From: Zymoseptoria tritici IPO323
Lineage: Eukaryota > Ascomycota > Dothideomycetes > Mycosphaerellales > Mycosphaerellaceae
Direction: 5' to 3'
Length of the DNA stretch: 64,000 nt
Assembly: GCF_000219625.1 (NCBI RefSeq)
Contig: NC_018208.1
Coordinates: 744,001 to 808,000, forward strand
Position numbers and translations under genes: made by a program
The notes under the pieces: model-generated
What the model saw: only the letters and a program-made list of their open reading frames with translations
What the model was told of the DNA's origin: nothing
Database searches by the model: none
Part shown: piece after piece, positions 1 through 64,000 of the stretch
Numbering within the stretch: the stretch's first letter is position 1
How the letters are laid out: every line of letters starts with the position of its first letter

Positions 1-271
1 AATAAGGTACCTCTCATATTCATGATTTCGCACGATTTCCAGGAGGATAATGCTGTCCTATCGGTGATTCTGAGATCTTCAGTAGAAAACGTCTTTGGAC
101 TGCGCGCGAAAGAGTACCGGACTGATCGTGCCTGCCTCTTGATCCGTCGTTTCAAGTCACGTGCACTTGCAGTCCGGAAGCTTGGCGAGTCGAAAGCCCA
201 CTTCAATTTGAGATTGGGCGACATCAACTTTACGAGACCACCACTTCAGTCAACACATCACAACCGTCAAC

Positions 272-784
272 ATGGTCAAGAAGCGCGCGTCCAACGGACG
301 TAACAAGAACGGCCGCGGCCACACCAAGCCGATCAGATGCTCCAACTGCTCGCGATGCACACCCAAGGACAAGGCCATCAAGAGATTCACCATCCGCAAC
401 ATGGTCGAATCCGCCGCCATCCGTACGACATATTCTACGACATCCTGGAAGAAGCGAATCGGTAGCTAAACATTGTTCTTTCAGGTGATATCTCCGATGC
501 GTCCGTCTTCGCCGAATACGCCGTCCCAAAGATGTACCTCAAGCTTCAGTACTGCGTCTCGTGCGCCATCCACGGAAAGATTGTTCGGTACGCGCGCTCC
601 GCCTCTTCGCTATAAGGAACCCTTCCGATCTCCGGTCTCGATACTAACATACACCCACAGTGTCCGCTCTCGCGAGGGTCGCCGCAATCGAGCCCCACCA
701 CCGAGGGTGCGCTACAACAAGGACGGCAAGAAGGTGAACCCAGGGCAGGTGGCCAAGATCCCAGGTGCTCAGGCCGCCGCATAG
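272..784 (+). CDS. RPS26: 40S ribosomal protein S26 (eS26)
   Basis: eS26 is a small-subunit ribosomal protein near the mRNA exit channel that is needed for late 40S maturation. Three exons (272-422, 485-587, 661-784) join through introns of 62 and 73 bases with GT..AG ends and give 125 residues, close to the fungal family length of about 119. Cys23-x2-Cys26 and Cys74-x2-Cys77 supply the four zinc ligands of the eS26 fold, and the start [17 protein letters not shown] is the family signature. The basic C-terminal tail contains [11 protein letters not shown]. The ATG at 272 follows a C/A-rich leader and no in-frame ATG precedes it in the exon. The gene is convergent with the VanZ-like gene. The identification is secure; the second exon's edges rest on conserved phase and protein continuity. 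Confidence 0.97.
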
Positions 785-1161
785 ATGGAGCAGGGGATGT
801 GAGATCACGATGTGGAGTTCATGGGACACGCAAAAGACTGGTTACTGGCGTTCTGCAGTCGGTCATATGGAAACGTGTGACACGGTTCGAGGACGAGCCG
901 TGCCTGGCTAGGGCAGGCGTCGAAGGCCATCTGGAGTGAAGGAATAGCTTCGAAATGAACCACGTTCAACCACTGCACTGTGTCGGAATCGTCTTGTACA
1001 GGATCTGGCACGCAGCACCGACTCGTGAAGTCATTTTTCAGGATCGCGGGTGCGATAAAGCGAGCACCACAGGGGAGGATGCAAGGCAGGATCACGTTCC
1101 TTTCGTGTCATCGTTTGCATGTCATGTTGGCATACGGTCATATCGTTCAGACTGGTTGTTC
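785..1161. other. Convergent intergenic region
   Basis: Shared 3' flank of the RPS26 and VanZ-like genes. I see no further gene; the open frames here on either strand have no recognisable protein character. Confidence 0.6.
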
Positions 1162-1985
1162 TCAGTCTGCCCGTCGCTTTGCGTCCTCTACCTTATCAGC
1201 TCCGCCGGAACCTGGCTCAGCACCGTCCTCATCCCAGTCCTCCGCATTCTCATCCCAATTGTCGAGCTCTTCAGTCACAGTCTTGCCGGCTCCAGCGCCG
1301 GCTTGGCTATCTCCATGTACCACGCCCGTCTCCTGATCACCAACCACTCCAAGTTCAACGTCTCGTTCTGCGGCGTGATCTTCATCACCAAGTTCCTCTC
1401 CAGGCACAATGTCGTAGTGTTTGTTCTTTCGTTTCCGCTCAAGCATCCGCCTATGATACCACGAGCTCAATCCCAAAGCCAAACCGCTACCGACCACGTT
1501 CGCGAGGATGTCGTAAGGATCGAAGTCTCGGCCATTGGGCAGGAGCCCTTGCACGACTTCTGAACCGATTCCAAGTCCGGCCGTGCAAACGAGAAGTGAT
1601 AGGTTGATGCAACGTCGTCGAGAGGTTTCCAAGATCCAGTAGAAGGTGATCTGTCGTATGTCAGTCGTCTGTAAAGTGGCAGCTCGAGCACAGGGAGGGA
1701 TGCCATGGTGAGGGAAAGCGTTGCGGTCGCTTGATTGCAATCGTGCAAAAATGGAGCAACATACCGTCAAAAGGAAGAACGTCACAAGATGTAGGCCTTT
1801 GTCGCTTTGCCCATACTGCGGCAACTTCTGTGTGGAGAGTCCGAGATATGCGCTCGCTCCGACCAAGAATCCAAAGGCAGCTATAGCTTGGTTAGACACT
1901 CGTTGTACGGCACATCTGGCTGCGCGCACGAACCTAGGAAGGGCTTTCTTATCCGCAACGAAGACATGAAGGCATCCAGACTCAT
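1162..1985 (-). CDS. VanZ-like integral membrane protein
   Basis: My model has three minus-strand exons (1985-1934, 1880-1765, 1650-1162) with introns of 53 and 114 bases, giving 218 residues. It begins MSLDAFMSSLRIRKPFL and runs straight into a hydrophobic segment. About four membrane segments lie near residues 18-36, 48-62, 72-90 and 103-119. The VanZ-family hallmarks are the stretch SDKGLHLVTFFLLT and the motif SEVVQ followed by LLPNGRDFDPYDILANVVG. After the last membrane segment comes a soluble tail of about 95 residues, first basic (RRMLERKRKNK) and then acidic. The family is named after a glycopeptide-resistance accessory protein; the fungal members have no settled function. Starts further upstream would require reading through the first intron, so I prefer the ATG at 1985. 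It is divergent from SPT7. Confidence 0.86.
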
Positions 1986-2531
1986 GCCGGTGGACAAGCG
2001 CAGGTTGTAGTTGCGACGTAGTTGAACAACGAGAGGTAGAGATCATGTAGCTTGCAGGCAAGGTGTTTCGGACCCAGAACATCTGCACGCATCGGCACTC
2101 CCTCACAAGCAAGAAACCCGTGGGACCATTTGACGACGGCCGAACCATCACCACAACCACCACAATCAATGCGCGTTCACTTCCATTCACTTCACCCCAT
2201 CATTCATACTAGTGAATCACAATATTCACCATAGACCGGCTTGGTCGAGTTGCGCAGTCCCGAAGCCGCGACGCTTGTACATTCATTCACCGTCTGCCAA
2301 AAGTCCTCAGTTCATCATCGCTCCCGACGGGAACAGCACGCGGCTTCTCGACTTCAAGTGAGGTCAGTCCGAGGCCTTTTCATCGCCCAACATCGCCAAC
2401 GCATCCGATTCATCAAATAAACTCCTCTCCGATATTCCGCGCGCCGCGACATTTCCTATGGTGCCCATATCGAATCCCTTCGTTCCGAACTCGGTCGGCG
2501 CACTGGAGCCGTACATTACCACGAGCAGGTG
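1986..2531. promoter_or_regulatory. Divergent intergenic region between VanZ-like gene and SPT7
   Basis: About 545 bases separate the two start codons, so both promoters must lie here. A C/A-rich tract sits near 2140-2230. A short upstream exon of SPT7 cannot be excluded, because the sequence just before its ATG (cgagcag followed by gtg) could be read several ways. Confidence 0.4.
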
Positions 2532-5500
2532 ATGACCTCGACACCATCGCGGCCTGTAGTCCATGGCTTCTCGCGCGCGCCTAATGGACTCAATGGCAGC
2601 GCTCGTCGCGCTCATAGCATGAACCATGATACTGCTTCCCAACAAGGGCATGCGACGGAAGAGGGGCCGGGTGAGGAGGACCCCATCCATGAGATGTTAC
2701 GGGCGCGTTGGACAGCCTCTGAAGCCAATATTGCAACACTTTTTGGCATAGACGGCCAGAAGACTGCTTCGGAGCGCGATTCCGCCGACCAGCATGATAC
2801 AATAGCTTCGGAGAACGGAGCGGATGATAATGCCAAGACCTCCAATCCGGCCAAGAAAGCTGCTCGACAGATTGACGATGACTACGGCGATGACGATGAT
2901 GAGGACGAAGCAGAGGATGCGGATACCGAGAGTCCTCTCAAGTCAAAGGGCAAGGCTGCCATTCCCAATGGGGTTTCAATCCCACCGTCGAATCCGGTCC
3001 GGACACCAGCACCGGCCGTCAAGCCACCCACCCTTGGACGACCAAGCACATCTACAACATCTGATATGGGAAAGAGCTCAGAAGAGGTTCGGAAGCAACT
3101 GGAAGAGGACAAAAAGGCTGCGGCCCTTGCAGCGAGATGGAGCTTTCAGAGCATGTTCTACACTTTCGAGAGCGATCGAGACGCGATGCTGGAGCAGCAG
3201 AAGTTAGATGAGCTGGACCGTGAAGTGGAGAATGAGATATCGGGCGGACCCAATGCGCCTGCGAATGGCACATCATCCAATGCGCCAGCTGCCAACACCG
3301 CAGGGACCACTCAAGGATCACTAGGCAGCGCAGATCTGGGCGCATCCAGTCTTACGCTCAAGCACCTTATTGCCCGGATTGATATGAAACGAGACCAGGT
3401 TCGGGCCTCGGACAATCAACTCAGGACCCTCATCTCGGAAGTTAGAAAGGGCCGTAGCAAGTGGGCGAGCGAGGATCGCGTTGGTCAAGAAGAGCTGTAC
3501 GAAGCATCGGAGAAGGTGCTCATGGAACTCAAGGCGATGACCGAGTACGCCCAACCATTCCTACAGCGCGTGAGCAAGCGTGAAGCTCCAGACTATTTCA
3601 ACGTCATCAAGACGCCCATGGATATCGGCACGATGATCAAGAAGTTGAAGCAGCTCGCCTACAAGAGCAAAAAGGACTTTGTCGATGATCTCAATCTCAT
3701 ATGGGCGAATTGCTTGCGATACAACCAGGATCCTCAGCACGTTCTCCGTAAGAAGGCATTGTATATGCGCAAGGAGACTGACAAGCTCACGCCTCTGATC
3801 CCTGACATCGTTGTGAGGGATCGAGCCGAAGTCGAAGCGGAAGAGCGCAGAGCCCACCTGGACAATGAAGACAGCGATGAGGAACCGCTGATTATGGCGT
3901 CTCGAGGGCGGAAAGCTCCTAAGAAGGGCGCCCCAACATCTGCGCGGAAAGGCCCACCAGCAGCAGCCGATGAATCTTCGACTCCGGCTCCTGAGTCGAA
4001 GCCCGCCATGCATGCCTCTGCGAGCAATCTGCGGAACGACTTCTTACGAGCAGATTCAGAGACACAGGACGCGCACTCAGCTGGCTTCAGCACCCCACCT
4101 CCCGGCCAAGCCACACCACATGTCAACGGTGTTCATACTGGTGGTGTGCAAAGTCAACCGGATGTCATGGAAATTGACGGACTGGGTAACTCTGCTCTTG
4201 GCGCTCATGAAGATTTGGATGAAGATGACACAGAGTTCAAAACGTGGAAGCAAGTCACGAAAAAGGATCGAGCGCAGGCCGCCGCAGAACGGAATCGCTT
4301 ATTCCGAGGCAACAACCTGAATCCAGACGAGCCTGCCTTGCTACGCAGTAAAGCCATGATGCGACGATGGCAACGGCAGCAAAAGATGCTTTCCAAGAAG
4401 CAGTCCACAGATGCTGACACGAATGAAGAGGTAGACAGCACGGAGCCTACAGCTGGCGGCGAGACCCTCGCCGAAGGGATTGAAAAGGACGAAGATTCGA
4501 CGCTGCCCGACTACTTTGATCCTCTCTCTGCGATACCTGACTTGGATGAGAAGTGGAAATGGACGACCGACTCCGATGGACATGCAGTCCCGCACACAGA
4601 ACAGTGGTTACGCATGTATCCCAAAGGACATTTCACTGCTCCTCAGGGCGGGCTGACCAAGAGGCTGGAGAGCAATATTCGACAAGTTCAAGATACCAGA
4701 AGGATATGTTCCAAGATTGGTGTGGTCAAGCAAATGCAAATCCAGGCCCAGGCAAGTGCAGTGCTGGAGTGCTGATAAAACTTTTTACTGACCAATCGCC
4801 AGACATATCAAAATCAGTTCCCCAAATACGAGATGTCGCCTTTCGTAGAGCAGGATGTCAGCGACGTTGTCGTGACAGAAGACGGCCCACTCATGGCTCC
4901 GTGGGTCAACCGAGCTGCCTTTCAGCGATCAGTGGGCAAGATCTTCTATCACGCCGGATTTGAAGACTTTCAGCCGTCTGCTCTGGAGACCGTTACCGAT
5001 GTGGCGACCGCTTTCATGGCGCGAGTCGGACACAGCTTGAAGGCGTACAGTGAACAGCCCAAGATCGACGCCGAAACACCCCGATTCACGTTCGAAGAAC
5101 AGGTCTTACACGTGCTGGACGAGAATGGCATGGACATTGAGGCGTTGGAATCCTACGTTCGTGATGATGTCGAACGGCTGAGCACGAAGCTTGGCGTTGT
5201 CCATGAAAGGATGAAGTCGCATCTGGCGGACCTTTTGGTGAGTGAAGATAGACGTTGTTCCCTTGTGCCCCTACTAACATGTCCAAGCGACCTGCCTTGG
5301 GCGACCATGCCGGTGCCGACGGTGTTGGCGCCTTCAACGATGGCAGCGAGCAATTCGTCGGCGGCGACTTTGCCGAAGATCTGGACGAAGACTTCTTCGG
5401 TTTCCGCGAACTCGGTCTTGCAGCGGAATTCGGCCTGGAGTCGCTTAGTGTGCCTCTCCATTTGCTTCAGAATCGCATGCATAGCGCCTACCAGGCACAG

Positions 5501-5941
5501 AATGCTGGTCCAGTCAGCAGCACTGGTCTGGTGTTTGAGACACCATCTCCATACGAGCCTATCACGCTGGACAACCTGTCCGACCAGATTGGGTTGGTGC
5601 AGAACTTCTTCCGCGACAAGCTCCGCAACAATCATGACGATCCGTTGGTGGAAGACGAGGATCTTCCGCAGAAACAGAGATTCCCGAAGCCAAGGTTACC
5701 ACCGACTGGTAAGATATCGAGCCCGCGGAAGAGACCCATCAGAGAACAGCAGCAGATGGCGAAGAAGAAGCGGAAGTTGGAGGAGAATGGAGGTGGTAGT
5801 GGAGAGAAGAGCAATAAGACGTTGGGCAAAGCTATTGGGCCGCTTCGTCTGCAGATGCCTGATCCGCAGGACGCGTTCGATCCACAGAAGGACAGCGAAA
5901 ATGCGGTTATGATCAGTCCGGAGAGTCTTACGGGCAATTGA
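2532..5941 (+). CDS. SPT7: SAGA complex subunit Spt7 (bromodomain and histone fold)
   Basis: Spt7 is the scaffold of the SAGA histone acetyltransferase coactivator in the nucleus. Three exons (2532-4751, 4803-5237, 5288-5941) give about 1,102 residues. In order: a disordered N-terminus; a strongly acidic stretch around residue 115-135 ([15 protein letters not shown]); a bromodomain at about residues 336-423 with the acetyl-lysine pocket region around [16 protein letters not shown] and the Asn-containing [10 protein letters not shown]; an unstructured linker; a histone-fold domain in exon 2 (from [17 protein letters not shown], about residue 768); and a basic C-terminal nuclear-localisation-like cluster (KKKRKL). 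Bromodomain followed by histone fold is the fungal Spt7 order. Intron 1 uses a GC donor. The preceding in-frame GTG is not an initiator; an upstream coding exon remains possible. Confidence 0.92.
4752..4802 (+). other. GC-AG intron of SPT7
   Basis: This 51-base intron has the donor gcaagt after ..cag and the acceptor cgccag. Only the GC donor keeps the frame that gives [14 protein letters not shown], which fits the Spt7 family. The nearby gt at 4757 would shift into an unrelated frame. Confidence 0.75.
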
Positions 5942-6227
5942 GTGCAGATCGATTGAGGCAGGATAACCTCAAGGGGCCTAATGGATGGGCTCAGCAGTTG
6001 TGGTCGGCATGTGTGGTCGGCAAGTGTACACAGCAGGTAGATCAATCCAGTTACATTCATTTGCTGCCTAATCGTGCCACGAAATGGCTATGCCGATAAC
6101 TTCGGTGCCCTCCACATTACTTCGGGGAGCCCATCTTCCATCGCGGGCTCTCTCCACAGCAGCTTCATGAAGCCCATTATCCATCGAGGCCCCTGACCCC
6201 AACCTAACGAGAGAATCGCGAGCTTTG

Positions 6228-6584
6228 CTACAGCTGCACGTTCTCGAGCGTGACCTCGCGACCTCCCTTCTTCTTACACCATTCCTTCCAGTTCCTCTGA
6301 CAAGCAGACGCGATGAACGCACCCCCAATCCCGGGCATACGATTGTGGGTCCACGTATGCCTGTCCACGGACTCCCGACGCACATCGCAACCACACTGGC
6401 AGGTCCAGTCCATGGCTTCGAGGACTTTGCGCTTGTCGGCAGCGGGCAGCTGCCAATCTTGCGATTTCTTCCAGAGGGAGACCGACGCTTCATTCACTGT
6501 ATTATTAGGATTGCGCTTATTGTACCTCCTGAAGGAGTTGTAGCAATTGAGAAGGATGAAGCCGGTGACGCCGCCGGAAAGCAT
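6228..6584 (-). CDS. Small hypothetical protein with CxCGC motif
   Basis: Not recognised. The minus-strand frame gives 118 residues from the ATG at 6584. The N-terminus MLSGGVTGFILLNCYNSFRRY could form one short membrane or targeting helix followed by basic residues. The middle contains WTCQCGCD, then VDRHTWTHNRMPGIGGAF and ACQRNWKEWCKKKGG, so Cys, Trp and His are enriched, compatible with metal binding or disulphides. It looks coding because the frame is intact and rich in such residues, and because it fills the gap between two genes in convergent orientation with SPT7. A 5' exon further upstream (towards 6700) is possible. Confidence 0.55.
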   Translation of the reverse strand: MLSGGVTGFILLNCYNSFRRYNKRNPNNTVNEASVSLWKKSQDWQLPAADKRKVLEAMDWTCQCGCDVRRESVDRHTWTHNRMPGIGGAFIASACQRNWKEWCKKKGGREVTLENVQL

Positions 6585-7470
6585 CGCGGGGAACTGAGTG
6601 TGGTTGGACGTGGGTGGATGGCCCTTTAGCTGACGCTGCCCATACTGGACTCGAGAATTGTGCAACGGACGATCTGGAGGATGTCGGGAGGTTTGATTGA
6701 TTTGTGTCGCGGAGGTTATATCTTCTTACCAGCAGAAGGAAAAAGTGGTGAGGATGACGGACTGAGGACGAACGGCAGCAGAAGAAAAACCTGGAGGCGT
6801 TTTGCTTCAAGTCAGGATCGACACTGAGATGCGATTGCATACAAGGGGCGTGGGCGTCTTTGCTTTCCTTATACCCGGACCGAGCACCATGGGCAAGGGG
6901 TGGATGGAGTGATTTGATGTTGCGAGGTTTGCTAGTTTGTTACCGGATGGGGTATCCTATCCATAACGGCGGACATGTCGCTACCCAAGGTTTCGCGCGT
7001 GGAGGACTGGGTCTGCTGGTTGACAAGCTACCTTTATGAGAGGTGTACAGAACCGTGTCTAGTCTTATGGGGCAATGCAAGGGATGTATCGATGCATCTA
7101 GTCAGGCATGTCGTGAAGAATGGACGTGCTCTCTATTACATTGAACCTCATGTCCTGCTCGAACGAGGTGCTGCTATACATGTCGTGTTTCAGCATCATT
7201 AAGTCCCGTCTCGGTCACCACCAAAAGCGCACTTCGTGACTAGCGTTGGCGTTCTTGGTGATTGGACCCTGAAAACATTCCACATTTTTTGTTGGCCTAG
7301 ACAAACTTCCCACAACCCACGAAGACCCCAACCGCTCGCCCGCTCGTCCGTCACAGACTCGCGTGGAATGCGACAGATCTCACATCTATGGTCAGGATCT
7401 GGTGAAACGCGCCGAATCCATCCCTCCACCGACTTCGACTCTCATTTGACACAAGCCTCTCCCCGCAAAA
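6585..7470. other. Intergenic region upstream of PSE1
   Basis: About 880 bases that must hold the promoters of the flanking genes. A 75-residue open frame at 6975-7202 (+) has no recognisable features and I do not call it a gene. A pyrimidine/C-A-rich tract at about 7300-7465 precedes the PSE1 start and is likely its promoter/leader. Confidence 0.5.
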
Positions 7471-10400
7471 ATGTCGACTCTTCCGGCAGAGGTGCACACC
7501 GCGCTGGGTCAGCTGCTGGGCGGACTGCAGTCGACGGACAATGGCATTCGCACGCAGGCAGAAGAGGCGTTGAACACAGAATGGGTTTCCCAGCGGCCGG
7601 ATGTGCTGCTCATGGGCCTTGCAGAGCAAATGGCAGGCTCAACGGATGAAGGAGTGAGTTGCTGTCGGGAAACGGCGCGTCCTCAAGAGGTGACATACCT
7701 TACTGATCGATAATCTCTAGACTCGCGCCTTCGCCGCCGTCATCTTCCGCCGCATCTCCACCCGAACCACGAAGGAAGCCGCTTCTGGCGAGAACAAGGA
7801 GATTTTCCTGCAGCTCAGCCACCAGTCGAAGCAATCCGTCCGGAGCAAACTGCTGGAGTGCTACGCTCGCGAAGACGCCAAACCCGTGCGGAACAAATTG
7901 GCCGACGCTGTTGCTGAGATTGCGCGCCAATACACAGACGAGACGATACCCAGCCCGGACGGCTCGCGAGATACCTGGCCAGACTTGCTCAATGCGCTCT
8001 ATCAAGCCAGCCAGTCTCCAGACGCAACGATGCGAGAGTCTGCGTTCCGTATTTTTGAGACAACACCAGGAATCATCGAGAAACAGCATGAGGAGGTCAT
8101 CATTGCGGTGTTCCAGAAGGGAATCAAGGACGAGGACATGAGTGTGAGGATTGCGACTATGACCGCTTTCTCGTCTTTCTTCCAGTCGCTCAACAAGAAG
8201 TCTCAACTCAAGTACTACGGTCTTGTCCCGGACATCCTCGGAGTCCTCGTGCCTTTGAAGGAAGGCCGCCAGTCCGAAATGTTGACCAAGGCATTGATGG
8301 CTGTTATCGAACTTGCCGAAGTCGCTTCGAAAGCGTTCAAGGGAGTCTTCGGGCCGCTCGTGACAATCACTATTGAGATGATCGCCGATAAAGAGTTGGA
8401 CGATCAGGCACGCCAGAATGCGCTTGAGCTGATGGCTACATTTGCCGATTACAACCCGAAGATGTGCAAGCAGGACAAGAACTACATCGAGTCAATGGTA
8501 ACACAATGTCTCTCGATGATGACCGATGTTGGTCAGGACGATCCCGATGCGGAGGAATGGAATGCGCAGGAGGATGTAGACTTTGACGAGAGCGACTCCA
8601 ACCACGTTGCGGGCGAGCAGACCATGGACAGACTGGCGAACAAGATTGGCGGCAAGGATTTGCTACCACCAACCTTCACATGGCTTCCGAGGATGCTGCA
8701 GTCCGGCTCGTGGAATGACAAGCACGCAGCGCTGATGTGCATTTCTGCCATCTCCGAAGGATGTGCCGAGATCATGGAGAACGAGCTGGATCAGGTCCTT
8801 CAGCTGCTCATGCCGACACTTCGTGATGAGCACCCTCGTGTTCGTTGGGCAGCCTGCAATGCTCTCGGTCAGATGAGTACCGACTTCAAGGGCACCATGC
8901 AGACCAAATACCACTCCGTGGTCCTTCCCGCGCTGATTGAGACTTTGGCCGCTCCCGAACCAAGAGTGCAGTCTCACGCAGCGGCGGCACTTGTCAACTT
9001 CTGTGAGGAGGCTGAAAAAGAGATTCTCGAGCCGTACCTGGACAGACTTCTCACCAATCTCATGCAACTGTTGCGCAATGACAAACGCTTCGTTCAAGAG
9101 CAGGCATTGTCAACCATTGCCACGGTGGCCGACTCTGCCGAGAGCACTTTTGGCAAGTGGTACCCTGAGCTCATGCCAGCGCTATTTTCCGTGCTTCAAG
9201 AGCCAAACGAGCGCGACAAGCGTCTTCTCCGCGCAAAAGCTATGGAGTGCGCAACTCTCATCGCTCTCGCCGTCGGAAAGGACCGCATGGGTCAAGATGC
9301 GCTCAATCTCGTGCAACTGCTCGGAGGCGTCCAAGCGAACATTGTCGACGACGATGACCCGCAAGAGAGCTATTTGTTGCACTGCTGGGGTAGGATGTGC
9401 CGTGTTCTTGGTCAAGACTTTGTGCCTTACCTTGCGACCGTCATGCCGCCGCTTATGAAGCTTGCCCAAGCCAAGGCCGACATTCAGCTGCTCGATGATG
9501 AGGAGAACGTTGCGCAGATCGAGCAGGAAGAGGGTTGGGAGCTTGTGCCTCTCAAGGGCAAATACATCGGCATCAAGACCAGCACGCTCGATGACAAGTT
9601 CATGGCTATTGAGCTCATTACGGTGTATGCCCAGAACCTCGAGGCAGGCTTCGCTCCGTATGTCATTGAGATCATGGAGAAGGTTGCCATTCCTGGACTG
9701 GCCTTCTTCTTCCACGATCCTGTGCGCGTCGCATCTGCCAAGGCCGTGCCACAACTTCTCAATTCCTACAAGGTCGCATACGGTGTCAACTCGCAAGAAT
9801 ACCTCACTCTCTGGAAGGGCACCATCGAGAAGGTGCTTGAAGTGCTGGAAACTGAGCCTGCCATCGAGACGCTCGCGGAGATGTACCAGTGCTTCTACGA
9901 ATCAGTGGAGGTGTCCGGCAAGGACTCTTTGTCCAACGACCACATGGGCGTCTTCATCACCTCCGCCGAGACCGTGTTGAAGGACTACCAGGAGCGTGTC
10001 AAGGAGCGCGCTGAGGAAGCCAAGGAGCGAGAAGATGGCGAAGAGCCAGGCGAGGACTTCGAATTCGCTGTCGAAGACGACCAGACTTTGCTTTCCGACA
10101 TGAACAAGGCGTTCCACACGATCTTCAAGCACCAAGGACAAACATTCCTCCCTCACTGGGAGCGGCTTCTCAACTACTACGACCTCTTCGTTACGAATCA
10201 AGATCCTACACAACGCCAATGGGCGCTCTGCATTCTCGACGATGTCCTCGAATTCTGCGGCCCTGCTTCGTGGAACTACTACTCCCACATCGCGCAGCCG
10301 CTCGTTGATGGTATGCGGGACGACCAGGCTGCTAACCGCCAAGCTGCATGCTATGGTGTTGGTGTCGCCGCTCACAAGGGTGGTCAGCAGTGGGCCGAGT

Positions 10401-10904
10401 TCGCCGCTGGCAGCTTACCGATTTTGTTCGATGTCACCCGCCGACCCAATGCTCGCAGCGAGGACGATGCGTTTGCCACGGAGAACGCTTGCGCGAGTAT
10501 AGCCAAGGTTTTGCACTTCAACCACGCAAAGGTGCAGAACATCCCCGACGTCGTCAACGCCTGGGTCGATACGCTGCCTGTGGTCAACGACGAGGAAGCG
10601 GCTCCGTATGCGTATTCTTTCCTCGCGCAATTGATTGATGAGTATGTCCCTCTTTGTCCATCCTACTTTCTAGACACAAGACTAATTCTCCCCCAGGCAA
10701 GCCCCGGCCGTCATGCAAAAGGCCTCTCAATGCTTCCAGTACATCGCACAAGCCCTCGAAGCGGAGACGCTGCAGGGTCAAATGGCACAGCGAATTGTCG
10801 GCGCCGGTCGGAAACTTATTGCTACTGCGGGTCTTGACGCGAGTGCGCTTTTGAACGGATTGCCGCCAGAGACGCAGAATACTGTGAGGACTATGTTTGG
10901 TTGA
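7471..10904 (+). CDS. PSE1: Karyopherin beta-3 / importin Pse1 (Kap121)
   Basis: Nuclear import receptor of the importin-beta family; yeast Pse1/Kap121 carries ribosomal proteins, histones and transcription factors through nuclear pores under Ran control. Three exons (7471-7653, 7721-10641, 10697-10904) with introns of 67 and 55 bases give 1,103 residues, the usual length for this subfamily (about 1,090-1,100). The protein is a continuous series of HEAT helices, for example LLPTLRDEHPRVRWAACNAL-type repeats near residue 440 and EPRVQSHAAAALVNFCEEAE after it. An acidic insertion (EEAKEREDGEEPGEDFEFAVEDD) lies in the C-terminal third. Phase is conserved at both introns. It resembles Pse1/IPO5 more than other karyopherins by length and by the RVRWAACNALGQM segment. 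Confidence 0.95.
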
Positions 10905-12029
10905 GAGGGTGAGGTCTGAAATTCTGCGTTCTTTTTGCATAGCGCGAGGAAGTCGGCTATATCGGCCGAGGAGGTTTCGCGAATGGAGAGGTGGATAAAG
11001 GCTGTCCAGTGCATGGGTCTGTTCGATCGGCCGTTCTCGGCTTTGGATTGAGGTGTGGAGTGCTTCTCACAATGCTCGAGGCACGAAGCTGCAAGACAAA
11101 TACAAATACTGCACGATCTGTGTCCGCACCTTCCGCTTGCAGACTAAGGGGTGCTCCATGCACGACAGTAGTGATCGCAACGTAGCTCTGCAGCTACTGC
11201 GAGGTCTTTGAGCTTTGTATGGACTACATGCGTCGCTACGAAGGTCGGAATTATGTTTGTCCGCTACTGTTGATGATCTCGCTGGACGAGTGGATCGATA
11301 GATGGCCCAATTACCTCGTCGGCCGATCTGGCCAATGGTCAACAACTATGTCGTTCTGGCCGCGCGACTTTTTGCACGAATTGCGGGACACTGCAGTTGG
11401 GTGAGGGGCCCGCAATGTGGATTTCGTTGTGGAGAGATTGGCGGGGTCGTGTGAGCCTGTGAGGGACAATGGAAAGCGAGGGGTGTGCCTGCAGGGAGAA
11501 ACCTAACAACATTCACCTGGCTGACCATGTCTGCCGAACGTAAAGGGAAGGAGTCATCCATTGCACGTGCCCAATGTCCTCGCCGCGGTCAGGAAGTGTA
11601 TCCATACGATGTCCACTGCGGCAAGTCCCACGACGAGCTTGAAGATGTAAGGTAGTCTTGTACTAGGCCCTGCCGGCGACTAGCTACCTGCTTTGCCCGA
11701 AGCGATGATGAAAAAGAACCCGACTCTGCGGCTTAAATGAACCTTTTCTAAACCGTTTCTTGCATAAAGTCTCCGAATCCCTCCAGGACCTGCCTTGCTG
11801 ACTCTCAAACATCCGTCCCTTGCCTCTCGACGACCACTAATCCATGAAAGACCGCTGCGAGGAGGTATACAAAGTCTAGACTTCTGCTGGTTCTGCTGCT
11901 CCTTCACTGCTGTCATCGACCACGTCTTCACCATCGAGAAGCCCAAACGCACCAACAAAACACCGAACCGTACCCGAGCCATTGCCCAACGCACCATCGC
12001 CCAAAGCACCATTTTTCTTGTCACCAGAC
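10905..12029. other. Intergenic region
   Basis: About 1.1 kb between PSE1 and the next start. Several short open frames on both strands have no protein character. Composition is host-like, without RIP signature. I see no tRNA or repeat. Confidence 0.5.
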
Positions 12030-12353
12030 ATGGCTCCTGGTCTCCTGCAATCGCCACCGACGTCGCCCGGGACGGTCAACAAGCTGGAGCCTTCGGAGGA
12101 GCAGTTGCTGCTGGATGCGACTACTGATTACGTGGGCAGGAGACGGTCGTCGTCCGGGTCTGGCAGAGACACAAAACGCATCAGTAAGAAGATTCCTCTC
12201 CATGTTCTCCCTCCTCGAAATGATACCATGGGATGGGGTGGACTTGCGACGACGTGGCTGCGACTTTTGGCTCAATTTCCGCCCAATTTTGAACTCCGGC
12301 TGGTCCGGGACGCATTTTGCTGGCACTTCCGCACCCCGCCCGCTCACTGCTAA
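12030..12353 (+). CDS. Small Ser/Pro-rich frame upstream of EMG1, uncertain
   Basis: An ATG-initiated frame begins MAPGLLQSPPTSPGTVNKLE and continues into RRRSSSGSGRDTKRI, after which a good splice donor (gtaagaag, at 12182) appears. It could be a short first exon of an unidentified gene, a leader exon or upstream open frame of EMG1, or noise. The part after the donor reads as intron. I could not find an acceptor that joins it in frame to EMG1. Confidence 0.25.
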   Translation: MAPGLLQSPPTSPGTVNKLEPSEEQLLLDATTDYVGRRRSSSGSGRDTKRISKKIPLHVLPPRNDTMGWGGLATTWLRLLAQFPPNFELRLVRDAFCWHFRTPPAHC

Positions 12354-12359
12354 AAATCC

Positions 12360-12518
12360 CCTCGCTCTTCGGACGACAATCCTCATCTTCATCATCACAC
12401 CATCAACCATCTCCATCAACTCCATCTACTCCCCGACCATCACCATAAATCCCCATATCATCCATCCATCACTTCTCATCGCATCGCATCGCGCCTTTCA
12501 ACAAGGAACTGTGCTACA
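12360..12518 (+). promoter_or_regulatory. G-depleted C/A/T-rich leader of EMG1
   Basis: Most of the 150 bases before the EMG1 start contain almost no G and repeat words like atcatcc and ccatcaac. Such pyrimidine/CA-rich tracts are common just upstream of highly expressed fungal genes and mark the core promoter or 5' UTR. Confidence 0.45.
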
Positions 12519-13372
12519 ATGAGCATGGCTAACCAGTTGCCCTCCGGGAGCGCTGCAGGAACTCAAACACAATCTCTACCACCACCAGCTTTGCCACAGC
12601 TGGTCGCCGAACAGCATGTTCCCATCGCTGCCTCCGACAAAGACACCAAGCGTCTCATCGTCGTCTTGTCCAACGCGAGTCTCGAGACGTACAAGGCAGC
12701 GCACGGTCGTGGCGGCGTGAAAGACGACAAGTACTCCTTGCTCAACAGCGACGAGCACATCGGCATAATGCGCAAGATGAACCGCGACATCAGCGACGCT
12801 CGTCCTGATATCACCCACCAGGTAAATTCACATCAGCCACCGCATCCACATCCAACATGTGCTGCGATGCTGACGTTGCTCTTCTTTCTGCGTAGTGCCT
12901 CCTCACCCTGCTCGACTCACCAGTCAACAAAGCCGGCAAACTCCAAATCTACATCCACACCGCCAAGGGTGTCCTCATCGAAGTCTCCCCGACCGTGCGC
13001 ATTCCGCGTACTTTCAAGCGCTTCGCCGGATTGATGGTCCAACTTCTCCACAAGCTCTCCATCCGATCTACCACGTCGCAGGAGAAGCTCCTCAAAGTCA
13101 TTAAGAATCCCATCACGGACCACCTGCCGCCGAACTGCCGAAAAGTTACTCTCTCTTTCGACGCTCCGGTGGTGCGTGTGCGTGACTACATCCAGGACCT
13201 GGGCTCGAAGGAGAGCATTTGCATCTTCATCGGTGCCATGGCCAAGGGAAACGATACGTTCGCCGATCAGTACAAGGACGATGCGATCAGTATCAGCAAC
13301 TACTCTCTCAGTGCCAGTGTCGCTTGCAGCAAGTTCTGCCACGCTGCTGAGGATGTGTGGGATATCATCTAG
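12519..13372 (+). CDS. EMG1: 18S rRNA (pseudouridine-N1) methyltransferase Emg1/Nep1
   Basis: Emg1/Nep1 is a SPOUT-fold, SAM-dependent methyltransferase that methylates a pseudouridine of the 18S rRNA decoding region (position 1191 in yeast) during 40S biogenesis in the nucleolus. Two exons (12519-12821, 12896-13372) and one 74-base intron give 259 residues, close to yeast (252). Family blocks are present in order: [16 protein letters not shown] near residue 45; [20 protein letters not shown] at the start of exon 2; [11 protein letters not shown]; and the C-terminal SAM-binding trefoil-knot region around [18 protein letters not shown] and [18 protein letters not shown]. It ends DVWDII. A second ATG three codons in could also serve as start. 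It is the last intact host gene before the repeat block. Confidence 0.95.
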
Positions 13373-13704
13373 GCCTGACGGACGATGCCGGAACCGGACC
13401 CGCCTAATTGACCGCAGCAGCACGGATGGAGAAGAAAAAGTTTGGCTTCTATGCAAGGCAAGTGTTAGAAGATTTGAGCATGATATGAGATCCGCGACTC
13501 GTTTTCCAGGCCCTCTCTTGATCGCAACATCGATGGTCGAAGAAAAGGCGTGCGGCGGATCTCAAAGTGTTGGCTCTTGGTTGAGAGTTTGTTCTGTTTG
13601 GATGACAACATCAGCATGGCAAGCAATATCAACCACATCTTGGAATGCGAAACTTGGCATAGGGTATTCAGATTTGGCCTTGTGCATTCGTCTATGGCCT
13701 TAAG
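13373..13704. other. EMG1 3' flank up to the RIP boundary
   Basis: Host-like composition continues to the sequence ctatggccttaag at about 13,700. From the next bases (taaataagtaaagggg) the text becomes TpA-saturated. No gene is seen here. Confidence 0.6.
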
Positions 13705-16700
13705 TAAATAAGTAAAGGGGTATAATAATAGGTAGCTATCTAAGGTAGGTATAATAGACTCGAAGTCGAGATAGTATTCTTAGTAGATAACTAAGGGTTC
13801 GGGGCTAGCTCTACGGATTAGTCCCTTTCTACTCCCTATCTAATTAAGTCGTCTTCTACGGCAATAATACCTTAACGTATATATAGACAAACGCCGCTAA
13901 ATAGAAACAGCCCTTTATAATACGATATCTACTATAGTCTCTAATATAACGAAGTTGAAGGTCCTTACTATAATAATATATAAGCGCCTATTTATATATA
14001 TAGAGAAGAAGGACTTCTATATATATATAAAGCTTAGTTAGGAAGAATAAGAGGATATAGTAACTTACGTATACTAAGGAGCATATCTAGAATAGTAACT
14101 AAACTAAAGCCTTATAAAGTATATATAGGAGCTAATATATTAATACTAGACGATACGCTTAACTTCTTAATCGTACTATACCTATAGTAATTAAATATCC
14201 GATTATTAAATAAAGAAATATATATAACTAAACCCTCTTAAACGTAATACTAGGCTCCCTAGTATTAGTAGTAATTATAGTTAGCTCCGCTAGAGTAGTT
14301 ATCTTAATAGGAGACTCTAGTAGCTCTACTACGCTAGCTAACGCTATACTATCTATCTTATTCGAACTAGCATTAGCCTATAAATAGATAGCGCTCCTTT
14401 TAGCGTAATAATCCTACTCGTAATCTAGATTAGAGAAGCTAAGACCTACTACTATAGGACTATGAGGCTTACCGCGAGACCTAGCGTTAGTATCTAGTAG
14501 AGAATATTAACCCCTTATAGTTAATTAACCCCTTTATTAATAGATAGGTGCTATATAAGTTCGATTATAATTAAATGCTCTACTTAAAGTATAATAAGCG
14601 TAGGTATAATCTAAACTAGTATATAGCTTAGCCTCTATAATTATAGGAGTAATCCTTCCTATAGAATATAGTTAGCTAATAACGTAAGGCTTATAGCATT
14701 TATATAGGCTATAGCTAATAGTATTAGGAGATACTATTAAGGAATAACTCTCTAGGCGTACTAAATACGCTAGCTACTCCGCGTCCGTTAACTAACCCTT
14801 ACCCTATAGAGTCTATAAACGGAGATAAGAGCCTATAAGAGCTCTTAAATTATATCCGCTTTATAGGAGTTAATAGCAATAATAAGGAGGTTAATTAAGC
14901 TAAAGTACTCGTAGCCGGCTTTAAGAGAGCAAGAGTAGATAAAGACAATAGTAAGTAAGATACTTATATAGCTAATTAGCTAAGGAAAGTTGTTTCGCTA
15001 TTATCTAGACGCCCTTTATAGTATAAATAAGAGCGCTAATAATAGCGCCCTATTAAGGAAACGAAGAAGAAGAACTCTAGTAGTAAACCGCGTAAGCTAA
15101 TAAAGCCTATTAATACTATAATTAGATAACCGGCTATTAATATCCTTACTATCCTAGCTATAATTATAGTAATCATCCCTATTACCTAGCTTATATAATT
15201 ATTACTATTCTTCTATAATAAGACGAGACGCTTAGTTAGTTAGCCTCGTATAAGTAAGACTAAGATAAAGGATAAGAACAGTATACTAGAAATGCTCTTT
15301 AGTTAAACGGTACTCTAAGCTATAGTATAAGACGCGGTAAAGAGTTTTTAATCTAATATAAATATATAGCTACTAGTACTAGTACTAGTAAGTATACTAA
15401 CTACTACAATATAAACTATAAACGTAACCGGAGGTATCTTTAATACTGGATTATAGAACGTCGTAGTATAGATAGAGGGTATAGATAATAATAAAGTCCT
15501 TATAACTAAGATAATCCCTTAGCGTATAGTAGTTAACTATATTAGTATAGTAATCCGTAAAAGTATTAACCTTTAGAAATACTAAGATTTAGTAAACTAC
15601 GCATTCGGAGTCCCTACTACTATTACTAGTATATATAGACGATAAGTAGTAGTACTACGTAACTAAGTTATAGCTAATTAAGGCTCTAAGATTAATCTAA
15701 TCTACCCTTACCTCTATAAGGCCCTTAGCCTTAAACTCCGCGATATTAATAAGATCGATCTACCCCCTATAGATATATTAATAGTAAATAGTAGACTTAT
15801 ACCCCTTAAGCACTTTATAATCTTTAACCTAAATATTAAGGGTATTTTATAAGAAGTATAGGCCTTTACGTACCCTACGGAGCGTAGTAACCTTTTATTA
15901 CTCCTTAGAGTTCCCTTCCTTTATAATATTAACGCTATTATTACGGTTAGGCGAATACTATTTAGATCGGTAATAAATCGCGTAACGAGCCGGTTATCTA
16001 CCTTTAGTAGCTATTAAGAGAATTAGATACTCTCTCGGTTACCGTCGCCCCTTAAGAGCTCTAGTAGCTTTAATAGATAATTATTAATCGAGTAAATAAG
16101 TAGATAGAGAACGATAGCGAATCCGAGAGTAAGAGCGAAGGCTTAGAGGAAGCTAATAAGAATAATAAGGACGAGGAGTCTAATAACGATAGTAGTAATA
16201 AGAGCGAGTAGGATTTATACTAAGTCCTTAGTATAATACGAAACTATAGATAGTAGTTAATAATACTATAATACGCTAGAGCGAGAATATCGTAATGCGC
16301 TAGAACAAAAACGATAATCTAGCTATATTATAATAGAATAAGGAGGCGACTTTATAATAGAATTTATACTAGAATAATAACTCTACCGAGAGTAGCATTA
16401 ACTTAGCGACCTACTACTATAATACTAAGTATCGCTACTTATAATACTAACTATCTAAGATCCTTACTATTAAGGTAAAGGGTAACTTAGATATAGTAGA
16501 GATATTAGATTATACTAAAGGGAAGAACTTCCCTACCGAGCGACGAGTAGTAAGGCATATAATTAATATAAGTTAGTCTGTTAAGGATCTAAAGGCTTAG
16601 GCAAAAGAGAAGAAGATAACGCTTAGTCTAGTTATTCCTAAGGAGGGTATATATAATATACTCTTAATACTATAGTCTATATATATATATAGGAATCTCG

Positions 16701-16834
16701 GACTATCTAATATAAAAAAGATAGGTCTACTAACTAACCTCTTATAATACTATATATAGCTAAAGGAAGGAATACCGATCTTATAAGCTAAGCCTAAGAG
16801 AATAGCGACTTATAGAGAGAAGTACTTAAGGAAC
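13705..16834. repeat. RIP-degraded AT-rich repeat, class unknown
   Basis: CpA and TpG are nearly absent while TpA (especially tag, ata, cta) saturates every frame with stops. This is the RIP pattern and implies a former high-copy sequence. A faint acidic Glu/Asn/Ser-rich reading appears near 16,090-16,210, but no transposase, reverse transcriptase or integrase motif can be recovered by eye. It may be another retroelement. Confidence 0.6.
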
Positions 16835-16848
16835 TATAATCTCGTAGG
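16835..16848 (+). repeat. Target-site duplication, left copy
   Basis: The 14 bases tataatctcgtagg recur exactly on the far side of the inserted retroposon, right after its (AAAC)n tail. Confidence 0.75.
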
Positions 16849-16891
16849 GGCCGGCGACGAGGAACACCTGTACGTGGTGCCGGCTACGAAC

Positions 16892-16914
16892 CTACGACGA
16901 CATCGTCGTCGTAG
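16892..16914. other. Perfect hairpin in the 5' part of the retroposon
   Basis: Arms ctacgacgac and gtcgtcgtag pair completely around a three-base loop. Confidence 0.7.
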
Positions 16915-17593
16915 AGCCAAGTTTCCTCCGGAGGATTGGAGAGGCCGTCGATCCCTCTTCCCTTACAAAAACAACACGACCTGGAGGTACACCTCCCCTC
17001 GAAACACAAGCTACAACAGAACAACAACAACAGCACGATTCGAACGAATAGCTCTCTACGCTACGAACAAGAAGAAGAAAGAAGCAGTCCACTCTGCCCT
17101 ATACGCGCACCTCCTCGAAATCCGAACCGAAATCGCACCTCTTTCCTTCTAGAGATTCGGGTCCTCTACGGAAAAGTGCACTTCAAAGAGCTAGAACAAC
17201 GGTAGAATCTACAACTCTACGATCAACCTGCGTAGCTGTATACGTTTGGAAGCGGCATACAGTTCCACAAAGGCATATTAAGGACAAGAGAAGGCAGCGA
17301 GTTGGACAGCTGCTTGCATCTCTTTCGAATTCGCAGCGTGTGTGCGAAGCGGAAGGATCCGCTGAAAATTCTGCAAAAGCTTGGCGCGAAAATTCTGCAG
17401 CCTTAGGCCGTAGCAACACTCGTTTGATTTCCTTTATCTCGCATTTGTTTAAAGTCCTTTGGCATTGCCTTAGGCACGGGGTTTCCCCTAAGGTTAAAGA
17501 ATACTAAAGAATTTGATTGTAAATAGATCTACTGCCTTGCCCTTAGGGCAAGGCCGTCCTACATAGTCTTGGACTCCGAAAGGACGTAAATGG

Positions 17594-17635
17594 AACAAAC
17601 AAACAAACAAACAAACAAACAAACAAACAAACAAA
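17594..17635 (+). repeat. (AAAC)n microsatellite, retroposon tail
   Basis: About ten uninterrupted AAAC units form the 3' end of the SINE-like element, immediately followed by the right target-site duplication. Confidence 0.9.
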
Positions 17636-17649
17636 TATAATCTCGTAGG
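17636..17649 (+). repeat. Target-site duplication, right copy
   Basis: Second exact copy of tataatctcgtagg. Confidence 0.75.
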
Positions 17650-17959
17650 CTTATAGAGTAGCTAATTCGAACGAACGACTATAGCGAATAGTAAACTATT
17701 ATGCTAGAACGTAGATATAGTATTAGTACTAAAGAAGGGATTAAACATTCTACGACTAACGCTAAATAACGGCCGAATAGACTGCACCTTTACGCGGTGG
17801 CCGTCGTAAGTACCTTCCTCAGAAGGGAAACTAAGACAGTCTAGAAGAAACCTCCTCGAAAACCTCTCGAAATCTGCCCGAAATCCTTCTCGAAATCTGT
17901 TGCGGACATAACGGTTAGCCTTAGCGGCCGGACACATACTTCCTTCTAGAACGTAGATA

Positions 17960-20900
17960 GACATACTAAATTAGCTTTCCAACACTTATCTTCCGTACTT
18001 ATCGTCCGGACTTAACAATTAGTAGCTAAGAACGCTTCGATCTCGAATCTTATTCGAAAGAACGCATACCGCTCGGACGAACGAGTTTTAGCCCTCTACG
18101 GAGACGACACCGGACGTACGACTAGGATCCCTAGTCGCATCCCCGCAAGACAGCTCTTACGCTTATACAAATCTAAAGACCTTACGAGAGGCATACGAAC
18201 GAACACTATTGCCCTTAATATTCTGTACAAACTAGCTACACGAGCACTTCCGCACTTAGCTAACCCCCTCGGACGAGGAGAGCGGACTTATACGTCCCTT
18301 CCAGAAAACGACTGTTAACACTATATACGAACCTCCTATAGGAACGCTGCACTAAGCCTACCTAGCGTAGCTACCTAGCACTCGTAGCTATCGGACGAGG
18401 ACATCGAACTCGCATACTACTTCCGTTACTTCGTTAGAGAAGAGAACCGTTCTCGCCTCGTTACTAAGAAGTTCCCGTAGTTAGCCGCACTTATAAGAGA
18501 AGTTACTCGGTTACATCCTATACTAAGCTTATATATACCTACCGGAGCAATAGCACTAGACAACATACCTAGCCTTAGCTTCCCGAATAACTAGGTAGTC
18601 GACAAGTCGGACGTAATACGCGTAGCAAAGACATTCGTCGCTAGTACGACTAGAGCGGGCATTACGCTATAGACAGACGCAGACGCGGACCTTTTAAGTA
18701 ATACTACGGCCGCTATAGTCCTTTACCGCGAACCGGACGGCATAGCCGGACCCGCTCTACTATAGAGTCTAGTCGCTCGCGAACTAGCGCTAGTATAGAA
18801 TCTAGTCGTTCCCGAACTAGCTCTACCGGTAAACTAAGTAGTCCCGAGAGCTAGACCGATTATAGTAGTAGAACGCCGAGCATAGAGAGCCTTACGCGAA
18901 CTTAGAGAACGCCCGCTAGTCCGAACGTAGGCTCTAGCTAATCGCAGACCGCTACGTAGACCGAATACGCCTACCCGTTAAGTTCGACAGCGATTAGCGA
19001 GTCCGCTACCGTAGCGAAGACAACTCTTTCGTTAGCTAACTTCCTTACAGCAACAGAACCGCTTATTAGAGACATCTACACCGACTCCCTTACTACTAAA
19101 CTCTCCCGAGCTCCTAGTAGACAGGGAACCTAAGGAACTCGTGCCGAACGTACTAGACGAACCTATGCCGATTGTACTAGACGTACCTAACGTGCCGATT
19201 ACCCTACGTAGACCTACTCCCGAACTATTAATGCCGATTATAGCCAACGATCGGGACGCTAACGTAGAGGAAATCCCCCGTCCGTACATACCTATTTAGC
19301 GTAATGTCCCTCCGCGGTACTAATAAGTCTAGCTAGAGGCCCTACAACCTCGTAGAGCCTACTAGCAGCGTTAGGCAAGCCCGGCGGCTCCTTAACGCGA
19401 ACAGACTCTAGAGGTACCGGACTTAGACGTCCTAGAGGAACTTATACCGGAGGAACTTCGACGACTCGTACGCCGTATATACAACGACTAGGTACGCGAA
19501 CCTAAGGCAGCAGACTAGCCGCGAGCATAGTAACAGCAAGATAAGGGAGACTACATCGAGCGCGAAGAGCGGAGACGTATTATAGCCGAACGCCTCGAGC
19601 GCGGTAGACACGAGAGACTCGTAACAGCCGGTCTCGGACCTCGTATGTCTAGTGCTATTCCGGACGACCTACGTTATCCGCGACGCAACAGAGTAGTTAA
19701 TAGCTACTATCCCTCGCACCGTAACTCGAGCAGCGAGCCGTCGACGCGTCGCGGACGTAAGTATAAGAAGGATAGACGCGGTAAGAAGAAGAAGAGACGT
19801 TTACCGAGCTCGTCTAGCTCCGACTTAGACTCGTTAGACGACTCTTCCGAATTATTAGAGAGGGACATTAACCTCCGATCTATACGCTTACGCCGCTCTC
19901 GCCGCAACGAATACGGTAGCCGCTTACGACGCCGAGATAGCTATTACGATCGCCGGTCGCGATCTAGATCCCGCTTAGTCTCGTACGACAGGCACTATAA
20001 AGTTAAGTACTTCGATCTAAAGGAAGTAGGATTCTTCGACCCCTATATTAAGTTCCCGGACAGCGATAGTTAGACGTACACCTATATAGACGACATAGTC
20101 GAGTATAGGGGTAAATGCTTCTTCCGCTCTATCTATCTGTTCTTAGACGTAGCAACCGAGTACGCTAAACTTAGTTTAGCAACGCTCGCTAGACGCAACC
20201 TAAGCAAATGCCTTCGCGGCGAGGTAAGCGTATAGTATATGCACTAATTAGATAAGAAGACCCGCCGTTAGCTCCACCGCGGTAAGGGCATTAAGCGCTA
20301 GACTAAACTCTTAACACGGAAATATAAGATAAGCGTCGGCGAAGTATAGACCAAACTTAATGCCGAGTACTATATATAGGACGACGTACGCGCCGGACGA
20401 TTAGTCGAGTCGTTCGTTATAAACATCGTCCGCTAGTGTCGCGAAGTAGAAGTGTCGGACCTATAGGCATAGCTAACCTAGGTATAGCTGCACCTAGAAG
20501 CTCGCTTCTAAGAAGTTATAACTAAGCTAGACGAGTATACCGGACTAAACGAGTTTATCCGCGAACTTTAAGACAAGTACGATATATAGCGTAAGATGTT
20601 CCCCCCGGCGAGGGACGCTAACCGAGAGGACAAGGGTAAGTATACTAAGAACGACTACGAACCTCGGAGAATGCGAGACGACCGTAATCGGAACGGCTAC
20701 GGCAACAGCTTTAACAGTAACAGCTATCGCCGGTTAGGTTTCGGGGATCGAGCGGACAACGACGGACGTAGAGACCGAACCGACTATAACAATACTAACA
20801 ACAACTAGTAGCGCGAGGACCGAAACGACAGCTAGAAGCCGACGAACTAGGGCAAAGGCGACCGTTAGCTAAGAGAGTCTACTTTAGATAACCGCCACAA

Positions 20901-22796
20901 TCGTAATAACCGTAACCGCCGTAATAACCGCGAGAATAGGGATAACCGCGATCGCCGTAACAATCGCGACAACCGTAGACTACGAAACTACTACGGTAAA
21001 GCATCGGATAATAAGTCGGACGCGAAGAACGGACACTCGTACTCGGACCCGGACGGGGACGTGGAAGCTATGTTTAACAACATTATATGCTACGGATCGG
21101 ACAGCAAGGGATTACCGTAGAACTACTATTAAGAGGTAGCAAACTATTTTACGGAGGTGTCTCTACCGACCCCGTTCGCATTCGTTAATTAGGTAGAGCT
21201 ATCCTACAGACTAGTGCTATCTTTATTAATATCTCCTATTACGTACATAGGCGGTAGTACGGTCGTTCGCTGTTTTAACTGTACGGACACGTTCCTATCT
21301 AAGAACGAGCTACATAGACACCGGCGTAAGACGCATCTAGCTAAGGCGAACGCAAAGCCGACTCTACCGCCTAAGCGACAGCGCGAGATCGCATCTACGG
21401 CTACAGACGCCGCGGGCAAGGCCGGCTTCTACTTCCGAGGATTCTACTACCTACGTATGCCGGTCCGCTTAAGCAAGAATAGCTAGGATTAGGCCGTATG
21501 CCTAGACACGGGGGCGACGGTTTCGCTAGTAGACTAAGGCTAGCTGCTCGAACAGCTACTAGACATACCGATCTATACGTTAGTAACACTGTTCTAAGTT
21601 AAGGGCATCGGAGAAACCTAATGTACACGATACGTTAACCTTACCTTTTAGATTCCGTCGGCCGTAAAGGACGAACGTGTGCTCGCTCGCATAACATACG
21701 AAGTGCACCTAATCCCTAATCTTAGAGCGAAAATGCTTATCGCTATAGATATTATCGTACTATAGCAAATAAGGGCCGATATACCGCGTAAACTCCTTAC
21801 GATCGGAGCCTACGAGTTAGCTCGAGCGCCGCTTATAGTTAAGAGACGCGACGACGTCCGCTTCCGGTTAGGCGTAACCGCCGCGGACGATCTAACCGTA
21901 CCCGTACATACGGTAGCATATCTCCCGATTAATATAGTAGAGGCTAGACCTATAGGCCGCGATTTCGAGTTTATCCTATACGTAAATATTAAATCCTATC
22001 TGTCGGTGTACGTATACATCGTCGACACGGACATAGACTTCGTACTCGTACGAAACGACACGGACGTAGATTAGCTAATGCTAAAGGACACTAGACTCGG
22101 CAACGTCTACGAATGCGATATTAAGGGATGTTATAGTCTTAACCTAGACGACTATAGCCTATCGGCGCTGCCTTAGATCCCTAGCAAGGTAGACCCCCTA
22201 AAGGTAACCGCCCTACTAAATAGTGTCTTAGTCTATAGCGACCTAGAATTCTAGGACCGAGTGTCTAAACTAGTACATAAGTACTAGGAAGTGTAGATCG
22301 ACAACGGTAGTATAGTAAATGTGCCCGAAGATTAGCACATAGAGATTAGACTTAAGCTAGACGCAGATATGTTACGCCTGTTAAACAAGCCGTACCCGGC
22401 GAGCGGACTAGATAGATAAATTATCGATCGAATACATAACAAACTACATAGGCAGAACAAGATGTTCTAGCGCACAAAGCCTACTATATAAGGGTTCCTA
22501 AGCTTCGTAGTGTAGCAGGACGCTATCGTCGACAACAAACCTACGACTAAGGGCAGATCGGTTATAGACATCCGTAGCTTAAATCGCATAGTCCTTAAAG
22601 ACAGCTACCTACTCCTATTGTAGTAGGACATCTTAGCCGAACTAAAGGGCGCTACGCATATTACAGTTGTAGACGCTGTCGCTTTCTTTTACTAATAGTT
22701 AGTTAAAGAGTCCGATCGCGAGAAGTTTACTATTAATACGCACCGCGGCTAAGAGACCTTAAACGTAGCTATAATAGGCTACGCCGGTTCGGTTTA
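17960..22796 (+). pseudogene. gypsy gag-protease-RT, 5' half, one frame
   Basis: A single reading frame, broken only by RIP-type stops, runs for about 4.8 kb. In order: an N-terminal region of about 700 codons with Pro/Glu-rich (18,840-19,300) and Arg/Ser-rich (19,645-20,073, e.g. RRSRSRSRLVSYDR) segments; a Gag-like domain around 20,090-20,580 (FRSIYLFLDVATEYAKL); an Arg/Asn-rich nucleic-acid-binding stretch (20,600-21,000); a classical C2H2 finger at about 21,270-21,340 (CFNC...HRHRRKTH); an aspartic protease active site LDTGATVSLVD at about 21,500; and the N-terminal reverse transcriptase, ending at VDAVAFFY and VAIIGYAGSV. The Gag-side region (about 1,180 codons before the protease) is long for Ty3/gypsy. 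The frame stops abruptly where the element is broken. Confidence 0.75.
22594..22796 (+). repeat. 203-base RT duplication, left copy
   Basis: Same sequence and length as the right copy, without indels. The differences are C/T or G/A, almost all CpA versus TpA; this left copy carries more TpA, for example two TAGs where the right copy still has CAG. Confidence 0.85.
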
Positions 22797-22850
22797 GCTT
22801 CTTCTTAACGCTATATTTCCGTAAATTCCTATCCCTATTTGCGATCTTTG

Positions 22851-23124
22851 CCCGCCGTAGGCGAACAAGCTCCCCCTCCTACGATCTTTGCCCGCCGTAG
22901 GCGAACAAGCTCCCGCTTCTGCACCTCTGCCCGCCGCAGGCGAACAAGCTCCCGCTTCTGCACCTCTGCCCGCCGTAGGCGAACAAGCTCCCGCTTCTAC
23001 ACCTCTGCCCGCCGTAGGCGAACAAGCTCCCGCTTCTGCACCTCTACCCGCCGTAGGCGAACAAGCTCCCGCTTCTGCACCTCTGCCCGCCGCAGGCGAA
23101 CAAGCTCCCGCTTCCGCGAAAGCG
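22851..23124 (+). repeat. 39-base minisatellite, about 7 copies
   Basis: Each unit begins cccgccgtaggcgaacaag and spans 39 bases (one 40-base spacing at the start). Because the period is a multiple of three, two plus-strand frames stay open through the array, reading as 13-residue repeats (RRRRTSSRFCTSA or PAVGEQAPASAPL). It carries little RIP damage. Coding status is unlikely. Confidence 0.9.
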
Positions 23125-23537
23125 TTACATATACAGACTGCTAGACGTTAAGTGCACGGCGTCCCGACATTGCTCTACCCTATATGTCTCCTTTTATAGA
23201 CCGGTACCTATCGCTATCGTTACGTATATTAACGCCTTATTTTCGCCTTAACCTTAAGCTCCACCCCGTTGTAGAGTCCTAGCAGCCTATATATATAGAA
23301 TAAAGGGAGGTGGTAGAAGGAAGGTAGTATACGCATCCGGTAATTTCAAATAACATAACGTAGCTAGATTCGGAAATGGAGCGCATTTATAATTAGTCTT
23401 GCACCTAAGCAGTCTATGCCGCTTAGGCCTATTCGTCAAGCAGAACGACAAAAAGATCGAGAATGTCCTCCCTAAGCTTTCGTTCATATAACATTTTAAA
23501 GCCTCGCCCTAAGATCCCGTTACCAAAAGAAAAATGT
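23125..23537. other. Unassigned spacer inside the split retrotransposon
   Basis: Moderately AT-rich, no open frame of note, nothing recognised. Confidence 0.4.
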
Positions 23538-23572
23538 GGGTAGGTATCTACTCGTTGAGCAGACACCTACCC
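23538..23572. other. 35-base hairpin, part of a thrice-repeated motif
   Basis: The outer arms gggtaggt and acctaccc pair, and the inner arms pair around a gtt loop; sixteen positions oppose each other with only two A-C mismatches, both explained by a G-to-A change. Half of the same sequence (gggtaggtatctgctcaac) recurs at about 23,933. Confidence 0.65.
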
Positions 23573-23576
23573 GATA

Positions 23577-23639
23577 TTGGATCTGGGAATTGAACCGCAG
23601 ACAGTTACTGAATCGTAACTACTATACCATATAACCCAA
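23577..23639 (-). pseudogene. tRNA-like fragment, anticodon arm reduced
   Basis: On the minus strand a 63-base segment starts TTGGGTTATATGGTATAGT and ends GGTTCAATTCCCAGATCCAA. The seven terminal bases on each side pair (with G-U), a D-arm-like TGGTATAGTAGTT and a T-loop-like GGTTCAATTCC are present, but the T stem pairs poorly and the middle is about ten bases too short for a normal anticodon arm. I read it as a decayed or tRNA-derived sequence rather than a working gene. Confidence 0.35.
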
Positions 23640-23719
23640 TGTCATTAATACAATCTTTGTTGTATATAGAGACGGACTCACTCCCGCTCCGAAACTTGGC
23701 GTGCACAGAGAGGAACAAA

Positions 23720-23839
23720 CAAAAAGAGTTAGCCGATGTAGGAGTTGAACCCACGCTTCAGATCGATGACTTCCATAAGCAAAAAGAGTTAGCCGATGTA
23801 AGAGTTGAACTTACGCTTCAGATCGATGACTTCCACAAG
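23720..23839. repeat. 60-base tandem duplication carrying a tRNA T-arm-like sequence
   Basis: Two adjacent 60-base copies starting caaaaagagttagccgatgt differ at four sites, all C/T or G/A. Each contains, on the minus strand, a T-arm-like stem GTGGG/CCTAC (or GTAAG/CTTAC) around TTCAACT followed by ATCGGCTAA. Confidence 0.8.
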
Positions 23840-23875
23840 GTGGAGCTGGAAGAGGCTGCGGTAATGGTAGCTAAC
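23788..23875 (-). pseudogene. tRNA-like sequence of 88 bases
   Basis: On the minus strand the ends GTTAGCT and GGCTAAC can pair over seven positions and a perfect five-base T-stem surrounds TTCAACT. However, three extra bases lie between T stem and acceptor, and the anticodon region does not fold cleanly. A relic of a long-variable-arm tRNA is possible. Confidence 0.25.
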
Positions 23876-23949
23876 CTTCCGGTCGCTACCTGCCACATGT
23901 TTGCGCCCTTGATAAATCAAGGGCACATCGGGTAGGTATCTGCTCAACG

Positions 23950-23982
23950 ATCCGTGTCATAACCACTAGACCAACCGGCTTT
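23950..23982 (-). pseudogene. tRNA 5'-half-like sequence
   Basis: Minus strand GCCGGTTGGTCTAGTGGTTA has the look of a tRNA acceptor strand plus D-arm with its A box; the matching 3' half is absent, and the sequence runs into the repeated hairpin motif instead. Confidence 0.35.
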
Positions 23983-24301
23983 GCTGTGAAATGTGGAGGG
24001 GCAACAATTGGAATCCGATATCAATACAATCTTACGCTGTACGAATAATTTGGAGAGCATCACCATACGAAGAAACAACATTCCATACCCTTCTTACCGT
24101 CCACGCCTGCTCAATTAGCATTTCTCTTGTAAGTCGTCGCGGACACTAACGACAAGCATTCCCGAGAGCCAAAAATTTATTTTACATCTCATCCGTCTCT
24201 TGACGGCAAAGATGTCTATGCAAAAAGAAGTTCCAATCTTCTTCACACACTCGTAACAAGTATAGCAACCCGTACGACGGAATGATGAAGAGGTGGAATA
24301 A

Positions 24302-24355
24302 CGAGCAAGGGAATCGAACCACAAATAGGGTTTTACCACTGCGCCATGCAGCTCG
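24302..24355 (-). pseudogene. tRNA-like fragment lacking an anticodon arm
   Basis: The minus strand shows CGAGC at one end and GCTCG at the other, with ATGGCGCAGTGGTAAAAC (D-arm type) and GGTTCGATTCCC (T-loop type) between them, but only 54 bases in all. Confidence 0.4.
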
Positions 24356-24359
24356 ATAA

Positions 24360-25251
24360 CATTCCGTGGCTTTTGGCCTACATAGCCCCTAGTGGGAACT
24401 CACGAGATGCATAGCGATCGTAACCCAAGGACAAATTCGGATCAGAAAAACCATTCTGCCGTCTCGCAGCCGCGTGGCGCATTCGCCCCGTTGCCCCAAC
24501 TCGACCGCCTAAACATCGTCCTCGGACTCCCCACGCGCATTCCACGGCAGAATCGCAACATTCGTCTCAGACATCACGTCCCAGCCTACACGTCTACAGA
24601 AATATCCGTAGACCTACGACAAGCCGCCTTACCCACCCTCGAGCACAGTATCGAATTCCCGCCGCCGCTTGGGATCGCAGACGAGCGTTTTGGCCCAATT
24701 CCCATACATGGCATCCCACATACAGCCATGTCCCATTGTGGTCTTTGCACCCTCGGGGTAATCGCATCCACATCCGCTTCAACGCACTGTCGACTGTGCG
24801 CGCCGCCGCTTCGTCGAGTTCGACGGAACGCTGCTGCTATTACTCTCTCCTTCCAACCACCCTGCAGTGGTGAGAACAAGAACGGCATCATTGCATCCAA
24901 GTATTAACTGTCCTTTTAGAGCAGTACCGCCCTTGCCATTGTCGGTGGTTGGCTAATGCCCACATCTCAACATGGAGCAGTAGATACTCGGGCGAGAGCG
25001 TCTGGACTTGCGGCGCGTCCCTTCCATTATGGCACCTTCCTCGTCGACATCTTTCCTGCTTTTCCCACTTCACATCTTTCCCATCTTATCACTCCTCCTT
25101 TTATCCCACCACCATCTCACTATCATCCCACCACTATCTCACCATTACTCTTTCGTCCGTACCATATCACGATCCTCACTATCACCCGTCACGTTACCCT
25201 CTTACACCCGCTACTCGACACTGCACGTTCGCTGTACAGTTCTGCTCACCT
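24360..25251. other. Host-like composition segment upstream of the 47-base minisatellite
   Basis: About 900 bases of balanced composition with little RIP. Long frames exist on both strands (24,392-24,907 plus; 24,586-24,900 minus), but neither shows recognisable domains. The last 200 bases are pyrimidine-rich (tatcactcc, ctcactatc words) as in fungal promoters, so it may be the 5' region of the relic gene that follows. Confidence 0.35.
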
Positions 25252-25507
25252 CTCGTGCCAGCCGCCGGCATCACTTCCACTCCATCACCAGACGCCCTCT
25301 CGTGCCAGCCGCCGGCAGCACTTCCACTCCATCACCAGACGCCCTCTCGTGCCAGCCGCCGGCAGCACTTCCACTCCATCACCAGACGCCTTCTCGTGCC
25401 AGCCGCCGGCATCACTTCCACTCTATTACCAGACACCCTCTCGTGCCAGCCGCCGGCAGCAGTTCCACTCTATTACCAGACGCCCTCTCGTGCTAGCCGC
25501 CGGCAGC
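25252..25507 (+). repeat. 47-base minisatellite, five and a half copies
   Basis: Units start ctcgtgccagccgccggca at 25252, 25299, 25346, 25393, 25440 and 25487. Since 47 is not a multiple of three and the unit lacks plus-strand stops in any frame, all three forward frames are open across it. The array ends one base before an ATG. Confidence 0.92.
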
Positions 25508-26356
25508 ATGCCTCCTCCTAATCTGGAACCCAACTTATCATCCTTGCCGGACTTGGACGAGGCGCCTCTTGACAGATTCGAGCACGCGGGTCAGAAGGGC
25601 ATTGATGATTTGCTCGAAGGTCAGTAGCATCTTCTATTCTTCCAAGCCACCATCCCTGACTCTTTCCCCTACGCAGGCATTGCCACCGCCGCGGACAGAC
25701 GCCGGTCAAAGTCGTTCGTTAAGAACCTCACTTACGCCTTCCAAAACCCCCAAACCGAATACCGTCACCGGCGATGGCGCAACCTTTTCAACACCTGGAG
25801 AGAGAAGCTCGGCACCCACTCGTCCAAGATCCCGGACTGTGAAGAGTTGATACGCTTTTGGGAGAATGTCCTGACACGCACCAAGCCGCGGAGTGATAAC
25901 GCCCTCTCACATAGATGGCTGCTGGATGCTATCACCCGGACCGTCTTACACTGCGTCTTCCAGTACGAGGACTTTGTTCTTTCACGCCGCTCACGCCTGC
26001 GGATCAAGGCTATAGTAGAGACCTTCCTCAAGCAGGGGCTTCTTACTAAAGACAAATCTCGCATCCGTCGATAGGCTGGCGTCTTCGTCCTCCGCCAGCT
26101 GGTCACGGCCACTTTCAAAAACGCTTGCAACTTCGGAGCGCCCGACTAGACCGTTGTCATTTACCGTTGCCTCTCGATCGTTCTCTCCTCGGCGCTTAGC
26201 TGCCGCCCCGGTAACATTACCACTGCCTAGCTTCAAGACTATGATCTCAACTACCTCGCATACATAGACATCACGATCACCTTAAAGAAGGGTGGCAAAA
26301 CCCTCGCTGATCTCTGTGCAATTGTCATCATCCGGAATGAGAAGGGTTACAAGTAA
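25508..26356 (+). pseudogene. Truncated gene, possibly tyrosine-recombinase-like (DUF3435 type)
   Basis: Exon 1 (25508-25619) encodes MPPPNLEPNLSSLPDLDEAP and onwards, a 57-base intron (gtcagt..gcag) follows, and exon 2 continues in frame to a donor-like gtaagt at about 26355, where the gene is cut off by retrotransposon sequence. Three TAG codons replace expected residues, for example RIRR-stop-AGVFVLRQLV. The text contains WRNLFNTWREKLG, LRIKAIVETFLKQGLLTKD and YRCLSIVLSSALSCRPGNIT. This arrangement reminds me of fungal DUF3435/Crypton-type tyrosine recombinases (the family of giant-element captains), but no catalytic R-H-R-Y set is visible in the surviving part, so the assignment is tentative. 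Confidence 0.35.
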
Positions 26357-26386
26357 GTGTTTGAGCTGTTGCAACTTGTGCCGCCT

Positions 26387-26589
26387 CTTAAAGACAGCTA
26401 CCTACTCCTATTGCAGCAGGACATCTTAGCCGAACTAAAGGGCGCTACGCATATTACAGTTGTAGACGCTGTCGCTTTCTTTTACTAATAGTTGGTTAAA
26501 GAGTCCGATCGCGAGAAGTTTGCTATTAACACGCACCGCGGCTAAGAGACCTTGAACGTAGCTATAATAGGCTACGCCGGTTCGGTTTA
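26387..26589 (+). repeat. 203-base RT duplication, right copy
   Basis: Less RIP-mutated copy of the segment at 22594-22796, and the start of the second retrotransposon half. Confidence 0.85.
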
Positions 26590-29305
26590 ATATGTTTAGC
26601 GTTAGCTTAATCGGATATTAAGGGACTTCCGTTATTTCTGTCGGGCGTACATCGACGATATTGTTATCTTCTTAAAGACCGTAGACGAGCACCTCGAGCA
26701 CCTTAAGAAACTATGCTAGCGATTTATCGAGTATAATATAACGCTTAGCCCGCATAAGACGTTTATCGGGTACCCGACAGCTACCTTGCTCGGACAGAAG
26801 GTGTCCGGACTCGGATATATAACGTACGAGGAGAAGCTCGCGGCGATTACAAACCTAAAGTTCCCGACTACGCTTAAGGAATTAGAGTTCTACATCGGAC
26901 TAACCGGCTAGCAACGAACCTACATTCCGTACTATACGTACGTAATCGAGCCGTTCGAGAAGCGCAAAACGGAGCTACTTAAGCTGTCGCTATAAAACAA
27001 GGGACAGGCACGCAAAAACTACTCTAAGCGCATAGAAGTATAGACATAGTCCGAGAACCTAGAACTAATGCGTAGTTTATTCGAGATAATAAAGACTCTG
27101 TACGCGGGCGCTAAGTTCCTTTACTACTACGACCGGTCTAGACTACTATACTACAACCTCGATGCATCGTACTTAGGAATTGCCTACGTAGTATATATAG
27201 TTAAGGGTGATCTAGACTCGACAAACGTCGCTAATAAGGCAATACGCTTCCTAGACGCGGACGTGCAAGTTATCCTTTACCTTAGCAAGGCACTCTTAGA
27301 TATAGAGAAACGCTACCTAGCGACCGAACTCGAAGTCGCCGGACTCGTATAGGCATTAAGGAAGACGCGCTATCTTGCATAGGTAGTATAGAAGCCGGTG
27401 TACGTCTTTTCCGACTACATTGTAGCTCTTAGACTCGCTAAGTAGCACTTACTCGCGACGACAACGTCTATAGATAGGATAAACCTACGACTTGTACGAG
27501 CGTCGCAATATATCTCCTAATACAATCTTACTATTTTGTATCGACCCGGACGCTTACATAGGATTCTAGACGCTCTTAGTAGAATAGTCGACGAGAACCT
27601 AACCTTATTAGGCAGCTACCTAGAGGATACGCTAAACCCGCACGCGTACGAAGACATAGGAGCGCCGTATACGACGCTCGACCCGCTCGTCTTCTATATA
27701 GTGCTAGTCGAACTCTCTAATAACTTTAAGTAGCGACTAAAAAACGGATACTAAACCGACAGCGCCTAGCATAAGCGAATAGAACAGCTCGAGAAAGCGA
27801 TCGAGCTCTACAACTAGCGAGCATTAGCAAACCGCCTAGATATAGTCGACGGCGATAATACAGCTTCCCTAGACGGAGAACCCGAGTCTAGCCTACTAAA
27901 TATTCGCTTCTTCCTTCGTAACGGTCTGATCTATTATAAGGACGACGTAGACGGACGTAAACGCCTCTACATTCTAAAAGGCCTTTACCGCGAGGTCTTC
28001 GAGATAGCACACGATCGCTATTACTACGTAGGCTACTACCGCGCCTACGCGAACGTGCAAGCTAGCTTCTATATCCTACGTATGTCTAAGGAGCTTCGAA
28101 AGTACATCGACTATTGCCTACCCTACTTAAGTACACAGACTCTACGCAACAAACTATACGGCGAACTTATACCGATTACGTAGTAGCCTATACCTTAGCA
28201 TACTAGCATAGCCGACTAGGTGTATGCACTCCCGACTACAGCGGCTAGATTCGACAGTCTACTAACAGAGATATGTAAGTTTACGAAGGACATCCTGCTA
28301 ATACCTACTAAGTCGACATAGACGGCTAGGGAGTAGGGACATAATTACCTGCTCGTATATGTACGCACCGAACGCAACCTGCCGGCTATCTTAATTAGGG
28401 ATCGCGACCTAATCTAGCTATTAGACTTCTTTAAAGGAGTCTTTAAAAAGCTCGGTACAACGTTCCTAGCTACGACGGCGTACTATCCTTAGACGGACGG
28501 GCAATCCGAATGTACAAACTAAACTGTAGAGATTACAATTCGCTTCTTTATTACCTACTACCTAGACTTAGAGTAGATAGACGGACTGCCGTACATTTAA
28601 GCTTACCTTAACAACTCGAGAAACGTATTTACGAATAAGATCCTATACGTAATAATTTAAGGCTTTAAGTCGAACTTCGACGCCTTAAACCCGCTTATCG
28701 AACTACCTATAGAGGACTACTACGTACTGCGACAACTGTTAAGAGAACAGGCGATAGACTCGCTCGCCTAGGCCTAGGCGAATATAAAGGATGTATACGA
28801 CAAGTAGCATTAACCTATTTAGTTTAGACCCGGTTAATAGGTTCTCCTTAAACTATATAAGGAGTACAAGATACCCGGACATATATAACGAAAGATCTCT
28901 TACTAACGCACCGGACTGTTTAAGATTAAGAGACGTGTTAGGAACCTCGTATACGAGCTCGAGCTCCTACTAACTATGCGTATACACCTAGTTATCTCGC
29001 TCGCGTAGCTAGCGAGGTACCTAGACACGCAAGATCTATACGACAGAGAGCCGAATCGTCTAGGTCCGGTCGAGATAGAAAACGATACGAACCCGGACGT
29101 ACCTTATTACGAGATCGAACGCCTGCTCGACAAGCGGATCTATCGCGGCAACACGGAATATCTAGTTAAGTAGAAAGGATATCTAGACTTAGAGAACTAG
29201 TAGTATAAGCTTAGTAACCTCGCTAATGCCTTAGAGCTAGTAGAGGTATACGATCGCAGCTATCTAGAACCGCCGACGGTAATAGGTAGACGTGCGCGCG
29301 CGTAA
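26387..29305 (+). pseudogene. gypsy RT-RNase H-integrase-chromodomain, 3' half
   Basis: One frame with RIP stops. The reverse transcriptase catalytic box reads YIDDIVIF (about 26,650); connection and RNase H follow (LYYNLDASYLGIAYVV; VILYLSKALLDIEKRYLATE; VYVFSDYIVALRLAK). An integrase zinc-binding region with several His turned to Tyr lies around 28,000-28,130, then the integrase core with TDGQSE near 28,495. A chromodomain closes it (EIERLLDKRIYRGNTEYLVK, with expected Trp codons now TAG), ending RRARA-stop at 29,303. The order and the terminal chromodomain place it among fungal chromoviruses, whose chromodomain targets integration to methylated-histone chromatin. Confidence 0.82.
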
Positions 29306-29662
29306 GTAGTAGCAGACCGTAACGTTTAACGTACAGAGAGACGCTAGCTACGGCGTAGGCGATAACTCCTAGACCGTTTACCTATTCGGCTATCTACCGA
29401 CGCATCTTATAGCATTTTTTTACGACATAATACGAGCAAACTAATTCTTATTGTCGAACCTTGTTATAGGGTTACTAGTAACGACGAAAGTAAAGCGAGC
29501 CTTAGCAAACACAGCGTTTGCTAGATAAACTTCACTAGCGGCGACGAAACTTTCTTACTAAACACTAACATCTTATATACTACCTTATATACGCACCGCA
29601 TACTACGTAGACTAGGTCCTTTTATTATAGACGACTCTAAGGGGACGTAGAGCCTACTACTA

Positions 29663-30375
29663 ACGGACGCGCAAACCGTCTAGCAGACGCCTAAACAGTT
29701 AAGCGCCGCCGCGCGACAAGCGAAACTAGTAAGCAATAAAGTCGAATCGACGTAGACGTTTAACCAAATCGGCGAAACTTAGTAGACGGTAGCAGAAGCT
29801 CTACTACAGATAGCGTAAGCACTAGCAGCACCGTAAGCGCAAACCCCTTTAGTACTACTAGCGACGAACACGCTCGCCGATTAGCGTAAGCCGAAGGCGA
29901 AATCCGCACGCGCCTCGTCCGCCCCTCTATAATAACTTTAAGCAGCGAGACCGGATACCGTATAATCGCTCTACCGACGGTCTATCGTATTCGGATAAAT
30001 ATAGACTCGCTATTGCTAGCCGCGGTTATGCTATATAATCCGGTAATCGCGTTCGTCGCCTTAGGCGCATTCGATAAATACTTACGTACGAGGAACACCC
30101 CGGTCGAATACTTTACTCCCTTACGAACCGCAGACGCGCTTATGCGCGGGTATCGCTTTACCCTAGACGTAATTATGCCCCTTATCCGCATTACCGAATC
30201 TTGCCTAGGCGACTAGACCGTATACAACGCGGCAAAATTTCTTATCGACATCGCCGAACGCGTAGGTTAGGGTAGAGACGCGGACGCTTCCGACGAGGAT
30301 ACGTACGATAGCGCCCTAAAGCTCTAGATTAATTACTATACCGAAATCGCCAAAACGACTATTTTAAGGATTTAG
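29663..30375 (+). pseudogene. Relic reading frame downstream of the chromodomain
   Basis: After pol, one frame reads an Ala/Gln-rich possible coiled coil (QTPKQLSAAARQAKLVSNK, then VAEALLQIA) with RIP-type stops. A shifted frame from about 29,941 gives RIIALPTVYRIRINIDSLLL and later FDKYLRTRNTPVEYFTPLR, ending near TTILRI. Together they suggest an additional protein of about 230 residues, or a neighbouring element's Gag. I do not recognise it. Confidence 0.35.
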
Positions 30376-31754
30376 TAATTTAGCGATATCGCTCTATATA
30401 GGTGCTATATTAATAAACACTACGCTATATCGTCTAGCTAACGTAGATCCTTTATATATATAATACTACCCTTACTATTAACACTACCGCCCTCGATATA
30501 TATACCTACCTCGATATATATACCTACTAAGACCCCTAACCTATAGGCCCCCCCCCGCCGCTCTCGCCCTCGCCGCCGCCCTTACGATCTCCTATACGAT
30601 CTCGACCGATCTTACTATAAGGGTAGAGATGTTTATAAAATAAGATAGCTACTTATATAGATATATAAGTAGCTTTACGAGTACTAGTATTATTGTCTAT
30701 TACTATAGTCCTTACGCCTATTATATTATCTGCTCTATTCCTTACCTTATTCCTCGCTTCTTCCTTAATTCCGTTCTCGTCTAAGATAGGAGTACGTATA
30801 CTAGCAAAGTACTAAGGTCGTATAAGAATTTAATATACGCGTTCGGCGGTAAGGGTAATATTCGAAATCGCGTAACTAGCGTAGGGTATGTTTTCCGAGT
30901 TAAGAGTATGTCCGTAGTCCGTATACTTATCGGTGCTAGCGTACCTACGTATACGTTTCGTCTAGAGTACCTAAGTACTATATCTAGCGTACCTAAGTAC
31001 GGTCGAGTCTAGACTCTAGAGCGCATCGGTACGCTAATTCTAGAGCGCCTACGTACGCTATTAGTAATAGTACTTAAGGTATAGTATTGTCCTAAGAGGT
31101 ACTAAGGTTAACTCGGAAGTACTTATTAGTCTAGAGGCGCTTATAGCTAAAGCTAAGGCGCCTAACAATATTACGATATTGCTCCTATAGCTATAGCGTC
31201 GGTAGATCGGTGTAGCTAGCCTATACTATATAATCGTTAAATTATACTTAGGGGTATATAAATATATTACGGCTTAAATAGAAGGAAGAGACGTAATTCT
31301 AATAACTCGGTAAATAGACAAGTTTATATATAATGCTATAGAGAGAGTCTAAGAAGGACTCGAAGATATATAGAAATAGTTGCGGCCTTAGGTATCTACC
31401 TCGGAGGTAGATAGCTAGCCGTAACACTTTCTAGTAGTTATGTCGCTTATTAGATAGCTAAGATAGTACTTAAGACTAGGCCGTTATAATATACTTAAGG
31501 TCTATAAGTAAGTGTAATTTTATTATAGGTACTATTAAGTATTAACTATAGAGGGTAGAAGACTCGGCTATAATAACATAGGCAATATAGAGTAAGAGGC
31601 AATATAGAGTAAGTAGTAAAGAAGCGGAGGAATTATACGACCCGAGACAAGATAGATAATGTACTATTATAAAGAACTCGCTGTACAATGCCGGAATGGC
31701 GAGACAAAGAACATGTAACCCATCTGAATTACTCCCGGAAATAGTGCTGCAACT
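30376..31754. repeat. RIP-degraded AT-rich DNA before unit A
   Basis: TpA-saturated sequence. It contains a 17-base near-tandem (cctcgatatatatacct) around 30,490-30,530, a C-rich run near 30,547, repeated words gtacctaagtac around 30,965-31,030, and a 16-base duplication (ggcaatatagagtaag) at about 31,580-31,615. No gene seen. Confidence 0.5.
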
Positions 31755-33847
31755 CATCCTCATCCACGTGTTTCTGCAGCAGCGAATAGAACTTGCGCTC
31801 AACCATCAGAGACCTCGATGTCGTGGCGCTCAACAGCGAGCCCGCGGAGTGTAGATGATACTGCCAAGAGGCCGTGGCGCGGTGGGTGATGTGCTGGTCC
31901 TTGGACGTAGGGCAGAGTCCGAAGAACCGGTATCTGATCAGATGGTTCATGTCGAGCTTAACGTGGCCATCGCCAAAATGCGAACACCACAGCTCGACTC
32001 CGCACCTAGGACAAGAGCGCTTATGTGGACCGAGGAGACGGGGGAGGATAGGACCTCTGTGATTAGAGGCGACGTAGTGCAACAACTCGATGTGTTTTCT
32101 AGAGAACTCGCAGTCGTGATAAGGACAATCCTTCATTTCAACATAGCGCAGGGCGATCTGCTTGCCGAGTTCCTCCCTGTTGGGACTAACGTCGTGATTA
32201 TGAACTCCCTATAGGCAAGGCGGGTCGTGGAGGCAGTTGCCTCCATCCTTGGCCTCGCAATATTTGCGATCTTGGTTAGTTGAGCGCTCCTCGAAGATCG
32301 CATGTGTTAGGATGCAGCATCTTGGGGTATGGCAATTGTGACCATACTCGACGGCGTTAAGATCATTATCGTCAGCGTCCTGCAGCTTGAGGAGTCGCTC
32401 CTCGTCCAGACGACCGAGGCTAAGCTAAAGCATCTCGATAAGCCGGACGGTAGGGTGGAACTTCCTGCAACAAGGACACTTAAGATCGATAGGAACGAAT
32501 GACAGGAAGAATCCTCGTGCATCTTCTAAAGAATGTCTACCTTTCGAATTAAGGCGCTCTCCTCTGACACTATTGCTGCGTAGGAAGGTGGTAAACTCGA
32601 TAATATCGCCGCCTATGTCATCGAAGAACTAGTTGAGAGCCGGTACATCGCCTGCTTTACCGTCATAGCCGAAATGCAGAGCAAAGTCGAACGTGATGAT
32701 CGTAGCTATCTCTTGGATCTCCGGAAGGCGAAAGTACGCAAACTTGCAAGGCCATCCTTTCTAAGTGATGCCTCTGCTTTGTAAGATCAGTGCAGCAGAA
32801 GGATTAACAGCCTCTTTCCATTAGGTATTATATCCTGGGTAAGCGACAGGAGGGTTGAGCGCCCGGCCTCGGAGATAGTTAAGCAGGTCGCCGATGAGAG
32901 CCACCCTTGGCCACTGTGCCGCTGACATGAGTCGACGATCGGACTTCGAGAGAGCACGCCAAGCCTGTGAGTGGAAGATTGAAGTCAGCGCCGGAAGCAG
33001 AGAGACAGAGAGGAGTTCTTACCGGGTTGTCCTTGAAGGCTTGGAGCTTTTCAGGTGAGACGCTCGTGACATGGTGCCAACGACCTCGCTTGTGTGTCAG
33101 ACGAGTCTCGGTATCTCTATCGGAGTCCCATCCAGGCAGATAACGTGGGTTCTTGCCACGCTGATCAGCAGTCTTGAATTTCTTCTTCGGACGCGCGGCG
33201 TCGGCATCATCGTCACTGCCTTCATTACTCTCGTCTTCATCATCCTGACTCGCGTCTTCGCCGTTGTTGGGAGCATTGCGGTGGTGTTGCTTCGCCGATG
33301 AACGGACAGGTGCGACAGATTGTGCCGCCTCGGACTCGTCTTGGAGGAGGAAGTCGGCGGACTGGTCGTCTTCGTCATCCGAGGTTTGATCGTTGATGAG
33401 CATGTTATACTCTTCTTCGTCGTCCTCATCACCGGTGTTCTCGTACGACTCGTCACCATCGTCATCCTCGGGCTCTTTGCCGCCGTCATCCTCTTCTTCG
33501 CCGTACTCGAGTAGGCGCAGGTCGTCAGTCTCGTATTCGTCATCCTCGGGCTCTTTGCCACGGCCATCCTCTTCTTCGCCGTACTCGAGTAGGCGTAGGT
33601 CGTCGACCTCGTCTTCGTTATCCTCGGGCTCTTTGCCGCCATTATCCTCTTCTTCGCCGTACTCGAGTAGGCGCAGATCGTCGATTTCTTCGCCGTCATC
33701 CTCCTCTCGATAGTGCTCGGCGTTAAGAAGGTTATCCATCTCTTCGCCGTCATGCTCAGAGTGTACGACATATTCCTCGTCGTAGAGGGACTCATCGAAC
33801 CCTAGTCCGCGAGAAGGAAACGGGGTACCGTACTCGTCGTTAAAGAC
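31729..33847 (-). pseudogene. Acidic-repeat, Cys/His-rich protein gene, unit A
   Basis: Not a recognised family. Minus-strand exon 33,847-33,023 (275 codons) and exon 32,964-31,729 join through a 58-base intron in phase. The first exon holds three 26-residue acidic repeats (DDLRLLEYGEEED...), a further Asp/Glu-rich part, and a basic end unique to this copy (RPKKKFKTADQRGKNPRYLP). The second exon is Cys/His-rich, with CPCCRKFHP, HNCHTPRCCILTH, KDCPYHDCEFSRKHIELLH and CPRCGVELWCSHFGDGH, suggesting zinc binding. Several TAG/TAA codons interrupt exon 2. In copy B a leader exon with a hydrophobic start precedes it; here the corresponding ATG reads ACG and the exon ends in TAG, so this copy looks dead. 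Confidence 0.55.
33452..33686 (-). repeat. 78-base acidic coding repeat, 3 copies (unit A)
   Basis: Each unit encodes 26 residues beginning DDLRLLEYGEEED and containing KEPED. Copy B has four full units plus a diverged one. Confidence 0.85.
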
Positions 33848-34211
33848 CTATATTTAAGAAAGAGACGTCAGCCGTGGGCATCGGAGACAAGTGTAGGAAG
33901 AACATATACCTAAGCGCGGACTGTGAGATGATCGCGAGGCGGGAGGAAGGCGCTAACTGCCGTCGGACTTAGGGGATTGCTAGAGAATAAAGATAAGTGA
34001 CAGGTGTAGAGGAGGATAATGAGGAGTACGAACGTGTAATGAAGAGCTTTAGCAAGCTATACAGACCGTGAATTGCTCGCTACTAGGGAGGATATTAGTA
34101 TAGACGATGTGTGTAGCGTTGACTTTATAGCGAGCGGCATGACACTACCGGAACTCGCTCTCTGGGTGTAGGAAAAGAGTACCGTCTACGTACTACCGGC
34201 AGATTTCCATA

Positions 34212-34594
34212 CTAGGTAAATACTCTTGTGCTGCGGCCCTTACAATGTCGCAGGAGCTGCACTGGAAGGGCGGCGAGTGGGTGAGAGCTGGGAGAGAAGC
34301 GGTCGCGATGCCGGGTTGTTGTGCTGTGGGGTAGTGGGCGGTGGGCGAGGGTGGATGCTGACGGCGTGCTGCGTCGGCGATGCGTTCGGCTATTGCGTGT
34401 GAGCGTAGTTCTGGACTTCATGCATGAGATCTGTTTATGTCACCTGTGCGTTCAATACATCCTCTCAGAGTCGGAGCGAGACGATTGCTCAGCTCACTGT
34501 CGGTTGTAGGACGAGCGATCAACTTGGCGAGTGTTCGCGCCTCGTGTTCGACAGATCGTCGGACGTCCTCGTCAAGGGGCATTGTAGGGAGCAT
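34212..34594 (-). pseudogene. Small variable-cassette gene, unit A
   Basis: From an ATG at 34,594 the frame reads MLPTMPLDEDVRRSVEHEAR and on for 58 residues to a TGA at 34,418, just before the constant 3' part that encodes AIAERIADAARRQHPPS. In copy B an unrelated N-terminal sequence runs in frame into that same constant tail. Here the join would need an implausibly short 33-base intron, so the gene is probably broken or mis-modelled. Confidence 0.35.
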
Positions 34595-34909
34595 CGCTAA
34601 TCATGGTCTCGCGTGAACGACTGGCGAGGGTCAGGTAGGAGATGAAGTATGTGTGAAGAAGAGTGTGGGGTAAGTTGTTTCGCTGTGAGGATGGGGAAGT
34701 GGAAGAAGTGATGTAGGAAAGGCAGGAACGAGGCGTCCTCAGGCAGCAACCTGGAAGCTTGAAAGGCGGATACTGTAGTTCGTTACTTACAGTGAAAGTG
34801 AACATGAGCTGAGAGGAGCAACCGAGCGCCATACACACACAGCACATGTATCACATAGATTTTCTGAATCACGCAACTGGCACAATAGTGATAGCGCTCG
34901 CTCTGCTGT

Positions 34910-35175
34910 AGACGTATACCGGAACCGCCGGCTATAATAAAATGGCTAGATACCGAGAAGTTTAAGGAACAAAGAGAGACACACACTTGGCTGCTATCGA
35001 AATGGAATGTAGCATTAATGCTTGCTAGATCTATATTCTTCGTTCTGTTGCTGTAGTAGACGTCGCCGCTGTATAGTGGCTAAGTATAGAGAAGTTAAAG
35101 GAAACAAGGAGAGACACATACCTAGCTGCGATCAAACTGAAGTGCAGCATCGATGCTTGCTAGATCTATATTGTG
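34910..35175. repeat. 134-base tandem duplication in a constant spacer (unit A)
   Basis: Two imperfect copies sharing ggcta..gagaagtt..aaggaa, gagagacac and atgcttgctagatctatatt, offset by about 134 bases. The same duplication is in unit B. No coding potential is evident, although the words recur in order as in a duplicated leader. Confidence 0.7.
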
Positions 35176-35633
35176 TATCCCTATCGTTCCGCGCTGTACG
35201 AATGATTATCTCCCCGCAGGCTCGATGAGGTGCTAGGCCCGCTCCGTCTTTTTGGTATTAAAGTTGTGTTAATAGGCCTCGACCAATGACTCTGCTTGTG
35301 GACGATACCGCTAGTATAGCAATGCCCTGTTCTCTTCGTCCTAAGCTGTAAGACCAGTAATCTCCGTAAAGCGCTGAGGATATTCTCTCGCCATCTAGCT
35401 AAGTAAACCGGTAACGGTATCGAAGCGGGTATGTGGGAAATCGAACGGGGACTGCGGTAGCGTAACGGTGTTGCTAGTGGCGAGAACGATAGTGCCGTAA
35501 CTACGGAGGTTGTACCAATTGGCATTGAATAGGTGGGTAGTAGGCACATCCGGAACTGCGATTTCGGGGTTGGCGTCGTGGAAACATCGGATGTATGTGC
35601 AGGCGCTACTGGCGTTGTGGGTGGTTGACATCG

Positions 35634-36300
35634 CTACGGCGGCGGTGAGTGGGCGGGCACGATGCGGGATTTGGGTCGAGAAGCCTTGGGATAGATGGAA
35701 TACTCCGTCAACTCATCGTAGATGTCGTCGTAGAGCGAATCCTTGGACGTTATTTGGGGCGGTGGCAATTGCATTAGTTCGCATTGGTACATCTGCATCA
35801 CGACAGCAGCCATAGCATCCTGCACCATGCCTTCGAACACTGTGTCTGCTCTTGCGCCTGCTTCGATGAATGGTTGATCGTTTGTGAATACCACTCCACG
35901 AGGAACCTGCTGGGTCGTTCTCGATGAATGGGCGGTGGAAGCGGGTGTAGCATATGGATGCGATGGCGTGCGCGTCGCTGGAGGAGCGGATGTGCCGGCG
36001 GTTTGCAATAAGGTAGAGGAGGAGGGTTAACTAAGAGCAGTAGGGCGGGGAGTCGTACGCGAGGACTGGACGGGACCGAGGGTTTTGGCTGTTGGTAAGA
36101 GGTTAGCAGTTGCTGGTTGATGTTGCGATGTGGATCTCTGTACCTGGTTGAAGGCTGCCAGTTCCGTTCTGTTGAGCTTTTCTCATAGCCTTGTTGCGCC
36201 TCTCGACCCATTTCTTGTGAGCCACCGCCGTCTTGGCTCCGGTGTTGCTATGCTTCACGTCATCCTCAGCAGTGGCGGTGTCGTTGTTGTTACGTAGCAT
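35634..36300 (-). pseudogene. Two-exon gene with variable first exon, unit A
   Basis: Exon 1 (36,300-36,144) starts MLRNNNDTATAEDDVKHSNT and is basic towards its end (VERRNKAMRKAQQNG). A 55-base intron ends ccaacag. Exon 2 (36,088-35,634) is shared with copy B, contains RGVVFTNDQPFIEAGARADTVFEG, and continues through a 146-base segment absent from B to end SRIVPAHSPPP. The total is 203 residues, with a TAA in exon 2 at a position that reads like a mutated CAA. Unrecognised. Exon 1 has no similarity to B's exon 1, although splice phase and intron are the same. Confidence 0.5.
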
Positions 36301-36594
36301 GTTCGTGGATGTGGACAGGATGGATGTCGCGGAACCAAACAATGGGAATGGTGGGTGAGAATGGAGAGGGGAGAGGCACGGATGTAGCTGTTGGTGGATA
36401 GTTGTTGTGAACAACCTGAAAAATGAGATGTATTAGGTTGTCAGACTCAATTGCCACTAGGACAAAGTGAGCGAAAGCTTAATTTGGCCACGAGGACCGC
36501 AACGCGACCTCACCTGCAACCTTAGTCCACAACATTGTTGGCACACAGTACCTCACTGAGCATCTGGACATCCACGAAACTCAATTCAGTCTTA

Positions 36595-37690
36595 CAATGC
36601 CTTTCTCTGCTGGTCTACACGACCGGAGGTTAGCCTCCTTGCTCTGGGGCTTCCTCGACTCTTACAACGCCTTTCTCTGCTGGTCCACACAACCTTAGGT
36701 TAGCTTCCTTGCTCTAGGGCTTTATCGACTCTTACAACACCTTCTCTGCTGGTCCACGAGACCTCAAGTCGGCTTCCTTGCTCTAGGGCTTTATCGACTC
36801 TGATAACACTTTCTCTGCTGGTCTACACGATATTAGGTCGGCTTCCTGGCTCCGTGGGATCCTCGACTCTTACAACACTTTCTCTGCTAGTCTACACGAC
36901 CTTAGGTCGGCTTCCTGGCTCCGTGGGATCCTCGACTCTTATAATACCTTCTCTGCTGGTCTACACGACCTTAGGTCGGCTTCCTGGCTCCGTGGGATCC
37001 TCGACTCTTACAACACCTTCTCTGCTAGTCTACACGACCTTAGGTAGGCTTCCTTGCTTAGTAGGCTCCGCACCTCTGGTGCTGTTGGCTTTTAATGCTT
37101 TGCCTGCTGGTCTATAAGACCTTAGGAAAAGACCTTGACTCTGTAGGCTCCGCACCTCTAGTGCTGTTGGCTTTGCGTTCTTATCTGCTGGTCTACGAGA
37201 CCTCAGGAAAAGACTTTAACTCTGTAGGCTCCGCACCTCTGGTGCTGTTGGCTTTGCGTTCTTATCTGCTGGTCTACGAGACCTTAGGAAAAGACTTTGG
37301 CTCTGTGGGCTCCGCACCTCTAGTGCTGTTGGCTTTGCGTTCTTATCTGTTGGTCTATAAGACCTTAGGAGAAGACTTTGGCTCTATGGGCTCCGTACCC
37401 CTAGTGCTGTTAGCTTTATGTTCTTATCTGCTGGTCTACGAGACCTCAGGAGAAGACTTTGGCTCTGTGGGATTCGCACCTCTGGTGCTGTTAGCTTTGC
37501 GTTCTTACCTGCTGGTCTACGAGACCTTAGGGGGAGAGTCTCGCTTTATGGGGTTTGAACATCGGATGGTTGTCGGCTTTGCGTTCTCATCTGCTGGTCG
37601 GCTAGACCTTAGGGTAAGGGTCTCGCTTTATAGGGGTTGAACATCGGATAGTTGTCGGCTTTTGGGTCTCGTCTGCTGCTCCGCCAGACC
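36595..37690 (+). repeat. 69-base then 81-base minisatellite, unit A
   Basis: Units share the core ctgctggtctacacgacct. The first seven or so are 69 bases long and contain ctcgactcttacaacacc; the next six are 81 bases long and contain ggctccgcacctctggtg. Both periods are multiples of three, so a plus-strand frame stays open (27-residue repeats such as SVGSAPLVLLALRSYLL). Lies between the two-exon gene and the BTB gene. Confidence 0.85.
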
Positions 37691-38128
37691 TTAGATATAG
37701 GCCTCTACTTGGTTTAAATGAACATTAAGTGGCTTTTGCTTTTAATGCTTCGCCTGTTAGTCCGCTAGACCTTAGGATAAGACTTTAACTTAGTTAGAAT
37801 TGTACACTAGATGGCTTTAGCTCTGTTGCTTGCTCTGTTAGTTCTCTAGACCTTATAGCGCCCGTCCCTTGTTAGCCAAACCTGGCCTTAGGACCGTCGT
37901 CGGCTGGACATTATCTGCCCGATTTGCCTGATTATTAATGTATGCGGCGATGCAATACTGCATTAGCAGGCGTTACCGTGGTATTAGAGATTTCTGATTG
38001 AGCACATAAGAATTGTTGTATTGGGACTACATCTAGAGGCTTGCAAAAGCTGAAAGGAGACGTCTGCTGTGCTCTGGTGCAAGGATGGAGAGATAAAGTT
38101 GAAAGATCGGCCGTTGTATCACAATGAA

Positions 38129-38156
38129 GATGTCAGATGTCAGATGTCAGATGTCA
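38129..38156 (+). repeat. (GATGTCA)4 microsatellite
   Basis: Four 7-base units upstream of the BTB gene in copy A; copy B has a single unit, after which the two copies diverge. Confidence 0.85.
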
Positions 38157-38362
38157 GATGCAAGGCGGTGGAGGTTTCAGCTGATTGCGCGCGGATGTCA
38201 GCCTACATTTCACACCTCTGCGTCAAGGTTTATCACAGCGACGAATCCGCCGAACATCCACAAGACGTTGGTACACTGAGCGTCTGTTCTCGACAACAAC
38301 AACCACCGGAACGCCACGCCGGCACCATCAACGAGAACAACGTAACTCGCAGCCAGGAAGAC

Positions 38363-39273
38363 ATGGCTCGAATCGAGATGAGTGACTTCGACAACGACCA
38401 ATACTCCGACGTCATAGTCAAGATCTACGTAGGCGTCGATGAGCAGTCAGACTGTCGGACGTTCCGCTGCCACAAGCTCGTACTCGGGAAGGAAAGCGAC
38501 TTCTTTGAGAAAGCGTTCAACAAGAATAGCAGATTTGCAGTGCGTCTAGTCGGACTCTCTTGCATCGACCGCGGCTGACACTTCACAGGATGCCAACTCG
38601 GACGTGTGCAAATTGTTCGAACATAATTTGGATGTTATGGAGGCCTACCTAAAGGGACGCTATAGGTTCGCGCCGAGTAACGCGGAGACCGCGGACTGGG
38701 AATTTATGCTGGAGCTCGCTCACATCGCGAGGTTTGTGGTCCATTTTCATCTTAGACATAAGTCTTTGCTAACGCATGTACAGCAGGTATAGAAATTCTA
38801 AGGAGGCGAGACACTACTGGCACGAGTTCCGCTGTGCACTTAAGAATACGTGGGAGAATGCGCGCGCTACGGCGCTAGAGCACGCCACAGAGGTGCTGAA
38901 GAAGTTGTTGCTCTCTTAAGACGTGGCCTTCGAGAAGTGGGACGACTGTACATCGAGAGGCTTACCAGAAGCAGTCGGACTGCGTTTTCTATGCAACAAC
39001 TTCAATTATTTGATGGGAGACAGCGACTTCTTTGAATGGCTCCAGGGCTAACTACACCTGGTCCGCGCGGTAATAACAGCATACACGAATGTGGATGTTT
39101 ACGTCTGTCCGGACAAGTGCGAGGCTGGTATCCGGAAGGGACTACAGAGGGACGACCCGGATCTGGAGCTAAGCTGCCCGACTTGCTCGAAGGAAATGGA
39201 GAAGCGAATCGTGCTGGCTACTAAACCCGACGTCGCCGAGTTCATCGATAACCCCCTCGACGAAGACTACTAG
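38363..39273 (+). pseudogene. BTB/POZ-domain protein with C-terminal zinc-ribbon-like motif, unit A
   Basis: Three exons (38,363-38,539; 38,589-38,731; 38,787-39,273) give 268 codons. The BTB domain spans exons 1-2: YSDVIVKIYVG, then FRCHKLVLGKESDFFEKAF, then EAYLKGRYRF. BTB proteins commonly dimerise and act as CUL3 ubiquitin-ligase adaptors or chromatin factors. The C-terminal part has CPDKC and CPTC, a possible zinc ribbon. Two in-frame stops (LLLS-stop-DVAF; LQG-stop-LHLV) are RIP-type, so the copy is probably inactive. The frame is also open upstream (from 38,069), so a longer N-terminus is possible. Introns and 3' flank are much closer to copy B than the exons are. Confidence 0.65.
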
Positions 39274-40019
39274 CACCCAAGGCGACGGAACGATCGAGCT
39301 TGAAGATTAAGCTGGCGGATCACGATGGTATACAGATGCTACGAGAATGAGCTATGGCAGTGTAGTCGATAAAACCAAACACGGACGACGGAGGCGGAAC
39401 AGCTGAAACGTTCGTAGATGTGCATTGACGTAAGTCGTCTAATAAGCTACTTAGATAGAGAGGCAAGAAGCCTCTACAGCAAATGCAAACGCAAAGGTTA
39501 AACCGAACTGAATCTACTATTGTCTCTATTTATCCTCCTCGCGAATCCTAAAAGCTACGGTGTAGTAAGCCGTCGGTGTTAAGAAGAAGCACCTTAGGCA
39601 GCGAAGCTAGTGCTTGCTACCTTAGTACAAAGCAACTTTAGCGGCATACGAATAGTCTAATTAGTAATAGGTCGCGCGGTTTGAAAAACTGGAATATACG
39701 CGAGAGCGAGATAACAATAGGCATGCTTAGTCCTCCTCTAGCGCCGGAATAGCATCGGTGATATGGTAGCGGAAAATAAGGGCGTAGTGTGTAATGCGCC
39801 GAAGAGAGGCAATGCGAACAGACTGTAGTGTTGATCGTAGTAGTATGGAAGCGGCGGACGTCGTGAATGCGAGGACTGGCGTAGTCCGAAGAGGTTAATC
39901 GAGGAGTGCCTGCTAAAGACTAACAAAGTTAGCGGAGGCGAACGGTAGAGGAAAGGGCGATGTCGAAATACTTACGGGACGAATCTGAATAGCTCTTAAT
40001 TAAGGGAGAGAAGCAAGTC
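39274..40019. other. Constant spacer 3' of the BTB gene, unit A
   Basis: Alignable with 58,887-59,625, with differences mostly transitions. No convincing gene; the short minus frame at 39,738-39,926 has no recognisable features. Confidence 0.5.
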
Positions 40020-40802
40020 TTAGTCTTCGATGCTGGCTAGCGCATTCGCCTCCTCTTTAGTACGCTCCTTGGCCTCCTTATCGGCTACCTCGCGAGCAAT
40101 GAAGGATCTTACCCTTAGAGCGATGCCCTCGTACAAGAGAAAGAAGCTATGCTCGAGGTGCGGTATGTAACGTCCCGAATCCGTAAAGTCTTTTATGAAT
40201 GCCAGCTCCTGTTTAATCAGGTTGTAGAGAAGGTAGATGCGGGCGACATAGGGAAGACATAGAGTGTGGCGAGGCTTAGGGTATCCCATTTCAGGCAGTT
40301 AAGACTAGCGATAGGCGCGCATAGGGTTGATCTCGCGCTATTCTTCAGGTGAGGTAGTGTCGAGGTTGAGTAGCTGGCTACGGCAAAAAGCCCGCACGGT
40401 GTTTTCAGCTTCGATTCCGCTTGCGAAGATATGATCGTATTTTTCGGTAATAGACTTAACGACGTTAAGAAGTGAAGATCTCCCTAACCGAGCGAAGAGA
40501 TCGAGCTGCTATCGCTCAACTGTATTATGGCTGTGGTAGGTGGACGGATCATTTTTATGGGGTTGGAGGACGGGGCGTGGGAACTCGGGTCCTAGCTGGA
40601 CGTCGGCGGGCTTGAACAGCTCGAGACGAATAGATTTATGCAAGAGGAGGTAGGAGTCGCGGGTGATGTTGAGTAAGCGGACGTTCTGGTCGTGGTTGTT
40701 TTGATATGGGCCGTTCGCCTGCTGGCGAAGCTGCTGCGCGGTGTACGGGCGATAGCCTGCACGAGTAAGGCAGCGTATGTCCGTCTCCGTAAGCTCCGGC
40801 AT
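40020..40802 (-). pseudogene. Unknown 260-residue protein gene (MPELTETD), unit A
   Basis: A continuous minus frame from the ATG at 40,802, interrupted by TAG/TGA-type stops (for example after HNTVER, where copy B has a Trp codon). It begins MPELTETDIRCLTRAGYRPY, contains KSIRLELFKPADVQLGPEF and LLNVVKSITEKYD, and ends in a charged coiled-coil-like stretch (AREVADKEAKERTKEEANA). The coding part is constant between units and has the same length in B, while the sequence upstream of about 40,905 is unrelated. I do not recognise the family. Confidence 0.55.
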
Positions 40803-41416
40803 GACTAATATGAGTGATAAGGTAGCGGTCGGTGCAACTAAAGACGATGAGGTCGGATTGGGTTTGCGTGAGGTGAAGCTGGCTGCTGACGAGGACGGGT
40901 TTGGTTGGAGGACGCGTTGGAGTTGTGTTGGAGGTGTGACAGCGGTGATAATGAGGCCAGAGGAGGAGGAGCGGGAGGTGATGTAACAGCAGCAGGTGTT
41001 GCAGAATGTGAAAGTGACTCAATGTGATGTGGTGTTTGTTTCTCTGGCGTGGGGACCGGGTGAATGAGATTTGAAATTGCGGATGTTGCGTTTGTCGACA
41101 TGAGTGGTCGAGCGATCGAATTAGGGGCTTCTCCGAGTATGTGAATTCAGGACAGTCTTGATAATCTCGACATAGTCCCGAGGACGAGATTGAAGAGACG
41201 ACGGACGTGTACAACATGGGATTTTATTAATAGTTGAGCAGTGAGGACTTGAGATCTAAACATGACTTCGTATTTTGCCTGGGTTGGGTGATAGGCGGCT
41301 GATCTCGCTCTTTACTGTCGAGCCAGTCTCCCATCGAGTATTCTGCGGTAGCGCAGTGTCTATTGAAAGAGAATGAGTCGCATATCCAACACAAAGCATG
41401 ACTGAAAGGCAAATCC

Positions 41417-42550
41417 TCAAGTAGAGTCAAGATGGTGCATGGCACTATGCAGACGCTTGTTGACGACTTCCCTTTCCCTCAACATCGTTCCATCGAACAA
41501 ATCGTCATCGTCGACATACTGCGGTCCTCCCAAATACTTCCGCCGGAACTACCACAACCCGACTCTGTACTCTTGCAGCACGCATGTATGAAATGCGATT
41601 GCTTGAAAGACAGCACGATCGCACAGCGCCCTGTCGTCGCGAGTAACACGTCTGGTACGCAGAGAAGAGATAATGACGGCAGCGTGCAAGCCGTTTAAGG
41701 CCTGTTTGGTAAGGTATTGGCAGAGATCCTGGGAGAGTTCTTCATCTGGCTCGACGTCTTCGGTGTTGTTCGACTCCTCGACATAGAATTCAACCGAGAG
41801 CGCCTTGACTCCTAGTGGAAGTGGAGGAATATCCACGACTTCTCTCTCAATGTCGGTCCAATCTGGGAAATGATTATGCATCTCTTGTTCCAATTCAACC
41901 AATTTGCTGGTGGCATCTTCGCTAATGCAAGAAGTCGGAAGCTGCAGGACAGCTGGAGTAGGAGGGAGAACCGGGTTGCGGTCAAATGCGTCGCCGCGAA
42001 AGAATTCGAAGAATATTTGACCTAAGGAATGGGTGTGAGACTCGCGGATGTTCTTGAGCTGGAACCGGATGGTGTGAACGAGCGGGGCGATGGAAGGGTG
42101 GATGAGTACGAAAGAGTCCAAGAATGTGTGCTAACCCGCGGGCCATATTCCCATGTGGAAGTTCGAGACGAGAACCATCTTTGGGATAAGTATCTTGCGG
42201 GCATAGTAAAGGGCACGATGGCAGGATGCCATGAACGACGTAGGGGTGGTACTAGTGGCGGCGCCGGTGATTAAGTTTGCGTAGATGATCTCCTGTATCT
42301 CTTGTGGCAAGTCGAAGAGACTTAAGTTGCGGAATGTCCTCGGAAGGATGTTGGGCTGGAGATAGGCGAGCAAATGCAACTGCTCTCCTGGTGCGACGAG
42401 GGTGTAGACGACGGTGGGAGTCTTGGAGAAGCTTTTCGATAGACTGTCGGATGGGCTCTGAGAGTGACGGCTCGATTGCGGTTTGCACTCAAACTGGGAT
42501 TGAGACTTCGCGATGGACGGTGTGGGTTGGGTATGGAATGCGAACGCCAT
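41417..42550 (-). pseudogene. F-box-like protein gene, unit A
   Basis: From the ATG at 42,550 the frame gives 377 codons with two TAG interruptions, one replacing a Trp conserved in copy B. Near residue 75 the text NLSLFDLPQEIQEIIYANLI resembles the N-terminal F-box-like motif common in ascomycete proteins; F-box proteins recruit substrates to SCF ubiquitin ligases. Around it about 65 residues (LVAPGEQLHLLA to RALYYAR) are nearly identical to copy B; the rest is only roughly 60% similar, with transversions and small indels. An F-box-like domain is my best reading, not a certainty. Confidence 0.5.
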
Positions 42551-43075
42551 GGTCGGAAGTGGAAAGATTGGAAGTGTTGCTGTTGATGAGTAAAGTGGTG
42601 TTGGAGGGTAAGGACGACATGATGGCGATGTAGCTGAGACGTGAGGTCTGTAAAAGAGTGAATGCTCATGTTCTGAGTGAGGGTGGATGGGCTGATGTAA
42701 TGTCACATGCAAATCGAGGGACATATGGATCACCCAAGCTAGTTAGCCCGACGCTAACAGCCTTAGTGCACAAACTTTCGTGTCAACAGACACAGAAGAC
42801 CACGCCAAACAGAAAAGCAAACAACACCAAAGCGACCGACTGCATGTCAGCTGTCGTCCCTCCACATCACGAGCAGCATCCACCTACCTGACGACACCAG
42901 CGCATGCTTACAAATAACCTCACCGACCGCAGCATAGCGAGCAGTAGAAGTCTCGCTATATCGAAATTAACACGCAACGACTTCACTACCGGATCTGCTG
43001 CACACCCGCCCTCCTCTGTACTCGAAGCTGCGCCCAGCCTACTAGAAGCACCTACTAGCACCTGGATTCTTAACC

Positions 43076-44185
43076 ATGCCTGCATTAACACCCTTCGAGT
43101 TAAAGAATTTGGTAGGGAATGGGTTTCTAAAGTACATAAGGGCAGAGTTAGATGCGAAGATAAACGGTAGTAACCCTCCGAGCGACACAGAAGTAAATCG
43201 TATGCTCTTTTTTACTGCTGGCGAAGGAGCAGATTTTCGTAGGGAGATTCGGGATATGGCGCGCGTAAATAGCGGCGAGGAGACACCGGAGGATCTGTAG
43301 GTAGGCAAGGAAAATGTTGGCACTAAGTACGCGAGCGCTGGCAAGCGCCTCTAGAACTGGCAGCTACTAGTGCGCGCGGAATCTCGAGCTAGGCTCATCG
43401 ACCCGATCGTAAGGAATATGACCTACAAGTACAAACATCTCTTTCTGGAGGCGCAAGACGAGGAGGAGAGCGACGCTACCGAGATGGACAACCCCTACGC
43501 CGGTGATCCGCTCATAGCGTGTATTGGATTCCTAGAGCCAGCCCGCGTCGAGTGCCTAACGCATGTCCAAAGCAAGAAGCTGTTGCGCTTGGTAATCGAA
43601 GGAGAGTTCCGGAAGATGAAGAAGCTGCCTAAGCTGCACGTCCGCGGCGAGCCAAAGTTCTACGAGAGGATTAGACAGATCGCACCGAGAGTTATAGAAT
43701 GGGAGGAGAGAGTAGTAAAAGCGGAGAAGGCAGCGGATAAGAAGGGGATTAAGAGGAACAGGAAAGAACACCTCTTACTATGGAACTGTAGGGAGTTAAG
43801 GTTCGTACATTCAGAGAGTAACAAGATAGAGGCGATGTACATGTACGACCTGGCTCCACCAGTCCAAGCGACCGTATTAAGGAAGGCCCATAGAGAAACA
43901 CCGCTTCTCGCAGAATTTACGCTGCAAAAGATAAAGGAAAGGGTAGAGAGCTTTAAAGAATAGGTTAACAAGACGGCGACGCTACCTAAAGAGTACTGGC
44001 TCGGGTGGACCTAGAGGGGGCAGGAATACGAGTTAACGACCGATCTAAGACTCCACAACATGATTTGGTGGTGTGAGAAGGACGAACTAGAGGCGGAGGT
44101 AACGGTGCACGTCGAGCGCCGCCCGCGAGCACCGAAGACCGTGAGAGAGGCAAAGTGGGCGACGGAGCCGGACGTAGGCTATTGA
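43076..44185 (+). pseudogene. Unknown 369-residue protein gene, unit A
   Basis: The frame from MPALTPFELKNLVGNGFLKY to KWATEPDVGY is exactly 370 codons in both units. It is charged and helical-looking, with KLLRLVIEGEFRKMKKLPKL and a Lys-rich patch (AEKAADKKGIKRNRKEH). Four TAG stops are present (e.g. EETPEDL-stop-VGKE, where copy B has TGG); some are unique to A and others shared with B. No family recognised. The minus-strand frames across it are shadows. Confidence 0.5.
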
Positions 44186-44303
44186 TAAGTGGATGACATG
44201 GCGGATCAGCGATAAGACAGGCGGTAATGGCATGGAGAGGCGAGATTGGCGTTGGTGTCGACATGGGGGTGCAGAACGGGTTTTTGGTCTGATTTGAGAT
44301 AGT

Positions 44304-45210
44304 TCTGAGGAGAAACGGGGTGGGGCATTGTAGATGAATGTGCTGCACTGCTGTCGTATGGAGGTGAGGCATGAGGAGAAACCGAAGGCTCTGGCCCTGG
44401 TTATTTTGGGCCTCAAGGGAACGGAAAAATGAACAAACCAAAACTTGGTCATGATTGCGCAATATGTGGTTTGGATGGTGGTATACCTTAGGGGTGCCTA
44501 CTTGTGTTTTGGATCAGTGGACAGATTCCGCTTCCAGCTCATCTTGAATGTTGCCGCACAGGCATCTCCCGATCCCTGCAAGAACTAACCTGCAGTATCG
44601 TTGCCCGATCCTTGCTCAGCCTCGATACCGCACATACGAAGCGTCGCAGAAGCTCCCGCAAAATACTTGATCTATCCACATGGGGCTGCGCACAAGAAAT
44701 ACACCGACAACTGTCCAGTCACAGCACATCAACCGCTACAAGAATACAACCGACGAACACCTCCAACCGGCTCCACAGGCGGTGACGTCAGCTTAGCGAC
44801 GGCCGGATAATTTACATGCACCAACGCGCCGGCCTGTCAAATTACACGACGTCGGGTCACTAGCTGCATGTACAAAAACGTGGCAACCGTTGTGTTGCTC
44901 GGTCTTCACGTCGTTCGCAGCCAGTAGGCATTTCCGCCTGCTAGCGGCAGCTGTCATGGTTCTTGAGCCGCCTCGATTACGCTGGTCTGCCGGGTTCTCT
45001 CTCGCTTGGGTGCCTGATGCCCCCATGGTCTGCATGTGTTGAGAGTCAATATTGATATGGAACGCCTCAGCTAGTATTTCGCCATGGGCCATGCCCGATT
45101 GACAAGAGGCACAGCTGTCAGGTCACATCCTACATCCCAAAGTCTCTACTTCTGCATCTCCTCCTCTCTCAGTTGCACCACAGTCTACTCCAGCATTCCT
45201 TGTCAACAAC
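44304..45210. other. Junction region and upstream flank of the VOC gene
   Basis: Similarity to unit B stops at about 44,303. The remainder is host-like in composition. The minus-strand frame crossing the junction has a common end and a different beginning from the equivalent frame in B, so a further variable block could start here. No gene is firmly supported. Confidence 0.45.
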
Positions 45211-47164
45211 ATGCCGGTATCGCATATCGGTCTCACGGTCTCGCACATCCCTTCTGCTACTTCATTCTATCTCGCTGCCCTCCAGCCGCTGGGATATCGG
45301 TTCATTGGATGGCAAGGCGATTCCATCGGACTCGGGATCGAATCGGCCGACTTCTTCCTCACGCAGTCGAGCAGAGAGTATGTTGGCTGTTCACTGTGCT
45401 TGTTTGAACATATACTTACACCTTCACAGTACCCGACCATCTCCAAACCACATCGCTTTCCTTGCCAAGGACCGCGCTGACGTCCGAGAATGCTACGCCG
45501 CTGCTCTGAATGCTGGAGGGCGACCAAGTGGTGCACCACAATATCGCAATAAGACGTGCACTTGCTTCAACGCTGCTGTAGAAGACCTAGACGGAAACAC
45601 GATCGAGTTCATCTACCGGCAGGAACATGGCGAAGCTGGTTGCGAAGGAGAGGCTACTCCGTCGGAGCAGTCCAGCAGGGTTCAAAGCTGGCGTGAAGAG
45701 GTGGCCGAAGGCGGCGTTGAAGAGGATGCACGATCTGTGGCATCGGTGAAATTCCACGGCTCAAAGATGTCGGAAGCGAAGTCTACCATGCAGACTGCGG
45801 TTGATCTTGCATCGGCCACGTCCGAGTCGTTGAAGTCGGAAGAGCCCTATCTGGGCCTCACCAGAGCGAACACGGCGCCGGTGAAGTCGGACGCTGGCGG
45901 TAAGTCATTGCTCGGAGCGGCGTTGGGTGCTGCTGCTGGCGTTGCCTTGCTATATGCCATGCACCAGACCGAGAGAAAGAACGCAAGGGATGAAGCAGAC
46001 TTTCGGGCATCAATGAAATCCAGATCTGGCTCCAAACCAAGATATGTCCCATCGAGAAGCATGCCTTTGCCGCCAGGACCACCCCCAACGGCGATCAGAG
46101 CCCAGACAGCCGTGCCATGCTCAGTGCCACGAGAGGCAACTACGCCTTCAGCACCACAGGAGACAACAGTACCCTCAGCACCACAGGAGACAACTCCGCC
46201 TTCAGCACCACAGGAGACAACAGTAACCTCAACACCACAGGATGCAACATCTGCCCGTCTCGTTCAGCCTGAGAAGAATCGCCATCGCAACTTCAGCACG
46301 ACCGAGTCCGCTTACAGCACTCGTCGTCCAGCCGACCGCTCGACTCAGGCCCAACGCATGATCCAAGCGACGGGCTACAACGATCAAGACGCCGCCTTGC
46401 AAGAATTGTTCGACCGCAACAACCACCACCGTCCTATGCCAACTCGTAGCAAGACTGAACATGTGTACGACTATGTTCCCGCGTCCAGCGCTGATCGTAA
46501 GACACCTGACCGTCGCGATGAGGCCTCGACTGCCGAGTCCACGGCTGCCAGACCACGCCGCTCTCATGCTCGCCATGACTCCGTGGTGAACATGCAGTCC
46601 TCCTCCCAAGCCCGTCGAGCCTCGGCCTACGACACCTTGCCAGCCCGTCCGGAGTCCGTTATCGACACAGCAACCTATCACCCAGCCGCAATCTCTCTGC
46701 CCGGCAGCTCCACATTCTCACGCACCTCCAGTCGGTACGACGCCAAGCAGGACCCAGCAACGACTTCGAAGGCGAAGTCCAAGTCGACGTTCAGAGCACA
46801 ACCACCGCTGGCACCGCTTCAAGCATCTGAACAGTCCTGGGAGAACTTTCGTGCCGAAACAACCGACGATGACGACTACCACAGGTCTTACAAGTACAAG
46901 TCCAGCCGCGACGATCGCTACGGAGCGGGAGAAGAAAGCGACGGTCTGGGCGATGTCAAAACTGTGGTGCCGGACGACAGCATCTCTTGCGTGGACTTAT
47001 CCCAGCACAGGCGAAGACGGAGGAGGAAAGAAGGCGGCAGTACGAGTGGAAGAAGTAAGACAGGTAGCGAGAGGAGTGAGAGTACTGTTCGGCCGGTGAA
47101 GAGGCGAGAAGAACGTAGGGAGAGAGAGTCAAGTGGGTTGAGGAAGGTGTTTGGGATTGTTTAA
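45211..47164 (+). CDS. VOC/glyoxalase-fold protein with long disordered tail
   Basis: Two exons (45,211-45,377 and 45,430-47,164) with a 52-base intron give 633 residues. Residues 1-130 look like a vicinal-oxygen-chelate domain of the fungal glyoxalase type: MPVSHIGLTVSHIPSATSFY at the start, PNHIAFLAKDRADVRECYAAAL in the middle, then DLDGNTIEFIYRQ, which carries the terminal metal-ligand Glu. VOC enzymes bind a divalent metal and act on small electrophiles; the substrate is unknown. After it come about 500 residues that are Ser/Thr/Arg-rich and apparently disordered, a short hydrophobic segment (LLGAALGAAAGVALLYAM, near residue 230), and a Pro/Thr repeat APQETTVPSAPQETTPPS. The tail ends in basic clusters (RRRRRKEGG). 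No stops and no RIP, although it lies between two RIP-marked units. Confidence 0.78.
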
Positions 47165-47329
47165 GGCGCGGGAGATCGGATCGGTGGAGGCACAGTCGGT
47201 ACTAAGAGAGCTTGAAGGTGGTTGTGCGGTGCGGGCGGACCGACGACTCAGCAGGATAGCTCATTGGCGGTACGGGTGGTTTAGTAGCACGCCTCCGTAG
47301 CTGTACAGATAAGCTGCCCGCATGTTTCG

Positions 47330-47907
47330 GTAACATGTCCTGCTGAAGTATCTGTACGGCTACCTGATCGTCCCGCTAACTTACCTTGCACGTCTATCTC
47401 GACGTCGTGCTGACTTACCTGCACGTCTGACAGGCTGTCCTACTAAACTACCTGTACAGCTACGCGACCGTCCAGTTAATTCACCTACAACGACTACTTG
47501 GGCGTCCTGCTAACTTACCTGCACGTCTAAGAGGCTGTAATGCAAAGTTATCTGCACACCTGTGCGATTTCTGGTACCGAGAGTCACATGAGAGATACGA
47601 ATATGCTTCATGGTTCGATGTCAGTTCCAGGCGTAGGAGAACAATATTGTAGGCATGGTATGGAATCCTGGTACAGAGAATCAAATAGGAGACACAAATA
47701 TGCTTCGTAAATCGGGGGTGGTTCGAAGCGTTGATAAACGATCCTGAAGGCATGCTGGGTCGTGAGCGTCAAGCTTAATGTGACTACCGCCATAAGGCGA
47801 ACATTACAACTCGACGCCTTTTAGTGGATCGGTATTATTGTCCTAACAGTTAGTCCAACTCGACGCTCGACGCCTTCTAATGCGTCGGTATTATTGTCCT
47901 AACAGTT
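47330..47907. repeat. Nested imperfect tandem repeats
   Basis: Three different short arrays follow one another: roughly 50-base units with words acttacctgcacgtct and cgtcctgctaa (47,330-47,560); a two-copy repeat of about 115-120 bases with gagtcacatgagag/gaatcaaataggag and aatatgcttc (47,570-47,760); and a two-copy repeat of about 56 bases ending cggtattattgtcctaacag (47,805-47,907). No gene seen. Confidence 0.65.
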
Positions 47908-50900
47908 GTTCTGAGCACGCTGCACGAATACCTAAGTACGAATGTCCTAGGGTAGATAGATAATAAAGCTCTTCTATATACTAAAATAACTTAAGGGTAG
48001 AAAAGTTCTAGAATAAGAAACTTCCGGGATAGGAAATCTCCGGTATACTATAGATTTTAAATACTAGGAGGTATCGACCGATTTAGTATCTAAGACTATA
48101 CTCTTAGTCTACGTTACCTTTATTTACTTACTACTATAGCGGGCCTATTAAGCGTATTACCGCGTATACGCTATACTCTACGTCGCCGTAATACTAGTAT
48201 TATCTTATATATAGAAGGGCGAAGCTTCTCTCGACGAAGCTTTACTCTAAGCTAATTAGATTATTAATTATACTTAACTAATAATAATAGGACTATAAAA
48301 TACTTAGTAAGGTCTATATATATTAAAAAGGGATAATTAGGCTATTATTACTATTGTACTAAGTTAAGATAGTTCTAGAGCTATATATTCCTTAACTATA
48401 TATTCCTTTTACTTCTCTTAATATACTAAGTATATAGTCTACTAGCTACCTATATTACTATATAAATCTTCTTATAGTAAATCTTTTATTAGTATATAAT
48501 AAGATAGATATATAAAGACGTATATCCTAGAAAGGATCTATATATAGGAGTATTAATAAAAAAATATATAGAAATAAGGTATAGGTAAGAAGAAATACTA
48601 AGTAGTTTAGTAATCTAAAATAAAAAGCTATATCTATATAAAGAATATCTTAGATTATACTACTATTAGAAAGAATTAATTAACTAAACCTTAGATATAT
48701 AAATAGAATATCTACAGAATAGGATATTCTAAGAATCCTATATCTATAAAATAATAATATTATAGTTTTAAGAGTTTAAAGTTTTAAATATCTTACTAAT
48801 AGTATATATATAAGACTAAGTATTATAAGGATATAAGATATAAGATAAAGAGATAATCTAATATAGAGACTATTATAAATATTACTTTTTTAAGCTAGGG
48901 TAGGTCTACTATAAGCTATATTAAAAATAAAATATATTTAGGAAAGGATATATTTTTTATAAAATCTATATAGAATAAAGTACCTCTAAAATATTCTATA
49001 TCTAAGATTAGATACTTCTAGTATAAAAAATCTCTAGGATAAAATATTTCTTATATAAAATATTTCTTATATAGAGTATTTCTAGTATAAAGTCTTTCTA
49101 GAATAGGGAATTTCTAGAATAAGAGAGTTTCGGAATAAGGAATTTCTAGAATAAGAGATACCTAGAATAAAATAATTCTAGAATAAGATAATTCTAGGAT
49201 AAGAGATATCCGGAATAAAATAATTCTAGAATATTTTTATTTTAGAATAAGATAATTCTAAGATAAATATATTATAGAATAAGATAATTCTAGTATAAGG
49301 ATTTTCCCGGATAAGAGAATTTCGGAATAAGAAATTTCTAGAATAAGATAATTCGAGGATAGAAGAATTCCGGGATAAGAGAATTCCGGGATAAGAAATT
49401 TATAGGATAAGATAATTCTAGAATAGAAGAATTCCGGGATAAGAGCATTCTAGAATAATAGAATTCTAGAATAAGAAATTTCCGGAATAAGATAATTCCG
49501 GGATAGAAGAATTCTAGGATAGAAGAATTCCGGAATAAGAGAATTCCGGAATAAGGAATTTCTAGAATAAGAGCATTCTAGAATAATAGAATTCCGGAAT
49601 AAGGAATTTCCGGAATAAGGAATTTCCGGAATAAGAAATTTCCGGAATAAGGAATTTCCGGAATAAGAAATTTCCGGAATAAGAAATTTCCGGAATAAGA
49701 GATTTCCGGAATAAGAAATTTCCGGAATAAGAAATTTCCGGAATAAGAAATTTCCGGAATAAGAAATTTCCGGAATAAGAAATTTCCGGAATAAGAAATT
49801 TCCGGGATAATAGAATTCCGAAATAATGAATTTCTAGAATAAGATAATTCGAGGATAGAAGAATTCCGGAATAAGAGAATTCCGGAATAAGGAATTTCCG
49901 GAATAAGATAATTCTAGGATAGACGAATTCCGGAATAGAAAAATTCTGGGATAGAAGAATTCTAGAATAAGAGAATTCCGGAATAAGAAATTTCTAGAAT
50001 AAGATAATTCTAGGATAGACGAATTCCGGAATAGAAAAATTCTAGGATAGACGAATTCCGGAATAGAAAAATTCCGGAATAAGAAATTTCCGGAATAAGA
50101 CAATTCTAGAATAAAATAATTTTAGGATAAGGAATTTCTAGTATAAAAATATTCTAGAGGAAGAAACTTCTAAGATAAGATAACTCTAGTATAAAATAAT
50201 TTTAGAATAAGGAAGTTATAGTATAAAGATTTTGTAGAAGAAGAAATTTCTAGAATAGAAAGTATTTAGATTACTAGAACTCTAGGAGAAGAAGTTTATA
50301 GTATAAGGAAATAATAGTATTAAATACGTCCCGCAGAAACTATTTCTAGTATAAGGAATATCTAGTATAAAATATTTCTAGAATAAGGTACTATTAGAAT
50401 AAGATATTTTAAGTATAATATATCTCTAGAAGAAGATACTTCTAGAATAAAATCTACCTAGAATAAGATATATTTAGAATATAATATTACTAGAATATAT
50501 AGTCTTTAGGATAAGATATATAGAGAATAAGAGCTATCCGAAATAAGATATATTAGAAATATCGGCTATCCGAAATAAGATATATTAGGAGAAAAAGCTA
50601 TATATAATAAAAAATCTCTAGAATAAGAAATATCTAGGATATATAATATATACTTAAGAATATTTCTAGAAAAAGAGAAATAAAGAGTAGAAATTATATA
50701 GAAGAATAAAATACTAAGAGTTAGAAATAACTTAAATAGAAGATCTATACAACTTTATATCTTAAGAATAGAATAAATTTAGGATATAATAGTTTAGAAT
50801 TAATATAGTTATATAGTAAAGTAGTTTTAGAAGTAGAACCCTTTAGAATTATATATATATTAAGTATAAAATATATATAAGAGGATATATTTATAAGAGA

Positions 50901-51208
50901 GACTAAGAAGAAGAAAATATCTTCTAAATAAACTATTAAAGATATCTAATATTTTCTAACTTAAAGGATAAAGGAATACGTATTATAAAGACAATAATAG
51001 ATATATATTATTATTCTATTAAAATAGAGGATATTAGAGACAAGATATATTTAAATTAATATATATTATATATACATTATTTCTATAATAAGGAATATAT
51101 ATAGTAAAGATTAAGATGTATAGTATATAAGATAATATAGCTCACCCGACGAAGGGGATGACACGTGCTGGAATGAACACATTCGTACTGAGAATAACTG
51201 TTAGGACA
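47895..51208. mobile_element. 3.3 kb AT-rich block with terminal inverted repeats (candidate)
   Basis: A 25-base sequence beginning tgtcctaacagtt at 47,895 recurs inverted at 51,184-51,208 with three mismatches. Between them lies RIP-like AT-rich DNA and a 16-base satellite, with no recoverable transposase. This could be a decayed DNA transposon or a simple chance of repeated flanks; the same 13-base core also occurs once more at 47,839, outside the block. Confidence 0.35.
48960..50660. repeat. 16-base palindrome-rich satellite
   Basis: Variants of the 16-mer ggaataagaaatttcc follow one another, with about 13 near-perfect units in 49,594-49,804 and increasingly diverged ones on both sides (ttctagaa, gaattc forms). 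Each unit is made of small palindromes (aaattt, ttccggaa, tctaga) joined by taag. The minus-strand open frame at 49,834-50,103 is an artefact of the repeat. Confidence 0.9.
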
Positions 51209-51229
51209 TTAAAACAGGTGCAAGTTATT

Positions 51230-53652
51230 ATCGTCCAAGTATTTCTGCAGCAGCGAATAGAACTTGCGCTTAACGATCAGAGACCTCGAGGTCGTGGCGC
51301 TTAGCTGCGAGCTTACGAGGTGTCGCGAGTACTGTTACGAGGCCGTGGCGCGGTGGGTGATGTGCTGGTCCTTGGATGTAGAGGAGACTGTGAAGAACCG
51401 GTATCTGATCAGATAGTTCATGTCGAGCTTGACGTGGCTAACGTCAAAATGCGAAAACTACAGGTCGACTCCGCGTCTAGGGCGACAGCGCTTATGTGGA
51501 CCGAGGAGACGGGGGAGGATAGGACCTCTGTGACCAGAGGCGACGTAGTGGAACAATTCGATGTGGTTTCTAGAAAACCGGCAATCGTGATAAGGACAAT
51601 GCTTCGTTTCAACATAACGCATGGCGATCTGCTCGCCGAGTTCCTCCCTGTCGGCACCGATGTCGTAGTGACGAACTTTCCAAAGGCTTGGTGGGTCGTA
51701 TAGGCAGTGGCCTCTATCCTTGGCCTCGCAATATTTGCGATCTTAGTTAGTTGAGCGCTCCTCGAAGATCGTATGTGTTAGGATGTAGCATCTTGGGGTA
51801 TGGCAGTTGTGACCATACTCGACGGCGTTAAGACCCATTATCGTCAGCGTCCTGCAGCTTGAGGGGTCGCTCCTCGTCCAGACGACCGAGGCTAAGCTGA
51901 AGCAAGTCGATAAGCTGGACGGTAGGGTAGAACTTCCTGCAACAAGGACACTTGAGATCGATGGGAACGAATAGCGAGAGAGTAGTTCATACAGCTTCTA
52001 CAGTAAGTCGATTCTCTGAAGCAAAGCGCTCTCCTCTAACACTATTACTGCGTAGGAAGGCGGTAAACGCGATAATATCGCCGCCTATGTCATCGAAGGA
52101 CTGGTTGAGAGCCGGCACATCGCCTGCTTCACCGTCAAAGCCGAAATGTAGAGCAAAGTCGTACGTGATGATCGTAGCTATCTCTTAGATCTCCGGAAGG
52201 CGAAAGTACGCAAACTTGTAAGGCTATCCTTTCTGAGTGATGCCTCTGTTTTGTAAGATCGAATGATTAATGCAGCAGCAGGATTAACAGCCTCTTTCTA
52301 TTGGGTATTATATCCTGGGTAAGCGACAGGAGGGTTGAGCGCCCGGCCTCGAAGATAGTTAGGCAGGTCGCCGATGAGAGCTACCCTTGGCCACTGTGCC
52401 GCTGACATGAGTCGAGGGTTGGGAGTGAGGGAGCGCGTCAAGTCTGCGGATGGAAGAATGAGGTCAGCACCCGAAGCAGAAAGTCAGAGAGGAGTTCTTA
52501 CGTAATGAGGCGGTTGAGTGTTGATCGCATTGCGGATGTCGATACCTCGCAGCTGAGTGACACCGATAGGTATGATTTTTTGATCCTCACTGTCGTATTC
52601 AGAAAGAGAGTCAGGCTCGAACCTGAAATCGGCGCGATCTTGATTATAATCATGGAAGGACTCGGTGGAGATGCTGCTGTCGTCAGGGGCGGCGTCAGCA
52701 TCATCCTCACTCTCATCTTGGTCCTGGACCTCGTCTTCGCCGTCGTTAGCAGCATTGCCGTGGTGTTGCTCCGCCGATGAATGGACAGGTGCGACAGATT
52801 GTGCCGCCTTATACTCGTCTTGGAGGAGGAAGTCGGCGGACTGGTCGTCTTCGTCATCCGAGCTTTGATCGCTGATAACTATGACGGGATCTTCTGTATC
52901 GTGCTCGGCATGTACACGTTCGTCGATCTCGTCATCTTCATCCTCTCGCTTATGGCCTCTATCGTGCTCGTGCATGCGTAGGTCGTCAGTCTCGTATTCG
53001 TCATCCTCGGGCTCTTTGCCGCCGTCATCCTCTTCTTCGCTGTACTCAAGCAGGCGCAGGTCGTCAGTCTCGTATTCGTCATCCTCGGGCTCTTTGCCGC
53101 CGTCATCCTCTTCTTCGCCGTACTCAAGCAGGCGCAGGTCGTCGGTCTCGTATTCGTCATCTCCGGGCTCTTTGCTACTGTCATCCTCTTCTTCGCCGTA
53201 CTCGAGTAGGCGCAGGTCGTCGACCTCGTCTTCGTCATCTCCGGGCTCTTTGCCGCTATCATCCTCTTCTTCGCCGTACTCGAGCAGGCGCAGATCGTCG
53301 ATTTCTTCGCCGTTATCCTCCTCTCCATAGTGCTCGGCGTTAAGAAGGTTATCCATCTCTTCGCCGTCATGCTCAGAGTGTAGGGCATAGTCCGCATCGT
53401 GGAGGAACTTATCGATCTCTGGCCCGCGAGAAGGAAACGGGGTACCGTACTCGTGGTTAGAGACCTATACTTAAGAAAGAGACGTCAGTTGTGGGCATCG
53501 GAGACAAGTGTAGGAAGAACATATACCTGAGCGCGGACTGTAAGATGATCGCGAGGCGGGAGGAAGGCGCTAACTGCCGTCGGACTTGGGGGATTGCTAG
53601 AGAATAAAGGTAAGTGATAGGTGTAGAGGAGGATAATGAGGAGTACGAACAT
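51230..53652 (-). pseudogene. Acidic-repeat, Cys/His-rich protein gene, unit B
   Basis: Three exons can be modelled here. A leader exon (53,652-53,527; 42 codons) starts with a signal-peptide-like MFVLLIILLYTYHLPLFSS. A 62-base intron follows, then the acidic exon (53,464-52,502; 321 codons). A 58-base intron leads to the Cys/His-rich exon. All phases are zero, supporting the model. The acidic exon has four full 26-residue repeats and a fifth diverged one (DDLRMHEHDRGHKREDED), then an end unlike copy A (SISTESFHDYNQDRADFRFE). The last exon opens ACT-TGA where copy A has Trp, and carries other stops, so it is inactive. Its C-terminal end beyond about 51,230 differs from A. Family unknown. Confidence 0.55.
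52975..53298 (-). repeat. 78-base acidic coding repeat, 4+ copies (unit B)
   Basis: As in unit A but with at least one more full unit. Units differ at residues such as SGKEPGDDEDEV versus GGKEPEDDEYET. Confidence 0.85.
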
Positions 53653-53878
53653 GTGATAAAGAGCTTTGGCAAGCTATACAGACCGTAAATTGCTCGCCAC
53701 TGGGGAGGATATTAGTGTGGGCGATGTGTGTGGCGTTAACTTCATGGCGAGCGGCATGACACTACCGGAACTCGCTCTCTAGGTGTAGGAAAAGAGTACC
53801 GTCTACGCACTACCGGCAGATTTCTGTACTAGGTGAATACTCTTGTGCTGCGGCCCTCACAATGTCGCAGGAGCTGCA

Positions 53879-54316
53879 CTAGAAGGGCGGCGAGTGGGTA
53901 AGAGCTAGGAGAGAAGCGGTCGCGATGCCGGGTTGTCGTGCTGTGGGGTGGTGGGCGGTGGGCGAGGGTGGATGCTGACGGCGTGCTGCGTCGGCGATGC
54001 GTTCGGCTATTGCTGTCTTGAAAGGTGTGCTGTGGGCCACGCCATGATCCCTGGCACGCCTGATAGCCTCAGTGCAGGTGAGACACGTAGTCCAGTCACA
54101 CGACTCGTCGTTGCAGCTGCGTAGTTGCGCGGCACATGCAATGCTGATGTCGATACGAAGCTTCTGGCGGAACTTGAGAGTGGCTCGTTCTTTTGCATGT
54201 TGAAGTTGCTCGATGCTAGGAGCGGGCGAGGAGCGTTCGAGGTCACGGATCTCACGATCGACGTAGCTGGCCCAGAGAGGGTATGAACAAGCCGTGAGAG
54301 TAAGGTTCGTCGGCAT
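53879..54316 (-). CDS. Small Cys-containing protein, unit B
   Basis: An uninterrupted frame from ATG at 54,316 gives 145 residues. It begins MPTNLTLTACSYPLWASYVD, has a charged helix (REIRDLERSS; KERATLKFRQKLR) and a Cys cluster (CAAQLRSCNDESCDWTTCLTC) that could bind zinc or form disulphides. It ends in a Pro/His-rich tail that is the part shared with unit A. The preceding frame extends further but reads like promoter. Not recognised. It is one of the few unit genes without a stop. Confidence 0.5.
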   Translation of the reverse strand: MPTNLTLTACSYPLWASYVDREIRDLERSSPAPSIEQLQHAKERATLKFRQKLRIDISIACAAQLRSCNDESCDWTTCLTCTEAIRRARDHGVAHSTPFKTAIAERIADAARRQHPPSPTAHHPTARQPGIATASLLALTHSPPF

Positions 54317-54539
54317 TGTGGAATGTGATGTGTGCGTGAAACAAGTGATAGCAGAGAATGGGGAAGAAAAGCGAGGAAGCGTGGCACGGACCAGATGGGA
54401 CGCGCACGTGCGGGTATGGCTTAGACCGAGAGAATGATCCAAATGACGAGTAACCGAGCGCCATACACACACAGCACATGTATCACATAGATTTTCTGAA
54501 TCACGCAACTGGCACAATAGTGATAGCGCTCGCTCTGCC

Positions 54540-54805
54540 GTAGACGTATACCGGAACCGCCGGCTATAATAAAATGGCTAGATATTGAGAAGTTCAAGGA
54601 ATAAAGAGAGACACATACTTGGCTGCTATCGAAATGGAATGTAGCATTAATGCTTGCTAGATCCATATTCTTCGTTCTGTTGCTGTAGTAGACGTCGCCG
54701 CTATACAGTAGCTAAGTATAGAGAAGTCGAAGGAAACAAGGAGAGACATATACCTAGCTGCGATCAAACTAAAGTGTAGCATCGATGCTTGCTATGTCTA
54801 TATTG
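54540..54805. repeat. 134-base tandem duplication in a constant spacer (unit B)
   Basis: Counterpart of 34,910-35,175, with the same two imperfect copies. Confidence 0.7.
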
Positions 54806-55026
54806 TGTATCCCTATTATTCCGCGCTGCACAAATGATTATCTCCCCGCAGGCTCGATAAGGTGCCAGGCCCGCTCCGTCTTTTTAGTATCAAAGTTGTG
54901 TTAATAGGCCTCGACTAATGACTCTGCTTGTGGACGATACCGCTAGTATAGCAATGCCCTGTTCTCTTCGTCCTAAGCTGTAAGACCAGTAATCTCCGTA
55001 AAGCGCTAAGGATATTCTCTCGCTAT

Positions 55027-55777
55027 CTAGCCAAGTGAACCGGTAACGGTATCGAAGCGGGTCTGTAGGAAATCGAACGGGGACTGCGGTGGCGTGACGG
55101 TGTTGCTAGTAGCGAGAACGATGGTGCCGTGACTACGGAGGTTGTACCAATTGGTGTTGAATGGGTGGGTAGTAGGCACATCCGGAACTGCGATTTCGGG
55201 GTTGGCGTCGTGGAAACATCGGATGTATGTGCAGGCGCTACTAGCGTTGTGGGTGGTTGACATCGCTACAGCGGCGGTGAGTGGGCGGGCACGATGCGGG
55301 ATTTGGGTCGAGGAGCCTTCAAACACTGTGTCTGCTCTTGCGCCTGCTTCGACGAATAGTTGATCGTTTGTGAATACCACTCCACGAGGAACCTGCTGGG
55401 TCGTTCTCGATGAATGGGCGGTGGAAGCGGGTGTGGCATATAGATGCGATAGCGTGCGCGTCGCTGGAGGAGCAGATGTGCCGGCGGTTTGCAATAAGGT
55501 AGAGGAGGAGGGTTAACTAAGAGTAGTAGGGCGGGGAGTCGCACGCGAGGACTGGACGGGACCGAGGGTTTTGGCTGTTGGTGAGAGGTTAGCAGTTGCT
55601 GGTTGAGGTTGCGATGTAGATGTCTGTACCTGGTCGATCATTGTCTGGTGCGTTGGACGGTATCCCGTCTTTGTGGTTGCGCTTGCGCTTCTGTTTCCTT
55701 AACGCCGATGCAGCCAGCGGGTCGCGATGTTGACCAGGCTTCTCGGCTATGGTGGTGTGTTTGTCTATAAGCGGCAT
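55027..55777 (-). pseudogene. Two-exon gene with variable first exon, unit B
   Basis: Exon 1 (55,777-55,630) starts MPLIDKHTTIAEKPGQHRDP and is basic (LRKQKRKRNHKDG); it shows no similarity to exon 1 of unit A. The 55-base intron and exon 2 (55,574-55,027) are shared. Exon 2 lacks 146 bases present in A, so after ARADTVFEG the frame changes to read on through STTHNASSACTYIRCFHDA and PDVPTTHPFNTNWYNLRSHG, for 231 residues in total. One TAA lies at the same place as in A. Unrecognised. Confidence 0.5.
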
Positions 55778-56104
55778 GGTCCAAGATGTGGATGGGATGG
55801 TTGTTGGTGATGGAGAGAATGGGTGGAGTGGCGGTGCGGCTCGGCGTGAGGTGCAGCAAAGCTGGAGTGAGGTGAAGTCCACGACTGGAGCTGACGCGGA
55901 GTTGACACGTCTGAGCGCGACGCGATGGTGGGTGGGGTGTGCCTGGGATGACTAATGCGATTCGTTTTCACGGGTATATTTTCGATGTCGCTGCTTTCAG
56001 ACCTTCTCATGCTCAGACAAAGACCTCCCGCTTCCACATCGTCGTTACTGTTGGCACACAGTACCTCACTAAGCCTCTGGACGTTCACGAAACTCAATTT
56101 AATC

Positions 56105-57290
56105 TCATAACGCCTTTCTCTGCTGGTCCACACAACCTTAGGTTGGCTTCCTTGCTCTGGGGCTTCCTCGACTCTTACAACGCCTTTCTCTGCTAGTCCA
56201 CATAACCTCAGGTCGGCTTCCTTGCTCTGGGGCTTTATCGACTCTTACAACACCTTCTCTGCTGGTCTACGAGACCTTAAGTCGGCTTCCTTGCTCGGTG
56301 GGATTATCGACTCTTACAACGGCCTTCTCTGCTGGTCCATACAACCTCAGGTCGGCTTCCTTGCTCAGTGGGATCCTCGACTCTTACAACACCTTCTCTG
56401 CTGGTCTACACGACCTTAGGTCGGCTTCCTTGCTTAGTAGGCTCCTCGACTCTGATAACACTTTCTCTGCTGGTCTACACGACCTTAGGTCGGCTTCCTG
56501 GCTCCGTAGGATCCTCGACTCTTACAACACCTTCTCTGCTGGTCTATACGACCTTAGGTCGGCTTCCTTGCTCGGTGGGATCCTCGACTCTTACAACACC
56601 TTCTCTGCTGGTCTATACGACCTTAGGTCGGCTTCCTTGCTTAGTGGGCTCCGCACCTCTGGTGCTGTTGGCTTTTGATGCTTTGCCTGCTAGTCCACAA
56701 GACCTTAGGAAAAGACCTTAACTCTGTGGGCTCCGCACCTCTGGTGCTGTTGGCTTTGCGTTCTCATCTGCTGGTCTACGAGACCTCAGGAAAAGACTTT
56801 GACTTTGTAGGCTCCGCACCTCTAGTGCTGTTAGCTTTGCGTTCTTATCTGCTAGTCCACGAGACCTTAGGAAAAGACTTTGGCTCTGTGGGCTCCGCAC
56901 CTCTAGTGCTGTTGGCTTTGCGTTCTTATCTGCTAGTCTACGAGACCTCGGGAGAAGACTTTAGCTCTGTAGGATTCGCACCTCTGGTGCTGTTGGCTTT
57001 GTGTTCTTATCTGCTGGTCTACAAGACCTCGGGAGAAGACTTTGGCTCTGTGGGATTCGTACCTCTGGTGCTGTTAGCTTTGCGTTCTTACCTGCTGGTC
57101 TACGAGACCTTAGGGGGAGAGTCTCGCTTTATAGGGTTTAAACATCGGATAGTTGTCGGCTTTGCGTTCTTATCTGCTAGTCGGCTAGACCTTAGGGTAA
57201 GAGTCTCGCTTTATAGGGGTTAAACATCGGATAGTTGTCGGCTTTTGGGTCTCGTCTGCTGCTCCGCCAGACCTCAGATATAGGCCTCTA
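56105..57290 (+). repeat. 69-base then 81-base minisatellite, unit B
   Basis: Same two unit types and order as in unit A. The 69-base units read as 23-residue repeats (SASLLSGILDSYNTFSAGL) and the 81-base units as 27-residue repeats. Nearly free of stops in those frames. Confidence 0.85.
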
Positions 57291-57957
57291 CTTAGTTTAG
57301 ATAAACATTAAGTAGCTTTTGCTTTTAATACTTCGCCTGTTAGTCCGCTAGACCTTAGGATAAGACTTTAACTTAGTTGGAATTGTACGCTAGATGGCTT
57401 TAGCTCTATTGCTTGCTCTGTTGGTTCTCTAGACCTTATAGCGCCCGTCCCTTGTTGGCCAAACCTGGCCTTAGGACCGTCGTCGGCTGGACATTGTCTG
57501 CCCGATTTGCCCGATTATTAATGTATGCGGCGATGCAATACTGCACTGGTAGGCATTACCGTAGCATTAGAGATTAAGCACATGGGAATTGTTGTATTAG
57601 GACTACATCTAGAGGCTTGTGGAAGCTGAAAGGAGACGTCTGCTGTGCTCTGGTGCAAGGATGGAGAGATAGATTTAAAAGATCGGCCGTTATATTACAA
57701 TGAAGATGTCAGATGGGATGCGGTGTGTCCACTTTGCGGGATATTGCGGGATCACTTCAGTGAGGACGACGGTGGGAGCAGCCGCTGCGCGTGATCCGTT
57801 TGCGGGTGGATCAATTCGAAAAGTTTCATCGTTGCGAAACCTTTTCCCAACAAACACCGACACGGACACATCAAGTGTCTGCTCCCAACACCTACCACCA
57901 CCACAACGCCACGCCGGCACCATCAACGAGAACAACGTGACTCGCAGCTAGGAAGAT

Positions 57958-58886
57958 ATAGCGTACATTAGCAAGGCCGACTTCAACGACGAGAGTTTCT
58001 CGGACGTTAAGATCGAGATCTACACGGGTGTCGATGACCAGTCGGACCGCCGGAGCTTCCACTGCCACAAGCTCGTGTTAAAGAAGGATAGCGAGGTCTT
58101 TGCCACGGCGTTTAACAAGAATAGCAGATTTGCAGTGCGTCTAGTCGGACTCTCTTGCATCGACCGCGGCTGATACTTCACAGGATGCCAACTCGGCGGT
58201 GTACAAGGTTTTCGAGGAGGATCTGGACGGCATAGAGGCCTACCTTAAGGGTCGCTACGGCATCGCGCCGAGTGACGCGGAGACCGCGGACTGGGAATTC
58301 ATGCTAAAGCTTGCTTACATCGCGAGGTTCGTGTTCTATTTTTATCTTAGACATAAGTCTTTGCTAACACATATATAGCAAGTATGGAAATTCTAAGGCG
58401 GCGAGGGAATATTGGGACGACTTCCGCGCGGCGTTTAAGAAAGTATGGGATAACACGCGCCCAACGGCGCCGAAGCAGGCGGAAGAGATGCTGAAGAAGT
58501 TGTTGCTCTGTGAAGACGTGGCATTCGAGGAGTGGAACAGTACTACATCGAAAGGCTTACTAGAACTCGTCGGATTGCGCTACGTGCGCAACAATCATAA
58601 CGGCTTAATAAAGGACGACGACTTCTACGAGTGGATCTCAGGCTACCCACGCTTGTGGCGCAAATGCCTCGCAGCATTCACGGCTGTGTACGTCCACATC
58701 TGTCCAGACAGGTGCGAGGGCGGACTTCGGAAGGGACTATAGGGTGACGGCTTAGATCTAGAGCAGCGCTGCCCGGTGTGCTCGACGAGGATGAACAAGA
58801 AGACGATCTAGGTTGCTACGGCGGACGTCGCCGACTTTATGGTCGACCCGAGCGAGGTCGTGGTTGACAGCAGAGGTGTCGTCTAA
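57958..58886 (+). pseudogene. BTB/POZ-domain protein, unit B
   Basis: The same three-exon layout as unit A (exon ends 58,134; 58,184-58,326; 58,382-58,886) preserves phase and gives 275 codons. BTB text: FSDVKIEIYTG, FHCHKLVLKKDSEVFATAF, EAYLKGRYGIAPSDAE. The C-terminal part has CPDRC and CPVC like A, plus a longer acidic end. The position of A's start ATG reads ATA here, an upstream CAG reads TAG, and the second intron's acceptor reads CAA instead of CAG, so the copy appears non-functional. Exons differ from A by many transversions; intron 1 differs at a single base in 49. Confidence 0.62.
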
Positions 58887-59625
58887 GGCAACGGGTCTAT
58901 CGAGCTTGAAGATTGAGCTGGCGGATGACGATGGTACACAGATGCTATAAGAATGAGCTATGGCGGTGCAGTCGATGAGATCAAATACGGACGACGGAGG
59001 CAGAACAGCTGAAACGTTCGTAGATGTGCATTGACGTAAGTCGTCTGATAAGCTACTTTGATAGAGAGGCAAGAAGCCTCTATAGCAAATGCAAACGCAA
59101 AGGTTAAACCGAACTGAATCTACTATTGTCTCTATTTATCCTCCTCGCGAATCCTAAAAGCCACGGTGTAGTGAGCCGTCGGTGTTAAGAAGAAGCACCT
59201 TAGGCAGCGAAGCTGGTGCTTGCTACCTTAGTACAAAGTAACTTCAGCGGCATACGAATAGTCTGATTAGTAATAGGTCGCGCGGTTTGAAAAACTGGAA
59301 TACACGCGAGAGCGAGATAACAACAGGCATACTCGGTCCTCCTCTAGCGCCGGAATAGCATTAGTGATGTAGTAGCGGAAAATGAGGGCGTAGTGTGTAA
59401 TGCGCCGAAGAGAGGCAATGCGAATAGACTGTAGTGTTGATCGTAGTAGCATGGAAGCGGCGGACGTTATGAATGCGAGGACTAGCGTAGTCCGAAGAGG
59501 TTAATCGAGGAGTGCCTGCTAAAGGCCGATAGAGTTAGCGGAGGCGAACGGTAGAGGAAAGGGCGATGTCGAAATACTTACGGGACGAATCTGAATGGCT
59601 CTTAATCAAGGGAGAGAAGCAAGTC
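58887..59625. other. Constant spacer 3' of the BTB gene, unit B
   Basis: High similarity to unit A resumes within about 30 bases of the stop codon and continues to the next gene. No convincing gene in it. Confidence 0.5.
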
Positions 59626-60408
59626 TTAGTCTTCGATGCTAGCCAGCGCATTCGCCTCCTCTTTAGTACGCTCCTTAGCCTCCTTATCGGCTACCTCGCG
59701 AGCAATAAAGGATCTTACCCTTAGAGCAATACCCTCGTACGAGAGAAAGAAGCTATGCTCGAGGTGCGGTATGTAACGTCCCAAATCCGCAAAGTCTTTT
59801 ATAAATGCTAGCTCCTGTTTGATCAGGTTGTAGAGAAGGTAGATGCGGGCGACATAGGGAAGATATAGAGTGTGGCGAGGCTTAGGGTATCCTATTTCAG
59901 GCAGTTAAGACCAGCGATAGGCGCGTATGGGGTTGATCTCGCGCTATTCTTCAGGTGAGGTGGTGTCGAGGTTGAGTGGCTAGCTACGGCAAAAAGCCCG
60001 TACGGCGTTTTCAGCTTTGATTCCGCTTGCGAAGATATAATCGTATTTTTCGGTGATGGACTCAACGACGTTGAGAAGTGAAGATCTCCCTGACCGGGCG
60101 AAGAGGTCGAGCTGCCATCGCTCAACTGTATTATGGCTGTGGTAGGTGGACGGATCATTTTTATGGGGTTGGAGGACGGGGCGTGGGAACTCGGGTCCTA
60201 GCTGGACGTCGGCAGGCTTAAACAGCTCGAGACGAATGGATTTATGTAAGAGGAGGTAGGAGTCGCGGGTGATGTTAAGTGAGCGGACGTTCTGGTCGTG
60301 GTTGTTTTGATATAGGCCGTTCGCCTGCTGGCGAAGCTGCTGCGCGGTGTACAGGCGATAGCCTGCACGAGCGAGGCAGCGTATGTCCGTCTCCGTAAGC
60401 TCCGGCAT
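59626..60408 (-). pseudogene. Unknown 260-residue protein gene (MPELTETD), unit B
   Basis: Same length as copy A. Trp is intact after HNTVER (A has TAG), but stops remain after AFCRS, TSPEE and AYRWS. The frame also extends upstream of the ATG into the unit-specific block (Ser/Pro-rich), which I treat as leader. Confidence 0.55.
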
Positions 60409-60936
60409 GACTAATATAAGTGATAAGGTAGCGGTCGGTGCAACTGAAGACGATGAGGTCGGATTGGGTTTGCGTGAGGTGAAGCTGGCTGCTGACGAGG
60501 ACGGGCTTGGAAGGGGGGTACAGCGGAATGAGATGGGCGCGGAGAAATAGAGGGGATCACGAGAGTGAGTTTTCAACGACGAGGCGGACGAGACAGAAGG
60601 GGGAATTGGATCATGTGTCGCAAACGAAGTGTGTGTAGGGGAGATAGGACGTCAACAGGGACCAGGGGGTGAGGGGATATGGCTGATGAGAGGATTTAAA
60701 CGCCAGTGATATGGATGAGAATACGACGAAAGCGCGATACGTCAGTCGTTATTGTTATTTGGAGGCTTGAGGCTTGCACCATGCTATGACTTCAAGAGGA
60801 ACTCATAAGTGCGTCCACCCCACCCCCTGCCCAGTTTCCATTTCACCTCCGCACAGCTCTTCAAATGAGTTGAAGACTACTGGTCAGCGAAAGTGAATCC
60901 CATATCTTGCTCGGAGTGTCTTTGAAACCCATAACC

Positions 60937-62064
60937 TCAAAGGAGTGCCACGCCTCCAACTTCACGCTTGGAACGACGGTCGTAGACAACCATTTCCCTC
61001 AATTTGGTTCCAGCGAAGAGATGCTTATCGTCCACGTACGCCTGTCCTCCTAAATACCTCTCTCGGAACCACCAGAGTGCGGTCCTGTACTCCTGCGGCA
61101 CGCGAGTGTGGAATGCGATTGCTTGAAAGACAGCCCGGTCGGAGTCGTCGGTGTCGCGGGCGCGATCTCCTGCACTTAAGGCGTGGATCTGAGCGGCAGC
61201 CTGAATGCCTCTCATGGCCTGTTGGTGGAGGTACGCGCGGAGATCTGGAGAAAGCTCTTCATCTTCTTCGTCGTCTTCGGTCATTGCCGATTCGTCGATC
61301 AGGAATTGAACAGAGATGGCTTTGGTTCCAATAGGGAGTGGAGGGAGATTAACGACCTGTCTCTCGATGTCTGTCTCATTCACAAAGGAATCCTCCACCA
61401 GTTGATCAAGCTCGGCGATTTCGCCCAGAGCGTCTTCTCCGATACAAGAAGTAGGGAGTCGAAGGATAGCCGGAGTTGGCGGATGAACGGCGTTGCCATG
61501 GAAAGCGTCGCGGCGGAAGAACTCGAAGTAGAGCTGGCTTAAGGAGCGGGTGTGAGACTGGTCGATGTTCTCAATCTTGAAGCGGATTGTGTGGACGAGC
61601 GGAGCAATAGATGGTTCGACCTCTGACATGCTGTCAAAAAATGGTTGATGATTCGGTGGCCAGAGTCCCATGTCGAATCGGGAGATGAGAATTATGCTTG
61701 CGAGGAGCGTCTCGCGGGCATAGTAGAGGGCACGACGGCAGGAGGCTATGAAAGATGTAGGGGTGGTACTGGTGGCGGCGCCGGTGATCAAGTTTGCGTA
61801 GATAATCTCCTGTATCTCTTGTGCTAAGTCGAAGAGACTCAAGTTGCGGAATGTCCTCGGAAGGATGTTGGGTTGGAGATGGGCGAGCAAATGCAACTGC
61901 TCTCCTGGTGCGACGAGGGTGCGGACGACGGTAGGAGATTGAGAGGGGCGCTCTGAACGGCGCTCCGATGGGCTCTTTGACGGAGTCTTCAGTTGCTCCT
62001 TGTGGCGGCGCTGTGATTTGGCTTTCGCGGTCGGCGGCGAGTGGTGAGGGCGGAGTTCCACCAT
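60937..62064 (-). CDS. F-box-like protein, unit B
   Basis: An intact frame of 375 residues from the ATG at 62,064, which aligns with the start used in unit A; an in-frame ATG at 62,211 would add 49 Ser/Thr-rich residues. It has a basic Ser/Lys-rich N-terminus, an F-box-like segment (NLSLFDLAQEIQEIIYANLI) near residue 75, a helical middle (PLVHTIRFKIENIDQSHTRS), an acidic loop (MTEDDEEDEELSPDL) and a conserved C-terminus with WWFRERYLGGQAYVDDKHLF. F-box proteins select substrates for SCF ubiquitin ligases; this role is inferred from the motif only. No stop codons, unlike copy A, so this may be the functional paralogue. Confidence 0.55.
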   Translation of the reverse strand: MVELRPHHSPPTAKAKSQRRHKEQLKTPSKSPSERRSERPSQSPTVVRTLVAPGEQLHLLAHLQPNILPRTFRNLSLFDLAQEIQEIIYANLITGAATSTTPTSFIASCRRALYYARETLLASIILISRFDMGLWPPNHQPFFDSMSEVEPSIAPLVHTIRFKIENIDQSHTRSLSQLYFEFFRRDAFHGNAVHPPTPAILRLPTSCIGEDALGEIAELDQLVEDSFVNETDIERQVVNLPPLPIGTKAISVQFLIDESAMTEDDEEDEELSPDLRAYLHQQAMRGIQAAAQIHALSAGDRARDTDDSDRAVFQAIAFHTRVPQEYRTALWWFRERYLGGQAYVDDKHLFAGTKLREMVVYDRRSKREVGGVALL

Positions 62065-62606
62065 CGTGAAGGGTGATGGGACGGTGGATGTGAGGCGTGA
62101 TGTTGTGTTTGTGGAAGAGAATGTAATGTCAGAGATGAAAGTGTTTGTTGAACGAAGTGAAGCTAAGTGGGGAAACGGGGGGCGAGGGGGTGAAGGTTGA
62201 CGAGGAGGCATCGAGGTGAGAGCTGAAGAGCAGATGAACCTGTATGCGGAGGTGGTCTGTGCGTTGCGCGCAGGTGGATGATGTTGCTATGCCAGGATCC
62301 GGAAAAGTGAGATGTTCGGTGAAAGAAAACAAAGAGAACATCAAGGAACAAACAACACCAAAGCGACCGACTGCATGTCAGCTGTCGTCCCTTCACATCA
62401 CGAGCAGCATCCACCCACCTGACGACACCAGCGCATGCTCACAAATAACCTTACCGACCGTAGCATAGCGAGCAGTAGAAGTCTCGCTATATCGAAATTA
62501 ACACGCAACGACTTTACTACCGGATCTGCTGCACACCCGCCCTCCTCTGTACTCGAAGCTGCGCCCAACCTACTAGAAGCACCTACTAGCACCTGGATTC
62601 TTGACT

Positions 62607-63716
62607 ATGCCTGCGTTAACACTTTTCGAGTTGAAGAATTTGGTGGGGAATGGCTTTCTAAAGTATACGAGGGCAGAGTTGGATGCGAAGATGAGCAGCG
62701 CTTATCCTCCGAGCGACACAGAAGTGAATCGTATACTCTTTTTTACCGCTGGCGAAGGAGCAGATTTTCGTAGGGAGATTCGGGATATGGCGCGCGTAGA
62801 TAGCGGCGAGGAGACACTAGAGGATCTGTGGGCAGGCAAGGAAAATGTTAGCACCAAGTACGCGAGCGCTAGCGAGCGCCTCTAGAACTGGCAGCTACTA
62901 GTGCGCGCGGAATCTCGAGCTAAGCTCATCGACCCGATCGTAAGGAAGATGACCTACAAGTATAAACATCTCTTTCTGGAGGCGCAAGACGAGGAGGAGA
63001 GCGACGCCACCGAGATAGACAACCCCCACGCCGGTGATCCGCTTATGGCGCGCATTAGATTCCCAGAGCCAGCCCGCGTCGAGTGCCTGACGCATGTCCA
63101 AAGCAAGAAGCTGTTGCGCTTGGTAATCGAAGGAGAGTTCCGGAAGATGAAGAAGCTGCCTAAGCTGTACGTCCGCGGCGAGCCAAAGTTCCACGAGAGG
63201 ATTGGACAGATCGCACCGAGAGTTACGGAATAGGAGGAGAGAGTAGTAAAAGCGGAGAAGGCAGCGGACAAGAAGGGGATTAAGAGGAACAGGAAAGAAC
63301 ACCTCTTACTATAGAACTGTAGGGAGTTAAGGTTCGTGCATTTAGAGAGTGACAAGATAGAGGCGATGTATATGTACGACCTGGCTCTACCAGTCTAAGC
63401 GACCGCATTAAGGAAGGCCCATAGAGAAACACCGCTTCTCGCAGAATTTACGCTGCAAAAGATGAAGGAAAGGGTAGAGAGCTTCAAAGAATAGGTTGAC
63501 AAGACGGCGACGCTACCTAAAGAGTACTAGCTCGGGTAGACCTAGAGGGGGCAGGAATACGAGTTAACGACCGATCCAAGGCTCCACAACATGATTCGAT
63601 GGTGTAAGAAGGACGAACTGGAGGCGGAGGTAATAGTGCACGTCGGGCGCTGCCCGCGAGCACCGAAGACCGTGAGAGAGGCAAAGTGGGCGACGGAGCC
63701 GGACGTGGGCTATTGA
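62607..63716 (+). pseudogene. Unknown 369-residue protein gene, unit B
   Basis: Collinear with copy A codon for codon. Stops unique to B (TE-stop-EERVV, LLL-stop-NCRE, LPV-stop-ATAL) fall where A has Trp or Gln. Stops shared by both copies (RL-stop-NWQ, SFKE-stop-V, T-stop-RGQ) are either older than the duplication or recurrent. Confidence 0.5.
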
Positions 63717-63834
63717 TAAGTGGATGATATGGCGGATCAGCGATGAGACAGGCGGTAATGGCGTGGAGAGGCGAGATTGGCGTTGGTGTCGACATGGGGG
63801 TGCAGAACGGGTTTTTGGTCTGATTTGAGATAGT

Positions 63835-64000
63835 ACAGACGAGATGAGGGATGGGAGTGGTGTATACAAGTGTGATACCGTTCTTGGAGTCATGCATGAT
63901 GAGACGAAGGAAAGACAGTAGGCGAACGAGAGGGATAGATGAAGAGAGGATAACGGCGTGTAGTTGAAATTGTAGAAAGGCCAAGCGTGAAGCGTGGCCC
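63835..64000. other. Unit-specific sequence at the window edge
   Basis: No similarity to the corresponding position after unit A. On the minus strand it would be the 5' part of a frame whose 3' part is common to both units. Confidence 0.4.

Follow-up and report, generated by a model that had tools for sequence, protein, structure and literature searches.

The 64,000-nucleotide window of Zymoseptoria tritici IPO323 analysed here contains two units, A (positions 31,748–44,324; 12,577 bases) and B (51,219–63,855; 12,637 bases), spaced 19.5 kb apart, which probably represent two alleles (haplotypes) of a single multigene locus that a recent duplication brought onto the same chromosome, where both were afterwards altered by repeat-induced point mutation (RIP), a fungal defence that mutates repeats. 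The units form a mosaic in which a common scaffold scarred by RIP alternates with non-homologous blocks from which the scars are missing, and these two are the only copies among the matches listed in the genome. Beyond what an initial annotation of this DNA had described, the scaffold differences are mostly RIP-context transitions that fall evenly on both units, and the old blocks are free of them.

Self-BLAST and global alignment delimit the units and give the same segment order in A and B, with 93–96% identity in the six main scaffold segments. The left arm of A, carrying the 3′ part of gene 1 (31,748–33,022, minus strand), is 87% identical to 51,219–52,501, and gene 1 contains several diverged patches of about 10–90 bases each; gene 1 of B (52,484–53,464, minus strand) is an open frame whose acidic product has repeats of 26 residues, encoded in units of 78 bases. 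Rightwards in A lie a RIP-marked scaffold segment at 33,461–34,396 (93% identical to 53,078–54,013), one at 34,813–36,148 (about 95% identical to 54,445–55,634) that includes 141 bases, 35,688–35,828, missing from B, and minisatellites with 69- and 81-base units at 36,590–37,700 (counterpart 56,103–57,283), the stretch 36,536–37,700 being 92% identical to B. The segment at 39,295–40,903, within which gene 5 starts (ATG at 40,802, minus strand), is 94.5% identical to 58,901–60,509 with two transversions in 1,609 sites, and the right segment at 42,818–44,324, 93.8% identical to 62,349–63,855, holds an open frame that we call gene 7 (43,355–43,963, plus strand).

Gaps between the BLAST matches occur at five places, 33,023–33,194 in A and 52,502–52,688 in B, 34,397–34,812 and 54,014–54,444, 36,152–36,535 and 55,638–56,048, 38,140–38,278 and 57,716–57,873, and 40,905–42,817 and 60,511–62,348. 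The five block lengths given in the initial annotation are correct to within 3 bases, except that the fourth block is 158 bases long in B and not about 180. Its description of the last block as non-homologous or strongly diverged holds in part, but another match lies in the middle of this gap, which contains one gene segment of 67% identity and the stretch 42,181–42,420 of 90% identity. Its count of at least five blocks missed the gene 1 patches and gene 4, whose region (38,280–39,290) is only 74% identical between A and B. The spacers, which it took to be nearly unchanged, have the scaffold identity of 93–96%, and 221 of the 353 scaffold differences, in 6,262 sites, are RIP-context transitions (115 in A and 106 in B).

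Its central claim, of a common scaffold with sharply bounded blocks, is borne out by both alignments and by a two-state segmentation of the A–B alignment, which gains 1,250 log units over a single rate (0.1–0.9 in three column shuffles); the identity profile is not smooth, and the blocks are alternatives present in both units and not insertions in one. On the minus strand of A, old block 1 occupies gene 1 up to the modelled 5′ splice site (33,023–33,253; counterpart 52,502–52,732), block 2 the front part and leader of gene 2 (34,397–34,812), block 3 the leader and first exon of gene 3 (36,149–36,535), block 6 the stretch from the gene 5 leader to the back part of gene 6 (40,904–42,193) and block 6c the front part and leader of gene 6 (42,420–42,817). 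The corresponding minus-strand blocks of B are block 2 at 54,014–54,444 (the front part of gene 2, ATG at 54,316; 41% identity), block 3 at 55,635–56,048 (ATG at 55,777), block 6 at 60,510–61,710 and block 6c at 61,937–62,348. Block 4 lies upstream of gene 4 (38,140–38,311; counterpart 57,716–57,906). Blocks 2, 6 and 6c of A lack a RIP signal. Between blocks 6 and 6c of A is a younger island within gene 6 (42,194–42,419, minus strand), a segment without a Pfam match that we presume to be F-box-like. Gene 6 of B (60,937–62,286, minus strand) is a single 449-residue frame from stop to stop, open across both edges of the island; the version in the protein collection has 375 residues.

Between 33 and 59% of aligned sites differ in the old blocks, a comparison of A with B within one strain. 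Transversions reach 0.26–0.35 per site in six non-homologous blocks, 0.17 in the back part of gene 6 and 0.11 in gene 4, and number 22 in the 6,262 sites of the scaffold, minisatellites left out. Synonymous divergence is 1.03 in the back part of gene 6 and 0.67 in the gene 4 exons, and about 500 largely non-coding bases between genes 5 and 6 have diverged beyond alignment.

Gene 4 of A, a BTB-domain gene (38,363–39,273, plus strand; modelled exons 38,363–38,539, 38,589–38,731 and 38,784–39,273) that is RIP-marked and has two in-frame stops, has diverged in its exons, while both introns are near-identical in A and B. Its longest transversion-free run, of 90 sites, surrounds intron 1 (P = 0.0026 by random placement), and in a test that keeps neighbour correlation the deficit in its introns is borderline, equally few transversions being found in 43 of 911 circular shifts. 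The modelled introns adjoining old exons together have 6 transversions in 213 sites, against 219 in the 1,213 sites of exons and leaders (Fisher test, p = 1.6e-10, neighbour correlation ignored), and the modelled intron of gene 3 of A (36,089–36,143) falls in the scaffold. Half of the eight start, stop and splice features of genes 1, 3 and 4 lie at most 20 bases from a block edge (1, 6, 11 and 16 bases; the others 22, 22, 61 and 87), against 9.8% of all positions. To the eye the gene 1 splice site coincides with a block edge, for which the boundary list gives no support.

The scaffold differences have the hallmarks of RIP. In alignment columns where the sequence is locally constant, transitions account for 411 of 458 substitutions. 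Among C/T differences whose following base is unchanged, 120 of 160 are at CpA, and 149 of 204 G/A differences are at TpG; the unmutated base is found about evenly in A and B (62 and 58 at CpA, 72 and 77 at TpG). The ratio TpA/(TpA+CpA+TpG) is 0.30–0.45 in 14 of 14 scaffold segments and 0.06–0.19 in 12 of 12 old blocks, in a set without part of the left arm, the minisatellite, gene 4 and the gene 6 island; minisatellites were excluded from the RIP-edge and scaffold-difference counts as well. Among 309 control windows, each 400 bases long and taken from six gene-rich stretches, not one reaches 0.30, and all 12 old blocks, but none of the 14 scaffold segments, resemble such gene-rich unique DNA. 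The 309 windows omit two RIP-rich stretches of the eight controls: in L023 all 49 windows, and in L025 18 of 49, are at or above 0.30. RIP-like DNA is therefore no peculiarity of the A/B locus, and a pooled comparison of coding with non-coding DNA, confounded by these two stretches, was set aside. Outside a block edge the ratio is 0.17–0.20 up to 100 bases away and 0.37–0.40 farther off, and the signal is missing from blocks of 41–67% identity.

C-to-T change at CpA on both strands thus marks the repeated DNA and not the unrepeated blocks, the pattern of a RIP-affected repeat, with the left arm of A, the gene 6 island and gene 4 as exceptions. The RIP index of the left arm is weak in A (−0.42) and stronger in B (0.06), and that of the island is weak in both (−0.18 in A, −0.16 in B). 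Since RIP is present in the scaffold and lacking in the old blocks, the blocks were already heterologous when RIP acted. This speaks against a chimeric assembly, against drift following a duplication and against paralogs of long standing.

Genome DNA searches covering all of A and B, made with a tool that passes over simple repeats and words of very high frequency, had only A and B among their listed matches, and no third unit or donor. Protein searches of the genome listed only A, B and a gene 6 match on C13 (75 residues, 35%), and a search of a collection of 5.8 billion proteins returned only the gene 6 protein of the window itself. Comparison of the flanks of A and B gave no match, and 8-base matches between the unit ends number five in A and none in B. 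Possible gene names for this part of chromosome 11 yielded no paper, and the literature that we searched holds no description of the pair, although one may have been published elsewhere.

An allelic origin would bring these observations together. Before the duplication, versions of the locus in the population would have had a common scaffold, kept so by recombination, and very old alternative gene blocks; a recent duplication would have brought two haplotypes onto the same chromosome, and RIP would then have mutated both copies where they matched and spared the blocks that did not. In crosses of Z. tritici, a 14 kb duplication is reported to have taken 242 mutations, in 10 of 12 tetrads keeping the duplication (PMC10294615), and at that rate the 115 and 106 RIP-context changes would, as a rough estimate, need only tens of sexual cycles. 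So few cycles would not allow mutation to supply the scaffold transversions, and allelic diversity would fit. A heterogeneous duplication should place old blocks beside an allelic-level background, and this is what A and B display, if 22 transversions in 6,262 sites are judged by the Watterson's theta of 0.014 quoted for Z. tritici in PMC6836716. Idiomorph-like alternatives are thus the best-fitting of the readings offered in the initial annotation, and its argument that a simple duplication with later drift would not suffice is borne out by the blocks having differed already when RIP acted; for cassette exchange, which it also suggested, family members within the genome are not supported as the source, the DNA and protein searches having listed no donor there. 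Some observations run against joined haplotypes. Synonymous divergence near 1 seems more than introgression between sister species should give. The RIP contrast has the exceptions noted above, a RIP-marked gene 4 despite its divergence and a weak signal in the gene 6 island and the left arm of A, and a unique stretch at 44.4–47.5 kb (index −0.38) is intermediate between the RIP-marked and unmarked classes; the 19.5 kb spacing is also unaccounted for, with flanks that gave no mutual match.

A more specific proposal, which we regard as possible but doubtful, is that A and B derive from a recognition-type locus of several genes, with exons that balancing selection holds as very old alternatives. 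Recombination would have erased the difference from spacers and introns at a scale as fine as tens of bases, and both versions would stand in one haploid genome by chance, with RIP outlining the homologous stretches. Allorecognition domains (HET, NACHT/NLR and similar) were sought with Pfam, and in the pieces scanned, which covered the broken genes in part, only the BTB domain of gene 4 exceeded the cut-off.

It is unlikely that A and B are instead old tandem paralogs, in which an ancient duplication has been followed by conversion between the copies that keeps spacers and introns alike while selection separates the coding blocks. The primate red and green opsin genes are paralogs of this kind, homogenised by conversion with coding parts kept apart by selection. 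The low intron divergence described above agrees with such a history, and gene conversion is described as frequent in Z. tritici, with median tracts of 539 and 432 bases (PMC10294615). However, two 12.5 kb copies so alike would have faced RIP through sexual cycles over a very long time, which does not fit the moderate scars and the few transversions of the scaffold, and ongoing conversion should have overwritten the unalignable bases between genes 5 and 6.

Neutral introgression, by which the blocks of one unit would have come from sister species through hybridisation and been shortened by recombination, with nothing keeping them separate, appears improbable. The nearness of half of the gene features to block edges counts against it, as does the intron transversion deficit in gene 4, itself borderline. 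Introgression is nevertheless the published account of highly variable regions in Z. tritici, with a mean introgression segment of 1,238 bases (PMC6836716), and non-coding leaders and spacers are indeed among the old blocks.

Repeats this similar, 19.5 kb apart, are a well-known hazard for assembly, but a chimera, whether of repeats or of two haplotypes, is very improbable here. In A as in B the RIP composition shifts at the block edges, gene 6 of B keeps an open frame over two such edges, and the published reference is described as a Sanger assembly in which all 21 chromosomes are complete (PMC6836716). RIP-like DNA to the left of both units might speak for an element, mobile or able to capture genes, in which exchangeable cargo sits in a constant body. 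This is highly unlikely, since only two copies are listed in the genome, their ends have no common terminal repeats beyond the few 8-base matches, where such an element should have several copies that share their ends or carry target-site duplications, and the blocks lie at matching places inside the same genes.

Two haplotypes joined in one chromosome would have relatives among known systems. Feurtey et al. (2019; PMC6836716) report 665 highly variable regions in Z. tritici, 990 kb in total, defined by more than 200 variable sites per kb, with borders crossed by PCR at 11 loci. Like the A/B blocks, these are short segments of extreme divergence in otherwise ordinary chromosome, and they form at least two diverged haplotype groups, as A and B would, but as described they differ between strains and consist of alignable DNA, whereas A and B stand in one haploid genome with several blocks beyond alignment. 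The 'transversion allele' copies of dim2 in Z. tritici (PMC8016269) similarly combine transversion-rich divergence in one domain, high similarity outside and RIP on top, although they are reported for one gene with extra subtelomeric copies, unlike about seven gene models in two units on a core-size contig. The het genes of Aspergillus fumigatus (PMC11138114) offer gene-confined ancient divergence that drops abruptly to normal outside, and a narrow footprint of balancing selection in a highly recombining fungus; function and trans-species sharing are demonstrated there, whereas A and B are known from the sequence of one genome. In heterogeneous gene duplications (PMC6121789), two different alleles are likewise joined on one chromosome by duplication. 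Known cases concern one gene with a known advantage, in contrast to the several genes and later RIP damage of A and B. Mosquito ace-1 is such a gene.

If A and B are indeed two haplotypes, one reference genome would display side by side two old versions of a locus, for which a population is normally needed, with the scaffold dated by transversions and homology outlined by RIP, and one would ask which multigene locus of Z. tritici is kept in such different versions. The pair would also be a natural gauge of how RIP senses homology, its signal dropping over the last 100 bases or so before a block edge and gone from blocks of 41–67% identity. In the crosses described in PMC10294615, no RIP leakage was seen around transposable elements.

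Self-comparison and global alignment of the two units, A (31,748–44,324) and B (51,219–63,855), returned the same segment order in both and the block lengths given in the initial annotation, which had described a constant scaffold interrupted by sharp, replaceable blocks. The sharpness was borne out as well: a two-state model built on matches, transitions and transversions beat a single rate by 1,250 log units, against 0.1–0.9 for three column shuffles, and its major edges lie no more than a few bases from the BLAST ends. Scaffold segments 39,294–40,902 and 43,175–44,302 carry 2 transversions in 1,609 sites and 1 in 1,128, respectively, and the old, strongly diverged blocks 1, 2, 3, 4, 6a and 6c carry 0.26–0.35 per site. 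Overlooked at first were the moderately diverged gene 4 (74% identical) and short diverged patches in gene 1. The units also differ by 141 bases at 35,688–35,828, present in A and missing from B within an otherwise about 95% identical segment, and in minisatellites of 69- and 81-base units (36,590–37,700 in A; 56,103–57,283 in B), the 69-base array having 6.8 copies in A and 7.8, about one more, in B.

The scaffold bears the marks of repeat-induced point mutation (RIP). Transitions make up 411 of the 458 substitutions in locally constant columns; where the adjacent base is unchanged, CpA accounts for 120 of 160 C/T differences and TpG for 149 of 204 G/A differences, changes in these contexts being split about equally between units. 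Pooling five scaffold segments gave a composite RIP index of +0.25 in A and +0.16 in B; five old blocks pooled likewise gave −0.63 and −0.82, and four gene-rich stretches nearby ranged from −0.63 to −0.86. Intermediate readings came from the left arm, the 3' part of gene 1 (31,748–33,022 in A, −0.42; 51,219–52,501 in B, 0.06), the younger island inside gene 6 (42,194–42,419 in A; −0.18 and −0.16) and the 44.4–47.5 kb stretch (−0.38). TpA/(TpA+CpA+TpG) is 0.06–0.19 in all 12 old-block values and 0.30–0.45 in all 14 scaffold values given; in six gene-rich control stretches none of 309 windows of 400 bases reached 0.30, two further stretches, themselves RIP-rich, being excluded. This fraction is 0.12–0.21 inside blocks, 0.17–0.20 less than 100 bases outside and 0.37–0.40 at 100 to 1,000 bases. 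The blocks therefore already differed when RIP hit both copies. Gene 4 is the exception, diverged yet RIP-marked.

Leaving out the minisatellite and patchy parts, 6,262 scaffold sites hold 22 transversions (0.35%) and 331 transitions. Of the transitions, 221 fit the strict RIP context, the mutated base being in A for 115 and in B for 106. With the usual two to three changes in all for each transversion, background scaffold divergence is suggested to be of the order of 1%, a value near the 0.014 given as Watterson's theta for the species (PMC6836716). In a published cross (PMC10294615), a 14 kb duplication gained 242 mutations, all CG:TA, found in 10 of the 12 tetrads still carrying it. At that rate, by rough estimate, tens of sexual cycles would be enough to leave the scars seen in A and B. 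Mutation cannot account for the transversions in so short a time; most likely, therefore, the scaffolds derive from two different individuals, and they behave as alleles. The old blocks are far older than this divergence, as judged by the back part of gene 6 (dS 1.03, dN 0.34, protein 56% identical) and the gene 4 exons (dS 0.67, dN 0.30). Old paralogs kept alike by gene conversion are a less likely source, as they would have been exposed to RIP for a very long time. We lean instead towards two haplotypes of one locus, which would already have borne different old blocks upon a shared scaffold, would then have been joined on one chromosome, and would afterwards have been mutated by RIP where they matched. 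The blocks themselves may owe their presence either to selection or to chance introgression.

Divergence may be centred on exons. Using our own predicted splice models for genes 1, 3 and 4, we counted 1 transversion in 101 sites of the two gene 4 introns versus 102 in 810 of its exons; with an intron from gene 1 and another from gene 3 included, the totals were 6/213 versus 219/1,213. Removing the first modelled intron of gene 4 raised its BTB domain score from 18.1 to 27.8 bits (cut-off 20.5). An intron test for gene 4 preserving neighbour correlation was borderline (43 of 911 shifts). Eight gene features were measured against block edges: the nearest are the start codon of gene 4, 1 base away, and a modelled splice site of gene 3, at 6 bases; two others lie within 16 bases and four lie 22–87 bases away. 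Old sequence extends over non-coding leaders too, and over the interval separating genes 5 and 6. The exon pattern is therefore suggestive but unproven.

In A, gene 4 is interrupted by two in-frame stops, the 3' part of gene 1 appears by eye to be broken by stops, and gene 6 contains two stops, its counterpart in B being open for 449 residues; several genes of the locus have thus probably lost their function in this strain. The window is positions 744,001–808,000 of contig C11, treated here as chromosome 11 of Zymoseptoria tritici strain IPO323. DNA searches of the genome (39,686,251 bases in 21 contigs; C11, holding both units, 1,624,292 bases; C1, 6,088,797 bases) with each half of A and of B listed only A and B, as did protein searches apart from a weak, 75-residue match to gene 6 on C13. 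Gene 6 of B returned only its own protein from a collection of 5.8 billion.

The blocks may be akin to the highly variable regions of Z. tritici, which are known between strains and attributed mostly to introgression (PMC6836716). PMC8016269 reports a pattern similar to the A/B mosaic for dim2 copies, and PMC11138114 describes het genes of A. fumigatus at which the trace of very ancient balancing selection is narrow and restricted to the gene.

Between the units, 45,056–47,164 holds a 702-codon open frame with a weak, below-cut-off glyoxalase match. Just left of B, 48,966–50,900 is a very AT-rich array of 16-base units with RIP-like composition, one row having 73 copies. Left of A, a long RIP-like stretch (18,000–31,700; composite index 1.30) contains tandem repeats of 39 and 47 bases and, at 22,594 and 26,387, the two copies (97% alike) of a 203-base direct repeat.
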